Assembly (NCBI RefSeq): GCF_003816055.1
Contig: NZ_CP033906.1
Location: 62,001 to 126,000, forward strand
Origin: Bacillus sp. FJAT-42376
Lineage (GTDB): Bacteria; Bacillota; Bacilli; Bacillales; Bacillaceae
DNA length: 64,000 nucleotides
Direction of reading: 5' to 3'
The position numbers and the translations under genes were made by a program. Below the pieces are notes generated by a model. That model made no database searches, had not been told where the DNA came from, and was given only the letters and a program-made list of their open reading frames with translations. Positions within the stretch are counted from its first letter, which is position 1. Each line of letters begins with the position of its first letter. Below, piece after piece: positions 1 through 64,000 of this stretch.

Positions 1-54
1 GAAGTCTTGCAAAATGGTTTGGAGTTCAGAACGCCATACTTCGACTTCCGTCAT
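1..54 (-). CDS. ywlG: YwlG family protein (5' end only)
   Basis: Only the first 18 codons are in the window (MTEVEVWRSELQTILQDF); the gene continues past the left edge. The ATG lies 13 bases upstream of the rpiB stop region and has an AGAGGTG ribosome binding site. The identification rests on position: in B. subtilis ywlG directly follows rpiB (ywlF). The family (TIGR01440/UPF0340) has no settled function. The sequence itself is too short to prove the family. Confidence 0.6.
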   Translation of the reverse strand, partial: MTEVEVWRSELQTILQDF

Positions 55-67
55 TTTGGTTCACCTC

Positions 68-511
68 TTATTCTTGATTTTCGTATTCGGCAATTTTGCC
101 GAGCCGGTTCGCATGTCTTCCGCCTTCGAATTGGGATTCAAGCCATGTTTTGGCGATATCGCGCGCCAGTCCCGGTCCAATGACGCGCTCACCCATTGCA
201 AGAACGTTGCTGTCATTATGCTCTCTCGTCAATCTTGCACTGTACACGTCATGGACGAGTGCGCAGCGGATGCCTTTTACCTTGTTTGCCGAAATGCTCA
301 TCCCGATTCCGGTTCCGCAAATAAGGATGCCCCGGTCCGCTTCCCCGGATGCCACTTTTTCCGCGACCGGAACAGCATAATCCGGATAGTCCACTGACTG
401 GCTGCATTCGCAGCCGAAGTCCTCATATTCAATGCCCATTTCGTCCATTAATGATTTAATTTCCTCACGGATGTTCATTCCGCCATGATCTGACGCGATC
501 GCTACTCTCAT
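68..511 (-). CDS. rpiB: Ribose-5-phosphate isomerase B
   Basis: Interconverts ribose 5-phosphate and ribulose 5-phosphate in the pentose phosphate pathway (RpiB/LacAB family, cytosolic). The 147-residue length is normal. The N-terminus MRVAIASDHGG carries the family Asp-His pair near residues 8-9, and the CGTGIGMSISANK segment near residues 65-77 holds the usual catalytic cysteine and phosphate-binding loop. It sits between ywlE and ywlG as in B. subtilis (ywlF), 16 bases after ywlE, so it is probably co-transcribed. The ATG has a GGGAGG ribosome binding site. Confidence 0.95.
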   Translation of the reverse strand: MRVAIASDHGGMNIREEIKSLMDEMGIEYEDFGCECSQSVDYPDYAVPVAEKVASGEADRGILICGTGIGMSISANKVKGIRCALVHDVYSARLTREHNDSNVLAMGERVIGPGLARDIAKTWLESQFEGGRHANRLGKIAEYENQE

Positions 512-527
512 TGTTCTTGCCTCCCAA

Positions 528-980
528 TCAGCTTGTTTGTTCGATTTTTTCCAGCAGAAGCTTTAGCATGCCTTCCAGGTCATCTCTTGTTGCTCTGTAT
601 ATTTCTGCGGGGCCGCCATAAGGATCCAGCACATCTCTTTTTTCAGAGAGACCGTGAACGTATTCGGACAGGGTCCATATTTTCTCCTTTGCTTCCGGAA
701 ACCTTTCCAGCATCAGCTGTTTATGGCTTTCTGTCATTGTTAAAATATGAGTGGCCCAATCCACCTTTTCCCCGTTCAGAAGACTTGAGCGATGGTTGAA
801 GGCAATCCCTTTTTCTAATAGTACATCCTTGGCGTAGGGCGATGCATCACTGCCATCCATGGCAAACACTCCGGCTGATTTTACTTTTGTTTGATCGGAA
901 CGTTTCATAAACTGCAGGAGCGCCTCAGCCATCGGGCTCCTGCATGTATTGCCTGTACAAACAAAAAGGACATTCGACAC
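528..980 (-). CDS. ywlE: Protein-arginine phosphatase YwlE (LMW-PTP fold)
   Basis: Low-molecular-weight phosphatase of the YwlE type, which in Bacillus removes phosphate from arginine residues marked by the McsB kinase, opposing ClpCP targeting. The C(X)5R signature VCTGNTCRSPMAEALL lies at the N-terminus, and the general-acid DPYGG loop near residue 120 is present. I place the start at the GTG at 980 (MSNVLFVCTGN), because AGAGGAG is eight bases upstream of it but abuts the earlier GTG at 989. Length is about 150 residues. Threonine after the catalytic cysteine (CTGNTC) is the residue associated with arginine over tyrosine specificity in this family. Confidence 0.92.
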   Translation of the reverse strand: MSNVLFVCTGNTCRSPMAEALLQFMKRSDQTKVKSAGVFAMDGSDASPYAKDVLLEKGIAFNHRSSLLNGEKVDWATHILTMTESHKQLMLERFPEAKEKIWTLSEYVHGLSEKRDVLDPYGGPAEIYRATRDDLEGMLKLLLEKIEQTS

Positions 981-1096
981 TGCTTCCACTCCTCTTTTTC
1001 ATCGAATCTATTCACACCGTCATTTTTAAACGGGCATTTTGGTAATTACTATCTATATTGTACTACTAACCGGACGGCTCACCAAGCCGGGAAAAC

Positions 1097-1126
1097 AAAA
1101 AACGGGCCTTCGGCAGGTCCCGTTTT
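1097..1126 (-). terminator. Rho-independent terminator after mntP
   Basis: On the minus strand a stem of AAAACGGG..CCT against AGG.CCCGTTTT is followed by a T-run, immediately downstream of the mntP stop codon. Confidence 0.7.
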
Positions 1127-1127
1127 C

Positions 1128-1688
1128 TCACAGAGGAAGCAAAAGCTTCATTCCAAAACCGAGCAGGATGATTCCCCCCAGAATTTCACTGTAATTCCCT
1201 AGCCAGCCCTGCACCCGTTTACCGATTATAAGGCCAAGCCACGTCAGCACCATGCTGACGAACCCGAACATGAAAATGGCAAGCATCGTTCTTGCCCCAT
1301 AAATTCCGAGAGTAAGTCCGACCGAAAAGCTATCCAGGCTTACGCTCAATGCAAAGAGCAGCAAGCCGAAGCCAACGGGGGTAATCAGAGGGGCATCTTC
1401 TTTTTTAAAGGAGGAGGCAATCATTTGCAATCCGAGAAGGATCAGCAGTCCTCCGCCGGCATAAGCCGCGATGGTTCCTAATTTATCTGAAAGCAGCCTT
1501 CCAAGTCCCATACCGGCAAGGGGCATAGCAATATGGAACAGGCCGATGACCAGTCCAATGTAGAAAATCTGCCTCAATCTCAGCGCAATCATTCCCATCC
1601 CCAGACCGACTGAGAAGGCATCCATCCCTAAAGCAAAGGCCATCATAAAAAGCGTTAGAATTTCCCCGATTACTGCTTCTATACTCAT
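1128..1688 (-). CDS. mntP: Manganese efflux pump MntP
   Basis: Small integral membrane protein of the MntP/YebN family that exports Mn(II). About six hydrophobic segments make up nearly the whole 186 residues. Two family motifs with membrane aspartates are visible, [14 protein letters not shown] near residue 20 and [12 protein letters not shown] near residue 113. The reading frame extends upstream to 1733, but the ATG at 1688 ([10 protein letters not shown]) has a GAGGAGGG ribosome binding site and matches family N-termini. Same place as B. subtilis ywlD. No yybP-ykoY manganese riboswitch is visible in the 60-base gap to ywlC. Confidence 0.92.
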
Positions 1689-1749
1689 GTATTCCCTCCT
1701 CGGACACGCCTGTTTCAGCATATGTTTGTCCAAAGAGGGTTAGAACGGA

Positions 1750-2796
1750 TTATTCTTCGATTACCCGGTGTCCGGCCGCCTTCATCAGGCGGTTCATAAT
1801 CGCAAGCCCGACCCCTTCTGAGGGGAACGCTTCACTGTAAATGACATCCAGCTCTTCATTTTCGTTAAACTGGCGGAGTACTCCGTATAGATTGGATGCT
1901 ACTGTTTCAAGTTGCCCGAGACTTCCGCAGGCAATGACTTCGTCTGCATGGAGGGCTTCTTTATGCTCTTCCACAGTGAGAATGCCCGTTTTTTTCCCGG
2001 CTGCCCTTGCTTCGTCAGCGATTCGCTGCAAGAATTCAAGGGACCCTTCCACAATGGTGAGGGGGGCATTCGGAGCGTAATGCGTATATTTCATACCCGG
2101 TGAGATGGGTGCCTGCGTCTCATCAGCGAGAGCCTGATCCATATGAACGGTACCGATAACCGCTTCGAGCTGCTCTTTTGTGACACCCCCCGGTCTTAAA
2201 ATGACGGGAATCGGTTTTGTGCAATCCAAAACGGTGGATTCCACCCCAACCCCGGTCGGCCCTCCATCCACAATACCCGCTATTCTTCCGTTCAAATCCC
2301 TTGCGACGTGCTCCGCCTTCGTCGGGCTCGGTTTTCCTGACAGGTTGGCACTCGGGGCTGCAATCGGCACTCCAGCCTGCTGGATAAGAGCAAGTGCAAT
2401 CGGATGGTCAGGGAACCGGATAGCTACTGTGGATAAACCGGCTGTAACGAGCGGAGAGAGCTTCCCTTCCTTTACCGGCAAAATGACGGTTAGGGCACCC
2501 GGCCAAAACATGCTCATTAATTTCATCGCATAGGCAGGCACGTTATCGACAAGCCCGATTGCCTGTTTATGACTGGCGACGTGGACAATGAGCGGATTAT
2601 CGCCCGGCCTTCCTTTTGCTTCATATATTTTTTTCACCGCTTCACTCGAACCGGCATTGGCACCAAGACCATAAACGGTTTCAGTCGGAAAAGCGATGGC
2701 TTCGTTATCTGCGAGAAGGGCAGCTGCTTGTGTGATTTGTGGATAACCTTTGGATAAATCCGCGGTCTTATCCACAGTCCAGTGAATCGTATTCAT
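1750..2796 (-). CDS. ywlC: Threonylcarbamoyl-AMP synthase
   Basis: Makes L-threonylcarbamoyl-adenylate from threonine, bicarbonate and ATP, the first step of t6A tRNA modification (TsaC/Sua5 family). At 348 residues it is the long Sua5 form: an N-terminal YrdC domain (AIAFPTETVYGLGANA near residue 33, then SANLSGKPSPT) plus a C-terminal Sua5 domain starting after the linker SPGMKYTHYAP. The start ATG has AAGGAG upstream. Its first codons contain three of the DnaA boxes described separately. Equivalent to B. subtilis ywlC. Confidence 0.93.
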   Translation of the reverse strand: MNTIHWTVDKTADLSKGYPQITQAAALLADNEAIAFPTETVYGLGANAGSSEAVKKIYEAKGRPGDNPLIVHVASHKQAIGLVDNVPAYAMKLMSMFWPGALTVILPVKEGKLSPLVTAGLSTVAIRFPDHPIALALIQQAGVPIAAPSANLSGKPSPTKAEHVARDLNGRIAGIVDGGPTGVGVESTVLDCTKPIPVILRPGGVTKEQLEAVIGTVHMDQALADETQAPISPGMKYTHYAPNAPLTIVEGSLEFLQRIADEARAAGKKTGILTVEEHKEALHADEVIACGSLGQLETVASNLYGVLRQFNENEELDVIYSEAFPSEGVGLAIMNRLMKAAGHRVIEE

Positions 2797-2946
2797 TCTT
2801 ATCTGACTCCTTACTTTCCTTTACTATCCTGCTTTTTCAACTAGTTTACCACCCGAACTCCATAAGTAAAAGCCGCGGAACCCCAACAAGCTTTATCCAC
2901 AAATTGTGGATAAAGCTATCTTTTCAGTGGATAACTATGTTGATAA
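2738..2946. promoter_or_regulatory. DnaA-box cluster at ywlC/ywlB
   Basis: Seven 9-mers match TTATCCACA or its complement with at most one mismatch. Perfect matches are at 2738-2746, 2768-2776, 2893-2901 and 2905-2913. Single-mismatch sites are at 2749-2757, 2926-2934 and 2938-2946. Boxes 2893 and 2905 form an inverted pair three bases apart. The cluster straddles the ywlC 5' end and the gap before ywlB. From memory, ywlC is among the stable DnaA-binding regions reported for B. subtilis, so this looks like a conserved extra-origin DnaA cluster. Confidence 0.85.
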
Positions 2947-2978
2947 AGTATTTAGACCTATGTGTCGCACTGATTTTT

Positions 2979-3422
2979 TCAGGTATTCTTAACCATTATG
3001 GCCGCTCCTGCTGCCTGAAGGGAGGCCTGAATATGGCTGGATTCAGCCATCTCTTTCGGCAAATCGGTCTTTGATGCCCGTTTAAACCCGATGACTCTCA
3101 AAAAATCAATCGAACCTTGTCCACCTGCTACGAGATAGTAGTTTTTTAGTTTCTTCTTCCTCCCTACTTCATGAATGCTCTGAAAGAGAGAAAGAATGTA
3201 AGCCTGGTCCAGCTTGTCCGATACAACAAGTGTTCGAAGCAGCCCGTTTTCTCCGAATACCTCAAGCCCGATGCAGGCTGCCACTCTTTGATCAGCGTCC
3301 GTCATCATCACGAATTGATCAATTGTTTCTTCAATCCCTGCTGCGTTGGAGCCGGCCGCTTCCACAAACTCTATTAAACTTCTGCTGTCCGCAGGTTCTG
3401 CTAATTTCAATTGATAAAACAT
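2979..3422 (-). CDS. ywlB: GNAT-like N-acetyltransferase YwlB
   Basis: Predicted acetyltransferase of about 147 residues. The start is placed at the ATG at 3422 (MFYQLKLAEP), preceded by a GGGGTGG site; the longer frame to 3542 would run through the spoIIR terminator. The C-terminal half shows the GNAT pattern: LRTLVVSDK, a helix, then YYLVAGGQGSIDFLRVIGFKRA. Substrate is unknown. The neighbour order ywlC-ywlB-spoIIR matches B. subtilis, except that ywlA, found there between ywlB and spoIIR, is absent. Confidence 0.8.
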   Translation of the reverse strand: MFYQLKLAEPADSRSLIEFVEAAGSNAAGIEETIDQFVMMTDADQRVAACIGLEVFGENGLLRTLVVSDKLDQAYILSLFQSIHEVGRKKKLKNYYLVAGGQGSIDFLRVIGFKRASKTDLPKEMAESSHIQASLQAAGAAIMVKNT

Positions 3423-3494
3423 CGTTCCACCCCATTGTTCATTCTTACTGTCAATGTATGCGGAAACGCGGTTTTTATGATGCGAACGAAGGAT

Positions 3495-3524
3495 AAAAAA
3501 AGACTGTTCTCTATGAAAACAGCC
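3495..3524 (-). terminator. Terminator built into the spoIIR 3' end
   Basis: Ten-base-pair stem (3515-3524 with 3502-3511, two G-U pairs) and a three-base loop, followed on the minus strand by seven T residues (3495-3501). The spoIIR stop codon TAG (3511-3513) lies at the loop edge, so the last codons form one arm. Confidence 0.8.
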
Positions 3525-4176
3525 CGCTGAACCATTCTGCAAGGAAGAATTTCACTTCGACTTCCTCTTTCTTGTTCTGACCGGAAGCTACCTTTTCTGA
3601 TTTTTCGACTGCTTTTACTTCCTGTTTCACTTCTTTGTTTTGCGCTTCCACTGCTTGTCCTGTTGAGAAATCAAGGAAGCAGAGCGGAGGGAACAGCACG
3701 CACCACCAATTCGCTCCTTCACCGTTGCCAAGCGTAATGAGGATGGCTTCATAATCTCCAGCGGGGTAAATAAAATCGCCGTAAAGCTTTGTCGGGAAAC
3801 GGACACTCGTGCCATACTCGACTTTGATGCTTTGGTTCATGCCTTCTTTTTTCATCGTTTCCTTCGCAATTTTATTGATCTCTCCAAGCTCCGAGCGAAT
3901 CAGGGCTCTTGCTTTTTCAATGGAATCAATATCCTTCACCCACTGGGTGATTTGTTTATTTACTTGATCGCGGATTTTCAGTTTAACTGCCTGATCCTCA
4001 GGTGCGTCGCTGTTTGCCAGAATTCTCAGCCTGATGGCTTCCTCCGGTATTACCTTTGGCCCGTTTTGTTCTTCCGCTGAAGCCTGCTGTGCTCCAAGCG
4101 GCTGACTGTACGTATTTAAAAGCGCTCCCGCTGTAATGATCAATAAATATATGATTGCTAATGTTTGTTTTTTCAT
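3511..4176 (-). CDS. spoIIR: Stage II sporulation protein R
   Basis: Forespore-made secreted signal that activates the SpoIIGA protease in the septum, which then processes pro-sigma-E in the mother cell. The 221-residue protein has a Lys-Lys start and a hydrophobic segment (LAIIYLLIITAGALL, residues 6-20) fitting an export signal. It has the family core EAIRLRILANSD near residue 47 and the cysteine pair in WWCVLFPPLCFLDF. The charged C-terminal stretch is variable in the family. It stands alone between its own terminator and a sigma-F promoter about 50 bases upstream. Confidence 0.93.
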   Translation of the reverse strand: MKKQTLAIIYLLIITAGALLNTYSQPLGAQQASAEEQNGPKVIPEEAIRLRILANSDAPEDQAVKLKIRDQVNKQITQWVKDIDSIEKARALIRSELGEINKIAKETMKKEGMNQSIKVEYGTSVRFPTKLYGDFIYPAGDYEAILITLGNGEGANWWCVLFPPLCFLDFSTGQAVEAQNKEVKQEVKAVEKSEKVASGQNKKEEVEVKFFLAEWFSGLFS

Positions 4177-4204
4177 TTTCCCTCAACCATCCCTTCTCTA
4201 GCAA

Positions 4205-4234
4205 CAGTATGGCCGGGGGGTGTGAAAAATAAAC
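4205..4234 (-). promoter_or_regulatory. Sigma-F promoter of spoIIR
   Basis: On the minus strand GTTTA (4230-4234) is followed after 15 bases by GGCCATACTG (4205-4214). The latter fits the sigma-F -10 consensus GGNNANAHTR at every position, and the -35 differs from GYATA at one. spoIIR is a sigma-F gene in B. subtilis. Confidence 0.75.
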
Positions 4235-4257
4235 ACGCAAAATCAAAATCTATGAGT

Positions 4258-4884
4258 CTATATTTTTACATTCGAACGAATCTGTTTGAACAGCTCCTCA
4301 TAATAAGAGGACTGATGAGGGACGAAGGCTGATAAATCAACGGAATCCGCCAGCGGTATCCTCTCCCCGTTCTCTGTTTCCCGAAAGCCGGTAACTTGAA
4401 GGGTTTTTCGTTTTCCTGCTGCCAGTTCCTCAAACTCTCTGAAATCCGCCTTCACCACTCCTGCAACCTCTTCCTTTTGTAGAGAAAACCCTTCAATCGG
4501 GGATTCCCGATGGTAGAGATAGACACGGGCAAGCTCACGGTCGATGATGTCCCCATGGCTGCCTGTCCAGGGAATGGTACCGAGAGACACTAGTTCGCTG
4601 AACAGGATGCTTAAACCCAGTTCCTCTTCCAATTCCCGGACCCCGTCTGCTGCTGTCTCATCCGCCAGCAGATGGCCGGCTGCCGTTATGTCGAACAGGG
4701 AGGGATAGTCTTTCTTCAACGGGCTCCTCAGCTGAAAATAAAGATACATCCTGTCCAGATGGCGTTCCGTCATCCAGCAGTGAAAAGTTTCATGCCAAAA
4801 GCCTTGCCGGTGAACCTCTTTCCGTTCAGCCGTCCCAAGACAGCGGCCATTTTCATCAAAAACCTTCAAAAGCTCTGTTTCCAT
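4258..4884 (-). CDS. NUDIX hydrolase
   Basis: 208-residue protein of the NUDIX superfamily, similar in layout to the isopentenyl-diphosphate-isomerase-like subgroup (HRQGFWHETFHCWM near the start, then SLFDITAAGHLL). The Nudix box reads GHLLADETAADGVRELEEEL. The gap between the first Glu and the RE pair is one residue shorter than in the canonical Gx5Ex7REUxEExGU pattern, but the REL-EEELG metal-binding core is intact. Substrate cannot be named. It lies 16 bases from prmC on the same strand. Confidence 0.8.
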   Translation of the reverse strand: METELLKVFDENGRCLGTAERKEVHRQGFWHETFHCWMTERHLDRMYLYFQLRSPLKKDYPSLFDITAAGHLLADETAADGVRELEEELGLSILFSELVSLGTIPWTGSHGDIIDRELARVYLYHRESPIEGFSLQKEEVAGVVKADFREFEELAAGKRKTLQVTGFRETENGERIPLADSVDLSAFVPHQSSYYEELFKQIRSNVKI

Positions 4885-4899
4885 TTCGAAAGCGCCCCT

Positions 4900-5745
4900 T
4901 TATCGTTCAGCAAACACCATCCGGTCCTTGCCGTTTATATCAAACACCACTTCCACCTTGGCTTCAGGAAATGCCTTTTTCAGCAGACCGGCAACGTCTT
5001 CACCCTGCCCTGCCCCGATTTCAAATGCGGCAATGCCCGGCTTCTTCAACAGAGCCGGCATCCCGCTGCACAGCCTGCGGTAGAAATCCAACCCGTCTTT
5101 CCCTCCTGCGAGCGCTCTGTGCGGTTCATGGTCTTTTACGATTTCAGACAGCGTCAGAACCTCTTCATCCGGAATGTAAGGAGGATTGGAAACGATGATG
5201 TCAAAGGTCCGCCCTTCGAGAGGTTCATACAGATCTCCCTGGATAAAACAGACCTTCGCGCCGTTCCGTTCCGCATTCCGGCCCGCAACGTCCAGGGATT
5301 CCTGCGCAATGTCCGTACCGGTTGCAGCAAGTTCCGCGACCTCAAGAGCAAGAGTAATCGCAATTGCCCCGGAGCCCGTCCCAATGTCGGCTGCAGTCAG
5401 CGGCTGATCCGGCAAATGGGACTGAATTCTGCTCTTCAGTCCTTCAATTAATTCTTCTGTTTCCGGTCTCGGAATGAGCACTTCTTTATTGACTTCAAAT
5501 TTTCGGCCGTAAAACTCTTCATATCCGGTCAGGTGCTGTACCGGAACCCCGTCCGCATGTTTTTTCACATCGGCACGGAACGCCTCCAGTGCCTCTAAGC
5601 TGATTTCCATCCGAAAATTGGCTAAAAGCGCGGACCTGTTCATATTTAAATGGTGTCTCAGAAGCCATTCTCCTGCGTTTTCATCTCTTCCCGCATCAGT
5701 TAAAAAAAGAGAAGCCCATTTCAGGGCTTCGAATACAGTTGTCAT
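4900..5745 (-). CDS. prmC: Release factor glutamine methyltransferase PrmC
   Basis: Methylates the GGQ glutamine of release factors using S-adenosylmethionine. The SAM-binding loop ADIGTGSGAIAITLA lies near residue 118, and the catalytic NPPY motif (VSNPPYIP) near residue 187. The N-terminal helical domain carries LTGYEEFYGR. 281 residues, normal for the family. The start codon lies two bases after the prfA stop, so the enzyme is translated next to its substrate, as in most bacteria. Confidence 0.96.
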   Translation of the reverse strand: MTTVFEALKWASLFLTDAGRDENAGEWLLRHHLNMNRSALLANFRMEISLEALEAFRADVKKHADGVPVQHLTGYEEFYGRKFEVNKEVLIPRPETEELIEGLKSRIQSHLPDQPLTAADIGTGSGAIAITLALEVAELAATGTDIAQESLDVAGRNAERNGAKVCFIQGDLYEPLEGRTFDIIVSNPPYIPDEEVLTLSEIVKDHEPHRALAGGKDGLDFYRRLCSGMPALLKKPGIAAFEIGAGQGEDVAGLLKKAFPEAKVEVVFDINGKDRMVFAER

Positions 5746-5747
5746 CC

Positions 5748-6818
5748 TTAGTTTTCCGCCTGTTCCAGTCTGCTGGACTGATCCTCGACGATCAGGGCAT
5801 TGATGACTTCATCAAGCTTTCCTTCAAGGATCTGATCAAGTTTCTGGATGGTCAGACCGATGCGGTGGTCTGTCACCCGGTTTTGCGGAAAGTTATACGT
5901 ACGGATCCGTTCAGAACGGTCCCCGGAACCGACAGCAAGCTTGCGGTTTTGATCATACTCAGCCTGTGCTTCGCGCTGAAATTTGTCATAAACACGGGCA
6001 CGGAGAACCTTCATGGCTTTTTCTTTGTTTTTAATCTGGGATTTTTCATCCTGACAGCTTACAACGGTCATGGTCGGAAGGTGAGTCAGACGGACGGCAG
6101 ACATCGTTGTATTAACACTTTGTCCACCCGGTCCGCTGGAAGCGAAGGTATCCACACGGATGTCCTTATCGTGAATTTCCACTTCCACTTCTTCTGCCTC
6201 AGGCAGGCAGGCGACTGTCGCAGTGGACGTGTGAATCCGGCCGCCGGACTCGGTTTCAGGTACACGCTGTACGCGGTGGGCTCCGTTTTCAAACTTCATT
6301 TTGGAATAGGCACCTTTGCCGTTCAGCATAAAGATAATTTCTTTATAGCCGCCGACACCCGATGAGCTTGCTTCCATTACTTCGGTTTTCCAGCCTTGGG
6401 CCTCCGCATATTTGCTGTACATTCTGTATAGATCGGCAGCAAACAAAGCCGCTTCATCACCGCCTGCTGCTCCGCGGATTTCCATGATGACGTTTTTGTT
6501 ATCATTTGGATCCTTTGGAACAAGGAGAAGCTTCAATTTATCATTTAAGGATACTTCCTGCTCCTGCAGCTCAGATAGCTCTTCCTTTACCATTTCGCGC
6601 ATATCGCCATCAAGCTTTTCGTCAAGCATCGCCTTTGCGTCTGCGATTTGCTCTCTTACTGCTTTATATTCTCTGTATGCTTCCACTGTATCAGACAGAT
6701 CAGATTGTTCTTTTGAATATTCTCTCAGCTTATTGGTATCACTGATAATATCAGGATCCATCAATAGCTGATTTAATTTTTCATAACGCTCTTCAACCGC
6801 TTGCAAACGATCTAACAC
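5748..6818 (-). CDS. prfA: Peptide chain release factor 1
   Basis: Recognises UAA and UAG stop codons and triggers peptide release on the ribosome. The GGQ loop ([12 protein letters not shown]) lies near residue 230, followed by the usual [15 protein letters not shown] take the GTG at 6818 ([19 protein letters not shown]) as start: AGAGG is eight bases upstream, and B. subtilis RF1 also begins MLDRL. The alternative GTG at 6827 overlaps the ribosome binding site. The 356-residue length is typical. Confidence 0.96.
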
Positions 6819-6986
6819 GTTCTTCACCTCTGGAGTTTACTGGCTGACCTTTCAGCCGGTCTATTTCTGTCCCGCTTTAGCGGTTTCACTTCATCCATAA
6901 CATTCTAATTATAGTATAGGACAGGAAAACAATCAAAAGCAATTTGCCATTTTAAAAAGCAGTCAGAAGGTTTTCCGAATAAACCG

Positions 6987-7048
6987 TTGCACGATGTAAC
7001 AAATACTGGTATTATATCGCCATGCGATATATATCGTTAGTCGATATA
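6987..7048 (+). promoter_or_regulatory. padR promoter with two overlapping operator-like dyads
   Basis: TTGCAC (6987-6992) and TATTAT (7010-7015) are separated by 17 bases. Two dyads of the form TATATCG-N5-CGATATA follow, at 7013-7031 and 7030-7048, with centres 17 bases apart. The first covers the -10 box. They are strong candidates for PadR autoregulatory operators; binding is inferred. Confidence 0.75.
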
Positions 7049-7078
7049 TATTCCTGAACGCGAAAAGGAGGAAATCCG

Positions 7079-7438
7079 ATGACCGTGAAGAAAGCAGAAA
7101 GCTTTTTGCCTCTTACTCATACAACGTATTTTATTCTGCTCGCTTTATTCAGCCCCTTGCATGGCTATGGCATCATGAAAGCTGTAGAAGAAATGAGCGA
7201 AGGAACCGTTAAGCTCGGCCCGGGTACCCTTTACGGGGCATTAGGCAAATTAGAAAAACAGCAATTGATTGAAAAATACGGAAATTCCCTTTTAGACCAA
7301 AAAAAGAACTATCGTTTAACGAAGCTTGGGAAAGAAACGGTCCGGCTCGAGTATATCCGTTTAGAAACAGTCACAAGAATCAGCCGGAAGGTTTTAAACA
7401 GTCTCGAAGGAGTGGATTATGATGAAAAAAGTCTTTAA
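7079..7438 (+). CDS. PadR family transcriptional regulator
   Basis: 119-residue winged-helix repressor of the PadR type. The family core is clear: LTHTTYFILLALFSPLHGYGIMKAV, then VKLGPGTLYGALGKLEKQQLIEK (recognition helix and wing) and YRLTKLGKE. PadR proteins usually repress their own operon in response to a ligand or membrane stress. An AAGGAGG site precedes the ATG, and two dyads cover the promoter. The 3' end overlaps the next gene by 20 bases, so the two are translationally linked. Confidence 0.92.
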   Translation: MTVKKAESFLPLTHTTYFILLALFSPLHGYGIMKAVEEMSEGTVKLGPGTLYGALGKLEKQQLIEKYGNSLLDQKKNYRLTKLGKETVRLEYIRLETVTRISRKVLNSLEGVDYDEKSL

Positions 7439-7946
7439 ACTTTATTTTGCCTGGGCCGATGATGCTGAAGCAAAATGGCTGACCAGCATGTCAAAAAAGG
7501 GATGGGGCTTGAAAAGCTATAAATGGGGCCTGTACACGTTCGAAAAAATCACACCTGCGAACTACATATACAGGCTTGACTATCAGGCTTCCTTAAAAGA
7601 TGATCGGGAGGAATACTATTCGATTTTTCATGAAGCAGGTTGGGAACATGCGGCTGAGTTCAATGGATGGCAGTATTTTCGCAGACCGGCAGAGGATCAT
7701 GCTGAAACACCCGACATCTATTCTGATCTTCCCTCCAAAGTCCAAAAATACCATTCCCTTTCGCTGCTTATTTTCCTTCTCACTTTACCAGCCCTGGGAA
7801 TCTTTTTATCCATCATCCTTCCTTCTGATTATGGCAGTGTGAACGCCGTGAAATGGATTTTTCCTTTATGTCTTGCCTTTAACTTGATTGCCATCGGATG
7901 TTTGCAGCTGAAAAGAAGAAGTTTGATGAAAAACCCCCTGTCTTGA
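7419..7946 (+). CDS. DUF2812 membrane protein paired with PadR
   Basis: 175-residue protein with an N-terminal DUF2812 domain (KLYFAWADDAEAKWLTSMSKKGWGLKSY ... YRLDYQ) followed by two hydrophobic segments (about 110-130 and 143-160) and a basic tail KRRSL. PadR-DUF2812 pairs are common in Firmicutes, and the membrane protein is thought to be the regulated product, but its job is unknown. The gene starts inside the padR 3' end. Confidence 0.8.
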   Translation: MMKKVFKLYFAWADDAEAKWLTSMSKKGWGLKSYKWGLYTFEKITPANYIYRLDYQASLKDDREEYYSIFHEAGWEHAAEFNGWQYFRRPAEDHAETPDIYSDLPSKVQKYHSLSLLIFLLTLPALGIFLSIILPSDYGSVNAVKWIFPLCLAFNLIAIGCLQLKRRSLMKNPLS

Positions 7947-8019
7947 TGGCTTTCACCGCTGTACACAAAGGACGGCACGCATCAGTCTATAAACACAAAA
8001 GCAAAGGAGAGGTTCATGA

Positions 8020-8403
8020 ATGATTACCCATATTCACCACACGGCCATTATTTGTTCCAACTACGAAATATCCAAAGCTTTTTACGTCCATACGCTCGGA
8101 TGCAAAATCATAAAAGAAACCTACCGGAAAGAAAGAGACTCCTACAAGCTGGACCTTTCCGTCGGAGATTCCGGACAAATCGAGCTGTTCTCCTTTCCTG
8201 ACCCTCCTCTCCGCCCCACTCAGCCGGAAGCACGGGGGTTAAGACATCTCGCTTTTGGCACCGATGATATAGAAGCCGCCATTGGGACGCTCTCTTCAAA
8301 AGGTGTGGAATGTGAACCGGTCCGGGTAGACGAACTCACCGGAAAACGGTTTACCTTTTTCCGGGATCCCGACAATTTGCCGCTTGAGCTGTACGAAGTC
8401 TAA
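8020..8403 (+). CDS. ywkD: VOC/glyoxalase-fold protein YwkD
   Basis: 127-residue vicinal-oxygen-chelate domain protein. Metal-ligand candidates are His7 in ITHIHHTAI, Glu56 in IELFSF, His76 in LRHLAFG and Glu123 near the C-terminus (LPLELYEV), the pattern of glyoxalase-I-like enzymes. The substrate is not known. It lies between prfA and racA as in B. subtilis, with an AAAGGAGAGG ribosome binding site. Confidence 0.88.
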   Translation: MITHIHHTAIICSNYEISKAFYVHTLGCKIIKETYRKERDSYKLDLSVGDSGQIELFSFPDPPLRPTQPEARGLRHLAFGTDDIEAAIGTLSSKGVECEPVRVDELTGKRFTFFRDPDNLPLELYEV

Positions 8404-8465
8404 TTCGACAAACACTCTCACATTTTCACTACCTTTGCCGAACAGGTACTTGTTTTGTCTTCTGC

Positions 8466-8492
8466 AAAGGAGATGAAGGGCAAATAGCGAAT
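8466..8492 (+). promoter_or_regulatory. Sigma-H promoter of racA
   Basis: AAAGGAGAT (8466-8474) fits the sigma-H -35 consensus RnAGGAwWW. After 11 bases AGCGAAT (8486-8492) fits RnnGAAT. It is positioned 34 bases before the racA start codon. racA is a sigma-H gene in B. subtilis. Confidence 0.75.
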
Positions 8493-8525
8493 TCCTTTCT
8501 TATTAAGAGATAGGGGGAATGTTTA

Positions 8526-9041
8526 ATGAACACTGCTGCCGTTGCAAAAGAACTTGGGGTTTCCACTAAAACCGTTCAGCGCTGGGTCAAACAGCTGGGA
8601 CTGCCAATGGAACGTAACGAGCTTGGACACTATCATTTCCGGGAAGAGGATTTAGACACCCTAAAAAGCGTGAGGGAGCAGCTCCAGAACGGCGTGCTCC
8701 TGCAAGATATAAAAGCAGAAACCATACCAGCATCTGAACCTGACACACCTGCCCCCTCTTCACCGCCAAATGATGCAGACGCAAGGGTCGCTGAGCTTGA
8801 GAGCCGCCTGACCCTAATGGAACAAAAATTAAACCATAAGGCCGATGCCGTCGTATCCTATCAGCTCCTTCAGCACCGCAGAGAAATGGAAGAACTCAAT
8901 CGAAAAATCCAAAAAATCGAGCAAACCATCGATATTCTTTTTGCCCAGCTCCCCGATGCCCAGCAGGAACCTGTGCTCATGTTTGAAAACCAGAAGATGA
9001 ACAAGCGAAAAGGACTGTTGCGGTCTATTTTTAGTCTGTAA
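8526..9041 (+). CDS. racA: Chromosome-anchoring protein RacA
   Basis: Links the origin region to the cell pole (via DivIVA) when the axial filament forms at the onset of sporulation. The MerR-like helix-turn-helix is at the N-terminus (MNTAAVAKELGVSTKTVQRW ... NELGHYHF). It is followed by a low-complexity linker (residues 62-82) and a coiled coil (about 83-140, AELESRLTLMEQKL ... ELNRKIQKIEQTI), then a basic tail ending KRKGLLRSIFSL. The order prfA-ywkD-racA is that of B. subtilis. Confidence 0.93.
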   Translation: MNTAAVAKELGVSTKTVQRWVKQLGLPMERNELGHYHFREEDLDTLKSVREQLQNGVLLQDIKAETIPASEPDTPAPSSPPNDADARVAELESRLTLMEQKLNHKADAVVSYQLLQHRREMEELNRKIQKIEQTIDILFAQLPDAQQEPVLMFENQKMNKRKGLLRSIFSL

Positions 9042-9115
9042 GGAGCGGGACGGGATGGCCTATTTGGGGTCATTCTTTTTTTAAATTATTTTGGATGTTC
9101 TTCAGGGGGCGGCGG

Positions 9116-9369
9116 GTGCCTGTCCCGCTATGCTTCACCGCAGCGGGGGACACAGGCTCTGTCCTCCGAATCCTTCTGTACCAGCGGATGGTGAAGGAGG
9201 TGCCGGAGCTTTAGTTCGGTAAAACTTCCGGGGACAGGCACGGTGCCTGTCCCGCTTTGCTTCACCGCAGCGGGGGACACAGGCTCTGTCCTCCGAAGCC
9301 TTCTGTACCAGCGGATGCCGAAGGGGGTGCCGGAGCTTTAGTACGGTAAATTTTCGCGGGACTGGCCCC
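9116..9369. repeat. Two tandem ~126-bp elements with GGGACAGGCAC-type termini
   Basis: Units at 9116-9241 and 9243-9369. Each runs from GTGCCTGTCCC through a shared interior (TTCACCGCAGCGGGGGACAC ... CGGAGCTTTAGT.CGGTAAA) to GGGACAGGCAC or GGGACTGGCCCC. They are about 90 percent alike by eye. Facing termini form an interrupted palindrome at the junction. Non-coding. Confidence 0.85.
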
Positions 9370-9425
9370 ATCTTCCCATATACTTCAAAGCTGATCTCTT
9401 AATGCCTGTCATCCACACTCTGTTT

Positions 9426-9678
9426 GCACTGACCCTCCCTTCGCTAATGCATGAAAGGACAGAGGAAACAATGGATACCTCCTTTTACACCGCCAGTGGA
9501 TGAGATTAGGGGACGGAGGTTTAGCGCTTTAGCAGAGCGGGGGTCAGTGCATTGCTCTGACCTTCTGCCCTTTAAAGTAACGAGGGAACAAGCATTCAAT
9601 CCGCAAAGTCTTGATTTATATAGGGATATAAGGAACAGGGACGGAGGTTTAGTCCTTTAGCAGAGCGGGGGTCAGTGC
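9426..9678. repeat. Two tandem 125-bp elements with GGGTCAGTGC-type termini
   Basis: Units at 9426-9550 and 9554-9678, each exactly 125 bp, separated by ATT. Ends are GCACTGACCC (GCTCTGACC in the second) and GGGGGTCAGTGC. The block near the right end reads GGGACGGAGGTTTAG then CTTTAGCAGAGCGG. Same family as the copies at 35559, 44540 and 53415. The 9042-9115 and 9679-9733 remainders hold nothing I recognise. Confidence 0.85.
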
Positions 9679-9733
9679 TCACACGAAGCAGGCGGCCAGT
9701 TCCCCCGATCCCTCACACGCCTAAAAAATAAAA

Positions 9734-9757
9734 AAACCGCTGCAAAAGCAGCGGTTT
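9734..9757 (-). terminator. Terminator after the AIM24-like gene
   Basis: Perfect ten-base-pair stem AAACCGCTGC / GCAGCGGTTT with an AAAA loop and A/T-rich flanks on both sides, so it can act in both directions. It touches the stop of the 9760-10542 gene. Confidence 0.88.
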
Positions 9758-9759
9758 CT

Positions 9760-10542
9760 TTATGTCAGCAACGGGCCTCTTGATGTGGTTGGAGAAAGCC
9801 AGACTTGCCCTGTTCCGCGGAACGTCTGCAGGTAGCCCTCTCCGCTCGATGCAGAGCCGATGATTCCTTTGGCAGACCGTTCGACTGTAAACTGGATGCC
9901 GCCGGTCCGGAGAATGGCAAAGTTGCCGTCGACCTTCAGGGTATCGTTGTTTAGATCGACTTTGACGACTGCGCCTGCCGGTACCGGGCTTTCCAGGACG
10001 ATGATGCCGGATCCGGAGAGCTTTGTCTGGAACAGTCCCTCTCCTCCCCTTGCAGCAGAGGACAAATTTTTCATGGATTCAATTCCAACTTCAACGGTTG
10101 ACTCGCAGCAGTAGAACATTCCTTTATCCACGATGATAGAGTCATTTTCAATTTCAAGCATGAGGAAGTGGCTGAAGCTCGGCTCTAAAAAGATATCGCC
10201 GGTTCCCCTGTATTTAGGTTTTATGGCTGATTCGTTTGTCAGGACGCTGCTTGCAAACTTTTTCATGATTCCTGCAGCTCCGCCAAGCGAGTTATCCATC
10301 TCAATGCTTCCCTGCATGTAGTGGAGGGCTCCCGCTTCCGTTGTGATGCTGCCATTTCTCAGTTCGATGGCAATTTGCCTAAGGCCCATGCCGAGTTTTT
10401 TAGCGTAATACATATCGGTTGGGGAGGTTAAGTATGTACTGCCGTTTAAATCATTGAATTCTACAATTTTAAACACAGCATTCTGGGTTTCAAGCTGTTC
10501 AATTACACTGTATACTTCGGGATTATTTTGAACAATCATCAT
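9760..10542 (-). CDS. AIM24 family protein
   Basis: 260-residue soluble protein of the AIM24/TIGR00266-like beta-prism family. The pattern of Gly-rich strands (GAALHYMQGSIEM, YRGTGDIFLEPS, ARGGEGLFQTKLSGSGIIVLESP, GGIQFTVERSAKG, GEGYLQTFRGTGQVWLSP) is typical. No enzyme motif is seen and its bacterial role is unknown. Two adjacent ATGs follow AGGAGGAGAA; the first is used here. It is a single-gene unit between its terminator and tdk. Confidence 0.78.
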   Translation of the reverse strand: MMIVQNNPEVYSVIEQLETQNAVFKIVEFNDLNGSTYLTSPTDMYYAKKLGMGLRQIAIELRNGSITTEAGALHYMQGSIEMDNSLGGAAGIMKKFASSVLTNESAIKPKYRGTGDIFLEPSFSHFLMLEIENDSIIVDKGMFYCCESTVEVGIESMKNLSSAARGGEGLFQTKLSGSGIIVLESPVPAGAVVKVDLNNDTLKVDGNFAILRTGGIQFTVERSAKGIIGSASSGEGYLQTFRGTGQVWLSPTTSRGPLLT

Positions 10543-10633
10543 TTCTCCTCCTTAACACCTATTCTTTTACCATCGTACCATATTGGCTCAGTAAAAAACT
10601 TCCTTTTAGCTTCGGATCTGTCATCACAGACCG

Positions 10634-10671
10634 AAAAAATCCCTCTTTGCTGATTGTAAGCAAAGAGGGAT
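10634..10671 (-). terminator. Terminator after tdk
   Basis: Twelve-base-pair stem (ATCCCTCTTTGC / GCAAAGAGGGAT) followed on the minus strand by six T residues, just downstream of the tdk stop. Confidence 0.88.
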
Positions 10672-10681
10672 GGCTGTTTGA

Positions 10682-11299
10682 TTATGGATGAGAAGCCTGG
10701 TTTTGTTCACGTGCAAATGCAGGCTTTCCCGGAACTTCGTGGTGATGGCGGCAGCGAGGCTCATAGGATTCGGATGCTCCAACGAGGATGATCGGATCCT
10801 TGTAAGCCGCTGGCTTTCCGTCAATCAGACGCTGTGTACGGCTTGCGGGCGAACCGCAAACAGAACAGACCGCCTGAAGCTTCGTAACCGACTCCGCAAT
10901 CGCCATTAAATCCGGCATGATGCCGAAAGGCTCTCCGCGGAAATCCTGATCAAGACCGGCCGTAATCACACGGTGCCCGCGGTCTGCCAGGGTCGTTACG
11001 ACTTCCATGATTCCGGCATCAAAAAACTGGATTTCATCGATGGCTACAACATCTGTATCCTCATCCACAAGGCTTAATACATCTGCTGAAGTCGGAACCG
11101 GCGAGCAGATAATGGTTGTCCCATTGTGGGAAACGACTTCTTTCTCACTGTATCGGTTATCTATGGATGGCTTAAAAACTAAAACATTTTGTTTTGCGTA
11201 CTGCGCACGGCGCACTCTTCGGATCAGTTCCTCGGATTTCCCCGAGAACATACTGCCGCAAATGACTTCAAGCCATCCGCTAAATTTCATTACATACAT
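10682..11299 (-). CDS. tdk: Thymidine kinase
   Basis: Salvage kinase that phosphorylates thymidine to dTMP with ATP. P-loop [16 protein letters not shown] near residue 12; DEIQFFD (Walker B) near residue 88. Lasso-region zinc cysteines are in [13 protein letters not shown], with a C-terminal CRHHHEVP completing the site. The frame extends upstream to 11407, but the start at 11299 ([15 protein letters not shown]) has GGGAGAGG eight bases before it and matches B. subtilis Tdk. 205 residues. Confidence 0.95.
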
Positions 11300-11458
11300 G
11301 CATACGGCCTCTCCCTTCATTCCATGCATAAGGCTGATGGACCGTGTTACAGCCTGGTCACCCCGGTTTTTCTTTTCATTTATCTTGTCCGAATCCCTGC
11401 TTTCCATGCCGAAAGTCCTTATGAAAAACGATTGAATTCGTGTTTTTTTCGTAAAAAA

Positions 11459-11484
11459 ACAGGCAAGTGTGAAGACTTGCCTGT
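11459..11484 (-). terminator. Terminator after rpmE
   Basis: Ten-base-pair stem ACAGGCAAGT / ACTTGCCTGT with A-rich and T-rich flanks, between rpmE and tdk; bidirectional in appearance. Confidence 0.88.
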
Positions 11485-11508
11485 TTTTGTTTACATCTAT
11501 TTCTAAAA

Positions 11509-11709
11509 TTACTTGATTCCGTATTTTTTATTGAAACGGTCAACACGTCCGCCAGCTTCAGCGAATTTCTGACGTCCAGTGTAGAATGGATGACATTCAG
11601 AGCAAGTCTCGATGCGAAGCTCATCTTTAACTGAACCAGTTTCAAATTCGTTTCCGCAAGAACATTTCACCATTACTTTTTTGTAATTAGGATGGATTCC
11701 AGCTTTCAT
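11509..11709 (-). CDS. rpmE: 50S ribosomal protein L31 (zinc form)
   Basis: Large-subunit protein at the subunit bridge. It keeps the zinc cysteines (KCSCGNEF ... [11 protein letters not shown]), so it is the C+ form rather than the YtiA-type paralogue made under zinc starvation. The ATG at 11709 ([10 protein letters not shown]) is preferred, since the upstream ATG directly abuts AAGGAG. 66 residues. It follows rho, as in B. subtilis. Confidence 0.97.
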
Positions 11710-11867
11710 TCTTTTCATCTCCTTCTGCCCTGAATTCTTACCGAACCCAGAGTTATCTTGTTCAGCCTAAATTTATCTGAACGGCATATGAAAAAATTAT
11801 AACAGGGCTTCTCTATGATTGCAAGGAACAAAATTGGAATCTTTCAGGAAACCCTGCCGAGTTTTTT

Positions 11868-13151
11868 CTATGATCTTCTTGAGCCTGCTGTGCTTGGCTT
11901 CATTTCAGCCGAAAGCATGTCAAAAAATTCTTCATTGCCTTTCGACTGCTTTAATTTACGAAGGAATTTCTCGACAAAATCCGGTGTATCCGTCATTGAT
12001 TTACGGATTGCCCATAATTTTTCAAGGTGTTCCTTCTGAACGAGAAGTTCTTCTTTCCTTGTTCCGGAACGGCGGATATCAATTGCAGGGAAAATCCGTT
12101 TTTCGGCAAGGGAGCGGTCAAGATGAAGCTCCATATTACCGGTTCCTTTAAATTCCTCATAAATGACATCGTCCATACGGGAACCCGTATCAACGAGAGC
12201 CGTCGCTAGAATCGTTAAGCTTCCGCCTTCTTCGATATTACGCGCTGCTCCGAAGAAACGCTTTGGACGGTGGAATGCAGCAGGATCGATTCCTCCTGAA
12301 AGTGTACGGCCGCTTGGAGGAATCACAAGGTTATAGGCACGGGCAAGACGCGTGATGCTGTCCATAAGGATAATGACGTCTTTCTTGTGCTCCACAAGCC
12401 TCATCGCACGGTCAAGCACGAGTTCAGCTACCTTGATATGATTCTCCGGAACTTCATCAAACGTGGAGCTGACAACATCGCCTGCAACTGAACGTTCAAT
12501 GTCCGTTACTTCCTCCGGACGCTCATCGATTAAGAGAACAATGAGTTCTGCTTCCGGATTATTGGTTGTGATGCTGTTCGCGATTTCCTTCAAAAGCATC
12601 GTTTTCCCTGCTTTTGGAGGGGCTACGATTAATCCGCGCTGCCCGAAGCCAACCGGCGCAATGAGGTCCATAATTCTGGTGGACAGCATATGCGGCTGTG
12701 TTTCAAGGATAATCTGACGGTCCGGGTAAAGCGGCGTAAGAGCAGGGAAATGAACGCGTTCCTTTGCCGACTCAGGATCGTCGCCATTCACCGCATCTAC
12801 ATGTAGAAGGCCGTAATAGCGTTCGTTTTCCTTTGGAGGACGGACCTTACCGGATACTTTATCACCGTTTCTTAAATCAAAACGTCTGATCTGGGACGCA
12901 GAAATATAAATATCCTCCGAGCTTGGAGAATAGTTAATCGGTCTAAGGAAACCAAAGCCCTCAGACTGAATGATTTCAAGAACCCCTTCCATGAATAAAA
13001 GGTCTTCCTGTTCTGCATCTGCTTTTAAAATAGCAAAAATCAGTTCTTTTTTCGTCAACTTGCTGTAGTAAGAGATTTTGAAATGACGAGCATGCTCGTA
13101 CAATTCTTTCAGCTTCATGTTTTCCAATGAAGAGATGGAAACCTTACTCAT
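11868..13151 (-). CDS. rho: Transcription termination factor Rho
   Basis: Hexameric RNA helicase that ends transcription. It has an N-terminal Rho-N helix domain (residues 1-45), an OSB-fold RNA-binding domain (EGVLEIIQSEGFGFLRP, about 53-110), and a RecA-type ATPase with P-loop IVAPPKAGKTMLLKE near residue 170, Walker B VIILMDSITRLARAYN and the SGGIDPAAF loop. 427 residues, the B. subtilis length. The 264-base gap upstream (13152-13415) contains only the glpX terminator and no obvious leader structure. Confidence 0.97.
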   Translation of the reverse strand: MSKVSISSLENMKLKELYEHARHFKISYYSKLTKKELIFAILKADAEQEDLLFMEGVLEIIQSEGFGFLRPINYSPSSEDIYISASQIRRFDLRNGDKVSGKVRPPKENERYYGLLHVDAVNGDDPESAKERVHFPALTPLYPDRQIILETQPHMLSTRIMDLIAPVGFGQRGLIVAPPKAGKTMLLKEIANSITTNNPEAELIVLLIDERPEEVTDIERSVAGDVVSSTFDEVPENHIKVAELVLDRAMRLVEHKKDVIILMDSITRLARAYNLVIPPSGRTLSGGIDPAAFHRPKRFFGAARNIEEGGSLTILATALVDTGSRMDDVIYEEFKGTGNMELHLDRSLAEKRIFPAIDIRRSGTRKEELLVQKEHLEKLWAIRKSMTDTPDFVEKFLRKLKQSKGNEEFFDMLSAEMKPSTAGSRRS

Positions 13152-13381
13152 GTAAACACCACACTTTTACCATATAAAATAGACATACTGGTTTTCTTTC
13201 CGCCCTATATGTACTTTTGACATTGAAAAATGGATTTCAGGATAGAGAAGGAAAAGAAGGAAAAATTTGAAGTAGTTGAAGCAGTGTATTTTTGATTTGC
13301 AGCACTCTTTAGTTTTACCTTATTTCAGGTGATTAATCAATACGTTTTCGGAGACGTAAAACATTTGAAATAAATGAGGGA

Positions 13382-13403
13382 ACCGGGGCCATAAAACCCC
13401 GGT
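13382..13403 (-). terminator. Hairpin after glpX
   Basis: Seven-base-pair stem ACCGGGG / CCCCGGT with an eight-base loop, between the glpX stop and rho. The T-tract is weak on the minus strand and stronger on the plus strand. Confidence 0.5.
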
Positions 13404-13415
13404 CCGCTTTTCTTT

Positions 13416-14378
13416 TTATTTGATGACTAAGTTTGGTTTCTTTTTGAGGCTGTGCTGTCCGTCAATAAAGCGGACGGTGCCTGATTTCGCTCTCATGACA
13501 AGGGATTGCGTGGTGCCGCTTGACGCTTTGAACTGCACACCGCGCAGCAATTCCCCATCCGTCACACCGGTGGCTGCGAAGATCGCATCATCACCTTTTA
13601 CCAAATCATCCATCAAAAGGACTTTGTTTACATCAAGTCCCATTTTCACACAGCGCTCCAGTTCCTGATCGCTTTGAGGAATAAGCCTTCCCTGGATCTC
13701 CCCGCCCAGGCATTTTAAAGCGACGGCAGAAAGAACTCCTTCAGGCGCTCCGCCGGAACCGAAAAGAATATCAACACCCGTATGGTCAAAGGCCGTATTG
13801 ATCGCGCCTGCTACATCGCCGTCGTTGATCAGCTTGATGCGGACACCTGCTTCGCGGAGCTCATTGATAATCCCCTGATGGCGTTCCCTGTTCAGGATGG
13901 TTGCAACTATGTCTTCAATGTCTTTGTTTTTCGCTTTTGCGACAGCCCGGAGGTTATCCATAATGGGAGCGTTGATGTCAATGCAGCCGACTGCATCCGG
14001 CCCCACCGCTATTTTATCCATATACATATCGGGTGCGTTCAGCAGATTGCCGTGATCCGCAACAGCTATAACAGCAAGCGCATTCCAGCCTCCCTGTGCC
14101 AGGATATTCGTTCCTTCAAGTGGATCAACCGCTACATCCACTCTCGGTCCGTAACCATTCCCAAGCTTTTCTCCAATGTAGAGCATCGGGGCTTCATCCA
14201 TTTCCCCTTCCCCAATGACGACTGTCCCTTTCATCGGAATCGTGTCGAATACATCTCTCATTGCAGAAGTAGCGGCATCATCCGCTTCATCCTTCTTGCC
14301 GCGTCCCATCCATCTGGCGGATGCGAGTGCTGCAGCTTCTGTTACGCGTACTAGTTCCATCGACAAACTTCTTTCCAT
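13416..14378 (-). CDS. glpX: Fructose-1,6-bisphosphatase, class II
   Basis: Gluconeogenic phosphatase of the GlpX family. Metal-site motifs are visible: [11 protein letters not shown] near residue 57 and VDPLEGTN near residue 84; later [13 protein letters not shown] and [11 protein letters not shown]. 320 residues. It has an AGGGGAGG ribosome binding site. It lies between rho and murA2, corresponding to B. subtilis ywjI/glpX. A nine-base-pair hairpin (14421-14442) without a clear T-run sits between it and murA2. Confidence 0.95.
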
Positions 14379-14452
14379 CTTTGGTTCCTCCCCTTCGCTG
14401 TAACGAAATTATGTATGAGACCTGCTTCCATAAGGAAGCAGGGTGGTAACGG

Positions 14453-15742
14453 TTATGAATTTTCGACTTGCTCTATTTCCTCAGCCGTTAATTTTTCGCG
14501 CCAGATTGTGGCACCCATATTCGTAAGCTTTTGCTCAAGTTCGCTGTAGCCCCTGTCAATATGCTCGAGGCCTGTAACCTCTGTTATCCCTTCAGCCATT
14601 AAGCCGGCTGTCACCAGAGCGGCTCCGGCTCTCAGATCACTTGCTTTTACTTTTGCGCCCTGCAGCTTATTTGGCCCGGATACAATAGCGGAACGACCTT
14701 CCACTTTAATGGATGCTCCCATACGGCGAAGCTCGTCAATGTGCTTGAACCGCGCGGAATAGATCGTATCCGTTACAACGCTTGTCCCATTGGCTTTTGT
14801 AAGGAATGATGTGAAAGGCTGCTGAAGATCCGTAGGGAATCCGGGATAGACAAGGGTCTTCACATCAACCGGCTTCAGCTCTTTTTGCCCGCCGACAATC
14901 CAGATTTGATCATTGCTCGTCTCAACATGGACGCCGGTCTCCCTTAATTTTGCAATGAGAGACTCCATATGGAGGGGAATCACGTTATCAATCAGCACTT
15001 CTTTTCCGGCAGCAGCACCGATAATCATATACGTACCGGCCTCAATCCGGTCCGGAATGATGGTATGGCGGCACCCATGGAGTTTTTCAACTCCGTCGAT
15101 GCGGATGACATCCGTTCCTGCTCCTTTTATTTTGGCACCCATACTCGTGAGAAGGGTTGCGACATCTACAATTTCAGGTTCCTTCGCCGCATTTTCAATA
15201 ATGGTGCGCCCTTTTGCCAGGACCGCTGCAAGCATAATATTAATGGTGGCCCCGACACTGACTACATCCAGATAAATACGTGCGCCCTTTAGTTCTTCTG
15301 CGCGGAGATAAATGGCACCCTGCTCATTTGTCACCTGTGCACCGAGCGCTTCAAACCCTTTAATGTGCTGGTCAATCGGCCGCGGTCCGAGGTGGCATCC
15401 TCCCGGAAGTCCGATTACTGCCTTTTTAAAGCGGCCAAGCATGGCACCCATCAGGTAATAAGAAGCCCTTAATTTTTTCACCTTTCCGTTTGGAAGAGGC
15501 ATTGAAATCATGTTTTCCGGCTGGACGTGCATTTCACCGTTATGAAAGTCGACTTTTCCGCCTACTTCCTCAAGCAAATCCTTTAAGATGTGGACATCGG
15601 ATATATTCGGCAAGCCTTCAATAATGACGGGGGATTCAGCTAAAATAGTCGCTGGAATCAGCGCTACTGCACTGTTTTTTGCTCCGCTGATTGTAACGGA
15701 ACCTTTCAGCAGATCACCGCCTGCAATCTTTAATTTTTCCAT
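14453..15742 (-). CDS. murAB: UDP-N-acetylglucosamine 1-carboxyvinyltransferase (second MurA paralogue)
   Basis: Transfers enolpyruvate from PEP to UDP-GlcNAc, the first committed step of peptidoglycan synthesis. It has N-terminal [13 protein letters not shown], and [19 protein letters not shown] carries the PEP- and fosfomycin-reactive cysteine. The start at 15742 ([10 protein letters not shown]) has GAAGGAG; the frame open to 16030 is not protein-like. About 429 residues. Its position next to tal and fbaA identifies it as the MurAB/MurZ paralogue rather than MurAA. Confidence 0.94.
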
Positions 15743-16021
15743 GATGGTCTCCTTCCTAAGAAGCTGACATGTTAGGACACTCTTTTCAACAAATTCTCCA
15801 TAAATCCGACAGAACATACTCTGTATATGAAAAATAAACGAAGCGTCAAAAATTGAGTCTCTTCCCATTGTAAAATAAATTCCATTGATGCTCAAATCGT
15901 CCGGGAAAAACCTTCTTTTTGCAAAAGGACAGATTAATAGAATGCCTTTTGTACAGTGTATCATCAAGTCCAAAACGATGCTTAACAGGCACTCTGAGTC
16001 CAATACGCAAATAAACCGCAT

Positions 16022-16048
16022 AAATGGCAAGCCGGTAGCTTGCCATTT
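16022..16048 (-). terminator. Hairpin after tal
   Basis: Perfect eleven-base-pair stem AAATGGCAAGC / GCTTGCCATTT, 26 bases past the tal stop. The T-run is short. The rest of the gap to murA2 (15743-16021) shows nothing recognisable beyond possible promoters. Confidence 0.55.
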
Positions 16049-16074
16049 ATTCCTGCCTATTTACTTATTTGCAT

Positions 16075-16716
16075 TTATACGCGGCTGTTCCAGTCCGCCA
16101 GAAACTTTTCAATCCCCTGATCTGTCAGCGGGTGGTTGAAAAGCTGATGGATCACTTTAAGCGGAATGGTCGCAATGTGAGCTCCATTCAACGCGGCTTC
16201 CGTAACGTGCATCGGATGGCGGATGGATGCCGCAATAATTTCTGCATCCAGACCATGAAGATCAAATATTTCAGAAATCGTTGCAATTAAGTCCATGCCG
16301 TTCTGTCCGATATCATCCAGTCTTCCAAGAAAGGGAGAAACATAGGATGCTCCCGCACGGGCTGCAAGAAGCGCCTGGTTTGCACTGAAAATAAGCGTGA
16401 CATTCGTTTTGATTCCAAGCTCTGAAAATTCCTTGACTGCCTTCAGCCCATCCGGTGTCATCGGAACCTTGACCGTTATATTTGGAGCAATTTTTGCTAG
16501 TTCTTTTCCTTCTTCAATCATTTCTTCGGCTTTTAAAGAAATGACTTCTGCACTGACCGAACCTTTAACTATGTCTGTAATTTCTCTTAGTCTATCATGA
16601 AAGGAAATATTCTCTTTGGCTACTAAACTCGGGTTTGTCGTCACGCCTGCAAGGATGCCCATCTCCTGGGCTTCTTTGATTTCTTCAAGGTTTGCTGTAT
16701 CAATGAAAAATTTCAT
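16075..16716 (-). CDS. tal: Transaldolase (short, YwjH type)
   Basis: Moves a dihydroxyacetone unit in the non-oxidative pentose phosphate pathway; this short subfamily also includes fructose-6-phosphate aldolases. It starts [16 protein letters not shown] at 16716 after GGGAGCGG. The Schiff-base lysine is in NITVKVPMT near residue 83, and [10 protein letters not shown] follows. 213 residues. In B. subtilis the order fbaA-tal-murAB is the same. Confidence 0.93.
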
Positions 16717-16782
16717 TCTGTTCCGCTCCCTTATCAAAAATCTGAAAACTAAATCTTGTTATCGCTTTCTTTTTACATCTTT

Positions 16783-16810
16783 GAAAACCGTCTCCTGAAA
16801 GACGGTTTTC
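16783..16810. other. Hairpin between tal and fbaA
   Basis: Perfect ten-base-pair stem GAAAACCGTC / GACGGTTTTC with an eight-base loop. No clear T-run on the minus strand; it may be a weak terminator or a processing site for the fbaA-tal transcript. Confidence 0.45.
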
Positions 16811-16816
16811 AATTGT

Positions 16817-16994
16817 AAAAATTAAGCTTTGTTAAACTTAGCTGCTGATTTCCGCTGCAGGCGCTCGCTTTCCGCGAGGCGGGCGGTGAGCCTCCTCGAC
16901 GCTTAAGCGTCTGCGGGGTCTCACCTGTCGCGCTGCTCCCGCAGGAGTCTCACGCCTTCCACTTCAATCAGCCCGCTAAAAATTAAGCTTTGTT
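16817..16994. repeat. Long copy of a GCTTTGTTAAAC...CAATCAGC element beside fbaA
   Basis: About 150 bases of GC-rich repeat (GATTTCCGCTGCAGGCGCTC ... CTTCCACTTCAATCAGC) of a type I recognise as dispersed in many Bacillus genomes. It is flanked by a 17-base direct repeat (16817-16833 and 16978-16994) whose right copy covers the fbaA stop codon. Its left end matches the left ends of the short copies at 21754 and 59276. Confidence 0.75.
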
Positions 16995-17840
16995 GGAAGA
17001 ACCGAATTCACGCATTTTGCCTTGAACCGTTTCTTTGATTGCATCGCGAGCTGGTCCAAGATATTTACGCGGATCGTACTCTTCAGGTTTTGCAGCAAGC
17101 ACTTCGCGAACCGTTTTTGCAGAAGCAATTTGGTTCTCAGTGTTTACGTTGATTTTAGCTGTTCCGAAAGAAATCGCTTTTTGGATATCGTGTGTAGGGA
17201 TTCCAGTTCCGCCGTGAAGAACAAGAGGAAGGCCTGTAGCCGCTCCGATTTCTTCCATTTCTTTGAAACCAAGGTTTGGTTCACCTTTGTAAGGACCGTG
17301 AACAGATCCAAGTGCAGGTGCAAGCGTGTCGATTCCAGTACGCTCAACAAGCTCCTTGCACTCTTTAGGGTCAGCGTAGATTACGCCTTCTGCGATCACG
17401 TCATCTTCCTGTCCGCCAACTGTTCCAAGCTCAGCTTCAACAGATACGCCGTGGAAATGAGCAAGCTCGACCACTTTGGATGTTTCAGCGATGTTTTCTT
17501 CGAACGGGTGGTGTGAAGCATCGATCATTACAGAAGTGAAACCTGCATGAATCGCTTTTGCACAAGATTCGAAGCTTGAACCGTGGTCAAGGTGAATGGC
17601 AACTGGTACCGTCACTTTGTATTCTTCCATTAGCGCTTTAACCAAAACTGTAATCGTTTTGAAACCGCCCATGTAGCGTGCTGCACCTTCAGAAACACCA
17701 AGAATAACTGGTGATTTTTCTTCTTGTGCCGCTTGAAGAATCGCTTGAGTGAACTCAAGGTTATTCACGTTAAATTGACCAACAGCGTAGCCTTCGCTTT
17801 TGGCTTTTTGAAGCATTTCTGTCATTGATACTAAAGGCAT
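16983..17840 (-). CDS. fbaA: Fructose-bisphosphate aldolase, class II
   Basis: Zinc aldolase of glycolysis and gluconeogenesis. Zn and active-site elements are visible: [14 protein letters not shown] (Asp-His near residue 83), [28 protein letters not shown] and [12 protein letters not shown]. 285 residues. Codon use is optimised, as expected for a highly expressed gene. Its stop codon lies inside a 17-base sequence repeated 161 bases downstream at the edge of a dispersed repeat. Confidence 0.97.
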
Positions 17841-18028
17841 GTCGAATAATCCTCCTTGTATAGCCTGATTTTGCTAAACCCGAAAAGCCTATCAAATCTA
17901 GCTTGACCAGAAAATTTCCTGTATATGTAACTAAGAAATGGATGCATAGCTTTTCTCAAACAATAGCATACCAATAACAAGAAAAATCGGCAACTTTTCG
18001 AGACATGTCCAAAAATTCAAACTTTTTG

Positions 18029-18403
18029 TCAGTTTGACTTGATCGGAAGATGTTTCTTGACAGCTGCGCGAATTTCATCAATGTCAAACGGTTTGGCAAA
18101 ATGGGTAAGGGCCCCAAGGTCTTTAGCTTCCTGGATCATATCGAGTTCACCGTAGGCCGTCATAATGATAACCCGGATATTCGGTTCAACAAGCTTCATT
18201 CTTTTTAGGATTTCAATTCCATCCATTCCAGGAATTTTCATGTCCAGCAAAACTAAATCCGGAGGCGTTTGCTCCAGAATTTCCAGCGCCTGAAATCCGC
18301 TGGCAGCCTGATATGTGTCATAGCCTTCTTTTTGAAAGACTTCGTTTAGTAAAATTCTGATTCCGTACTGATCATCGACGATTAAAATTTTCTCTTTTTC
18401 CAT
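18029..18403 (-). CDS. spo0F: Sporulation phosphorelay response regulator Spo0F
   Basis: Single-domain receiver that accepts phosphate from sensor kinases and passes it to Spo0B. All active-site residues are present at the B. subtilis positions: Asp10, Asp11, Asp54 (VLLDMKIPG), Thr82 (IIMTAYG) and Lys104 (FAKPFD). 124 residues, no output domain. It lies between fbaA and the divergent ywjG, as in B. subtilis. I could not find a convincing sigma-H promoter upstream. Confidence 0.97.
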
Positions 18404-18495
18404 CTTTGCACCTCTTCACGTTTTTTCCTGACATAGTAAGAAAGCACTCTCCTGCTATATGCCGCGCATTAGACCCGGCAAGCATAAACGTTTAA

Positions 18496-18556
18496 GCCCT
18501 TTAAGGTGCCGGATGGCCGCAGGTCTGCGCCGCGGCAGAACTCCCTTCCTTAAAGG
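18496..18556. other. GC-rich two-tier hairpin upstream of ywjG and spo0F
   Basis: Outer stem CCTTTAAGG (18498-18506) with CCTTAAAGG (18548-18556), inner stem GCCGC (18516-18520) with GCGGC (18532-18536). It lies in the 300-base divergent gap between spo0F and ywjG. It does not match a riboswitch I can name. Confidence 0.45.
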
Positions 18557-18704
18557 CGCTGCTTTTATATGACTTATGATACTAATTCTTGTAAGAAGGT
18601 CAATCTCCTGCCTCTTATTGGATATTGTTTAACATTTTGTATTTTAACCGCAGATTCCGTATAATGCCTGTGAAAAGGATCCGTATAAAAGGAGTTTTTT
18701 ACCC

Positions 18705-19250
18705 ATGCTAAAAATATTTTCCACACAGCTCTCCGGGCAGTTTCAGCGCATTCAAACCCAGGAGGAGTTTTCCATAGAAGATGGAGCAAGGCTGCTTGCC
18801 CAAGCCTGTGCCGGGGATGGAATCGTTTATATTCACGGATTCCGCGAGCTCTCGGGAATCGTTATGGAGGCAATGGACAGTGCCGAGCCTTTTCCGAAGG
18901 CAAAACCGCTGTTCAATGAAAGCGGGGAAATGGCTGCCGTCCTCCCTGCGGACCGCGTGCTTTTCTTCACCCGGCTTTCTTCCGATCAGGAAGCCATCAG
19001 GCTCGCCCGCAGACTTCAGGATGAAGGGGTGCAAACCGTCGGAGTATCTGCGCTCGATGGAGAACCGGGACTTGAGGGGATTGTGGATGTTCACATTGAC
19101 TCCAAGCTTAAAAAACCGATGATTCCTGCCGAAGACGGCAGCCGGTATGGATTCCCCGCTTTGATGACCGGTTTATTTGTGTACTATGCCCTCCGTTTTA
19201 CTATTGAGGAAATCCTCTCTGAATATGAAGAAGAGGATGAAGAGATTTGA
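18705..19250 (+). CDS. ywjG: DUF2529 / YwjG family protein
   Basis: 181-residue protein of the DUF2529 family, with a SIS-like arrangement: GIVYIHGFRELSG, DRVLFFTRLSSDQEAIRLAR and YGFPALMTGLFVYYALRFTIEE. Function is not established. The ATG follows AAAGGAG. It is transcribed away from spo0F and converges on pyrG, sharing the terminator at 19283. Confidence 0.85.
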   Translation: MLKIFSTQLSGQFQRIQTQEEFSIEDGARLLAQACAGDGIVYIHGFRELSGIVMEAMDSAEPFPKAKPLFNESGEMAAVLPADRVLFFTRLSSDQEAIRLARRLQDEGVQTVGVSALDGEPGLEGIVDVHIDSKLKKPMIPAEDGSRYGFPALMTGLFVYYALRFTIEEILSEYEEEDEEI

Positions 19251-19282
19251 CTGCGGCAGTCCGGCTGTTCGCTCAAAGATAA

Positions 19283-19313
19283 AAAAATCCTGACGGAGCC
19301 CGTCAGGATTTTT
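19283..19313. terminator. Bidirectional terminator between ywjG and pyrG
   Basis: Stem AAAAATCCTGACG / CGTCAGGATTTTT with a five-base loop; T-runs follow in both directions. Confidence 0.9.
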
Positions 19314-19318
19314 TCTTT

Positions 19319-21169
<1,851 letters not shown>

Positions 21170-21177
21170 GATGAATC

Positions 21178-21711
21178 TTAATCTTCGTCTTCTTCATCCT
21201 CATCAAGGTCTTCATCATCCAGATCTTCATCCAAAATTTCGTCTAGATCTTCGTCATCTTCTGTGTCGTCGTCTGCATCCAAATCCGGATCTACTGCGTC
21301 GTCTTCATCGTACTCATCCAAATCGTCAAACTCCAGATCCTCATCTTCTTCTTCCGATTCTTCAAAGTCTTCATCGAAGTCTTCCGCCACAGCTGCAGCT
21401 TTCTTCGTTTTCTTCTTCTTCGCTTTAGGTGCCGCAGCCATCTCTTCTTCAAGAGTATCAACCGGATACCAGTTGCGGAGTCCCCATCTGTTGTCTCCAA
21501 CAGAAATAAAGCGTCCGTCTATATTTAAATCCGTGTAGAATTGAGCGATTTTCTCTTCCACCTGCTCTTTTGTAAGGCCAAGAATGGAAGTAATTTCTTT
21601 CATAAGATCCTGAAAATCAATCGGCTGCTTCTTATCGGTCATAAGCCCATGAGCAATTTCAATCAATGCCATTTCCTTAATTTCTTCTTTAGAGTATTGC
21701 GCTAAACTCAA
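21178..21711 (-). CDS. rpoE: RNA polymerase delta subunit
   Basis: Delta speeds RNA polymerase recycling and affects open-complex stability in Firmicutes. It has an N-terminal HARE-HTH domain (YSKEEIKEMALIEIAHGLM ... GRFISVGDNRWGLRNWYP, residues 6-82), a short Lys-rich patch (KAKKKKTKKA), then about 75 residues almost entirely Asp and Glu. The start is TTG at 21711, with AAAGGAAG nine bases upstream and no better ATG. 177 residues. It directly precedes the pyrG promoter. Confidence 0.95.
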   Translation of the reverse strand: MSLAQYSKEEIKEMALIEIAHGLMTDKKQPIDFQDLMKEITSILGLTKEQVEEKIAQFYTDLNIDGRFISVGDNRWGLRNWYPVDTLEEEMAAAPKAKKKKTKKAAAVAEDFDEDFEESEEEDEDLEFDDLDEYDEDDAVDPDLDADDDTEDDEDLDEILDEDLDDEDLDEDEEDED

Positions 21712-21753
21712 CGTAAGGCACTTCCTTTCTTATTCGTCCTATCTTTATAAAAA

Positions 21754-21824
21754 GCTCTGTTAAACTTGGCTGTTGATTTCCAATCAGCAGTTGTTGAAAT
21801 TTCCATACCATGCTTTAACACAGC
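21754..21824. repeat. Short MITE-like repeat in the rpoE leader
   Basis: 71-bp copy starting GCTCTGTTAAACTTGGCTG and ending TGCTTTAACACAGC, with inverted ends. It lies 43 bases upstream of rpoE. A degenerate relative of the copy at 59276-59364. Confidence 0.7.
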
Positions 21825-21834
21825 CTTATTAAAA

Positions 21835-21946
21835 GGCAAAAAAGGGCGAAACCTTTCGGCCGTAAGCCTTCCCGCCCTATGTAAACCATCATGAAGACAT
21901 AAAATCATATCTTTCATTATAAACAAATTCTAGCACTTTATGCTAG
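21835..21946 (-). promoter_or_regulatory. rpoE upstream region: -10 box, dyad and leader hairpin
   Basis: On the minus strand TATAAT (21916-21921) has a perfect dyad CTAGCATAAAGTGCTAG (21930-21946) in the -35 zone, in place of a recognisable -35 box. Downstream an AGGGCGGG...CGCCCTTTTTT hairpin with T-run (about 21845-21882) could be a leader terminator. The rest of the 21947-22165 gap holds nothing clear. Confidence 0.4.
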
Positions 21947-22165
21947 CTTTCTTTGAAATTAAACTTGGCCGCTGTTCTTCCCGCCAGCCGGATGGGTTGA
22001 ATAGCCGAGCGAAGGGAGGATGGCGGCATATTTTTTATCCCGTGTCCATTCGCAGTGGAGCGTAAAACGCTGAGTTCTGCCCTTTATCCTATTTCTGTCC
22101 ATCACACGCAATCAGATTCCAGACCGGCATCGGCGCGTCCATTCGGGCTTTTCCATAAACAAAAC

Positions 22166-22188
22166 CAGGCAGCCTGATCCGCTGCCTG
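22166..22188 (-). terminator. Terminator after icmF
   Basis: Eight-base-pair stem CAGGCAGC / GCTGCCTG with T-rich sequence on both sides, 13 bases past the icmF stop. Confidence 0.82.
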
Positions 22189-22200
22189 TGTTTTTTCCTC

Positions 22201-25200
22201 TTACATATTGCGGCGGTACTGCCCGCCCGCCTCATAAAGTGCGGCTGTGATTTGGCCGAGGCTTGCGTATTTTACAGTCTCCATTAATTCCTTAAACAAG
22301 TTTCCGTTTGTCATCGCTGTATGTGTAAGCTTTTGGAGTGCTGCTTCCGCTTCTTTTTCATTTTTCTTTTGGAAGGCTTGGAGATTTCGAATCTGTGTTT
22401 CTTTTTCTTCCTTTGATGCACGGGCGATTTCCATGTTATCCATTTCCTCTTCTGAAGGAGGATTAGGATTAAGGTACGTATTCACTCCAACGATTGGGAG
22501 TTCGCCATTATGCTTTTTCATTTCATAATGCATTGATTCGTCCTGGATCTTGCCTCGCTGATACTGGGTTTCCATCGCTCCAAGTACGCCGCCGCGCTCG
22601 TTTATGCGGTCGAATTCCTCCAGCACCGCTGTTTCCACTAGGTCGGTGAGTTCCTCGATAATAAAGGAACCTTGCAGCGGGTTCTCATTTTTCGTTAACC
22701 CGTGCTCTTTCGTGATAATCATTTGGATCGCCATTGCCCTGCGGACGGATTCTTCGGTCGGTGTTGTGATCGCCTCATCATAAGCATTCGTATGAAGCGA
22801 GTTGCAGTTATCGTGAAGCGCCATTAAGGCCTGCAGTGTAGTCCGGATATCATTAAAGTCAATTTCCTGAGCATGAAGGGACCGTCCTGAGGTTTGAACA
22901 TGATACTTCAGCTTTTGGCTTCGCTCATTTGCTCCGTATTTATCCCGCATCACCGTTGCCCAGATTCTTCTTGCTACCCGTCCGATTACCGTATATTCGG
23001 GATCCAAGCCGTTGCTGAAGAAGAAGGACAGGTTTGGTGCAAAGTGATCAATATCCATGCCCCTGCTCAAATAATATTCAACATACGTGAACCCGTTTGC
23101 AAGTGTGAAAGCAAGCTGGGAAATCGGGTTGGCTCCCGCCTCTGCGATATGATAGCCGGAAATGGAAACAGAATAATAGTTTCTTACTTTCTCTTCAATA
23201 AAATATTCCTGAATATCGCCCATCAGTTTCAGGGCAAATTCTGTTGAAAAAATACATGTGTTCTGCCCTTGATCTTCTTTTAAAATATCGGCCTGCACGG
23301 TTCCCCGCACGGTTTGAAGCGTGTAAGCTTTTACGTCTGCCTGTTCAGCATCATTCAGGTCACGGCCGAGTTCTTCTTTTTTCCGGTCAAGCTGCTGCTG
23401 AATGGCGGTATTCATAAACATCGCCAGGATAATCGGAGCCGGTCCGTTGATGGTCATAGAGACAGAGGTTGAAGGGGCGCATAAATCAAAGCCTGCATAA
23501 AGCTTTTTCATGTCTTCGAGCGTACAGATGCTCACACCGCTCTCCCCTACTTTTCCGTATATATCCGGCCGGTGGGCAGGATCTTCGCCATAAAGTGTAA
23601 CCGAGTCGAAAGCTGTGCTGAGCCGTTTTGCTGAATCGTCCTTCGACAAATAGTGGAAGCGGCGATTCGTCCGCTCCGGTGTTCCTTCACCCGCAAATTG
23701 CCGTTTCGGATCTTCTCCTTCCCGTTTGAAGGGGAATACTCCCGCCGTATAAGGGAATGAGCCCGGAACGTTTTCTTTATAAATCCAGCGCAGAATATCG
23801 CCGTGATCCCTATACGTCGGAAGAGAGATCTTGGGAATCATCAGACCGGACAAGGAAACCGTTTTCAGCTGTGTGACCAGCTCTTTATCACGGACTTTTG
23901 TGACATACTGATCAGCCCTGTACTTCGCTTTCAGTTCCTCCCACGTTTCCAAGTGGTGCTTTGATTCTTTTGACAGCTCTTCCTCCGCCTCTTCTTTCAG
24001 AGCGTGAAGGGAAGAAGCCGATTCGCCTTTTCCGTCTAATAGAGAAAGAACGCCATCAAGCTGATAAAGTCTTGTAGCTATTTCAGCCTGCTGTCCTGCT
24101 TTTTTATGATAATGGCGAACTGTATCACTGATTTCGCGCAGGTAATAGCGGCGCTCACTCGGAATAATGACATTTTGTTTCTTTACATCGGTCACCGTTT
24201 CAAGCGATGATTTCCATTCCTTCCCGGTTTTTTCCCGGATGGTTTGCAGGAGAGCCTGAAAAAGGGTATTGGTTCCGGGATCATTAAACTGGCTTGCAAT
24301 GGTTCCGTATACAGGCATCTCATTGATATCCTGTTCAAACAAATTGCGGCTCCGCTGATATTGTTTCTGCACCTGGCGCTTTGCATCCTCGGAACCTTTC
24401 CGTTCAAATTTATTGATCACAATAAGATCCGCGTAGTCAATCATGTCAATTTTCTCTAGCTGTGTCGGTGCTCCATACTCACTTGTCATGACATACATGG
24501 ACAGATCGCAGATGTCGGTAATGCCCGCATCTCCCTGCCCGATCCCGCTCGTTTCCACCACCACGAGGTCATACCCCGCTCCCTTCACGACGGAAATCGC
24601 ATCTTTAATCGCCAGGGACAGCTCAGAGCGCGATTGCCTTGTCGCGAGGCTCCGCATATACACTCTTGGATTAAAAATGGCATTCATACGGATCCGATCC
24701 CCAAGCAAAGCCCCGCCCGTTTTTTGCTTCGTCGGGTCAACAGAAAGGATGGCAATTTTTATTTCCGGTATTTCATTGAGAAAGCGGCGGATCAATTCAT
24801 CTGTTAAAGAGCTTTTACCAGCTCCGCCTGTACCGGTGATTCCAATGACAGGGGCCTTCGATTCCGCCTGATTCAGTTCAGCTATGAGCTGTTCGGCTGC
24901 CGCTGCCGCTTCATCCTTTTCACTTACTTTGGATTCTGCCAGGGTAATCAGCTTCGCTACCGCTGTAACCTCTCCGTCTTTAAGCTCTTCAAGCTCTCCT
25001 GTAAGCTTCGTCACAGTCGGATAATCACACTCTTCAAGCATTTGATTAATCATTCCCTGAAGACCATTTTTCCGGCCGTCCTCTGGAGAAAAAATCCTGG
25101 CGATGCCGTATTCGTGCAATTCCTTTATTTCCCGCGGAATAATAACACCGCCGCCTCCGCCGTAAATCCGGATATGCGGCGCTCCTTTCTCTTTTAAAAG

Positions 25201-25446
25201 GTCCAGCATGTATTTAAAGTATTCTACGTGCCCTCCCTGATAGGAGGAAATAGCAATCCCCTGCGCATCCTCCTGAATAGCGGCATTCACCACTTCTTCT
25301 ACCGAGCGGTTATGGCCGAGATGAATGACTTCCGCTCCGCTCCCCTGCAGTATGCGCCTCATGATGTTAATAGAGGCGTCGTGCCCATCAAACAAACTTG
25401 ATGCTGTTACAAACCGTACGGCATGCTTCGGTCTATAAATATGCAT
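22201..25446 (-). CDS. icmF: Fused isobutyryl-CoA mutase IcmF
   Basis: Adenosylcobalamin enzyme interconverting isobutyryl-CoA and butyryl-CoA (in some relatives also pivalyl/isovaleryl-CoA). It is a single chain of about 1081 residues with three parts. The B12-binding domain ([14 protein letters not shown], base-off His) is at the N-terminus. A MeaI-type G-protein chaperone follows, with P-loop [16 protein letters not shown] near residue 205 and NKFE for guanine. The C-terminal mutase barrel has [12 protein letters not shown]. The start is ATG at 25446 ([12 protein letters not shown]) after AAGGGGGA. It is the last gene of the acyl-CoA cluster. Confidence 0.93.
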
Positions 25447-25496
25447 GTTCTGTTTCCCCCTTTGTTTCACCGCCCATCCCACGATGCGGCTCGTTT

Positions 25497-26123
25497 TTAT
25501 CTTTTACCCCGATTCATCCCGTTTAAAATAAACGCTGTCTGTAAGGTGATGTAGTCCTCAATGGAACCCATTTTCTGCAGCGCCCATCTTCGGAAAGCCC
25601 ACATTTGGCCTTGAACGAATATGTTATGCGCCATGAGCTTTTTTTCACTTTCATTAAGGAAAAAAACTTCATTTGCTACACAGTTGCCGATGATCTGCTC
25701 AAACATTCCGACCATCTCCACCTCTTTTTGCAAAACGTACGGCAGAGCATCCCTGGAAAGTGATTTTGCTTCCTGATACATCACAAGCACTTCATCCTGC
25801 ATGTCATCGATCACACGAAAATAGTTGGCGATAGCATGTTCAAGTCCTTCGACCGTACCGTGTTTCGGATCAATATCCTTTTCAAGCCTGCTGCGGACCT
25901 CGTCATAAATCGTATCGCAGACGAGATACAATACATCTTCTTTCTGACGAATGTATTCATAGAGAGTCCCGATGCTGAATCCCGACGCCTTGGCAATTTC
26001 GCGCGTTGTCGTCCGGTGGAATCCCTTTTGCTTAAAAAGACTTACCGCTCCCTTAATCATTTGATCCCGTCTCTTTTTAATCAGCCTTTCATCCTTTACG
26101 GATGCCGGTACCTCTCTTCGCAT
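25497..26123 (-). CDS. TetR/AcrR regulator of the acyl-CoA cluster
   Basis: 208-residue repressor with a clear N-terminal helix-turn-helix ([41 protein letters not shown]). The C-terminal ligand domain resembles fatty-acid-responsive TetR regulators (FadR/KstR-like). It lies between the acyl-CoA dehydrogenase genes and icmF on the same strand. TetR-type palindromes at fadF (33218) and before the thiolase gene (30940) are plausible targets, with an acyl-CoA as inducer; both points are inference. Confidence 0.85.
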
Positions 26124-26281
26124 TCGATCGGCCCCTTTTGTTCAAAATCGCCGCGGTTTTATGCGGCAGCCGGACGGCCAGGAGAGAAATCCAGTGTGAA
26201 TTCCGCTCTCAGCCAGTCAGACCGCTTACGTGCTGCTTTCATTGCATAATAATCAGGTCATACCGGGTGGATTTGGATAAT

Positions 26282-26490
26282 CCGCACAAAATCCGGATTT
26301 ATTTGCACAGGATTCGAATTATTTGCACAAGATCTGGATTTATTGCACAGGATTCGAATTATTTGCACAAGATCTGGATTTATTGCACAAGATTCGAATT
26401 AATTGCACAGGATCTAAATTAATTGCACAAGATCTTAATTTATTGCATAACCTCCCAGATTCATTGCACAAAGTTCAGATTTAGGCATAA
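26282..26490. repeat. 20-bp-period tandem repeat array
   Basis: Eight consecutive repeats with TTGCA at 26303, 26323, 26343, 26363, 26383, 26403, 26423 and 26443, exactly 20 bp apart. Degenerate units flank them at 26282, 26464 and 26483. Units alternate between TTGCACAGGATTCGAATTAT and TTGCACAAGATCTGGATTTA. The array lies between the acyl-CoA dehydrogenase stop and the tetR start. There are no spacers, so it is not a CRISPR array. The remaining 26124-26281 sequence shows no clear feature. Confidence 0.9.
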
Positions 26491-26521
26491 ATCCACGTTC
26501 TCTGCTCACAACTTTTACCGG

Positions 26522-27661
26522 TTACTTTGTCAGCATTCGGGAGATGACGAGTCTCTGTATCTCCTGAGTTCCCTCGTAAATCTGCGTGATTTTCGCGTCG
26601 CGCATATAGCGTTCAACCGGGTAGTCCTTCGTATAGCCATAGCCGCCGAAGACTTGGACCGCCTCTGTTGTTACTTTCATGGCCGCGTCTCCTGCGAACA
26701 GTTTCGACATGGCGGATTCTTTTCCGTATGGCAGCCCTTCTGATTCAAGCCATGCTGCCTGATAGGTTAGAAGTCTGGCAGCTTCCACACTCGTTGCCAT
26801 ATCGGCAAGCTTAAAGCCGATGCCTTGCTGGGCGGCTATTGGCTTACCGAATTGCTGGCGCTCTTTAGCATAGTTGACAGAGGCATCAAGCGCTCCCTGG
26901 GCAATTCCGACAGCCTGGGCAGCGATTCCGTTTCTGCCGCCGTCGAGGGTCATCATCGCAATTTTGAAACCTTCTCCTTCTTTGCCCAGCATGTTTTCCT
27001 TTGGTACCCGGCAATCTTCAAAGATAATTTCCGTTGTTGGTGACGAGCGGATGCCGAGTTTCTTTTCCTTTTTCCCCACGGAGAACCCGGGAAAGCTGCT
27101 TTCAACAATAAACGCGGTCGTTCCTTTATGCTTTTGATCTGCATCGGTTACCGCAAAAACAACATAAATGTCAGCGATTCCGCCGTTTGTAATAAAGATT
27201 TTGGAGCCGTTCAGCACATAGTCGTCTCCATCAAGCTTGGCATAAGTCTTCATCCCGCCTGCATCGGATCCTGAACCGGGTTCAGTTAACCCGTATGCAC
27301 CGATTTTTTCTCCCTGAGCCATCGGCTTTAAGTATTTCTGCTTCTGTTCTTCTGTACCGAATTTGTACACTGGCCAGCCGGCAAGTGACGTGTGGGCTGA
27401 CAGTGTAACTCCAGTTGAAGCACAGACACGGGAAAGCTCTTCCACCGCAATTACATAGGCCAGATAATCGCTTCCGATTCCGCCGTACTCCTCCGGCCAT
27501 GGAATTCCGGTCAGGCCAAGCTCCGCCATTTTGTCAAACAGAGCCCGGTCGAAGCGCTCCTCTTCATCCCGCTCCGCAGCAGTTGGCTCTACTTCTTTTT
27601 TGGCAAAATCGCGTACCATTTTACGGATCATTTCATGTTCTTCTGATAGTTTGAATTGCAT
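26522..27661 (-). CDS. Acyl-CoA dehydrogenase (first of two)
   Basis: FAD-dependent alpha,beta-dehydrogenation of an acyl-CoA. Family signatures are [16 protein letters not shown] near residue 125, the FAD/ETF region and the C-terminal [34 protein letters not shown]. The catalytic base Glu is in YEGTQEIQ, as in short-chain enzymes. The start is ATG at 27661 ([15 protein letters not shown]). About 379 residues. It is about 60 percent alike by eye to its neighbour and probably arose by tandem duplication. Likely substrate is short- or branched-chain acyl-CoA. Confidence 0.92.
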
Positions 27662-27678
27662 GTTCCCATCCCCCATTT

Positions 27679-28815
27679 TCAGCTTGTTAAGTATTTGGAA
27701 ATCACCATTCGCTGTATTTCGCTTGTGCCTTCATAAATCTCGCAGATTTTCGCATCCCGGAAGTACCGTTCGACCGGATATTCCTTTGTATAGCCGTAGC
27801 CCCCGAACACCTGGATGGCCTCGGTACTGACTTCCATGGCCGTTCTTGACGCAAAAAGCTTGGCCATGGATGCTTCTTTTCCGCATGGAATGCCTTTTTG
27901 TCTAAGAGATGCCGCCTGATAGATTAAGAGCTTGGATGCTTCCACACTTGTCGCCATATCGGCAAGCTTAAAGCCGATCCCCTGCTGGGCAGCAATCGGT
28001 TTGCCGAATTGATGTCTTCCTGCCGCATATTCAACGGATTTTTCAAGAGCTGCTTCTGCAATCCCAAGGGACTGGGCCGCGATTCCAATCCGGCCGACAT
28101 CGAGGTTGCCCAGCGCAATTTTAAAGCCATGCCCTTCCTCGCCAAGCAGATTTTCAGCGGGTACAATGCAGTCTTCAAGCGTGATTTGAACGGTTCTTGA
28201 TCCACTTAGACCCATTTTGTGTTCATCCTTGCCTATGATAAACCCTTTTGTTCCTTTCTCTACGATAAAAGCGGAGATCCCTTTGCTTCCCGCCGCAGGA
28301 CTCGTTGAGGCGAAAACAATGTACACATCGGCCTCGCCGCCATTTGTGATGAACACTTTGGAGCCGTTCAGGACATAGTGATCGCCTTTACGGACCGCTT
28401 TTGTTTTTAAACTCGCCGCATCTGAACCGGCACCAGGCTCTGTCAGGCAGAAGGCTCCAAGGTATTCACCTGAAGCAAGCTTTGGCACGTAATGCTTTTT
28501 TTGCTGTTCATTCCCATAATAAAGAATGGGATTCGTTCCGACAGAAGTGTGCACGGAAAGGATGACACCAATTGTCGCACTCACTTTCGACAGCTCGTGG
28601 ATGGCAATGATATAGGAGGTAAAGTCCATTCCCGCTCCCCCGTACTCTTCCGGGATCGGGATCCCCATGAGCCCAAGCTGCCCCATCTTATCTAAAATTG
28701 CTCTTGGAAATTCACCCTGCTCCATTTTTTCGATAACCGGCTCAATCTCCGTTCTGGCGAAGTCCTGCACCATTTTCCTCATCATGTTCTGTTCTTCTGT
28801 AAAATAAAGCTTCAC
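27679..28815 (-). CDS. acdA: Acyl-CoA dehydrogenase (second of two)
   Basis: Same family and layout as the adjacent gene ([49 protein letters not shown] with catalytic Glu). I use the GTG at 28815 ([15 protein letters not shown]), which has AAGGGGGA seven bases upstream; the ATG at 28872 would overlap the previous gene's end. 378 residues. B. subtilis has a single acdA beside fadF; which of the two copies is the orthologue cannot be decided here. Confidence 0.9.
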
Positions 28816-28831
28816 CGCATGTCCCCCTTGA

Positions 28832-29683
28832 TCAAGCGTATTCGTAAAAACCTCTGCCTGTTTTTTTGCCAAGCCATCCTGCTTTTACATACTTCCTTAA
28901 CAGCGGACATGGGCGGTACTTATCATCACCGAATCCTTCATGAAGTGTTTCCATAATATAAAGGCACGTGTCCAGACCAATAAAATCAGCGAGAGTCAGC
29001 GGCCCCATTGGATGATTCATCCCAAGCTTCATCACTTCATCAATCGCCTCACGGCTCGCGACACCCTCATAAAGCGTGTAGATGGCTTCGTTAATCATCG
29101 GCATTAAAATCCGGTTGGAGACAAACCCGGGGAAGTCATTCACCTCGACCGGCACCTTTTGAAGCTTTCGTGTCATTTCCTCCACGGCTGCATAAACCTC
29201 ATCCTCTGTTGCAAGACCGCGGATAATTTCGACGAGCTTCATAACCGGTACCGGGTTCATGAAGTGCATGCCGATGACTTTGCCCGGACGGTTTGTGGCA
29301 GCCGCGATCTCAGTAATAGGCAGGGAAGATGTGTTCGTCGCAAGAATCGCGGACTGCGGTGCGATTTCATCGAGCTGGGCGAATATTTGCTTTTTAATTT
29401 CCATGTTCTCAATAGCTGCTTCAATAATGAGATCGGCCTCACCGGCGCTTGAGATGGTGGTTGACCGTTCAATTCTGTTCAGTATGTCTTCCCTGTCTTC
29501 CGCAGTCATTCTTTCTTTATCTACCTGGCGCTGAAGATTTTTTGCAATCCCTGATAATCCCCGTTCCAGAAATTCTTCTTTTAAATCCTGCAAAATGACG
29601 CTGAATCCAGCCATGGCACAAACCTGGGCAATCCCTGAACCCATTTGGCCCGCTCCAATCACCATTACCTTTTTAATTTCCAT
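28832..29683 (-). CDS. 3-hydroxybutyryl-CoA dehydrogenase
   Basis: NAD-linked oxidation of 3-hydroxyacyl-CoA to 3-oxoacyl-CoA in beta-oxidation. Rossmann motif [18 protein letters not shown] near residue 6. Catalytic-region [21 protein letters not shown] carries the His, and [18 protein letters not shown] follows. 283 residues (Hbd/MmgB type). The gene is followed within 20 bases by acyl-CoA dehydrogenase and preceded by the thiolase gene, giving a full short-chain beta-oxidation set apart from enoyl-CoA hydratase. Confidence 0.93.
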
Positions 29684-29710
29684 CTTCCATCCCCCTATGA
29701 ATATCGTTGC

Positions 29711-30892
29711 TTACACTTGCACCATAATCGCATCGCCCTGGCCGCCGCCGCTGCAGATGGCTGCCACCCCAATGCCGCCGCCCCGTCGTTTTAGCTCATG
29801 AATAAGCGTTAAGAGGATGCGTGCTCCGCTTGCACCAATCGGATGTCCCAGTGCTACTGCCCCGCCGTTTACATTCACTTTTTCCGGATCCAGGTCTGCC
29901 AGCTGATTGCTTGCAAGAGCTACATTCGCAAACGCTTCGTTGATTTCAAACAAATCAATGTCCGCCGCCGTTTTGCCGGTCTTCTTCAGCAGTTCATTGA
30001 TGACAACCCCGGGTGTCTTCGGAAAATCCTTTGCTTCCATGGCCACTGCGGTATGGGCAATGATTGTGGCTAATGGGGTTTTTCCTTCTTTTTCAGCCCG
30101 CTCCCCGCTCATCAGGACAAATGCTGCCGCTCCATCGTTTACGCCCGGGGCATTTCCTGCTGTAATGGTTCCTTCGTGGCCGAAAACCGGCTTGAGGCTG
30201 GATAGTCTTTCAAGAGAGGTATCCGGACGTGGCGCCTCATCTTGATCAACCGTGATTGGATCCCCTTTACGCTGAGGAACGCTGACCGGCACGATTTCTT
30301 CCCGGAAGAGTCCTTTTTTTATTGCCTCTGAAGCACGCTGATGGCTTCTCAGTGCCCACTCATCCTGGGATTCTCTCGTAATCTCCAACTCTCTTGCTGT
30401 TGAATTGCCGTACGTCCCCATATGCACTCCTTCAAAGCTGCAGGTAAGGCCGTCGTGGACCATTAAATCCTTAACAGACCCGTCTCCCATACGAAGCCCC
30501 CATCTTGCTTTCGGAACGATGTATGGCGCATTCGACATAGATTCCATACCGCCTGCGATAATGATTTCTTCATCTCCTGCACGGATGATTTGATCAGCCA
30601 TCGTTACACTTCTTAATCCGGACGCGCATACTTTATTCACGGTCTCTGTTTTCACTTCCCACGGAATGCCTGCGTGGCGTGCCGCCTGTCTCGAAGGAAT
30701 TTGTCCCTGCCCTCCCTGAAGAACATTTCCGAGAATGACTTCGCCGACATCTTCCGGACGGACGCCGCTTCTTTTAAGTGCTTCCTTCACAGCGATTCCG
30801 CCGAGTTCTGAGGCCGTTAAAGACTGAAGTGCTCCCCCAAATTTGCCAAAGGGTGTACGTGCTCCTGAAACGATTACCGTTTTTCCCATCAT
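29711..30892 (-). CDS. Acetyl-CoA C-acetyltransferase (thiolase)
   Basis: Cleaves 3-oxoacyl-CoA or condenses two acetyl-CoA. Nucleophile cysteine is in [12 protein letters not shown] near residue 89. The other catalytic motifs are [13 protein letters not shown] (His) and the C-terminal [14 protein letters not shown] (Cys). 393 residues. It has a GGAGG site seven bases before two tandem ATGs. Its upstream gap carries a cre site and a TetR-type palindrome, pointing to an internal promoter under carbon control. Confidence 0.94.
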
Positions 30893-30913
30893 GTTTTCCT
30901 CCTCAAGGTTAGT

Positions 30914-30928
30914 AGCAAGCGCTTACAT
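30914..30928 (-). promoter_or_regulatory. CcpA cre site before the thiolase gene
   Basis: ATGTAAGCGCTTGCT on the minus strand fits the cre consensus WTGNAANCGNWNNCW at every position. It lies 22 bases upstream of the thiolase start, a position suited to repression by glucose. Confidence 0.7.
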
Positions 30929-30937
30929 TTAAAGGCG

Positions 30938-30960
30938 ACTGAACGCTCGCTCAGTTCAGT
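30938..30960. promoter_or_regulatory. TetR-type palindrome before the thiolase gene
   Basis: TGAACGCTCGCTCA (30940-30953) is an imperfect palindrome. It shares 11 of 14 positions with the perfect palindrome in the fadF promoter. A wider inverted pair ACTGAAC/GTTCAGT (30938-30944, 30954-30960) encloses it. Confidence 0.5.
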
Positions 30961-31006
30961 TAAAAAGGGACAGGCAGTACATACAGCACCGCCTTATCTC
31001 CCTTTC

Positions 31007-33118
31007 TTATGCTATTTCCTTCTTCACATCTCCGATGACCGATTTTTCAAGCAGCTCGGCTACATCATAGGTGGATACCGTTTCTTCAACTTCCTTCGCT
31101 TTGGTTCCGTCGCTGAGCATCGTCAGGCAATAAGGACATCCCGAGCTGATGACGGTCGGATTCACAGCAAGTGCCTGTTCGGTTCTCGCTACGTTGATGC
31201 GGGTTCCTGTATCCTCTTCCATCCACATCAAACCGCCTCCGGCTCCGCAGCACATTCCGGTTTCCCGTTTGCGGGCCATTTCAACAAGCTTGACGCCTGG
31301 AATCGCTTTTAAAAGGTCCCTTGGCGCATCGTACACATCATTGTAGCGTCCAAGGTAACAGGAATCATGGAAGGTAATCGTTTCCTTCACTTCATGCACC
31401 GGCTTCAGTCTGCCTTCCTTCACAAGCTTCGCAAGCAGTTCGGTATGGTGATAGACCTCTGCATTCAGTCCGAAGTCCGGATACTCATTTTTGAAAATAT
31501 TGTAGGCATGCGGATCGATCGTGACGATCTTCTTCACACCAATTTTCTCGAATTCATCAATATTTTTCGTCGCCAGCTCCTGGAATAAGAACTCATTTCC
31601 AAGTCTTCTAGGTGTATCGCCTGAGTTTTTCTCCTTATTGCCGAGGATCGCAAATTTCACACCCGCTTCATTCATCAGCTTGGCAAAAGAAAGAGCGATT
31701 TTCTGGCTGCGGTTATCAAAGGATCCCATGGAGCCCACCCAGAACAGGTATTCAAACTCTTCCTCCTGTTTTTGAAGCTCTTTCACCGTCGGGATGACCA
31801 CATCTTCGCGCGCTTCACGCCAGTTCTCACGCTCTTTGCGATTCAGTCCCCAAGGATTCCCCTGACGCTCTATGTTCGTCATCGCACGCTGTGCATCGGC
31901 ATCAAGCTTACCCTCAGTCAAAACAAGATACCGGCGAAGATCAATAATCTTATCCACGTGTTCATTCATGACCGGACACTGGTCTTCACAGTTGCGGCAA
32001 GTCGTACAAGCCCAGATTTCTTCTTCTGTAATGACTTCGCCAATCAGGCTCGGGTTGTACGCGACAGCTGCGGCTGCTTCTTTGGATCCCTGACCTGCTG
32101 AAGCCATGGCCAGCTGATTCCCCTGTGTTTCGGCAAAGGCGAAGGCCGGCACCCATGGTGTCTGGGAGGTTACGGCTGCCCCTTTATCTGTAAGGTGATC
32201 CCTTAAACGCAAAATCAGGTCCATAGGTGATAGCATTTTGCCTGTTCCGGTTGCCGGACACATGTTTGTGCACCTTCCGCATTCCACACAGGCATAAAGA
32301 TCAATAAGCTGGGACTGGCGGAAATCTTCTATTTTCCCCACTCCGAATGATTCCTGGGATTCATCTTCAAAATCAATTTTTTCAAGCTTTGCCGGCGGCC
32401 CCACTCTGGAGAAGAATGTATTGGCCGGTCCTGCGATTAAGTGGGCATGCTTGGATTGAGGGACGTACACAAGGAACGTCAGCAAAATCAGCAAATGCAC
32501 CCACCACGATACGTAGAAAACGGCAATTGCGGCCGTTTCATTCATAAAACTGAAAAGGAATGCGAGGGACGATGCGATCGGCTCTGTCCATGTTAATTCA
32601 TGATCATGCCAAATGATGCCCATTGCATTTCCGAGCAAAACGGAAAGCATGAGTCCGCCAATAAAGATCAGGACGAGTCCCGCTTTAAAATTCCGTTTTA
32701 AGCGGACGAGTTTTTCAATGTATCTTCTGTAAAAAGCCCATACAACTGCTACTAAAATGACAAACGTGACAATCTCCTGGAAAAACGTAAAGCCCGGATA
32801 GAGCGGCCCAAGCGGCAAATGGCTGCCAGGCGACAGTCCTTTTATAATGAAATCAATGGCACCGAACTGAACGAGGATAAACCCATAAAAGAACATGACA
32901 TGGATGATTCCGCTCTTTTTATCCTTCAGCAGCTTTTTCTGGCCAAAAACATTCACCCATATCCGGTCCAGTCTCTCTTTCCACTTTCCATCGAACTCTT
33001 CTTTTTTGCCCATCCGGATGTAAGCAATCCGGGAGCGGATTAAATGAACAAACAGCGCAACTGCGTAAGCGGTTACAAACAAGAATGCAATAAGATTGAT
33101 CCACAGCAGTGTGTTCAT
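31007..33118 (-). CDS. fadF: Membrane-bound iron-sulfur oxidoreductase FadF (YwjF)
   Basis: 703-residue electron carrier of the GlpC/HdrD type that in Bacillus probably passes electrons from acyl-CoA dehydrogenase and ETF to the quinone pool. About five to six transmembrane segments occupy residues 1-215. Two 4Fe-4S motifs follow (CVECGRCTNMCP near 277 and CTTCRNCEDQCP near 370), then two CCG domains (HDSCYLGRYN and MCCGAGGG). It has a strong promoter upstream. It leads the acyl-CoA cluster. Confidence 0.93.
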   Translation of the reverse strand: MNTLLWINLIAFLFVTAYAVALFVHLIRSRIAYIRMGKKEEFDGKWKERLDRIWVNVFGQKKLLKDKKSGIIHVMFFYGFILVQFGAIDFIIKGLSPGSHLPLGPLYPGFTFFQEIVTFVILVAVVWAFYRRYIEKLVRLKRNFKAGLVLIFIGGLMLSVLLGNAMGIIWHDHELTWTEPIASSLAFLFSFMNETAAIAVFYVSWWVHLLILLTFLVYVPQSKHAHLIAGPANTFFSRVGPPAKLEKIDFEDESQESFGVGKIEDFRQSQLIDLYACVECGRCTNMCPATGTGKMLSPMDLILRLRDHLTDKGAAVTSQTPWVPAFAFAETQGNQLAMASAGQGSKEAAAAVAYNPSLIGEVITEEEIWACTTCRNCEDQCPVMNEHVDKIIDLRRYLVLTEGKLDADAQRAMTNIERQGNPWGLNRKERENWREAREDVVIPTVKELQKQEEEFEYLFWVGSMGSFDNRSQKIALSFAKLMNEAGVKFAILGNKEKNSGDTPRRLGNEFLFQELATKNIDEFEKIGVKKIVTIDPHAYNIFKNEYPDFGLNAEVYHHTELLAKLVKEGRLKPVHEVKETITFHDSCYLGRYNDVYDAPRDLLKAIPGVKLVEMARKRETGMCCGAGGGLMWMEEDTGTRINVARTEQALAVNPTVISSGCPYCLTMLSDGTKAKEVEETVSTYDVAELLEKSVIGDVKKEIA

Positions 33119-33207
33119 TCCGTTTCCCCCTATCTGATGTATAAAATGTATCTCCCATCTTCAGAAAATTTCAAAACAGAAAATTTTCAGAAATTATCCC
33201 TATCTTC

Positions 33208-33236
33208 ATCATAAATATGAATGAGCATTCAGTCAA
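33208..33236 (-). promoter_or_regulatory. fadF promoter with an embedded operator
   Basis: On the minus strand TTGACT (33231-33236), 17 bases, TATGAT (33208-33213). The spacer contains the perfect 14-base palindrome TGAATGAGCATTCA (33218-33231), which overlaps the last -35 base. The palindrome resembles fatty-acid TetR/FadR operators (TGAATGA...TCATTCA) with closer half-sites. A repressor bound there would block RNA polymerase. Confidence 0.8.
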
Positions 33237-33321
33237 TCCTTTTTCCTTGAATCTTTTTCATAATTTTCCCTATCTCGTCCATCATAAAGGAGACACATAC
33301 AATTTGAAAGAGGGAATGGCT

Positions 33322-34518
33322 ATGGCCTTTTTTATGATCATTCTTTTTGTCCTCCTCGTTACGGTTTGGATCCGTCTCGATTTTTCGCTTGGCTACAGCC
33401 GGCATCTTCGCAATAACGGACCCATGCTATATCCGTACCGAAATGGAGACATCCAGTTTTTTTCAGATGGACAGGAATTTTATCAGCATTATTTTCAATC
33501 GCTGCAGAATGCCCGGTCATCCATCTATGTAAGTTTTTATATCGTAAAAGGGGACGAAGAAATCAGCCAGACCTTTCTCACGATCTTAGGAAAAAAAGCA
33601 CAGGAGGGGCTTCAAGTTTATTTGCTTCTGGACCGGCTTGGATCCCTGAAAGCTTCAAATAAAATCCTGAAGCAAATTCAGCGACAGGGAGTTCATTTTT
33701 CATACTCACATACCCCAAAGTTTCCTTGCTTTTTTTTCACTCTTCAAGCCCGCAATCACCGGAAAATCTCAGTGATTGACTGCCAAACCGGATACCTCGG
33801 CGGATATAATATCGGGAAAGAGTACATCGGGAAAAATCCAAAGCTCGGATACTGGCGTGATTACCATCTTAGTTTTACAGGGGCAGGGATTCAGGACTTG
33901 CTGGAACAATTTCAAAGGGACTGGAATCAGACAGGGGCAAACCGCTTCCATCTGCCCGAAATCTCCGCTGAAGCATCCGGTACGGTTCGTTACCGGTTTA
34001 TTTCTACATACGGAAAAGCACTTGATGACCAGTTCCTTTCTTTTATCCATCGTGCAAAAAGAGAAATCATCATCTGCTCTCCCTATTTTATCCCCGGCAG
34101 CAAACTGCAGACTGAACTGCTTCGTGCTCTGGAAAGAGGGGTAAAAGTAAGAATCATCGTACCGATGCGCTCCGACCATCTGCTTGTAAAAGAAGCAGCT
34201 TTTCCCTATTACGGGCCTTTGCTTAAAGCCGGGGCAAAGATTCACCGATTTTATCCAGGCTTCTATCACGCAAAGATTATCCTGATTGATGAAGCGTTCT
34301 GTGATATCGGAACAGCAAATTTTGACAAACGGAGTATGTATTTAAATGATGAAATGAATGCGTTTATTGAGGATCGGGCTTTCGCAGAAAAAGTGAGAGC
34401 CAGCATTTTAAAAGACATCCACGATTCCGAACAGCTGCTGTACGAGGATTACCTGAAAAGGCCGTATGTACAGAGGGTAAAGGAAAAAGCGGCCACTTTT
34501 GTGTCCCTGTTTTTGTAA
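33322..34518 (+). CDS. clsB: Cardiolipin synthase (ClsB/YwjE type)
   Basis: Phospholipase-D-superfamily enzyme making cardiolipin from phosphatidylglycerol. One N-terminal membrane segment (FFMIILFVLLVTVWI) and two HKD motifs: NHRKISVIDCQTGYLGGYN near residue 150 and YHAKIILIDEAFCDIGTANFDKRS near residue 315. The first reads HRK rather than HxK-x4-D with Asp following at the normal spacing (HRKISVID). The start is ATG at 33322 after AGAGGG; the upstream frame to 33217 runs through the fadF operator. 398 residues. Confidence 0.92.
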   Translation: MAFFMIILFVLLVTVWIRLDFSLGYSRHLRNNGPMLYPYRNGDIQFFSDGQEFYQHYFQSLQNARSSIYVSFYIVKGDEEISQTFLTILGKKAQEGLQVYLLLDRLGSLKASNKILKQIQRQGVHFSYSHTPKFPCFFFTLQARNHRKISVIDCQTGYLGGYNIGKEYIGKNPKLGYWRDYHLSFTGAGIQDLLEQFQRDWNQTGANRFHLPEISAEASGTVRYRFISTYGKALDDQFLSFIHRAKREIIICSPYFIPGSKLQTELLRALERGVKVRIIVPMRSDHLLVKEAAFPYYGPLLKAGAKIHRFYPGFYHAKIILIDEAFCDIGTANFDKRSMYLNDEMNAFIEDRAFAEKVRASILKDIHDSEQLLYEDYLKRPYVQRVKEKAATFVSLFL

Positions 34519-34577
34519 GGGTTTATACCCCTGTCACCTGCGGTCTGTCAAACATTCTGTAAAACAAGGAGAGAACC

Positions 34578-35537
34578 ATGAAAATCAGGTTTGGCTACGT
34601 CGCAAACGCCCTTTCTCTGTGGGATTGCTCACCCGCTAAAACCATGACCTTTGCGAGATATAAAAATCTTGAAAACCATGAACGCGAAGAGGCGCTTCAC
34701 CGCGTTACGAGACAAAATCTTGAGCATACGCTGCGTATTATTCATTACAACATTGCACATGAAATTCACCTATACCGCTTTTCATCAAGCCTGGTTCCGC
34801 TCGCAACCCACCCTGATGCAAGCTGGGATTTTGTCACCCCATTCAGGGATGCGTTTAGAGAAATTGGAGATTTAGTAAAAAAACACAAAATCCGGACAAG
34901 TTTTCATCCCAATCAATTTACCCTTTTTACAAGTGACCGGCCTTCCATTACGGAAAATTCCGTGAGGGACATGGCGTATCATTTTGACATGCTTGAAGCC
35001 ATGGGACTTGAAGAGGAAGGTCTAATGAACATCCATGTCGGCGGGGCATACGGGGACAAAACCGCTTCCGCCGAACGTTTTTTTGAAAACATTCAATCGC
35101 TGCCGGCCCCTGTTTTCTCCAGAATGACTTTGGAGAACGATGATAAAACCTATACAACAAATGAAACGCTGCAAATATGCGAAAAGGGAGGCATTCCCCT
35201 CATGTTTGATTATCACCACCATCAGGCGAACAAAAATGAAGGGGATGATAAACTCGAGGATTTGCTTCCGAGATTTTTTCATACTTGGAATCGCGTCGGC
35301 CTTCCGCCGAAAATCCACCTGTCTTCGCCCAAAAGTGAAAAAGAATACCGCAGTCACGCGGATTTTGTGGATGCGGAATATATCCTGCCTCTTCTCAAGA
35401 TGCTGAAGGAATTCGATGTTGATGTGGATATGATGATTGAGGCAAAACAGAAGGATTTCGCCTTATTCAAACTAGTGGAGGACGTCTCGAAAATACGCGG
35501 AGTGAAGCGGATGGACGGGGGGAGTGTGGTGTGGTGA
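34578..35537 (+). CDS. uvsE: UV DNA damage endonuclease
   Basis: Nicks DNA 5' to UV photoproducts (UVDE family, TIM barrel with a metal cluster). Motifs include [62 protein letters not shown] and IHLSSPKS, which supply the His, Glu and Asp metal ligands. 319 residues. It follows clsB by 60 bases, the order seen in B. subtilis (ywjE-ywjD). Confidence 0.94.
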
Positions 35538-35558
35538 GGGAGTGAGCGGCTGTGCTGT

Positions 35559-35811
35559 GCACTGACCCCCGCTCTGCTAAAGCACTAAAACTCCGTCCCC
35601 TTCTCTTTTAATCTTCCTTCTGACAAGGACTTTGCTGGTTATTCCTCTGTCCCTCAGTACGGTGAAGGAATGGGGGTCAGTGCAATGCACTGACCCCCGT
35701 TCTGATAAAGCACTAAAACTCCGTCACCGCTCGGTACGAACCCTTTCCGCACAGGCATTTACAAATATCTTCCTCTGTCCCCTGCTGCGGTGAAGCGCCG
35801 GGGGTCAGTGC
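35559..35811. repeat. Two tandem 125-bp elements
   Basis: Units 35559-35683 and 35687-35811, each exactly 125 bp, separated by AAT. Ends GCACTGACCCCCG and GGGGGTCAGTGC; interior blocks AAAGCACTAAAACTCCGTC and CTCTGTCCCnGnTnCGGTGAA. Opposite orientation to the copies at 9426 and 53415. The junction is a long palindrome. Fills the gap between convergent uvsE and argS. Confidence 0.88.
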
Positions 35812-35822
35812 AAGCCGAAAGG

Positions 35823-35851
35823 AAAAACCCCCGCACCATTAGGTACGGGGG
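35823..35851 (-). terminator. Terminator after argS
   Basis: Stem CCCCCGcACC / GGTaCGGGGG with an ATTA loop and five T residues on the minus strand, nine bases past the argS stop. Confidence 0.88.
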
Positions 35852-35859
35852 CAAAGATG

Positions 35860-37530
35860 TTACATTTTTTCCGGTGCAGATACACCGATCAGTGTTAGTG
35901 CATTTTTCAATGTTTGCTGGGTCGCTTTCATTAGAGAAAGGCGTGCCTTTGATTTCTCTTCGTTTTCCGGGTCCAATACTTTTTCTGCGTTGTAGAAGCT
36001 GTGCAGTGTGGATGCCAGATCGAAAATATAGTTGGTGATGCGGTGCGGAATGCGTTTTTGGGCAGCGTCTGCCACTGCTTCCGGGAATTCACCCAGCTTT
36101 TTCAGCAGATCGGTTTCTTTTTCGGAAAGTTCAGCGCCTAATACGTTTTCTTTGCCGAAGGACAGCCCCTGCTCTTCGCCCTGGCGAAGCATGCTGCAAA
36201 TACGGGCATGAGCATATTGAGCGTAAAATACCGGGTTTTCGTTGGATTTTGAAACGGCTAAATCCATGTCGAAGTCCATATGTGTATCTGCACTTCTCAT
36301 GGCAAAGAAATAGCGCACAGCGTCCAGGCCGACTTCTTCCATTAGGTCACGCATGGTCACGGCTTTTCCGGTCCGTTTGCTCATTTTCATTTTTTCGCCG
36401 TCTTTGTACAGATGGACGAGCTGAATGATTTCCACTTCAAGCGTTTCTTTACTATAGCCGAGCGCTTCGATCGCGGCTTTCATACGCGGGATGTAGCCAT
36501 GGTGGTCTGCGCCCCAGATGTTGATAAGCTTTGTGAATCCGCGGTCAAGCTTATCTTTGTGGTAGGCAATATCCGGTGTCAGGTAGGTGTAAGAGCCGTC
36601 GTTTTTAATTAAGACGCGGTCTTTATCATCCCCGAACTCCGTAGAGCGGAACCATGTTGCCCCTTCCTCTTCAAAGATATGGCCTTTTTCGCGAAGAGCG
36701 GCAAGAGCCGTATCAATTTTTCCGTTCTCGTATAGAGAGGTTTCTGAATACCAGACATCAAACGGCACACGGAAGGCATCCAGGTCCTTTTTCAATTTAT
36801 CCATTTCGAATTTCAGTCCGTATTCACGGAAGAATCCAAGGCGTTCGTCACGGGACTCCGCTACAAAACGGTCGCCGTATTCGTCAGCAAGCTTTTGGCC
36901 GATTTCCTTAATATCCTGGCCGTGATAGCCGTCTTCCGGCATAGGCGTGTCCTGGCCGACTGCCTGCAGGTAACGGGCTTCTATGGATAGAGCGAGGTTG
37001 TTGATTTGGTTCCCTGCGTCATTGATGTAGTATTCCCGTGAAACATCATAGCCCGCTTTTTCAAGAATGTTGCATAGAGAATCCCCAACAGCTGCTCCCC
37101 GTGCGTGACCGAGGTGAAGGGTTCCTGTCGGGTTGGCTGAAACAAATTCGACTTGAAGTTTTTCGCCGTTCCCAATATTGGTTTCTCCATATTTTTCTCC
37201 TGCCTCAAGGATGGCAGGTACTAAATCGGCAAGATAGGCATTGTTCATGTAGAAATTGATGAAGCCAGGTCCTGCAATTTCTATTTTTTCGATCGATGCT
37301 TTCTCTTTGTCAAAGTGCTTGACGATTTCGTCTGCGATCATGCGCGGCGCTTTTTTTGCCACTCTTGCAAGCTGCATAGCCATATTGGTAGAGAAATCTC
37401 CATGTGCTTTTTCTTTCGGCACTTCGAGGATCACATCCGGGATTTGCGATGCTTCTGCAAGTCCTGCATTCTGAACTGAAGCTTTTACTTCTTCTTTTAA
37501 CCGCTCTTTCATTTGCTCGACGATGTTCAT
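35860..37530 (-). CDS. argS: Arginyl-tRNA synthetase
   Basis: Charges tRNA-Arg; class I enzyme. HIGH-type motif [20 protein letters not shown] near residue 130 and a KMSK-like [12 protein letters not shown] near residue 375. The N-terminal Add-1 and C-terminal DALR anticodon-binding domain (ending [12 protein letters not shown]) are present. 556 residues. The start overlaps the ywiB stop in an ATGA, so translation is coupled. No T-box leader is present before the operon. Confidence 0.97.
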
Positions 37531-37958
37531 GACGTTGCCTCCTTAAAATCAATTAAAAGGGAGTGAAGGTGGCTTTGCCCTTCTCCCATGTGCAATTCGT
37601 ACTCAATTTCCAGTTTGCCTTCAGCAGATTCGGGATGAATATCTTGAGTCATTCTTGACGTATACGTGGTCATTTGCAGGGTACCGAGAGGGGTTTTATA
37701 ATGCGTGAGCGTTTCGGTATCCTTAATAAAACGCTGTTTCATGGAGACAGCGCCCGACCTGAAGACGAGCGTTTCGCCGGGCTTCATTTTCACAATCGTC
37801 TGGATGGTTCCGTATTCCTGTTCTTCTTTATAAGACAGGTAGGGAACCGAATCTTTTATGTAAAAGCTGCCGCTTGAACGGAACTCAATGATTTCCGTAT
37901 CTCCTTCATTTCTGATCTTAGAATGAATGTAGAGGTTTACTGGTGTCTGTTCTTTCAT
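37527..37958 (-). CDS. ywiB: DUF1934 beta-barrel protein YwiB
   Basis: About 143-residue protein of the DUF1934/YwiB family, a calycin-like beta barrel of unknown function ([55 protein letters not shown]). The ATG at 37958 lies about ten bases after AAGGA; the GTG at 37967 is too close. It is coupled to argS, as in B. subtilis. Confidence 0.85.
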
Positions 37959-38047
37959 TCCGGACACATCCTTCCACTATAACTACAATAGTATAAAGAT
38001 TCTTCCAAGAAAGTTCAATAGAACGCGGAATTTGGAAATAAAAAAAC

Positions 38048-38095
38048 GGACTGTCCGCTATAAATCGCCAAAACGGCGCCTTATGTGAACAGTCC
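38048..38095 (-). terminator. Terminator after speB
   Basis: Outer stem GGACTGT (38048-38054) / ACAGTCC (38089-38095) with an inner CGCC-AAAA-GGCG-type stem, followed by a run of seven T on the minus strand. Confidence 0.8.
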
Positions 38096-38104
38096 TTATG
38101 TTTT

Positions 38105-38983
38105 CTAGCGCTTTTGAACCCAGCCAAGGATCATCTCGCGGATGAGCTTGCTCGCTGTATTCGCAGTCTGCTCGGAAGGGTCGTAAATTGGTGCTACTTC
38201 TACTAGATCTGCCCCAACTACCTTCACTTCAGAACGGGCGATTTCATGGATGGATGCAAGCAATTCCTTAGAGGTAATGCCCCCTGCGTCCACAGTTCCG
38301 GTTCCAGGAGCATGGGCAGGGTCCAATACGTCAATGTCGATCGTTACATATACCGGACGTCCGGCTAGCTTTGGCAGAATTTCTTTAAGAGGCTCAAGCA
38401 CTTCAAATTTCGAGATGTGCATGCCAGCTTCCTTCGCCCATTGGAATTCTTCCTTCATACCGGAACGGATGCCAAAGGAGTATACATTTTCAGGTCCGAT
38501 ATGCTCGGCAATTTTGCGGATTGGCGTAGAATGGGAAAGCGGTTCTCCCTCATATTCCTCGCGAAGATCCGTATGGGCGTCCATATGGATGATTGCAAGG
38601 TCAGGATATTTCTTCGCGACAGCTTTCATCACCGGCCAGGAAACAAGGTGTTCCCCGCCCATGCCAAGCGGGAACTTGTCCGCTGCCATCAGACCGTCAA
38701 TGTATTCCTCAATCATATCGATGCTGCGCTGCGGATTGCCGAATGGAAGCGGGATGTCGCCTGCGTCAAAGTATTTTACCTCTTCAAGCTCACGGTCCAG
38801 ATACGCGCTGTACTCCTCGAGGCCGATGGACACTTCGCGGATGCGGGCCGGGCCGAATCTTGATCCCGGACGGTAGCTCACAGTCCAGTCCATTGGCATG
38901 CCGTAAATGACCGCCTCGCTTTCCTCATAAGACGGATGGCTTTTAATAAATACGTTCCCCGAATAAGCTTCATCAAATTTCAT
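38105..38983 (-). CDS. speB: Agmatinase
   Basis: Hydrolyses agmatine to putrescine and urea; ureohydrolase with two Mn ions. Metal motifs: GGEHLVSW near residue 108, IHMDAHTDLREEYEG near 133, SHSTPIR, and DIDVLDPAHAPGTGT near 212. 292 residues. It follows speE on the same strand, so putrescine production and use are in one unit. Confidence 0.95.
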   Translation of the reverse strand: MKFDEAYSGNVFIKSHPSYEESEAVIYGMPMDWTVSYRPGSRFGPARIREVSIGLEEYSAYLDRELEEVKYFDAGDIPLPFGNPQRSIDMIEEYIDGLMAADKFPLGMGGEHLVSWPVMKAVAKKYPDLAIIHMDAHTDLREEYEGEPLSHSTPIRKIAEHIGPENVYSFGIRSGMKEEFQWAKEAGMHISKFEVLEPLKEILPKLAGRPVYVTIDIDVLDPAHAPGTGTVDAGGITSKELLASIHEIARSEVKVVGADLVEVAPIYDPSEQTANTASKLIREMILGWVQKR

Positions 38984-39004
38984 TTTTCACCCTCCAATTT
39001 AGGA

Positions 39005-39029
39005 AAGGGCGTTTTCATTAAACGCCCTT
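39005..39029 (-). other. Hairpin between speE and speB
   Basis: Perfect ten-base-pair stem AAGGGCGTTT / AAACGCCCTT with a five-base loop and only a short T-run. It lies between two genes of one operon, so it may be a partial terminator or a processing site. Confidence 0.6.
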
Positions 39030-39039
39030 CTAGCTGATG

Positions 39040-39870
39040 TTATTTTGTTAAATCCTGTACAAACTTCGGCAGTACGAATGCTGCTTTATGAAGCTCTTTT
39101 GTATAGTACTTCGTATCGATTTCATGGAAACGCTCTTCCGGCACTTCAAGCGGATTGTATTTTTTGGATCCGATTGTGAATGTCCACATGCCGCTTGGGT
39201 ATGTCGGGATGTTGGCAATGTAAAGATTCGTGATCGGGAAGATTTCGCGTACATCGCGCTGTACGTTGCGGATCAAGTCCGGAGTGAACCATGGGTTGTC
39301 CGATTGCGCCACGAAAATTCCGTCTTCTTTCAGTGCTCTTGAAATCCCTGCATAGAAGCCTTTTGTGAAAAGATTGACTGCCGGTCCGACAGGCTCTGTG
39401 CTGTCGACCATGATGACATCGTACTCGTTTTCGCTCTCCGCGATATGAAGGAACCCGTCTCCTACTTTCACATCTACGCGCGGATCATCAAGCTTTCCTG
39501 CGATTTCAGGCAGGAATTTTTTTGAGTACTCAATGACTTTTCCGTCAATATCCACAAGCGTTGCTTTCTTCACACTTGGGTGCTTAAGAATTTCACGGAT
39601 GACCCCGCCGTCACCGCCGCCTACCACAAGGACGTTTTCAGGATTCGGGTGCGTGAAAAGAGGAACGTGCGCCACCATTTCATGGTAAACGAACTCGTCC
39701 TTTTGAGACGTCATCACCATGCCGTCCAAATAGAGCATGTTGCCGAATTCTTCGGTTTCCACCATTTCCAGGTGCTGAAATTCCGTTTGTTCTGTATGTA
39801 AAGTGCGCTTAATTTTCATTGTGATTCCAAAGCTGTCAGTCTGCTTCTCTGTATACCATAGTTCGGACAT
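39040..39870 (-). CDS. speE: Spermidine synthase
   Basis: Transfers aminopropyl from decarboxylated SAM to putrescine. Motifs: [34 protein letters not shown] near residue 68 (SAM-like fold), [17 protein letters not shown], and the catalytic Asp in [12 protein letters not shown] near 157. 276 residues, no signal. speE-speB order as in B. subtilis. Confidence 0.96.
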
Positions 39871-40031
39871 GTTTTAATCATCCTTTCGTGTGTGTGTTCA
39901 TTTCGGAGACCGTCTTATTTTGCTCACTTTTTAACCTACCCTATCAAAATGAAACAAAACCCTGTATCAACCTCAAAAAAAGTATAGAGGAATCCTGCAA
40001 AAATGCAAGAAATTTTTCAATGCCTCTGCTT

Positions 40032-40061
40032 GTTTAGAAAAGCCGTTCTTTTTCCATAATG
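40032..40061 (+). promoter_or_regulatory. Probable sigma-F promoter of pbpG
   Basis: GTTTA (40032-40036), 15 bases, TTCCATAATG (40052-40061). The -10 fits eight of ten GGNNANAHTR positions, and the spacing equals that of the spoIIR and rsfA promoters in this window. pbpG is a forespore gene in B. subtilis. Confidence 0.55.
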
Positions 40062-40097
40062 GTAAGAAAAGAATGTGACGAAACGGGGTGTAAAAGA

Positions 40098-42167
40098 ATG
40101 AACGTGATCCATCCTTCCAGAATCAGGCAGACCATTAAGCTGGTCCGTGCTTTGTTTTTCATCAGCTTGCTCCTGCTCGCCCTATTGTCAATAGCCGCAG
40201 GCATCATTCTCCTTACAGCCAGGCTGCAGGGCCCGCCGTCATTGAACGTACCACAGGCAACGATCGTGTTTGCAGACGATCATTCAAAATTAGGAGAAAC
40301 GCATTATGGGGAGAAACGGTACTGGACCAGCCTTAAACATATTTCCCCTTACGCCGTTAAAGCCACATTGGCTATAGAAGACCGCCATTATTATGAGCAC
40401 CACGGGTTTGATTTTAAACGAATTGCCGGAGCTGCACTCGCCGATATGAAGGCGATGGCTAAAATACAGGGGGCAAGCACCATTACCCAGCAGTATGCCC
40501 GCAATCTTTATTTAAGCCACGACAAAACGTGGACAAGAAAGCTGACTGAAGCGTTTTATACCATTCGTCTAGAAGTCAATTACAGCAAAGAGCAAATTTT
40601 GGAGGGTTATTTAAATACCATCTATTACGGCCATGGCGCATATGGAATTGAGGCGGCATCGAAAACGTATTTCGGCAAAAGCGCGAAGAATTTAACCCTT
40701 GCTGAGGCGAGCATGCTGGCCGGCATTCCAAAAGGACCGAGCCAGTTCTCTCCGCTCCTGAATGAAAAAAGAGCGAAGGAGCGCCAGAGGCTGATCCTCT
40801 CCTCTCTCGTTAAAGCAGGGGCTGTGAGCAAGGAGCAGGCTGAAGCGGCTGAAATGGTTCCGCTTGTCTATAAAGAACATAAAACAGAAGAGGCAGCCGA
40901 TACAGAAGCGTCCTACTTTTATGATCAGGCGATGAGAGAAACAGCCCGTCTTCTTGGTGTGGACCAGGAGGCTCTTTCCACAAGGGGACTCAAGGTCTAT
41001 ACTACGCTTGATCCTGACCTTCAGAAAAAAGCGGAACGGCAGCTGAAGGAAGTCATTGATCCGGATTCATCCATTCAGGCAGGGATCATTTCGATGGACC
41101 CCGAAACAGGTGCCGTGCGTGCGATGACAGGGGGACGCGATTATAAGAAAAGTCCGTTCAACCGGGTCACGCAGGCGCTAAGGCAGCCCGGTTCAACAAT
41201 TAAACCCCTTCTTTATTATGCAGCCATTCAGAACGGTTTTACGCCATCGACAATGATGGTCAGCAAACCGACCGTTTTTGAATACGATTCAGGCAAGTCT
41301 ACTTACAAACCGAGCAATTACAACGATTATTATGCGAACGGCCCAATCACGCTCGCCGAAGCCATCGCCTTGTCCGATAACATCTACGCGGTGAAAACCC
41401 ATCTATTTATCGGGCCTGAAAAACTGGCAGAAACCGCAAGAGCTGCCGGCATTACGAGCAAGCTTCCCGCTATTCCTTCTCTTGCACTGGGGACAGCTCC
41501 GGCAAGGCTTGAAGAAATCGTCAACGCCTATGGAATTCTGGCAAACGGAGGGAAACAAATCCGTCCGGTTTACGTCGCAAGAATTGAAGACGCGGCGGGG
41601 AACGTTCTTTATCAGTGGAAACAGCACCCGGGAAAACAAATTCTGAATGAGCAGGCCGCGTTTGTCACAACCGAGCTGATGACCGGCATGTTTGATAAAA
41701 AACTCAATTCCTATACATCTGTTACAGGAAGAAGGATTGCCAAGCATTTGACCCGCTCCTATGCAGGAAAATCCGGTACAACGGAAACGGACAGCTGGAT
41801 GATCGGGTACAGTCCGGAGCTCGTCACAGGGGTTTGGACCGGATATGACCGGGATTTGAAAATGGAACAAGTGGAAGAAAGAACGTACGCAAAATCTATT
41901 TGGGCCGGGTTTATGGAGGATGCACTGCGGGGAAGGCCCATGAAGGAATTCAAACCTCCTGAAGGAGTAACGGGCGTTTATATTAACCCGCAAAACGGAA
42001 AGCTCGCAGGCCCGGGGTGTCCTGTGAAGCGTTACGTATACTACAAGTCAGGAACAGAACCGACAGAAACGTGCACCGATCATCTCGAATACAAAACAGA
42101 ACCCGCCGGAAAAAAGCAGGCGGACGAGAAGAAGGGGTTCTGGAATAAATTTAAATTTTGGGATTAA
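40098..42167 (+). CDS. pbpG: Class A penicillin-binding protein PbpG
   Basis: Bifunctional peptidoglycan synthase used with PbpF for germ-cell-wall synthesis during sporulation. One N-terminal membrane anchor (about 17-42). Glycosyltransferase domain: AIEDRHYYEHHGFDFKRI (catalytic Glu), GASTITQQYARNL, then TEAFYTIRLEVNYSKEQILEGYLN. Transpeptidase domain: SxxK as QPGSTIKPLLYY, SDN as ALSDNIYAV, and KSGTTE. The start is ATG at 40098 after GGGGTG. 689 residues, lysine-rich tail. Confidence 0.94.
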   Translation: MNVIHPSRIRQTIKLVRALFFISLLLLALLSIAAGIILLTARLQGPPSLNVPQATIVFADDHSKLGETHYGEKRYWTSLKHISPYAVKATLAIEDRHYYEHHGFDFKRIAGAALADMKAMAKIQGASTITQQYARNLYLSHDKTWTRKLTEAFYTIRLEVNYSKEQILEGYLNTIYYGHGAYGIEAASKTYFGKSAKNLTLAEASMLAGIPKGPSQFSPLLNEKRAKERQRLILSSLVKAGAVSKEQAEAAEMVPLVYKEHKTEEAADTEASYFYDQAMRETARLLGVDQEALSTRGLKVYTTLDPDLQKKAERQLKEVIDPDSSIQAGIISMDPETGAVRAMTGGRDYKKSPFNRVTQALRQPGSTIKPLLYYAAIQNGFTPSTMMVSKPTVFEYDSGKSTYKPSNYNDYYANGPITLAEAIALSDNIYAVKTHLFIGPEKLAETARAAGITSKLPAIPSLALGTAPARLEEIVNAYGILANGGKQIRPVYVARIEDAAGNVLYQWKQHPGKQILNEQAAFVTTELMTGMFDKKLNSYTSVTGRRIAKHLTRSYAGKSGTTETDSWMIGYSPELVTGVWTGYDRDLKMEQVEERTYAKSIWAGFMEDALRGRPMKEFKPPEGVTGVYINPQNGKLAGPGCPVKRYVYYKSGTEPTETCTDHLEYKTEPAGKKQADEKKGFWNKFKFWD

Positions 42168-42169
42168 AA

Positions 42170-42196
42170 AAACCGAGCGGGTCCGCCGCTCGGTTT
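42170..42196. terminator. Bidirectional terminator between pbpG and ywhD
   Basis: Eleven-base-pair stem AAACCGAGCGG / CCGCTCGGTTT, five-base loop, A/T runs on both sides, between convergent genes. Confidence 0.93.
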
Positions 42197-42199
42197 TTT

Positions 42200-42712
42200 T
42201 TACGCCTTTAATCCCTCTTTTAGCTTTTCATCTGAACGCTGCCACATGCCGGCATCATGAGAAATAAGGAATTGTGCGAGAATTTCTTTGGATTTGTCAT
42301 CCATGTGATCGACCATGATGTGCCGCTTCATGGATTTATCCATTTTATTTACGTGCTCGGGAAGCGACTTATAGCCTCTTCGAATTTCTCGGTTCACGGT
42401 CATTTCACATGCTGTGACTCCTGCATAATAAGGACCTTCCTCTTTCCGGTCCGTCGTCACCCAGACTAGCCAGAACGGTTTGGCATCCGGGACATCTTCT
42501 TTATTCGGAAGAAATTTGATGCCTTTTTCAACGACGCTTCTCGCATGCATCGCACCGACATCTACAAACGCTTCGCCTTCTGTGACATCTACGAATACCG
42601 GGGATATGTTATCCAGGCTGAGTGCACCAACCCCAAAGCCTCCATGACCGTCATTCTGATCGTTTTTTTTAATAATATTAAAGCCTATATTCTTTTTCTT
42701 TTTTTCTTCCAT
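42200..42712 (-). CDS. ywhD: YwhD family protein
   Basis: About 170-residue conserved Bacillaceae protein of unknown function (KKKNIGFNIIKKNDQNDGHGGFGVGALSLDN; GEAFVDVGAMHARSVVEKG; MDKSMKRHIMVDHMDDKSKEIL). The ATG at 42712 is nine bases after AGGAGG. It sits 13 bases past ywhC, so probably one transcript. The His-rich segment RHIMVDHMDD is worth noting but does not define a family. Confidence 0.85.
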   Translation of the reverse strand: MEEKKKKNIGFNIIKKNDQNDGHGGFGVGALSLDNISPVFVDVTEGEAFVDVGAMHARSVVEKGIKFLPNKEDVPDAKPFWLVWVTTDRKEEGPYYAGVTACEMTVNREIRRGYKSLPEHVNKMDKSMKRHIMVDHMDDKSKEILAQFLISHDAGMWQRSDEKLKEGLKA

Positions 42713-42725
42713 CACGAACATCCTC

Positions 42726-43397
42726 CTAATACAGCGGGTTTAATACGCCCAAAAGGGTGCTTATTAATTCACTGCCTTTATCGAGAAACGGCCAAACCGT
42801 ATATTGATCGAGCGGGGTCACAAAAAGGACAATGAAAACGATAAAGCCGTATGTTTCAAATTGCGTCATTTTCGGCCGCCACGTCCTCGGTGCCAAATCC
42901 TCCAGGATTCGATATCCGTCAAGAGGAGGGAGCGGAAGCAGATTGAACAGGAAAAGCGTAATATTTAAACCGACAAAGATCCGAAAGAAATTCATCAGCG
43001 CATCGGATACGGCTGGTGAAACGCTGTCGGTCACTCCTGTCAGCAGCAGAATGCTCCATAAGACCGTTCCCAAATAAGCCATAAGCAGATTGCTCAATGG
43101 GCCGGCAACGGAAACGAGAACACCCGCAAGCCTCGGTTTTTTGAAATAAAACCGGTTCACCGGAACAGGTCTAGCCCATCCAAAGCCCGCAATTAAAATC
43201 AGAATCGTACCGAAAGGGTCCAGGTGGGCAATAGGGGATAATGTCAGTCTTCCCTCTTTTTGGGCCGTCGGGTCTCCAAATTTATATGCGACATATGCAT
43301 GCGCAAACTCATGCACCGTAAAAGCAACAAGCAAAGTAATAATTACGTACGGCAGAACGTCAAAATCAAAGGCTAAAAAACTGAATGTATCTTCCAC
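42726..43397 (-). CDS. ywhC: Site-2-protease family M50 metalloprotease YwhC
   Basis: Integral membrane zinc protease homologue. HExxH zinc motif FTVHEFAHAYVAYKFGDP near residue 28 inside the first membrane segment, and the distal NLLPLPPLDGYRIL motif carries the third ligand Asp near residue 156. About five hydrophobic segments. The start is GTG at 43397 (MEDTFSFLAFDFD), eight bases after AAGGAG. 223 residues. Substrate unknown. Confidence 0.9.
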   Translation of the reverse strand: MEDTFSFLAFDFDVLPYVIITLLVAFTVHEFAHAYVAYKFGDPTAQKEGRLTLSPIAHLDPFGTILILIAGFGWARPVPVNRFYFKKPRLAGVLVSVAGPLSNLLMAYLGTVLWSILLLTGVTDSVSPAVSDALMNFFRIFVGLNITLFLFNLLPLPPLDGYRILEDLAPRTWRPKMTQFETYGFIVFIVLFVTPLDQYTVWPFLDKGSELISTLLGVLNPLY

Positions 43398-43521
43398 GCA
43401 CACTGCTCCTTTGGCACGCATAATCACTGCATCGATTTTCTGATTAAAGTATACTATATTTGAAGATGAATATCAGGTTCAAGTTCTTATGTTTTTTCAC
43501 TTTAAAAAAGGAGCGATTCCC

Positions 43522-43707
43522 ATGCCGTACATAACCGTTAAAATGCTTGAAGGCCGTACAGAAGAGCAAAAGAAAGCCCTCGTGGAAAAAGTAACAGCCG
43601 CTGTTTCCGAAACAACCGGAGCTTCCGAGGATAAAATTGTCGTATTTATTGAAGAAATGACGAAAAATCATTACGGTGTTGCCGGAAAACGGCTAAGCGA
43701 TATGTAA
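43522..43707 (+). CDS. ywhB: 4-oxalocrotonate tautomerase family enzyme
   Basis: 61-residue tautomerase subunit; after removal of Met the N-terminal Pro (MPYITVKML) is the catalytic base. GRTEEQKKALVEKVTAAVSE is the family helix, and the remainder ends KNHYGVAGKRLSDM. B. subtilis YwhB is this enzyme. The start is ATG at 43522 after AAAGGAG. Usually hexameric. Confidence 0.93.
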   Translation: MPYITVKMLEGRTEEQKKALVEKVTAAVSETTGASEDKIVVFIEEMTKNHYGVAGKRLSDM

Positions 43708-43712
43708 CATGG

Positions 43713-43745
43713 ACGGCTTGCCGAGAGATCGGCGGGCCGTTTTTA
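43713..43745 (+). terminator. Terminator after ywhB
   Basis: Twelve-base-pair stem ACGGCTTGCCGA / TCGGCGGGCCGT (two G-U pairs) with a GAGA loop and a TTTTTA tail, just before the nat ribosome binding site. Confidence 0.85.
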
Positions 43746-43763
43746 TAAAGGGGGAACCTAGTA

Positions 43764-44546
43764 ATGAACCTGCATGCATCATTCCTTAAAAGAGTCGGTC
43801 TGGAAAACAGCGGACAGGTCCAATTTGAGGACCTGGAACGCATCTTAAAGGCCTTTTCACTTACCATTCCATTTGAGAATTTCGGCATCCTGGACAACAA
43901 AAAAATTCCGCTTACCGCAGAATCCCTATCCTTTAAAATACTGGAACAGCGCCGCGGAGGGGTTTGCTATGAGCTGAATCCTCTCCTTTATTATTTTCTC
44001 ACCGAGAATCATTTAGACGTACAGCTTATACAGGGAACGGTATACAACCATGCTGAGCAGAAATGGAGCTTATCCGGAACACACGCTGCCATTCTGCTGA
44101 GTACGGACAGCTCCTCTTATTTGCTGGACAGCGGTTTTGGAACGAACGTGGCCCAAAAGCCTATTCCCATGAATGGAGAAATGACCGAATCCGCCACAGG
44201 CAAATTCCGGATTCGCGAAAAATCCACAAGCGAAGGCAGCCACCTGCTAGAAATGAGGCTGGACTCTGAGCAGCAGGATAGCTGGAAAATCGGGTATGCT
44301 TTTCACGCGGACAGGCCATTGAACTTAACTGACCTTTACGACATTCAGGCAAAAATCCACGACAATCCTGATTCTCCTTTTAACAAGAAGCCTCTTGCTG
44401 CCATGAGGACAGAAACCGGTGTCAAAACATTATCCGAAGCATCCTTTTCGGTTACGGAAGATGGGCGTACAGAAAAGCATCCCCTTTCCGCTGGAGAGTT
44501 TCAGAAAATGGCTGAGAAGGAGTTTGGTTTACAGGGTTTGCTCTGA
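43764..44546 (+). CDS. nat: Arylamine N-acetyltransferase
   Basis: Acetyl-CoA-dependent transfer to arylamines, via a cysteine ping-pong mechanism. Catalytic triad visible: Cys in RRGGVCYELNPL near residue 73, His in GTHAAILL near 111, Asp in LLDSGFGTN near 125. 260 residues. It has a GGGGGAA ribosome binding site. The final codons and TGA stop (44540-44546) are part of the first 125-bp element downstream, so that insertion appears to have set the C-terminus. Not present at this place in B. subtilis. Confidence 0.9.
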   Translation: MNLHASFLKRVGLENSGQVQFEDLERILKAFSLTIPFENFGILDNKKIPLTAESLSFKILEQRRGGVCYELNPLLYYFLTENHLDVQLIQGTVYNHAEQKWSLSGTHAAILLSTDSSSYLLDSGFGTNVAQKPIPMNGEMTESATGKFRIREKSTSEGSHLLEMRLDSEQQDSWKIGYAFHADRPLNLTDLYDIQAKIHDNPDSPFNKKPLAAMRTETGVKTLSEASFSVTEDGRTEKHPLSAGEFQKMAEKEFGLQGLL

Positions 44547-44922
44547 CCCCCGCTCTGCTAAAGCACTAAATCTCCGTCCCCCCTGTTTCTCATTCGTGTT
44601 CTGCCAAGGGTTTAGCGATTTTCTGCTCCGGACCCCGGTGCGGTGAATCGGTGAGGGTCAGTGCATAGCACTGACCCCCGCTCTGCTAAAGCACTAAACC
44701 TCCGTCCCCCCCCTGCTTCTCATTCGTGTTCTGACAAGGGTTTAACGATTTTCTGCTCTGGACCCCGCTGCGGTGAATCGGTCAGGGTCAGTGCATAGCA
44801 CTGACCCCCGCTCTGCTAAAGCACTAAATCTCCGTCCCTCCTGCTTCTCATTCGTGTTCTGCCAAGGGTTTGACGGTTCTCTGCTCTGGACCCCGCTGCG
44901 GTGAATCGGTGAGGGTCAGTGC
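44540..44922. repeat. Three tandem 125-127-bp elements
   Basis: Units 44540-44664 (125 bp), 44668-44794 (127 bp) and 44798-44922 (125 bp), separated by ATA each time. Ends GCACTGACCCCCG (GCTCTGACC in the first) and GAGGGTCAGTGC. The units are nearly identical (CTGCTAAAGCACTAAA..CTCCGTCC, CTCATTCGTGTTCTG, GACCCCGCTGCGGTGAATCG), so the array is recent. Between convergent nat and ywgA. Confidence 0.92.
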
Positions 44923-44951
44923 AAAGAACAAAACAGCAGCAAAAACCAAAA

Positions 44952-44983
44952 AAACAAGCCAATCCCAGGGGATCAGCTCGTTT
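44952..44983 (-). terminator. Terminator after ywgA
   Basis: Stem AAACAAGCCAATCCC / GGGATCAGCTCGTTT with G-U pairs and one mismatch, followed by T residues on the minus strand; it abuts the ywgA stop. Confidence 0.75.
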
Positions 44984-44985
44984 CT

Positions 44986-45492
44986 TCAATGCTTCGTTTT
45001 CTCCCGGAGCGCCTCTACATACGTGTACGCTTCGTCTACTTCTTCATCCGTATACTTCTGCTTGCTTTTCAGGGTGAACACCTTTTCCTTCACTTCTTCC
45101 CGCTCGAGGCTGTCAAAGTAAAGAACGGTAGAAACCAGTTCAAGGAAACGAGCGGACTGTTGATTTAAGTCTGTCATGCAAACATCGAGAGGCGGAATTT
45201 CAAGGTCATGGTTGGCCAGGAATTCTTCTCCCGAATCGGTTAAATTGTAGCGGTACTGGTAGTAACCGCCTTTCTTTTCGCGGACTTCGTCTACAAAGCC
45301 GAGGTTGCACAGTTCTTCGATCCTCAGGGTCAGTTCCTCCGAGTAGGGCCCGTAAAAATGAAAATCATATTTTTCGTAGAATGGATAATCGATTTTTTTC
45401 GCAATGTAGATCATTTTTTGAAGCTTCTTCCGTCCAATGACTTCACCGGCCGACGAAAATACCTTCAAAACTTTTGCATGTTCTGTTAGCAA
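44986..45492 (-). CDS. ywgA: YwgA family protein
   Basis: 168-residue conserved Bacillaceae protein with a winged-helix-like N-terminus (VLKVFSSAGEVIGRKKLQKMIYIAKKI ... YGPYSEELTLRIEELCNLGFVDE), resembling SocA/Panacea-type domains. No established function. The start is read as TTG at 45492, since no in-frame ATG fits. It lies 36 bases after ywfO on the same strand, as in B. subtilis. Confidence 0.78.
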   Translation of the reverse strand: MLTEHAKVLKVFSSAGEVIGRKKLQKMIYIAKKIDYPFYEKYDFHFYGPYSEELTLRIEELCNLGFVDEVREKKGGYYQYRYNLTDSGEEFLANHDLEIPPLDVCMTDLNQQSARFLELVSTVLYFDSLEREEVKEKVFTLKSKQKYTDEEVDEAYTYVEALREKTKH

Positions 45493-45528
45493 TTCCCCTT
45501 CATCTCCTAACTCCGTAATTCTCTCTAT

Positions 45529-46833
45529 CTATGTAAGATTGAGCAGTTCCAAAATCTTTTTCTTTGCCGTGCGCTTTGTTGACAGGTCTTCAATCAGGTC
45601 CCTTGGAAAATACAATTTGTGGTCGGTTCTTCTTTTTCCGGAAATGGCGTCCACGATCTCAGATTGTCTGGACAATTCCCGTATTTCTCCGTTTGGCATA
45701 AGCAGATGAATTGGAAGTCTTTCTTCTTCTTCGCCGGGACGGTAAAAATCGTACGGCAAATCGGAGGAAGAGTCTAAAACGAGATAGTAATCAGGGTCAA
45801 TTCCTGCTTTTTTGAACAGGGCTTTCAGTTCCATCAGCTTCATCATTTGTTCATTGGAAGGATTAAATTCAACATACTTAAACAGGTTGCGGTTCAAAAA
45901 CCGGCGGCATAAATCGGACAGAATCTCATCTTCTTCCTCTTCCCAGGCCTGGAAGTAAAAGAGAATGACAGATTCGTCAAGCTTTAAATAATCTTTTAAG
46001 GTGACTTCGTCTTCAAACAGAGAATAGAAATGCACAGGCTCCTGCTTAAATGTGTAATATTCTTTGTGGAGCTGCTTAGCCCTGTGAAGGATTTTAGTCA
46101 GGATCACTTCCGCACTTCGTGTAACGGGGTGAAAGTATACTTGCCAGTACATTTGATAACGGCTCATGATGTAATCTTCTACAGCATGCATCCCGCTGTA
46201 TTTGATGACAACCTGATCTTCCCTCGGCCTCATAACCCGGAGAATCCGCTCCATATCAAAATGGCCGTAGCTGACGCCTGTATAATAGGCATCCCGCTGC
46301 AGATAATCCATCCGGTCCGCGTCAATTTGGCTTGAAATTAAGGAAACGACCTGTTTGTTGGAATAGGTTTTTGCAATGACTTCCGCCACCTTTTTCGGAA
46401 AGTCTTTCCCTTCCGTTTTAAGAACACGGTTTACTTCCGTATCCTCGAGAATAATCCGGCGGGTAAAATCCTCATGATCCATGTGAAATACCTTTTCAAA
46501 TGAATGGGAAAAGGGGCCATGGCCCAAATCGTGGAGAAGGGCAGCACAAAGGCTGACGAGGCGCTCTTCTTCGTTCCATTCAGGTCTTCCTTTGAAACCA
46601 TCGTCCACGATTCGGCGGACAATCTCATATACTCCAAGCGAGTGGTTGAGCCGGCTGTGTTCGGCACCGTGAAAGGTCAGATAGGTTGTGCCAAGCTGCC
46701 GCACCCTGCGCAGGCGCTGAAATTCCGGCGTGCCGATCAAATCCCATATGAGCTTGTCCCGCACGTGAATATAGCGGTGAACCGGGTCTTTAAATACCTT
46801 TTCTTCCGACAATTTACCGTTTCGATTAGCCAT
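45529..46833 (-). CDS. ywfO: HD-domain phosphohydrolase YwfO
   Basis: 434-residue HD-superfamily protein related to dGTP triphosphohydrolases. N-terminal EFQRLRRVRQLGTTYLTFHGAEHSRLNHSLGVYEI carries the first His, and the HD pair is in AALLHDLGHGPFSHSFE near residue 94. SSQIDADRMDYLQRDAYYTGVSYG near residue 170 supplies the last Asp. The C-terminal region is specific to the YwfO group. Substrate (nucleoside triphosphate or tetraphosphate) is not settled. Confidence 0.9.
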   Translation of the reverse strand: MANRNGKLSEEKVFKDPVHRYIHVRDKLIWDLIGTPEFQRLRRVRQLGTTYLTFHGAEHSRLNHSLGVYEIVRRIVDDGFKGRPEWNEEERLVSLCAALLHDLGHGPFSHSFEKVFHMDHEDFTRRIILEDTEVNRVLKTEGKDFPKKVAEVIAKTYSNKQVVSLISSQIDADRMDYLQRDAYYTGVSYGHFDMERILRVMRPREDQVVIKYSGMHAVEDYIMSRYQMYWQVYFHPVTRSAEVILTKILHRAKQLHKEYYTFKQEPVHFYSLFEDEVTLKDYLKLDESVILFYFQAWEEEEDEILSDLCRRFLNRNLFKYVEFNPSNEQMMKLMELKALFKKAGIDPDYYLVLDSSSDLPYDFYRPGEEEERLPIHLLMPNGEIRELSRQSEIVDAISGKRRTDHKLYFPRDLIEDLSTKRTAKKKILELLNLT

Positions 46834-46992
46834 TCTTTTCCCTCTTCCGTTTTACTTGTATCCATTATAGCGGTTTTCAAGTGCTGATTGAATGCTGTTT
46901 TCCTATATTTTGAAATTAATGCAAATTAAGAGGGCATACTTCTTTATTGCCCTGTTAGGAGGATCGGTAATCGGAATTCGGAGCAAGAAAAA

Positions 46993-47024
46993 AAATCACC
47001 AGCGCATGAAGACGCCCGGCGATT
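46993..47024 (-). terminator. Terminator after the DUF1450 gene
   Basis: Imperfect stem AAATCaCC-aGCGC / GCGcCCGGcGATTT followed by nine T on the minus strand, overlapping the stop codon of the DUF1450 gene. Confidence 0.65.
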
Positions 47025-47248
47025 TATTTGTTCAGTTTTTTCTCTATTTTTTCAACCAGTTCGTCTTCACTCAGCGCAGAGACTGGACGGTTATTTACAA
47101 ATGCAAACGATTTTTTTCTGCCGGGTCCGCAATAGGATTGACAGCCAATATCTATCGGTGCATCCGGATCCACTTTTTTCAAGCGGGGGACAAGCGTTTT
47201 AATGTTTGTCGCCTGGCAATCGTCGCAAATACGAAATTCATTCGCCAT
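47024..47248 (-). CDS. DUF1450 small cysteine-containing protein
   Basis: 74-residue protein with three clustered cysteine positions (ICDDCQATN near residue 8, [20 protein letters not shown] near residue 35), typical of DUF1450/YuzB-like proteins, which may bind metal or act in thiol chemistry. Function unknown. Single-gene unit with its own terminator. Confidence 0.8.
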
Positions 47249-47424
47249 GAATCCCCATTTCCTTTCTTCGTTGAAAATTTCTATTGTAAGAGTTTTGTCA
47301 CTCTTTGCCTTTTCAAAACACTAAACGCTATTTTACCTTGATTTTTCTTCACATGCAAGTTCAGAAAGCATTCAATCATGTTCCGAAACTTTCAAAATTT
47401 TTCTATTATCCTTTTAAAAATGAT

Positions 47425-47454
47425 GTATAAAAGGCTTCGATTCCGGCCATTCTG
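47425..47454 (+). promoter_or_regulatory. Sigma-F promoter of rsfA
   Basis: GTATA (47425-47429) matches the sigma-F -35 exactly. After 15 bases GGCCATTCTG (47445-47454) matches nine of ten -10 positions. rsfA is a forespore gene in B. subtilis. Confidence 0.75.
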
Positions 47455-47492
47455 TTATCAGGAAAACATTACAGTTAATGGGAGTTGAGATC

Positions 47493-48260
47493 ATGAAACA
47501 GAGACAGGATGCCTGGTCGGAAGAAAATGACCTGTTGCTTGCAGAAACCGTTCTGCGTCATGTACGCGAAGGAAGTACGCAGCTGAATGCATTTGAAGAA
47601 GTAGGAGATAAATTGAATCGCACTTCCGCTGCCTGCGGATTCCGCTGGAACGCAGTCGTCCGGCATCAATATGAGAAAGCGCTCCAGCTTGCGAAAAAAC
47701 AGCGGAAACAAAAAATGAGGGCACTCGGAAAAGGCCAGCCCGCCAAGAAAAAACTGCTATACGCACCGCCTGAAACGGCTTTGGCTCAGCCTGTCTATGC
47801 AGAGGAGACGGCAGAAGAACAAGCCTATGAACCTGCTATTTCAGCCTATGTTCCGCCTAAACAGGAGGACGTCCTGGATGACGAGGAGCTGAATGGGGTT
47901 TCCTATACTAGTCTCAAGCAGCCTGCGCCTGTATCAGCTGTATCAGCAGGGGCCATTACAATGGATCAGGTCATTGCGTTTCTTGAAACATACGAAAGCC
48001 GGGCGAACCACAATACCGCTCTGAAGCAGGAAAATATCCGGCTGAAAAGAGAACTCGATGAACTCGCCAGCCGCAATGAAGAGCTTGAAATGAAAATTGC
48101 TAAAATGGAAGAGGATTCAGACACGATTCAGGAAGACTACGAAACACTGATGAAAATTATGAATCGCGCCAGAAAGCTTACCTTGTTTGAAGAAGAGGAC
48201 CGTTCCGCGCCAAAATTCAAGATGGACCGCAACGGAAACCTTGAAAAAGTAGCGGAATAG
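47493..48260 (+). CDS. rsfA: Prespore-specific transcription factor RsfA
   Basis: Modulates sigma-F-dependent genes in the forespore. N-terminal Myb/SANT-like domain ([51 protein letters not shown], residues 7-57), an acidic linker, and a C-terminal coiled coil (about 170-220, [34 protein letters not shown]). The start is ATG at 47493 after GGGAG. 255 residues, B. subtilis length. It converges with lipL. Confidence 0.92.
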
Positions 48261-48291
48261 TCCATTTCCCCCTCCCCCTATTTATATAGAA

Positions 48292-48321
48292 GACGCTCAC
48301 ACAGCTGTGGGCGTCCTTTTT
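48292..48321 (+). terminator. Terminator after rsfA
   Basis: Ten-base-pair stem GACGCTCACA / TGTGGGCGTC (one G-U), four-base loop, run of six T. Confidence 0.88.
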
Positions 48322-49169
48322 TATACAATCCCTATTTTTTTATTCCGCTCAATCATCCTCGTCAGATTTTTCTCGAAAATCAGCTGCTCGTCCATAGATA
48401 AAGAGGAAGAAAAAATCCGTCCGCTCAGGTTTTTCAGAGCGGTAAGGAGCTTAAGCATGACATCCTGTATGGTCATGTTTTCATCCAGCAGTTCATTCAA
48501 TGACGCCATGACTTCCGGTACGATGACTGGATATTCAAATTTCGTCGGAGTTCCTCTGAGGCTCTTCTCATAAAAATTCCGGATTACGCCAGCCCTACCG
48601 GATCCGCTGCCGGTCACGCACAAATAAATCTGCACAGCGACCCCGTTTCGAAGACGCCTTTGCGATATTCCGGCAAATTTTTTCCCGCCAATGCTCAAAT
48701 CATAGCTTCCCGGACAATAGGACCCCTTAATTTCCCTTGCTTCAATGAAAGCAGCATGCTCCGGAAACATGACCTTAATCAGCTCCCACATCGCTTCATA
48801 CCCTCTGTTTATATCAATTCCTTTATCTGTTTCAGGAAAAATGAGAGAAATGTTTAAAACGCCCTCATCCAATACAACCGCAAGCCCGCCTGAATTTCTG
48901 ACAACTGTCCGATAGCCGAGAGACGTTAAATATTCGATTCCCTCTTCTATAAAAGGCAGCCTTGTATCTTGAATCCCGAGCACAATGGTATCGTGATGGA
49001 CCCACGTCCTGGCCGTCGCAGGGGACGCCAGGGAGCCGGCTGACGTACAAAGTGTATCATCAAAAGCAAACGACTGCTTTGCGTCAAATTGAGGTCCAAG
49101 ACTTGACTGATCCAATATTCTCCATTCCGGCTGCATTAATAGGCTCAAAGATTTTTCTGTCATGGTCAT
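48321..49169 (-). CDS. lipL: Octanoyl-[GcvH]:protein N-octanoyltransferase
   Basis: Moves octanoyl from the GcvH lipoyl domain to E2 subunits in the Bacillus lipoyl relay. Biotin/lipoate ligase fold: [41 protein letters not shown] and the acyl-cysteine in [24 protein letters not shown] (Cys152). 282 residues, matching B. subtilis LipL (YwfL). Two near ATGs follow AAAGGAA; the first is used. Confidence 0.93.
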
Positions 49170-49283
49170 GTATTCCTTTCTTTTCCGGTCGTTCTATCGC
49201 TTTTTATTATAGCATGAACGTTTGGAACCGGAAAAGGAGGGGTTCATTTCAGGCGGTTTTAGCAGGGGGCAGTCTTTTAAGCA

Positions 49284-49411
49284 GGGGTCTGTCCCCTGAA
49301 ATTTTACCGTACTAAAGCTCTGGTACCTTCTCTGTAAACCCTTGGCTTATAAGGGATCCTTCTTTAATGCCTCTGTCCCCTGATACGGTGAAGCAATGCG
49401 GGACAGGCCCC
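49284..49411. repeat. Single ~128-bp element with GGGGTCTGTCCC-type termini
   Basis: Ends GGGGTCTGTCCC and GGGACAGGCCCC (one mismatch in the inverted pair). Interior TTTTACCGTACTAAAGCTC near the left and CTCTGTCCCCTGATACGGTG near the right match the layout of the 125-bp elements elsewhere with different ends. Between lipL and pta, the only copy not at converging genes. Confidence 0.8.
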
Positions 49412-49469
49412 TATTTAAAAAGCACCGAAGCACCGCCTTTCAAAGATCACCACTAAAACACCACCCAAA

Positions 49470-49502
49470 AAAGCCGGAACGAAAAGGATTCGTTCCGGCT
49501 TT
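49470..49502 (-). terminator. Terminator after pta
   Basis: Fourteen-base-pair stem AAAGCCGGAACGAA / TTCGTTCCGGCTTT with a T-run on the minus strand, 11 bases past the pta stop. Confidence 0.93.
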
Positions 49503-49512
49503 CTGCCAATCA

Positions 49513-50487
49513 TTATTGTACGGTTTGTCCTGCTGTAATAAGAGAAAGCTTGTAAACATCCTCTGCACTGCAGCCGCGGGATAGATCGTTCACGGGCATG
49601 TTCAGACCTTGAAGGATCGGTCCGACTGCTTCGAAGTTCCCTAGACGCTGAGCGATTTTGTAGCCGATGTTTCCGGCTTCAAGGCTAGGGAATACGAATA
49701 CGTTCGCATCACCTTTGATGACGGAATCCGGAGCCTTTTTCTCTGCTACAGACGGAACGAATGCCGCATCAAATTGGAATTCCCCGTCCAGTACGAGGTT
49801 TGGAGCCAATTCTTTTGCGATCGTTACCGCCTCTGACACTTTTTCTGTTTCAGGGGATTTAGCGGATCCTTTTGTTGAGAAGCTTAGCATCGCAACGCGT
49901 GGATCAATATCGAACATGTTTGCTGTATTTGCGCTTTCAACCGCGATTTCAGCCAGGTCCTGAGCATCCGGTGAAATGTTAATGGCACAGTCGGCAAATA
50001 CATATTTTTCATCTCCGCGAACCATGATGAATACGCCGGATGTTTTTTTCACGCCTTGCTTTGTTTTAATGATTTGAAGGGCAGGACGAACGGTATCGGC
50101 TGTAGAGTGTGCCGCTCCGCTTACTAAGCCGTGGGCTTGTCCCATATATACAAGCATCGTTCCGAAATAGTTTTCGTCTTTTAAGATTTCGCGCGCCTGC
50201 TCTTCCGTTGCTTTCCCTTTACGGCGTTCAACAAATGCCTGAACCATGTCTTCGAAGCCTTCGAAGCTGTTCGGGTCTTTAATTTCCACACCGTCAAGCT
50301 TTACATTCAGTTCAGCCGCTTTCTGCTCAACCGCCTGCTTGCTGCCGATAACGATTGGCTGTAAAACGCCTTCTTCAGCAAGACGGGATGCCGCTGTTAA
50401 AATCCGCTCATCGGTGCCTTCCGGAAGAACGATTTTAATATCCTTACCTGTCACTTTTTCTTTTAACGTTGCAAACAAATCTGACAA
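49513..50487 (-). CDS. pta: Phosphate acetyltransferase
   Basis: Converts acetyl-CoA and phosphate to acetyl phosphate for overflow acetate production. 324 residues of the short Pta type: IVLPEGTDERIL near residue 18, GMLVYMGQAHGLVSGAAHSTADTVRPALQ near 124, and VFPSLEAGNIGYKIAQRLG near 267. The start codon is TTG at 50487 (MSDLFATLKEKV), eight bases after AAGGAGG, with no usable ATG. It lies between lipL and hemQ as in B. subtilis. Confidence 0.96.
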   Translation of the reverse strand: MSDLFATLKEKVTGKDIKIVLPEGTDERILTAASRLAEEGVLQPIVIGSKQAVEQKAAELNVKLDGVEIKDPNSFEGFEDMVQAFVERRKGKATEEQAREILKDENYFGTMLVYMGQAHGLVSGAAHSTADTVRPALQIIKTKQGVKKTSGVFIMVRGDEKYVFADCAINISPDAQDLAEIAVESANTANMFDIDPRVAMLSFSTKGSAKSPETEKVSEAVTIAKELAPNLVLDGEFQFDAAFVPSVAEKKAPDSVIKGDANVFVFPSLEAGNIGYKIAQRLGNFEAVGPILQGLNMPVNDLSRGCSAEDVYKLSLITAGQTVQ

Positions 50488-50530
50488 ATGAATGCCCTCC
50501 TTATTTAATGCCTCATATGCTTCCTGTTTT

Positions 50531-50586
50531 AGGATACTTTACTGAGCAGGAAATTCAAGTCATCGCCCGTTATGACAGCGTTATCA
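50531..50586 (-). promoter_or_regulatory. pta promoter with upstream CcpA cre site
   Basis: On the minus strand TTGAAT (50553-50558), 16 bases, TATCCT (50531-50536). Upstream TGATAACGCTGTCA (50573-50586) matches 13 of 14 bases of the cre consensus TGWAANCGNTNWCA. Its centre is about 55 bases before the expected start of transcription, the position from which CcpA activates pta in B. subtilis. Confidence 0.72.
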
Positions 50587-50744
50587 GTCAATAATTCTTT
50601 ATTTTCAAAACTAACTGACTACTCAGCGCGCCTTTTTTTCCTCCTTTATCATCCTTGTTTCCTTCAAGTTTTATTCACAAATCCGTGAGTTAAACTGTGA
50701 TATAGTTAGGTTAGAATGAATAGAGAGAATAGGAGTGAAATGAA

Positions 50745-51503
50745 ATGAATGAAATGCCGAAAAACGAAGCTGCACAAACCCTTGACGGCTGGTACGCTTT
50801 GCATGATTTCAGAACGCTTGACTGGGCAGCATGGAAGATGCTGACGGGCGACGAACGCGAAATGATTATCCATGAATTCTCCGGCCTCCTTGAAAAATGG
50901 GGCGCAGTGGAGAAAGCCGGAAAAGGCAGTCACGCTCTTTACAGCATTGTTGGACAAAAAGCAGATTTCATGATGATGCTCTTGCGGCCGACTATGGAGG
51001 AACTGAACGAGATTGAAACGGAATTTAATAAATCCCGCCTTGCTGAATTCACATTGCCGGCATTTTCCTATGTATCTGTCGTTGAGCTGAGCAACTACCT
51101 TGCAGGAGACGGAGACCCGTATGAAAATCCTCAGGTGCGCGCGCGGCTATATCCGGAGCTTCCAAAAGCGAAGCATGTCTGCTTCTATCCAATGGACAAG
51201 CGCAGACAGGGCAACGACAACTGGTATATGCTTCCGATGGATGAGCGTAAAAGCCTGATGAGAAGCCATGGAATGATTGGCAGACAATACGCAGGCAAGG
51301 TTAAGCAAATTATTTCCGGCTCTGTTGGTTTTGATGATTACGAATGGGGCGTTACCCTTTTTGCCGATGACGTTCTTCAGTTTAAAAAGCTTGTTTATGA
51401 AATGCGGTTTGACGAGGTAAGTGCCCGATACGGCGAATTTGGATCCTTCTATGTCGGAAATATTCTTTCTCCTGAAAAGGTCCAGTCGTTTTTCCATATT
51501 TAA
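50745..51503 (+). CDS. hemQ: Coproheme decarboxylase HemQ
   Basis: Last step of the coproporphyrin-dependent heme pathway of Firmicutes: decarboxylates coproheme III to heme b. Chlorite-dismutase fold. The catalytic tyrosine is in [10 protein letters not shown] (Tyr148) and the heme-ligand histidine in [10 protein letters not shown] (His175). 252 residues. It diverges from pta, as ywfI does in B. subtilis. Confidence 0.95.
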
Positions 51504-51507
51504 CAGT

Positions 51508-51536
51508 AAAAGCTCTTTCCATCAGGAAAGAGCTTT
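51508..51536. terminator. Bidirectional terminator after hemQ
   Basis: Stem AAAAGCTCTTTCC / GGAAAGAGCTTTT with a four-base loop; T-runs in both directions between two converging genes. Confidence 0.9.
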
Positions 51537-52157
51537 TTAGCGCGCGGTAAATTGATTGCTGCTGTCCTGATCCCAGTTCTCTCCTCTGTAGCCGGTATGC
51601 CCCTCCTCATTCACAAAACAAGGGAGAACTTCATGGACCACCCCGGACACTGCACTTTGCCTAAATGAAATTGTGAACCGCATTTTTGATGAATCCGAAG
51701 GGGCGATCACCGAGTTCTGAGGGGTCAGGCTGTTCGAAGCAAGCAGCTGCCCATTCATTCCGACTGTACCGATTCCTGACGGCTGCGCCTGATTAACTCT
51801 GATCCAATAGTTCGTCACTTTTAAAGCAGAGGCAAGATCGCAAGGTCGATCATAAACGATTTCAATCTGATTTGCCGCCGTCTGCCTGGCCATTAACAGC
51901 TTGGGAACGGCCACTCGGATATTCAAATCCGCGACTCGGTAGCTTACCCCAATTTTAAGAAGCTGGCTTCCGGTAAGCCGGTAGCTGCCATTGCCGGTCC
52001 TCCTTGCCCTAAAGCTCGTTCCATCATCTCCGTTTATCGTTAGTACAGGGGCAGCAGAAGCAAAGCCTGCCAGCTGAATTTCGGTGAGAGTAATAATGTT
52101 GGCTCTTACTTGCCTGTAAGCTAACGAATGTCCAATGCTATTGTAGCTGCTGTACAA
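51537..52157 (-). CDS. Unrecognised beta-rich protein
   Basis: I do not recognise this gene. Read from a TTG at 52157 seven bases after GAGGAGG (a better start than the ATG at 52310) it gives 206 residues. The protein is rich in Ser, Asn, Thr and beta-type segments (ITLTEIQLAGFASAAPVLTI; YRLTGSQLLKIGVSYRVADL; LKVTNYWIRVNQ; MRFTISFRQSAVSGVVHEVL). It has no signal peptide or membrane segment and ends NQFTAR. The segment VTNYWIRVNQAQPSGIG resembles Ig-like or surface-layer modules. It converges on hemQ. Confidence 0.6.
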   Translation of the reverse strand: MYSSYNSIGHSLAYRQVRANIITLTEIQLAGFASAAPVLTINGDDGTSFRARRTGNGSYRLTGSQLLKIGVSYRVADLNIRVAVPKLLMARQTAANQIEIVYDRPCDLASALKVTNYWIRVNQAQPSGIGTVGMNGQLLASNSLTPQNSVIAPSDSSKMRFTISFRQSAVSGVVHEVLPCFVNEEGHTGYRGENWDQDSSNQFTAR

Positions 52158-52728
52158 GTGATTGCCTCCTCTTTTTCTATTTCCTCTTTCTACCCTATGT
52201 ACCAATGAGCGTTTTTTGCCTGTTATAAAAAAGAATAATTCCATTTCTTTTCTCATACTATCTGTGTTGAGTATGGTATTCAGTCTTTCTCTTCTCAGGG
52301 GTGAATACATGACAAGAAGCTTTCAAGGCAGATGAGGGCGGCAGGTGCTGGAGTCAGTGCAATGGGAATGCTTTTTGAGGTGAACAGAGGTAAAGACTCC
52401 TGTCTTGATGTTAAAGGCATATCCTCTATAAAAGGCAGGCATTCAGCGGCCTGGAGGATTTGAAGTGACTTAAGCAGGATCTTTTTACCAGGAATTTCCT
52501 TCCACTGACGTTAAACCTCGCCAAAAACGTCGCTGCAGGGAATCACTGCAGGCCGGGGGAGTATTCGCTCAAGCCTGCCGGAAATTGCTCCGGAAACCTG
52601 GTACAGCCAGGAGAATTCCGGGCGCTGGATATTACAATGCTTCTATACCCCTAGCCAGCAGGATGGCGCTTCTGTTTTTTCAGCGCGCTGATGTTTTGAA
52701 ATGACAACTCATGAAATGGGGGATTTTC
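52158..52728. other. Gene-free stretch before gerQ
   Basis: 570 bases with no supported gene on either strand. It is GC-rich with short dyads (for example around 52540 and 52590) but nothing I can name. I could not find a sigma-E promoter matching its consensus for gerQ. Confidence 0.5.
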
Positions 52729-53316
52729 ATGCTATTTAATAAAAAGCAGGGAAACAACGGGCAGCAGCAGGCACCATATCCTTATCCCGGCTACGGGTAC
52801 GGATACGATCCGGGATATGATGCTTCTTATGACCAGCGGGCTTATCAGCCTTTTGCGATGCAAGGACAGCAAGGTCAGGGACAAATGCAGCAAGGCCAGG
52901 GTCAGCAGGGAATGGGACAACAGGGAATGGGACAACAGGGAATGGGCGGCATGCAGGGGCAGCAGGGCCAGGGGCAAATGCAGGGATTTCAGATTCCTCC
53001 CATGCAGTCACAGGCTTCTCCCTCTCAGAGTATTCCCGGAATGCTGCCGCTGGAAGAATCGTATATTGAGAACATTTTAAGACTGAACAGAGGCAAAACC
53101 GCGACCGTTTATATGACATTTGAAAACAATAAAGAGTGGAATGCAATGATTTTCAAAGGGACGATCGAGGCAGCGGGAAGGGACCATATTATCCTGAGCG
53201 ATTCCCAAACAGGAAGACGGTATCTGCTTCTCATGGTGTACCTGGATTATATTACCTTCGATGAGGAAATCAATTATGAGTATCCGTTTGCAATGGCAAC
53301 ATATTCACCCCGGTAA
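52729..53316 (+). CDS. gerQ: Spore coat protein GerQ
   Basis: Inner-coat protein cross-linked by transglutaminase and needed to retain the lytic enzyme CwlJ. N-terminal half is Gln/Gly/Met/Tyr-rich and partly repetitive (GQQGMGQQGMGGMQG; YPYPGYGYGYDPGYD), while the conserved C-terminal domain is PLEESYIENILRLNRGKTATVYMTFE ... GRRYLLLMVYLDYITFDEEI. The start is ATG at 52729 after GGGGG. 195 residues. Upstream of ywdK, as in B. subtilis (ywdL). Confidence 0.93.
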   Translation: MLFNKKQGNNGQQQAPYPYPGYGYGYDPGYDASYDQRAYQPFAMQGQQGQGQMQQGQGQQGMGQQGMGQQGMGGMQGQQGQGQMQGFQIPPMQSQASPSQSIPGMLPLEESYIENILRLNRGKTATVYMTFENNKEWNAMIFKGTIEAAGRDHIILSDSQTGRRYLLLMVYLDYITFDEEINYEYPFAMATYSPR

Positions 53317-53414
53317 CCGGATACCGGAGAAACTTTCACTTTTCATAGAGAATTGTGCGTCAAACTGACGGATTAACCGTGTTTTAACGGGGGGGCAATG
53401 CTCTGTATTTCTCT

Positions 53415-53667
53415 GCACTGACCCTCATCCCTTCACCGCATCAAGGGGCAGAGGAAGACTGCCTGCATCCCTTGCGCTGAAAGGATTGGCCGTTTGCAGG
53501 GACGGAGCTTTCGTCCTTTAGCGAGGCGAGGGTCAGTGCTATGCACTGACCCTCATCCCTTCACCGCATCAAGGGACAGAGGAAGACTGCCTGCATCCCT
53601 TGCGCTGAAAGGATTAGCGGTTTGCAGGGACGGAGCTTTCGCCCTTTAGCGAAGCGGGGGTCAGTGC
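53415..53667. repeat. Two tandem 125-bp elements
   Basis: Units 53415-53539 and 53543-53667, each exactly 125 bp, separated by TAT. Ends GCACTGACCCTCATCCC and GGGTCAGTGC. They differ from each other at only a few bases. Same orientation as the copies at 9426. After the array, 53667-53720 is a low-complexity run rich in CAAACC and CAACC. Between convergent gerQ and ywdK. Confidence 0.9.
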
Positions 53668-53760
53668 AAACCGGAAACTGTAAACCGCAAACCGCAACCG
53701 GCAAACCATCAACCATCAGCCAAACTGCACCCCCGGAACCCCTGACCGAATCGGCACACA

Positions 53761-53795
53761 AAAAAAGAGCCATGCTCCTGCACAGCTCTTTTTTT
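53761..53795. terminator. Bidirectional terminator before ywdK
   Basis: Stem AAAAAAGAGC / GCTCTTTTTT with a 14-base loop and T-runs in both directions, between gerQ and ywdK. Confidence 0.75.
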
Positions 53796-53796
53796 G

Positions 53797-54168
53797 TTAT
53801 AAATATTTTACTGCGGCTATCACAATCATAACCCATGAAGCAAGGAAACATAGTCCGCCAAGGGGGGTAATGGCGCCAAGCACACTAATCTGGGTGACGG
53901 CAAGGACATAAAGACTGCCAGAGAATAGGATAATGCCTGCAAGCATGAGCCACCCGGCCCACGTCACCAGTCCGGCATTCGAGATTTTATCTGCTAGAAA
54001 AGCCGCAACGAAGAGGCCTCCTGCATGAAACATCTGATAGGTAACGGCTTTTTCCCATATGGCGATATATTTCTCCGGAATTTTTCCTTCCAGTCCATGT
54101 GCCCCAAAGGCTCCAAGCGCCACTGCCAGGAAGGCGTTAATGGCGGCGAAAATAATGAACAGCTTCAT
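53797..54168 (-). CDS. ywdK: DUF423 membrane protein YwdK
   Basis: 123-residue protein with four hydrophobic segments covering almost all of it; opening MKLFIIFAAINAFLAVALGAFGAHGLEGK is the DUF423 signature. Function unknown. It has an AGGAG site before the ATG. It lies between gerQ and ywdJ as in B. subtilis. Confidence 0.9.
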   Translation of the reverse strand: MKLFIIFAAINAFLAVALGAFGAHGLEGKIPEKYIAIWEKAVTYQMFHAGGLFVAAFLADKISNAGLVTWAGWLMLAGIILFSGSLYVLAVTQISVLGAITPLGGLCFLASWVMIVIAAVKYL

Positions 54169-54263
54169 TTCTACCAGCTCCTGTTATGAAATCGTCTTCT
54201 TTCATCTTACCCCACCGCTTCGAACTTTCCAACTGACTGTGTCATGAACGTTTTGTGACCGCT

Positions 54264-55559
54264 TTAGCCATTCGCCTTTTTTCCAAATTTAAGCGTAAGC
54301 TGGTCTACTATAATCGCAAGGATGGTTCCCAAAATCAATCCGTTGTTAAAAATAGAGATTAAGACAGGCGGAAATCCGGTAAATGCCTCGGGCGGAACAT
54401 ACATGGCTCCTGTGCCCGCGAGCAGCGCAATCCCCATTGTGTACAGCATTCGATCTTTATCCTGTGTTTCATTAAGCTGTCGGAGTGCCATTCCAATCAT
54501 GCCCGAGAAAACGACAAATTGAACGGCGAATCCGACCGGTGCTGGAAGTGCGGCAAACAGATTAAGGATCAGAGGAATCATACTCATCACAATAACAAGA
54601 AGGTTGGCTAAAATAAACGGACGCTTTGCGCCATTGCCTGTCGTTGTAATAAATCCGGCGGCTCCTGAAATAGGGACAGGACCGACCGCTCCGGTAAGTC
54701 CGCTGATCCCGTGGCTGAGGCCGGCAAAAATACTTGCCCGCTTGCCCCGTCCAGGAATCTCCGCATCTCCTCCGCCCAATGCCCGGACAGCCTGCTCTGC
54801 CACTTTAATACTTGCTAGCATGTTGGCAATCAGGAGCAGCGTGATAAAAAAGGCCGTGACAATCATGCCTGCATTGAAAACCGGTACGCCGAATGGAAAC
54901 AGCACGGGGAATGCGAACCAATCGGCTGTACCTTTGACCGGTTTAGCGAGGCCGAGCAGCGCAAAGACCCCCCAGCCGGCAAGAAGGCCGATGAGGATGG
55001 AATATTGTTTGAAAAACGGCCGTTTCATCCGGCTTAGAAAAAAGGTAAAAAGCAGGATGGCTGCGGCTGCCGCGAACACAGCCGGATCTGCCTTCGATCC
55101 CCGGTAGCCAACCCCCATAATCCCTTTAACGATGGAACCGCTCAGCTGGAATACGAGCAGAAGCAGATAAGTGCCTGTGACAAGGGGAGTAAATAATTTT
55201 GCCAGTTTATCAACAAGACCGAGCAGCGCAAACAGCAGAAAGAAACCGCCGCTCATGATAAGCGCACCCTGGAGGTTCTGAAGTGTATCTATGAAGCTTG
55301 CAAAAAGCGTGCTGCTCAATCCGGCATAGATGGAGTAAACCCCCCACCACAATCCAGCCGGACCTTCATTAATCGGCAGTTTGTGGCCAAACAGGACCTG
55401 CATCAATCCTGCAAGGCCAAGGACAAAGAGCGTACTTTGAATAAGAACGGCGGTCTGGGCGCCATCAAGCTCGTAAAGCTGGCCGATTGCAATCGGCACG
55501 ACAATTGTAGAAGCAATAATAAAGAAGACCCATTGCAGGGCGGATAAAAGCAATTTCAT
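54264..55559 (-). CDS. ywdJ: Nucleobase:cation symporter-2 family permease YwdJ
   Basis: 431-residue transporter of the uracil/xanthine permease family (NCS2) with about 12 membrane segments. GLSHGISGLTGAVGPVPISGAAGFITTTG near residue 275 corresponds to the family signature. The substrate is likely a purine or pyrimidine base but is not determined. It is followed by ywdK and preceded by ywdI on the same strand. Confidence 0.85.
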   Translation of the reverse strand: MKLLLSALQWVFFIIASTIVVPIAIGQLYELDGAQTAVLIQSTLFVLGLAGLMQVLFGHKLPINEGPAGLWWGVYSIYAGLSSTLFASFIDTLQNLQGALIMSGGFFLLFALLGLVDKLAKLFTPLVTGTYLLLLVFQLSGSIVKGIMGVGYRGSKADPAVFAAAAAILLFTFFLSRMKRPFFKQYSILIGLLAGWGVFALLGLAKPVKGTADWFAFPVLFPFGVPVFNAGMIVTAFFITLLLIANMLASIKVAEQAVRALGGGDAEIPGRGKRASIFAGLSHGISGLTGAVGPVPISGAAGFITTTGNGAKRPFILANLLVIVMSMIPLILNLFAALPAPVGFAVQFVVFSGMIGMALRQLNETQDKDRMLYTMGIALLAGTGAMYVPPEAFTGFPPVLISIFNNGLILGTILAIIVDQLTLKFGKKANG

Positions 55560-55598
55560 CTGTGTACCTCCATTAAAAAAAGCCGAACAAACGGCTTA

Positions 55599-55904
55599 TT
55601 AAAAATCAAATAACGACGAACCATTCGCTCCTTCATCTTCTAAGCGGCCATCTGTACCCATTATTTTCGAAGAAGAAGGCTTGGATATTCCCATCATTTT
55701 CTGCAGTTCAGCTTCACTGATGCCATTTTTCTCTGCCGGTTCAGGTTTTTCCTCAGAACGATCCGGTTCCTGCTCGAGCACCACATCACAAAGACTTTTA
55801 ATGACGAGAAGCCGATCCCTGATGCCCTGATCAGAGCCTGCTATCTTTGCCTGCCGCAGCTCTGCTTCCATTTTGTTCAGCAGCTGGTGTATTGAAATGT
55901 CCAT
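55599..55904 (-). CDS. ywdI: YwdI family protein
   Basis: About 101-residue Bacillaceae protein of unknown function. Helical N-terminus (ISIHQLLNKMEAELRQAKIAGSDQGIRDRLLVIKSLCDVVLE), an acidic linker, and a C-terminal conserved block LQKMMGISKPSSSKIMGTDGRLEDEGANGSSLFDF. The start is ATG at 55904 after AAGGAGG. It precedes ywdJ, as in B. subtilis. Confidence 0.85.
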   Translation of the reverse strand: MDISIHQLLNKMEAELRQAKIAGSDQGIRDRLLVIKSLCDVVLEQEPDRSEEKPEPAEKNGISEAELQKMMGISKPSSSKIMGTDGRLEDEGANGSSLFDF

Positions 55905-55979
55905 AACGACCCTCCTTCTCACGTTGCTTGTTTCTCTATTTTACCACGAATTGCGGGCCCTTCCCAATCCAGCCATAGG

Positions 55980-56008
55980 AAAAGCCAGTTTCCCAATGGA
56001 AACTGGCT
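55980..56008 (-). terminator. Orphan terminator upstream of ywdI
   Basis: Perfect eleven-base-pair stem AGCCAGTTTCC / GGAAACTGGCT with a CAAT loop and a TTTT tail on the minus strand only. No annotated gene ends here, which implies an unlisted minus-strand transcript. Confidence 0.75.
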
Positions 56009-56189
56009 CTAATAACAAATAAGGTAGCCGCTGTTGCCGTAACTCATTATAAGAAAGTTTTAAACCACCACTTCTCCAAGTGGGTGTTCGCAGAAACGCT
56101 AAATGATGTCCTCCCTGTCGTATAGACGAAGGCGTATCATCTGCGGTTCAATGTAAAACTCCCTATTACAGCTTAAAGGTTAAAACTTT
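56009..56189 (-). ncRNA. Candidate structured non-coding RNA
   Basis: The segment 56054-56189 is closed by AAAGTTTTAAACC (56054-56066) against GGTTAAAACTTT (56178-56189), twelve pairs with one bulge. Inside are CCACTT/AAGTGG (56068-56083) and a long arm CGCAG/CTGCG plus ATGAT/ATCAT (56089-56145). No protein-like reading frame fits. A minus-strand terminator follows at 55980-56008. The A/U-rich closing helix and long rod recall 6S RNA, but I cannot confirm that; strand is inferred from the terminator. Confidence 0.4.
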
Positions 56190-56381
56190 ATTATCATTAC
56201 GAACAATGCAGCTAGTTTTTATATAATACTTCATTCTTCTGACGAACACAAGGGGTTTGCCTTTTCGGTGGAAAGAGACAAACTTAAATAGGCCGAAAGG
56301 ACCGAAAAAGCATCCGCAGGTTTTAATTATGCTGATACGTGCTAAATAAGTAGTGGACAACAAAATCAGGAGGCGAAGAAA

Positions 56382-56729
56382 ATGAAACCAGTAGTAAAAG
56401 AGTATACAAATGATGAAACATTAAAAAACGATATTTTAGAATTAAAAGGCCAAGGGGTCGATCCTAAAGATTTATATGTTCTTTCACACGATGATGAGCG
56501 CACGAAACGCGTAGCCCACAATGCAGATGCCAATACAATCGGTCTAGCCGAGATGGGACTTGGCAGTGCAGTAGGCAATATGTTCAGCAAAAAGGGAGAC
56601 GAGCTGCGCGCCAAATTGCAGGACGTAGGTTTCTCTGAAACAGAGGCTGAGGCATATGAGGAAAAATTGGATCAAGGGAAGATTCTTCTGATCGTAACGG
56701 ATCATGAGCGGGCAAAATCCCTCGTATAA
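56382..56729 (+). CDS. General stress protein, YflT (17M) domain
   Basis: 115-residue protein of the general-stress-protein 17M/YflT family (VVKEYTNDETLKNDILELKGQGVDPKDLYVLSHDDERT ... VGFSETEAEAYEEKLDQGKILLIV). Members are induced by sigma-B in Bacillus; molecular role unknown. It is paralogous to the gene at 58416. A weak sigma-B-like GTTTTA (56320-56325), 14 bases, TGCTAA (56340-56345) lies upstream. It has an AGGAGGCG ribosome binding site. Confidence 0.85.
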   Translation: MKPVVKEYTNDETLKNDILELKGQGVDPKDLYVLSHDDERTKRVAHNADANTIGLAEMGLGSAVGNMFSKKGDELRAKLQDVGFSETEAEAYEEKLDQGKILLIVTDHERAKSLV

Positions 56730-56733
56730 AGGC

Positions 56734-56762
56734 AAAAAGGCTGGCACATTGCCAGCCTTTTT
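56734..56762. terminator. Bidirectional terminator between the stress gene and ung
   Basis: Twelve-base-pair stem AAAAAGGCTGGC / GCCAGCCTTTTT with a five-base loop between convergent genes; it touches the ung stop. Confidence 0.93.
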
Positions 56763-57436
56763 TATATGCACCAGTCAATTTCTTTCAAGCCTTTTTCTTT
56801 CAAAAATTCATTCGTTCTTGAAAAAGGTTTACTCCCAAAGAATCCCCGGTTTGCTGAAAACGGACTGGGATGAGGCGATTCAATTACTGCATGCTTCGTC
56901 AGATCAACGAGTTCTTTTTTAGCCTGCGCATGCTTCCCCCAAAGGATAAACACAACCGGATCTTCTTTATTGTTCAGGCTTCTGATGACCTCATCTGTGA
57001 ACCGTTCCCAGCCAAGGTCTTTATGGGAATTGGCTTCCCCTTTCCGCACAGATAAGACGGTGTTCAGCAGCAGCACCCCTTGTTCTGCCCATTTAACGAG
57101 GGAACCGTGAGAAGGCTCAGGGCATCCGAGATCGCTGCTCAGCTCCTTATAAATGTTTTTAAGCGAAGGAGGTTTCCGGACCCCCTCTTTAACTGAAAAG
57201 CTCAATCCATGAGCCTGTCCGGGTCCGTGGTACGGATCCTGTCCTAAAATGACGGCCCTTACTTCACTGTAAGGGGTCAAATGGAGGGCGTTAAATAAGT
57301 CATGCGGGTCCGGATAAACGGTCCCGCTTTCATATTCGCGCTTTAATTTTTCTCTTAAAGATACGTAATAATTCTCTGAAAACTGCTCCTCCAGTTCATT
57401 CCACCAGTCGTTTTTGATTAGCTGCTTCGCTGTCAT
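56762..57436 (-). CDS. ung: Uracil-DNA glycosylase
   Basis: Removes uracil from DNA in base-excision repair (family 1). Water-activating motif [21 protein letters not shown] near residue 62 and the DNA-binding [17 protein letters not shown] near residue 188. The start is ATG at 57436 ([12 protein letters not shown]); a GTG at 57445 is possible. 224 residues. It follows ywdF by about 20 bases. Confidence 0.96.
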
Positions 57437-57454
57437 TCCCCTCACCCCGCTTTT

Positions 57455-58276
57455 CTATTTCGCTAAAGAATTTTCCTGGGCGAGCCTGGAGACAATCGGC
57501 ATCCCGTCCCAGCTAATCTCACTCGATGATTCAAACGTTTTTATTTCAGGTTCTTCCAGCAGTGCCGAAAAGTTTTTGACCTCTAGTTCTCCAAGATCAT
57601 GTTTATCAGCCAAAATGTTCAAAAACCCTTGTCTCACAGAGTCCAGCTGGGCAGATTGATTGTCTCCGTCCCCGTCGAATGAATAAATAACCCCTGCAAC
57701 TGGTACCCGCTTAACGATATGATTTTTCATCACTCTTAAAATAAAATCCCAATCCCAATAATTGTGCACATCCAAGTCAAAGTAGCCTATTTGATCATGA
57801 AGCTGCCTCTTGTACAAACTCCCGGACGGTACGTAAGTGGAGAACCGCTTCATATTATGCGGATCATACTGATAGGCAAAGAGCTTTCTCTCCTGCGGGA
57901 AACGGATGAATCTCTGCCATTTGAACCTTACAATTTCAGCATCTGAGTAAACAAGATCCGCCTTATCCAATGCGCGGGACATGCGCTCCAGGTGGGCGGG
58001 CATGAGCAGGTCATCATCGTCGCACAGCATAATGGCCTCCCCTGTCGCCTGCCTCACTCCGAGGTTTCTTGCGGTAACATGGCCTCCATTTTCAGTTAAA
58101 TGCTCAATCTGGATTGGCAGCTCCGGATACATCTCCTTCAGTCTGTCCACCCGTTCTCCCGCATCATTGACAATAATGATTTCATACGGCTTCAGTGTCT
58201 GCCGCAGGAGACATTCCATTAGCTCGGCAAGCGCCCATAAACGGTTATAGGTTGTGATTACGACAGATATTTTCAT
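57455..58276 (-). CDS. ywdF: Family 2 glycosyltransferase YwdF
   Basis: 273-residue GT-A fold glycosyltransferase. N-terminal ISVVITTYNRLWALAELMECLLRQT, then NDAGERVD and the DxD-type metal motif IMLCDDDDLLMP near residue 92; acceptor-side WDWDFILRVMKN. Soluble, no membrane segment. Sugar and acceptor unknown. ywdF-ung order as in B. subtilis. Confidence 0.88.
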   Translation of the reverse strand: MKISVVITTYNRLWALAELMECLLRQTLKPYEIIIVNDAGERVDRLKEMYPELPIQIEHLTENGGHVTARNLGVRQATGEAIMLCDDDDLLMPAHLERMSRALDKADLVYSDAEIVRFKWQRFIRFPQERKLFAYQYDPHNMKRFSTYVPSGSLYKRQLHDQIGYFDLDVHNYWDWDFILRVMKNHIVKRVPVAGVIYSFDGDGDNQSAQLDSVRQGFLNILADKHDLGELEVKNFSALLEEPEIKTFESSSEISWDGMPIVSRLAQENSLAK

Positions 58277-58352
58277 TTAGCCATCCCTCACTTACGTTTC
58301 TTTGTTTTCATTAAATCATATATTGCGTCCGATATCATCTTTCAGCAGGTTA

Positions 58353-58378
58353 GTTTTTACTCTTGTCAAACAGGGTAC
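58353..58378 (+). promoter_or_regulatory. Sigma-B promoter
   Basis: GTTTTT (58353-58358), 14 bases, GGGTAC (58373-58378), close to the sigma-B consensus GTTTWW-N12-15-GGGWAW, 37 bases before the start codon. Confidence 0.7.
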
Positions 58379-58415
58379 TGTCTCATTAAACACTGTCTTT
58401 AGGGAGGAATTGAGA

Positions 58416-58736
58416 ATGAAATTGTTTGTGGTTGAAAATGGAGTTCAGGCCTCTGAAAAAGTTAAGGAGCTGGAAGAACAAGGGTTAAGCAAACATTCCA
58501 TTTTTTTGTTCGCACAAGATCCGGACCGTTCCAGGCATTTAACCGAAAACACAGATACAAAGGAAATGAGCACAATGGATAAGGGGCTATTCAACACGAT
58601 GGCGAACGCGTTTCGATCCAGAACGGAAGAATTGACATCCAAAATGGCTGCTCTTGGCTTAAGCCAGAATGAAGCACTTCACTATGAAGAGGAACTTGCC
58701 AGCGGCCGCATTGTCATTTTGGCTAAAGAAGAGTAA
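58416..58736 (+). CDS. General stress protein, YflT (17M) domain
   Basis: 106-residue paralogue of the gene at 56382 (KLFVVENGVQASEKVKELEEQGLSKHSIFLFAQDPDRSRHL ... LGLSQNEALHYEEELASGRIVILAKEE). The start is ATG at 58416 after AGGGAGG; the frame upstream to 58302 includes the sigma-B promoter and is not translated. It probably serves in the general stress response; mechanism unknown. Confidence 0.85.
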   Translation: MKLFVVENGVQASEKVKELEEQGLSKHSIFLFAQDPDRSRHLTENTDTKEMSTMDKGLFNTMANAFRSRTEELTSKMAALGLSQNEALHYEEELASGRIVILAKEE

Positions 58737-58760
58737 AGCGCCCTTCATCTGGATAAATAA

Positions 58761-58792
58761 AAAGACTAACCCTGTTTTAAGGGTTAGTCTTT
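58761..58792. terminator. Bidirectional terminator
   Basis: Thirteen-base-pair stem AAAGACTAACCCT / AGGGTTAGTCTTT with a six-base loop, between the stress gene and the GlsB gene. Confidence 0.9.
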
Positions 58793-58829
58793 GACTTGAG
58801 AAGCACGGATATGCAATCCGCTTCTTCTA

Positions 58830-59087
58830 TTAATGAGCTGTTCTTTTTGTCGCTCTAAAGATTAGTCCTACAAGGAATACGATAATGGCTGCACCGATAA
58901 TCGCCGGGATAATATAGAAACCTGCGATTTCCGGTCCCCACGCTCCAAGGAGCAATGTGCCAAGCCATGCGCCTGCAAATCCTGCGATAATGGAACCAAT
59001 GATTCCGCCCGGCATTGAGTTTTTTACTAGCATGTCACCAATCCAGCCGATGACTAATGCGATTAAGATAGATACGATAAAGTTCAT
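58830..59087 (-). CDS. GlsB/YeaQ/YmgE family membrane stress protein
   Basis: 85-residue, almost wholly hydrophobic protein with three membrane segments and Gly-rich turns (ALVIGWIGDMLVKNSMPGGIIGSIIAGFAGAWLG ... IIPAIIGAAIIVFLVGLIFRATKR). The family (transglycosylase-associated, Pfam 04226) is stress-linked. A sigma-B-like promoter lies 37 bases upstream of the start. AAAGGAG ribosome binding site. Confidence 0.9.
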   Translation of the reverse strand: MNFIVSILIALVIGWIGDMLVKNSMPGGIIGSIIAGFAGAWLGTLLLGAWGPEIAGFYIIPAIIGAAIIVFLVGLIFRATKRTAH

Positions 59088-59123
59088 TGAATTGTCACTC
59101 CTTTAGGTTTTAATACTCTATAC

Positions 59124-59149
59124 ATTCCTTGAAAATACACCTTTAAAAC
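59124..59149 (-). promoter_or_regulatory. Sigma-B-like promoter of the GlsB gene
   Basis: On the minus strand GTTTTA (59144-59149), 14 bases, AGGAAT (59124-59129; five of six -10 positions). Same spacing as the promoter at 58353. Confidence 0.55.
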
Positions 59150-59275
59150 CTATTCAAAGTGGAAATCTTTATAAATAAACCATTAGTCCTGATTAAAAAT
59201 CCTTATTATCCCTATTTATGATTCGATGGATTCAAAAAAAGAGGCCAGGACAAAAGGTTTCCTTCTAATAAAAAA

Positions 59276-59364
59276 GCTCTGTTGAACTTTGCTGTTGATT
59301 TCCGCTACTGTCGTTCGCTTCAATCAACAGGGTAAAAAAAATCAACAGCATGCTTTAACATAGC
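59276..59364. repeat. MITE-like repeat with 26-bp inverted ends
   Basis: 89-bp element. The left end (59276-59301) and right end (59339-59364) are inverted 26-mers that begin GCTCTGTTGAAC and GCTATGTTAAAG and share GCTGTTGATTT, with about six mismatches. Relatives at 21754-21824 and 16826-16975. It contains no gene and lies between the GlsB gene and the galactosidase terminator. Confidence 0.82.
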
Positions 59365-59370
59365 GAATAA

Positions 59371-59428
59371 AAAAACCGAGCTATTATCTGAAACTCTGGT
59401 ATAGAGTTTCGTAATAGTTCGGTTTTTT
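59371..59428 (-). terminator. Terminator after the GH42 gene
   Basis: Long stem: AAACCGAgCTATTA / TAATAGtTCGGTTT extended by GAAACTCT / AGAGTTTC, with T-run on the minus strand. It ends the galactose unit. Confidence 0.88.
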
Positions 59429-59502
59429 TGTTTTTCATGCTTTTTCAAAAGAAATATTCGGTTAAAAGACAACAATTTTAGTTTTGTCCCAGCTTCTAAT
59501 CT

Positions 59503-61497
59503 TTATATTTTTTTAAGCAAAACAGAGCCGAGCGGATCCAGCATAATGGACGCCGGAACTTTTTCCTCTGATGCACAATCCATCCATGTTCCTTCAGGCA
59601 GATTGAGTTCGGCGGATGAATCGACAGAATGATTCATCGCACTTAAGAAGCTCCCTCTGATGACGACCTCTGTCCCTCGTTCAGTTTCCATGAAATCTGC
59701 TCCCGCTTCTTCAAAAATGTCTTTGTATAGAGCCGTGAGCATGTGTTCTTCAAGGGCTGTTCCAATATAATAAACCGTTCCTTTTCCGAATCGGTTCTTT
59801 GTAACTGCAGCTGTCCCTTTGTAAAAGCAGCCATCGTATTCTGCCAGAACCTCCGCTGTAACCGGATCAATTAAATCACACCAAACCGATGCGCCGGATT
59901 CAAGGCCGTTCAGACTGCCTGACGTCCCGATTACCTTATTCTGCTGTCCGGTTTGCAAAGATTCATACTCATTGATCTGAATACCCGTCATAGCGGAAAG
60001 CTCACCCGGAAGCGTTTGTCCGGTTACAAAGTTATTTGGCTTTTTCACACCTGAACGATAGCTGAATACGACTGTTCCTCCGTTTTCTGCATACCGTTTC
60101 AGCTTTTCTGTAAATACAGGATTCTCAAGGAAGTAAATAGGGACAATAACCGTTTTATAGCCATCCAGACTGCTGCGGCTGTTTACCGCATCAGTGGCCA
60201 CGTTTAAACGATGGGCCGGGGTATAATGTCTTAAAAGCTCTTCCCGGTGGGAAAATGCGCTGCTCTGCGGCTGAATTCTCCATGCCCATGCGTTCTCCGG
60301 CTCGTAGTAAACCGCTGCCTGCGCTTCATACTTCGAGGCAATCCAGTCATCACCATGTTTCTTTAATGAATCGATGACTTCCTTTACTTCGCGGAATTTC
60401 CGCTTCGGAATGCCATCATGGTCAAGAATGCCGTGGCAAAATTCTTCTGTTCCAAAATGCGCTGCACGCCATCTGAAATAAACGATCGCCTCTGCTCCTC
60501 TTGAAATAGCCTGATAGGTCCAGAGTTTAATATGTCCGGGTCTCGGAAGGTAGCCGATTTTGCTCCATCCTTGAGCTCCCGACAGTTCCTCCATAACCCA
60601 GTAGCCTTTTCCGTTCTTTGTCCCCCGGCACAAGTCATGCTGATGGGCAATGGCGGAAGGAGAGACCGGTTCTGCCAGTCCGCCCCATACCGGATAATTG
60701 TCATAGGCGACATAATCCAGATCCTCCGCCATGTCCCATTGATTGATGGCCTGGTCCGTATAGACGAAATTATGAGTCAAAAATTGATTTTCCCGGATAT
60801 GGGCCCTTAGGATATCGGTCTGCAGCTTGTTGTAGCTTGTGTAGGCGTCCGCACAAAAACGGTCAAAATCAAGAAGCAGACTTGGATTGTGTTCCTGGAG
60901 CACTTTTCTCGGCACGGGAATCTGTGCCCAATCCGTATACGTCTGGCTCCAAAAGACGGTACCCCATTCTTTATTAAGACGAACAAGCGTTTCATACTTT
61001 TGTTTTAACCAGTCTTGGAAGGCTTGCCGGTCCTCTTCTCCGTAGCTCCGGTCTGATTTTTCATGTCCGTATTCATTATCTGTCTGCCAGCCGATTACAT
61101 CCGGGTGCTGACCATAATGTTTTGCCATTTCAGCGACGATTTTTTTCGTATATTCACGAAAGACCTTGCTGTTTACCGTGTAATGCCTTCTCGCTCCGAA
61201 GGAAATTTGAACCCCGTTCTCATCCGTCGGCAGGATTTCCGGATGCTTCTGGATCAGCCAGGCAGGCGGAGTAGCAGTCGGCGTTCCAAGTACAATTTTG
61301 ATTCCATGATCGGTAAGCAGTTGAATGGCCCGGTCATAAACGGAGAAATCAAAGCGCCCCTCTTCCGGCTCCATCAGCTGCCAGCCAAATTCAGCCAGTC
61401 TTACCACATTCACTCCGAGCTCCTTCATAAGCCTGATATCTTCCGGCCATCTCGATTCAGGCCACTGCTCAGGATAGTAATCCACTCCGATAAACAT
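59503..61497 (-). CDS. GH42 beta-galactosidase
   Basis: 664-residue intracellular enzyme (no signal peptide) releasing galactose from beta-galactosides. GH42 motifs: N-terminal MFIGVDYYPEQWPESRWPED, acid/base Glu142 in WQTDNEYGH, nucleophile Glu303 in WVMEELSG. C-terminal trimerisation domain (IVPIYFLENPVFTEKLKRYAENGGTVVFSYRSG) and a short beta domain. Closest B. subtilis types are YesZ/GanA. It is 20 bases after galT, so galactose released here feeds the Leloir enzymes of the same unit. Confidence 0.93.
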   Translation of the reverse strand: MFIGVDYYPEQWPESRWPEDIRLMKELGVNVVRLAEFGWQLMEPEEGRFDFSVYDRAIQLLTDHGIKIVLGTPTATPPAWLIQKHPEILPTDENGVQISFGARRHYTVNSKVFREYTKKIVAEMAKHYGQHPDVIGWQTDNEYGHEKSDRSYGEEDRQAFQDWLKQKYETLVRLNKEWGTVFWSQTYTDWAQIPVPRKVLQEHNPSLLLDFDRFCADAYTSYNKLQTDILRAHIRENQFLTHNFVYTDQAINQWDMAEDLDYVAYDNYPVWGGLAEPVSPSAIAHQHDLCRGTKNGKGYWVMEELSGAQGWSKIGYLPRPGHIKLWTYQAISRGAEAIVYFRWRAAHFGTEEFCHGILDHDGIPKRKFREVKEVIDSLKKHGDDWIASKYEAQAAVYYEPENAWAWRIQPQSSAFSHREELLRHYTPAHRLNVATDAVNSRSSLDGYKTVIVPIYFLENPVFTEKLKRYAENGGTVVFSYRSGVKKPNNFVTGQTLPGELSAMTGIQINEYESLQTGQQNKVIGTSGSLNGLESGASVWCDLIDPVTAEVLAEYDGCFYKGTAAVTKNRFGKGTVYYIGTALEEHMLTALYKDIFEEAGADFMETERGTEVVIRGSFLSAMNHSVDSSAELNLPEGTWMDCASEEKVPASIMLDPLGSVLLKKI

Positions 61498-61517
61498 CCA
61501 TCCACACTCCTGTCTGC

Positions 61518-63053
61518 TTATAGTTGAACGGGTTCTCCACCCGTTTTTTCAATAAAGGATGTAAAAGCTGCCATTCCTTTTTCATCCCGTTTAAATACAC
61601 CGGCATGCTCAAGGATCACAGCGAACACTTTCCCCAGTTCTTCCTGCAATAAAGCATAAGCGTTATCCCCGTTCATGCTGCAGCGCTTCTTTATTTCAAG
61701 CGCCCAGTCCAAATGCTTGCGGAGTTCCGGACGCTTCCTGATTTCCTCTTCGGCGTCTTCTAATGGAAGAATCTCGGAAAGCTGCTTCATTTCCTCTGTT
61801 AAACGCCCGGGCAGAACCGCTAATCCCATTACTTCAATGAGACCGATGTTCTCTTTTTTTATATGGTGAACTTCTTGATGGGGATGAAAAATCCCCATTG
61901 GATGTTCTTCACTCGTCCGGTTATTGCGCAGGACCAGGTCCAGTTCAAACAGTCCGCCTCTCCGCCTCGCAATAGGTGTGATCGTATTGTGCGGTTCCTC
62001 TCCCGATGAGGCATACACATTCACATCCGGATCCGAATAAGCCTTCCAGCCATTCAGAACATGATCAGCAAGCTGCACCAGATGCGCTTTGTCCGTCCCC
62101 TGAAGCCTGACTACAGACATCGGCCACTTCACTATTCCAGCTTTCAGCCCCGGGAAATCGGGAAAAGAGAACATTTTCTCCATTTCTGCTTTGGCCATCG
62201 GGAAGTCGTGGCGCCCGCCCTGAAAATGATCATGACTCAGAATGGATCCTCCAACAATCGGAAGGTCTGCATTGGATCCGAGAAAATAATGCGGATACTC
62301 ATCTGTGAAGTCGAGCAGCCTTACGAAGGTTTCTTTCGAAATACGCATGGGCTTATGCTCTCCTGCGAATACGATACAGTGTTCTTTATAATACACATAA
62401 GGAGAATATTGAAGAAACCATTCTTCTCCATTGAGTCCGACAGGGATAATCCGGTGATTCTGCCTTGCAGGGTGATTCACTCTGCCGGCGTAGCCGACAT
62501 TTTCCTTGCAGAGGAGGCAGTCAGGATAACGGCTGTCTGCCATTTGCTTTGCCGCAGCAATGGCCTTCGGATCTTTTTCGGGCTTCGACAGATTAATAGT
62601 GATCTCCATTTTTCCGTAAGGAGTAGACGAATACCAATGCTGATTTTTCGCAATTCGGTCCGTTCGGATATAGTGGACATCCTGAGCAAACTGGTAGTAA
62701 GAATCCGTTGCTGCTTCAATGCCTTCCCGGTCTGATTTTTCAATGAATCGGCGGATGACTTCAGACTGGGATGGAGTAAGACATCCCATCAGCTTCGTAT
62801 CCATAAGATCCCGGTAAGTGACAGAGTCTGCCTCAAGCCGTCCATTAACAGCCGCCCATCCAAGAATTTTCTCCAAAATCGGAATGGGCGTATCCGGCAC
62901 TCCGCCAGTTGAAGCCTCGGCCTGTTCACCATTAAGATCCAGAGCCTCAAAAAGCCTGTTTCTTACGAGATCCACATCCCATTTGGACACGAGCTTTTTC
63001 TCCATTCCATATTGAAGCAGTTCCTCTATATACGCATAAATCGGATTTGGCAT
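61518..63053 (-). CDS. galT: UDP-glucose--hexose-1-phosphate uridylyltransferase (class II GalT)
   Basis: Leloir pathway exchange of UMP between UDP-glucose and galactose 1-phosphate. 511 residues, the Firmicute class II GalT rather than the shorter class I form. LSHDHFQGGRHDFPMAKAEME near residue 273 and MGIFHPHQEVHHIKKENIGLIEVMGLAVLP near residue 382 hold the catalytic His region. It has an AGGAGG ribosome binding site. It follows galE by 32 bases. Confidence 0.94.
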   Translation of the reverse strand: MPNPIYAYIEELLQYGMEKKLVSKWDVDLVRNRLFEALDLNGEQAEASTGGVPDTPIPILEKILGWAAVNGRLEADSVTYRDLMDTKLMGCLTPSQSEVIRRFIEKSDREGIEAATDSYYQFAQDVHYIRTDRIAKNQHWYSSTPYGKMEITINLSKPEKDPKAIAAAKQMADSRYPDCLLCKENVGYAGRVNHPARQNHRIIPVGLNGEEWFLQYSPYVYYKEHCIVFAGEHKPMRISKETFVRLLDFTDEYPHYFLGSNADLPIVGGSILSHDHFQGGRHDFPMAKAEMEKMFSFPDFPGLKAGIVKWPMSVVRLQGTDKAHLVQLADHVLNGWKAYSDPDVNVYASSGEEPHNTITPIARRRGGLFELDLVLRNNRTSEEHPMGIFHPHQEVHHIKKENIGLIEVMGLAVLPGRLTEEMKQLSEILPLEDAEEEIRKRPELRKHLDWALEIKKRCSMNGDNAYALLQEELGKVFAVILEHAGVFKRDEKGMAAFTSFIEKTGGEPVQL

Positions 63054-63085
63054 ACCGTTCCCTCCTATTCAGTTATGGCAATCGT

Positions 63086-64000
63086 TTAATAGCCATCCGG
63101 GTGTTTTTGATACCATTTCCACGCACTCTCAATCATTACTTCAAGGTCAGCATACTTTGGCTTCCAGCCAAGCTCTGAGACTGCTTTTTCAGACGAAGCA
63201 ACTAATCTCGCAGGATCTCCCGCTCTCCTCGGCGCCGCTTCGGCAGGAATGGCATGACCTGTTACACGTCTTGCAGCATCAATCACTTCTTTTACAGAAA
63301 ACCCGTTTCCGTTACCAAGGTTATATGTCCCGCTCACCGCCCCTTTTCTTAGAGCGTCAAGAGCAAGCAAATGAGCGTCCGCCAAATCCGTTACGTGAAT
63401 GTAATCCCTTATACACGTCCCATCCGGTGTCGCATAATCCTCTCCGTAAATCATAATCTTTCCGCGCCGGCCCAGTGCCACTTGCAGAATGATGGGGATG
63501 AGATGGGTCTCAGGATCATGGTCTTCTCCAAGCTTTCCTTCCATATGGGCACCCGCTACATTAAAATAGCGCAGGACCATATAGTTCAATCCGTATGCTT
63601 TCTCTGACCACTTCAGCATTTTTTCAATGGCAAGCTTCGTTTCCCCGTATGGATTTGTCGGTTCCGTCGGCTCATCTTCCCGAATCGGAATAGTTTCCGC
63701 CTCTCCGTAAGCAGCAGCCGTTGAAGAAAACACGATTTTTTTGACATCAAACTCCTTCATCACTTTCAGAAGGCAAAGGGCGCCGTAAACGTTGTTATCG
63801 TAGTACTTCAGAGGATCTTCGACACTCTCTCCAACTAGAGAGTCTGCTGCAAAATGCATTACAGCTTCAATCTCATTCTCCTGAAATAAATGCCTTAAGA
63901 ACGCTTCATCCCGCAAGTCGCCCGTGTAAAGCTTCGCTCCTTCCAGAACCGCCTCCACATGTCCTTTTTGCAGGCTGTCCGCCACAATGACCTGTTCTCC
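63086..64000 (-). CDS. galE: UDP-glucose 4-epimerase (5' end outside window)
   Basis: Interconverts UDP-galactose and UDP-glucose. The frame is open to the right edge (…GEQVIVADSLQKGH), so about the first 30 residues with the NAD-binding glycine motif lie outside. Visible: VMHFAADSLVGESVEDPLKYYDNNV, the catalytic SSTAAAYGEAE, NPYGETK (YxxxK), and CIRDYIHVTDLADAHLLA. The C-terminus YQKHPDGY is typical. galE-galT-galactosidase form one minus-strand unit. Confidence 0.95.
   Translation of the reverse strand, partial: GEQVIVADSLQKGHVEAVLEGAKLYTGDLRDEAFLRHLFQENEIEAVMHFAADSLVGESVEDPLKYYDNNVYGALCLLKVMKEFDVKKIVFSSTAAAYGEAETIPIREDEPTEPTNPYGETKLAIEKMLKWSEKAYGLNYMVLRYFNVAGAHMEGKLGEDHDPETHLIPIILQVALGRRGKIMIYGEDYATPDGTCIRDYIHVTDLADAHLLALDALRKGAVSGTYNLGNGNGFSVKEVIDAARRVTGHAIPAEAAPRRAGDPARLVASSEKAVSELGWKPKYADLEVMIESAWKWYQKHPDGY

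Follow-up and report, generated by a model that had tools for sequence, protein, structure and literature searches.

Repeat units in the window

The window (the whole 64,000-nt stretch of contig NZ_CP033906.1 of Bacillus sp. FJAT-42376 analysed here) carries nine copies of a repeat unit, F1, at four loci, all at the places given in the preliminary description. Eight copies are 125 bp and one is 127 bp long, as described, and tandem neighbours within each array point the same way at all four loci; array direction differs by locus, the arrays at 35559 and 44540 being opposite to those at 9426 and 53415. The motif GCWCTGACC occurs 19 times in the window (0.77 expected), and the strict form GCWCTGACC-N107-GGTCAGTGC occurs 8 times, with no occurrence in 200 triplet shuffles together. 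A sister family, F2, has tips that differ from those of F1, and its pair in the window spans 9116-9368 (the F2 profile rests on 6 sequences, those of the most frequent length among 9 seeds). The units are:

9116..9241, + strand: F2 unit, 126 bp, tips GTGCCTGTCC / GGACAGGCAC, internal plan like that of F1
9243..9368, + strand: second F2 unit, 1-base spacer, same direction as the first
9426..9550, + strand: F1 unit 1 of doublet a, 125 bp
9554..9678, + strand: F1 unit 2 of doublet a, 125 bp (spacer 9551-9553, ATT)
35559..35683, - strand: F1 unit of doublet b, 125 bp
35687..35811, - strand: F1 unit of doublet b, 125 bp (spacer 35684-35686)
44540..44664, - strand: F1 unit of triplet c, 125 bp
44668..44794, - strand: F1 unit of triplet c, 127 bp
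44798..44922, - strand: F1 unit of triplet c, 125 bp
49285..49410, - strand: single F2 unit with diverged tips
53415..53539, + strand: F1 unit 1 of doublet d, 125 bp
53543..53667, + strand: F1 unit 2 of doublet d, 125 bp (spacer TAT)

Judged from the ORFs, the flanking genes are convergent at all four F1 loci, in agreement with the preliminary description. Their Pfam assignments are MerR/AIM24, UvdE/arginyl-tRNA synthetase, N-acetyltransferase PF00797/168-aa ORF (the latter with a below-cut-off match only) and GerQ/DUF423. The + strand ORF 43764-44546 overlaps the unit at 44540 and stops within its first seven bases.

With RNA parameters on the top strand, nine pairs of the outer stem are predicted to form in 61-64 of 66 non-redundant units and three further pairs in 47-52. 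Mean folding-energy z-scores, from mononucleotide shuffles of 30 of the 66 units, are -2.9 on one strand and -3.1 on the other. Near-fixed unit length and low folding energy would suit a structured RNA gene or riboswitch-like array, a reading that we regard as extremely unlikely: the outer stem alone recurs in the 66 units, which have no conserved inner structure, covariation outside this stem is weak even for the top pairs, and the paired tips by themselves may account for the folding energy. Rfam at gathering score over the window matched only 6S and the L31 leader, and none of the arrays.

Distribution in this genome and its relatives

This genome (G000) contains 59 F1 units in 28 arrays, mostly doublets. 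A search of the genome and its relatives, as the preliminary description had proposed, found copies of near-fixed length with their termini kept: 134 of 152 units are exactly 125 bp, with inverted tips (3 of 155 candidate units were dropped because the inner motif was missing), and 61 of 83 arrays have two or more units. For G001, G002, G003 and G005, 14 candidate places were scored per genome, which makes their F1 lists incomplete. F1 DNA matches were found in 5 of 60 genomes, namely G000 and four of its genus, and in none of the other 55; an F1 junction is present in 5 of 80 genomes of the family. Of 103 sources scanned under a strict criterion for doublets at the RAYT loci of other genera, 2 scored positive, namely L064 and the window; 8 loci had been set aside before the scan. 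Because F2 arrays (L065 is one) escape it, the absence of doublets elsewhere is weak evidence. Along the contig, the F1 distribution appeared skewed, and the first long ORF of the contig is not DnaA-like by eye.

A RAYT gene flanked by the repeats

The preliminary description had guessed at a REP/RAYT-like system and proposed looking for a transposase gene between the same ends. Such a gene exists outside the window, in support of the guess: in G000 a RAYT (REP-associated tyrosine transposase) gene, G000:C1:4251356-4251928, is bracketed by F1 units. The protein carries HIH and RYIHLNP stretches, which we take to be the HUH motif and the stretch with the catalytic Tyr. It scores 86 bits against NF047646 (cut-off 80) and 55 bits against PF01797 (cut-off 23), and its sole PDB match is 4er8, E. 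coli TnpAREP (E=2.9e-6). An IS200/IS605 identity was rejected (22 bits against the IS200 model NF033573, cut-off 55; the locus is syntenic in G000, G001 and G002).

Antisense units flank the RAYT gene on both sides in G000, G001, G002, G003 and G005 (one flank in G000 being a fused 210-bp form), and the G004 RAYT has F1-profile matches on both sides. The RAYTs fall into two clades, each flanked by its own repeat family (1 mixed array of 45 was left out of this test). The RAYTs of G000, G002 and G005 are 84-98% identical and are flanked by F1; those of G001 and G003 are 84% identical (over a 118-residue piece of the G001 gene) and are flanked by F2; identity between the clades is 61-67%. The two tip families substitute for each other at one syntenic RAYT locus. 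Ratios of F1 to F2 junctions are 24:25, 20:22 and 21:29 in genomes with an F1-type RAYT, and 6:40 and 3:31 in those with an F2-type RAYT, the count of 3 (G003) being a lower bound as spacers such as TCA, TGA and TTT escape the junction pattern. The F2-type RAYT of G001 is frameshifted; the F2 doublets of this genome have therefore outlasted an intact RAYT, although the loss may be recent.

Spacers, flanks and target duplication

The preliminary description gave the spacers as three A/T bases, and this is true of the window (ATT, AAT, ATA, ATA, TAT) as a local feature only: of 67 three-base spacers in five genomes, 41 consist entirely of A/T. A better rule is A-N-T in element orientation (48/67); 2 of 69 spacers are longer than three bases. 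Of 83 arrays, 77 have T as the left flanking base and 77 have A as the right one, so the flanks lengthen the inverted repeat; the 'spacer', mostly A-N-T, is an extension of the palindrome.

The 3-bp target duplication suggested earlier is not supported. In only 1 of 83 arrays does the triplet on the left recur directly on the right, where shuffled pairing predicts 0.3; among the 61 arrays that have spacers, the spacer is identical to the left triplet in 2 and to the right one in 3. No base-resolved empty site was found at L227, L195, G000 155706 (versus G001 and G002) or locus b (G004 and G003); at the loci checked, the intergenic DNA is too diverged or is occupied by an array of another family. 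The F2 unit at G000 155706 has no counterpart in G001 or G002, where the matches lie 64 and 58 bp apart, respectively, and the target there is unreadable. Among the arrays compared we saw no new insertion and no recent copy pair, the top between-array identity being 0.90 among 2091 pairs.

Inverted tips, near-fixed length and the 3-base spacers of the window would also fit a MITE mobilised by a classical (DDE) transposase with a 3-bp target duplication. We rejected this as highly improbable, since the flanking triplets match directly in a single array, the spacers are unlike the flanks, the T/A flanks extend the palindrome, and the gene found between the repeats at the RAYT locus is of the Y1 type.

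Age of the arrays and their genomic context

The positions are old: each of the 15 arrays in a 314-kb stretch of one relative is matched by an array in the corresponding gap of another relative. At orthologous loci tip identity is 0.93-0.95 and middle identity 0.47; between arrays, middle identity is 0.36 versus 0.25 for shuffled sequences, so the middles are near saturation. Units are more alike within arrays (identity 0.82) than between arrays (0.64). With tips kept, middles diverged and the units of a doublet often alike, we therefore infer that the arrays have a long history and are rebuilt where they stand. Homogenisation within arrays is not a general rule: among 7 loci compared (one with a 124-bp unit, partly out of register), 2 show it clearly in the two species, 2 show it in G002 alone and 2 lack it (window locus 9426 included), while the remaining locus is uninformative, all its units being alike. 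Short tandem repeats that contain tips adjoin some arrays.

These short repeats and the greater similarity within arrays could also point to replication slippage as the origin of the tandem repeats, independent of any transposase. We find this very unlikely, as single units with both tips exist, the sites are scattered, and each family flanks its own RAYT clade.

Arrays lie between convergent genes in 28 of 43 cases, compared with 107 of 608 intergenic gaps of at least 40 bp (F1, 15/18; F2, 13/25); this count treats orthologues separately and relies on a crude gene caller; RAYT genes that the caller failed to detect are left out, as are 2 of 45 arrays that lie at the edge of a sequence. Such an excess, along with the old positions and the tips conserved over diverged middles, is what one would expect if the repeats were kept for a host function, e.g. 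as a two-sided mRNA 3'-end or insulator hairpin, with the RAYT link reflecting origin only. This is possible, if on the unlikely side: the stem is followed by A in 77 of 83 arrays, which leaves no U-tract of an intrinsic terminator, purging of promoter insertions can also give a convergent bias, and the match between tip family and RAYT clade is left unexplained. A host function does not exclude dependence on RAYT.

Discussion

Very probably, the F1 unit is a non-autonomous REPIN-like repeat dependent on a RAYT of the Y1/HUH type. F1 and F2 are a Bacillaceae version of the known REP/REPIN repeats that we have not seen described before, and the set of paired intergenic hairpin repeats around a 'domesticated' transposase gene is old. 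bcr1 of the Bacillus cereus group is a short repeat of a Bacillus relative. We know of no RAYT link for bcr1. It is named in PMC3733652.

The view that no described element has these properties stands in part: we found no description of the Bacillaceae family in the open-licence literature, but tandem REPINs and RAYT-flanking REP clusters are described (PMC3116915, PMC8049555 and PMC6006769). According to PMC3116915, the REPINs of Pseudomonas fluorescens SBW25 have extragenic inverted end motifs with peaks at 71 or 110 bp, and the RAYT is adjoined by clusters of its own type, some of them tandem, while most REPINs are singlets. Our units share the inverted end motifs at a preferred distance and the own-type clusters beside the RAYT; the motifs are extragenic and constantly spaced, with one array overlapping an ORF end by 7 bases. 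They differ in that most arrays hold at least two units, mostly as doublets, and in the 3-base (often A-N-T) spacer, the palindromic junction, the 125-bp unit and the long conserved arms. A REPtron, a tnpAREP gene flanked by REPs, is reported in PMC6006769 not to move as a unit and to come in several family types. The RAYT gene here is likewise bracketed by its own repeats, but these are mostly direct doublets of 125-127-bp units, and two tip families interchange at one syntenic locus. As for the E. coli REP/TnpAREP system (PMC8266576; PDB 4er8), the enzyme is a Y1/HUH protein of the same family, and a single-stranded hairpin substrate would be expected. The E. coli REPs are short and carry a GTAG foot, whereas GT[AG]G is absent from the F1 consensus tips; a classical GTAG-tagged REP was rejected because the consensus tips have neither a GTAG nor a GTGG foot (GGAG occurs inside the right arm), and some RAYT classes are reported without this foot (PMC6006769).

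The two inverted tips (about 12 bp) are able to pair within one DNA strand, closing a ~100-nt loop, and head-to-tail units, with one free base between the extended palindromic tips (A-N-T), give a doublet with a central hairpin. The RAYT gene between units makes a REPtron, whose product, we propose, recognises tips of its own family and probably nicks and joins there; with replication or recombination, it may rebuild or duplicate units in place. Spread to new sites would be rare, and selection or RAYT action may hold tips and length constant.

Maintenance of doublets by RAYT is suggested by one species, weakened by another and as yet unproven. It is favoured by G001, where no F1-type RAYT was seen and the F1 arrays found are mostly single (9 single, 4 double in a partial list), and weakened by G003, where no F1-type RAYT was seen either and yet 9 of 13 F1 arrays are double (partial list). 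Of eight orthologous F1 pairs of G001 and G002, five are single in G001 and double in G002, none is the reverse, one is single in both and two are double in both. We can picture, although we think it rather improbable, that the doublet with its palindromic junction is the working form, that the cognate RAYT re-makes the second unit in place, that arrays collapse to singles upon RAYT loss or swap, and that doublets are selected at convergent gene ends for a host purpose; the genus would then show a RAYT specificity switch in which the whole REPtron cassette was exchanged and the orphaned family is decaying.

The benefit of RAYTs to their hosts and the long persistence of REPINs are named as open questions in PMC8049555. 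This genus combines two RAYT clades and two matching repeat families in the same genomes and at conserved sites, and relatives with a different RAYT form are a natural test of the effect of a RAYT on its repeats. G001, with a frameshifted F2-type RAYT and mostly single F1 arrays among those found, together with the pairing of clade and family, allows the ties between RAYT, tip specificity and repeat maintenance to be probed through comparison and simple gene removal.

F1 units in the window and in related genomes

The preliminary description of nine 125-bp-type tandem repeat (F1) copies in the window holds for their lengths, spacers, direction and placement between convergent genes. The strict 125-bp form is seen 8 times in the window, and 0 times across 200 shuffles. 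Over the whole genome holding the window (G000), the pattern CTGACC-N(95-125)-GGTCAG was found 58 times, as compared to 7 for the reversed control. The window is 62001-126000 of a contig of 4,253,248 bases, and its source would be a relative of Metabacillus. The stretches taken from G000 hold 59 F1 units in 28 arrays; among the F1 matches listed for this genome, none falls in ~1.75-3.41 Mb of the contig and all are in the remainder.

Across five genomes of the genus we retained 152 out of 155 candidate F1 units, in 83 arrays (lists outside G000 are partial). Most of these arrays are doublets (56), and 22 are singles, counting a fused 210-bp form at the gene for the REP-associated tyrosine transposase (RAYT); 3 triplets and one array each with four and five units make up the rest. 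Exactly 125 bp is the length of 134 of the 152 units, and another 14 have 124 or 126 bp. In the window triplet, the tip (inverted end) of the first unit contains the end of an N-acetyltransferase-like ORF (window 44540-44546).

The window also holds a sister family, F2, with tips other than those of F1 and a similar inner plan:

window 9116-9368, F2 doublet, separated by 57 bases from the F1 one at 9426
window 49285-49410, F2 single unit, diverged

Anatomy of units and junctions

Read in one orientation, an F1 unit opens with the left tip GCACTGACCCCC and a second conserved block; a free middle (~43-83) then leads to GGGGACGGAGGTTTAG and the right tip GGGGGTCAGTGC. Most predicted folds pair tip with tip: among 66 units, nine base pairs each recur in 61-64 and another three in 47-52. 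Because F1 arrays are flanked by T on the left (77/83) and by A on the right (77/83), and 48 of 67 spacers read A-N-T, the unit is better described as T-125-A with one free base separating units, and the junction is thus a long palindrome, GGTCAGTGCA-N-TGCACTGACC. F2 resembles this plan, with units mostly of 126-127 bp and a one-base spacer.

Short tandem repeats with the element's own tip (such as TTTGCACTGACC or GTTTGCACT) reach the array at G000 C1 ~18500-18790 (stretch L294) and, in G001 and G002, on the left of the orthologues of the window array at 35559. These boundary repeats look as if tips had been recopied repeatedly at the array edge.

Age and turnover of arrays

In a 314-kb stretch of G002, each of the 15 arrays has a counterpart in the corresponding gap of G001 (both flanks matched), of the same family at 12 gaps; the family differs at the two arrays beside RAYT and at G002 4078694. 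Counterparts in G000 exist for 13 of the 15 (the two beside RAYT matched across the contig join), the G002 F2 arrays at 3811656 and 3900935 have none there, and G000 has an extra F2 unit at 155706. Considering 125-bp units only, identity within arrays averages 0.82 (65 pairs), and none of 2091 between-array pairs exceeds 0.90. A comparison of G000 with G002 at seven orthologous loci gives identities of 0.93-0.95 for the tips and 0.47 for the middles. At the loci at 44540 and 53415, units share a middle that is particular to each of the two species; at 35559 this is so in G002 only, and at 9426 in neither. From the orthologous gaps, the likeness within arrays and the conserved tips with diverged middles, we see array sites as old and often rebuilt where they stand, tips and length staying nearly constant. 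The orthologue of the 9426 locus in G001 (C1:3765661-3766168) mixes F2 and F1 units.

The RAYT gene and its locus

A transposase gene flanked by the same ends, which the preliminary description suggested looking for, is present in G000 outside the window:

C1:4251356-4251928, RAYT gene near the contig end, F1 units on both sides

RAYT is likewise bracketed by units in G001, G002, G003 and G005, and by F1-profile matches in G004; its orientation is opposite to that of the units in 6/6 genomes. The proteins form an F1-flanked clade (G000, G002, G005) and an F2-flanked clade (G001, G003). G000, G001 and G002 share the locus. The neighbours of RAYT in G002 are 93% (left) and 88% (right) identical to those in G001. 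For the RAYT gene itself, G000 shares 81% identity with G002 and 69% with G001. Since the flanks place G001 nearer to G002 than G000 is, exchange of the RAYT cassette would be the simplest reading. The reading frame of the G001 gene shifts ahead of the RYIHLNP stretch.

The fused form beside the G000 RAYT (L040:1044-1253) joins two units without intervening tips. Upstream of a second RAYT-like gene of G000 (L041:1750-2318, 42% identical), short repeats (ccttcccggacattgttcccggacatcac) form a long tandem array; no F1-profile matches were found around this gene. Two Y1 genes of G000 (C1:235969-236331 and 3609141-3609503) have equal PF01797 scores and 139-aa frames, and may represent two copies of an IS200-type element.

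RAYT type and repeat family

Allowing at most one mismatch (reversed controls gave 0), F1 and F2 junctions number 24 and 25 in G000, 20 and 22 in G002, and 21 and 29 in G005, where RAYT is F1-flanked, versus 6 and 40 in G001 and 3 and 31 in G003, where it is F2-flanked; G004 has 0 of either. Of 80 family genomes, 5 contain F1 junctions, every one of them in this genus. Counting orthologues separately, singles make up 1 of 26 arrays of the RAYT's own family versus 6 of 18 others in three long stretches (Fisher p=0.013), and 9 of 13 F1 arrays in G001 versus 13 of 70 elsewhere (p=0.0005). Yet 9 of 13 F1 arrays are double in G003, which lacks an F1-type RAYT, and this speaks against a strict rule that doublets need a RAYT of their own family.

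Proposed mechanism and relation to known systems

RAYT probably acts on single-stranded tips, with units rebuilt locally by RAYT, replication or recombination, and dispersal to other sites would be rare. The E. coli RAYT, TnpAREP, is reported to cleave hairpins and carry out strand transfer at them (PMC8266576). Local amplification of tandem REPINs (paired-end REP repeats) is ascribed to host machinery in PMC8049555, so RAYT is only one possible maker of the doublets in this genus. F1 and F2 do not belong to the classical GTAG REP class; they are of the same kind as REPIN/REPtron systems (a REPtron being a RAYT gene bracketed by its own repeats), and their new features are a prevalence of doublets, a palindromic junction with one base at its centre, a unit of 125 bp and a pair of exchangeable families.
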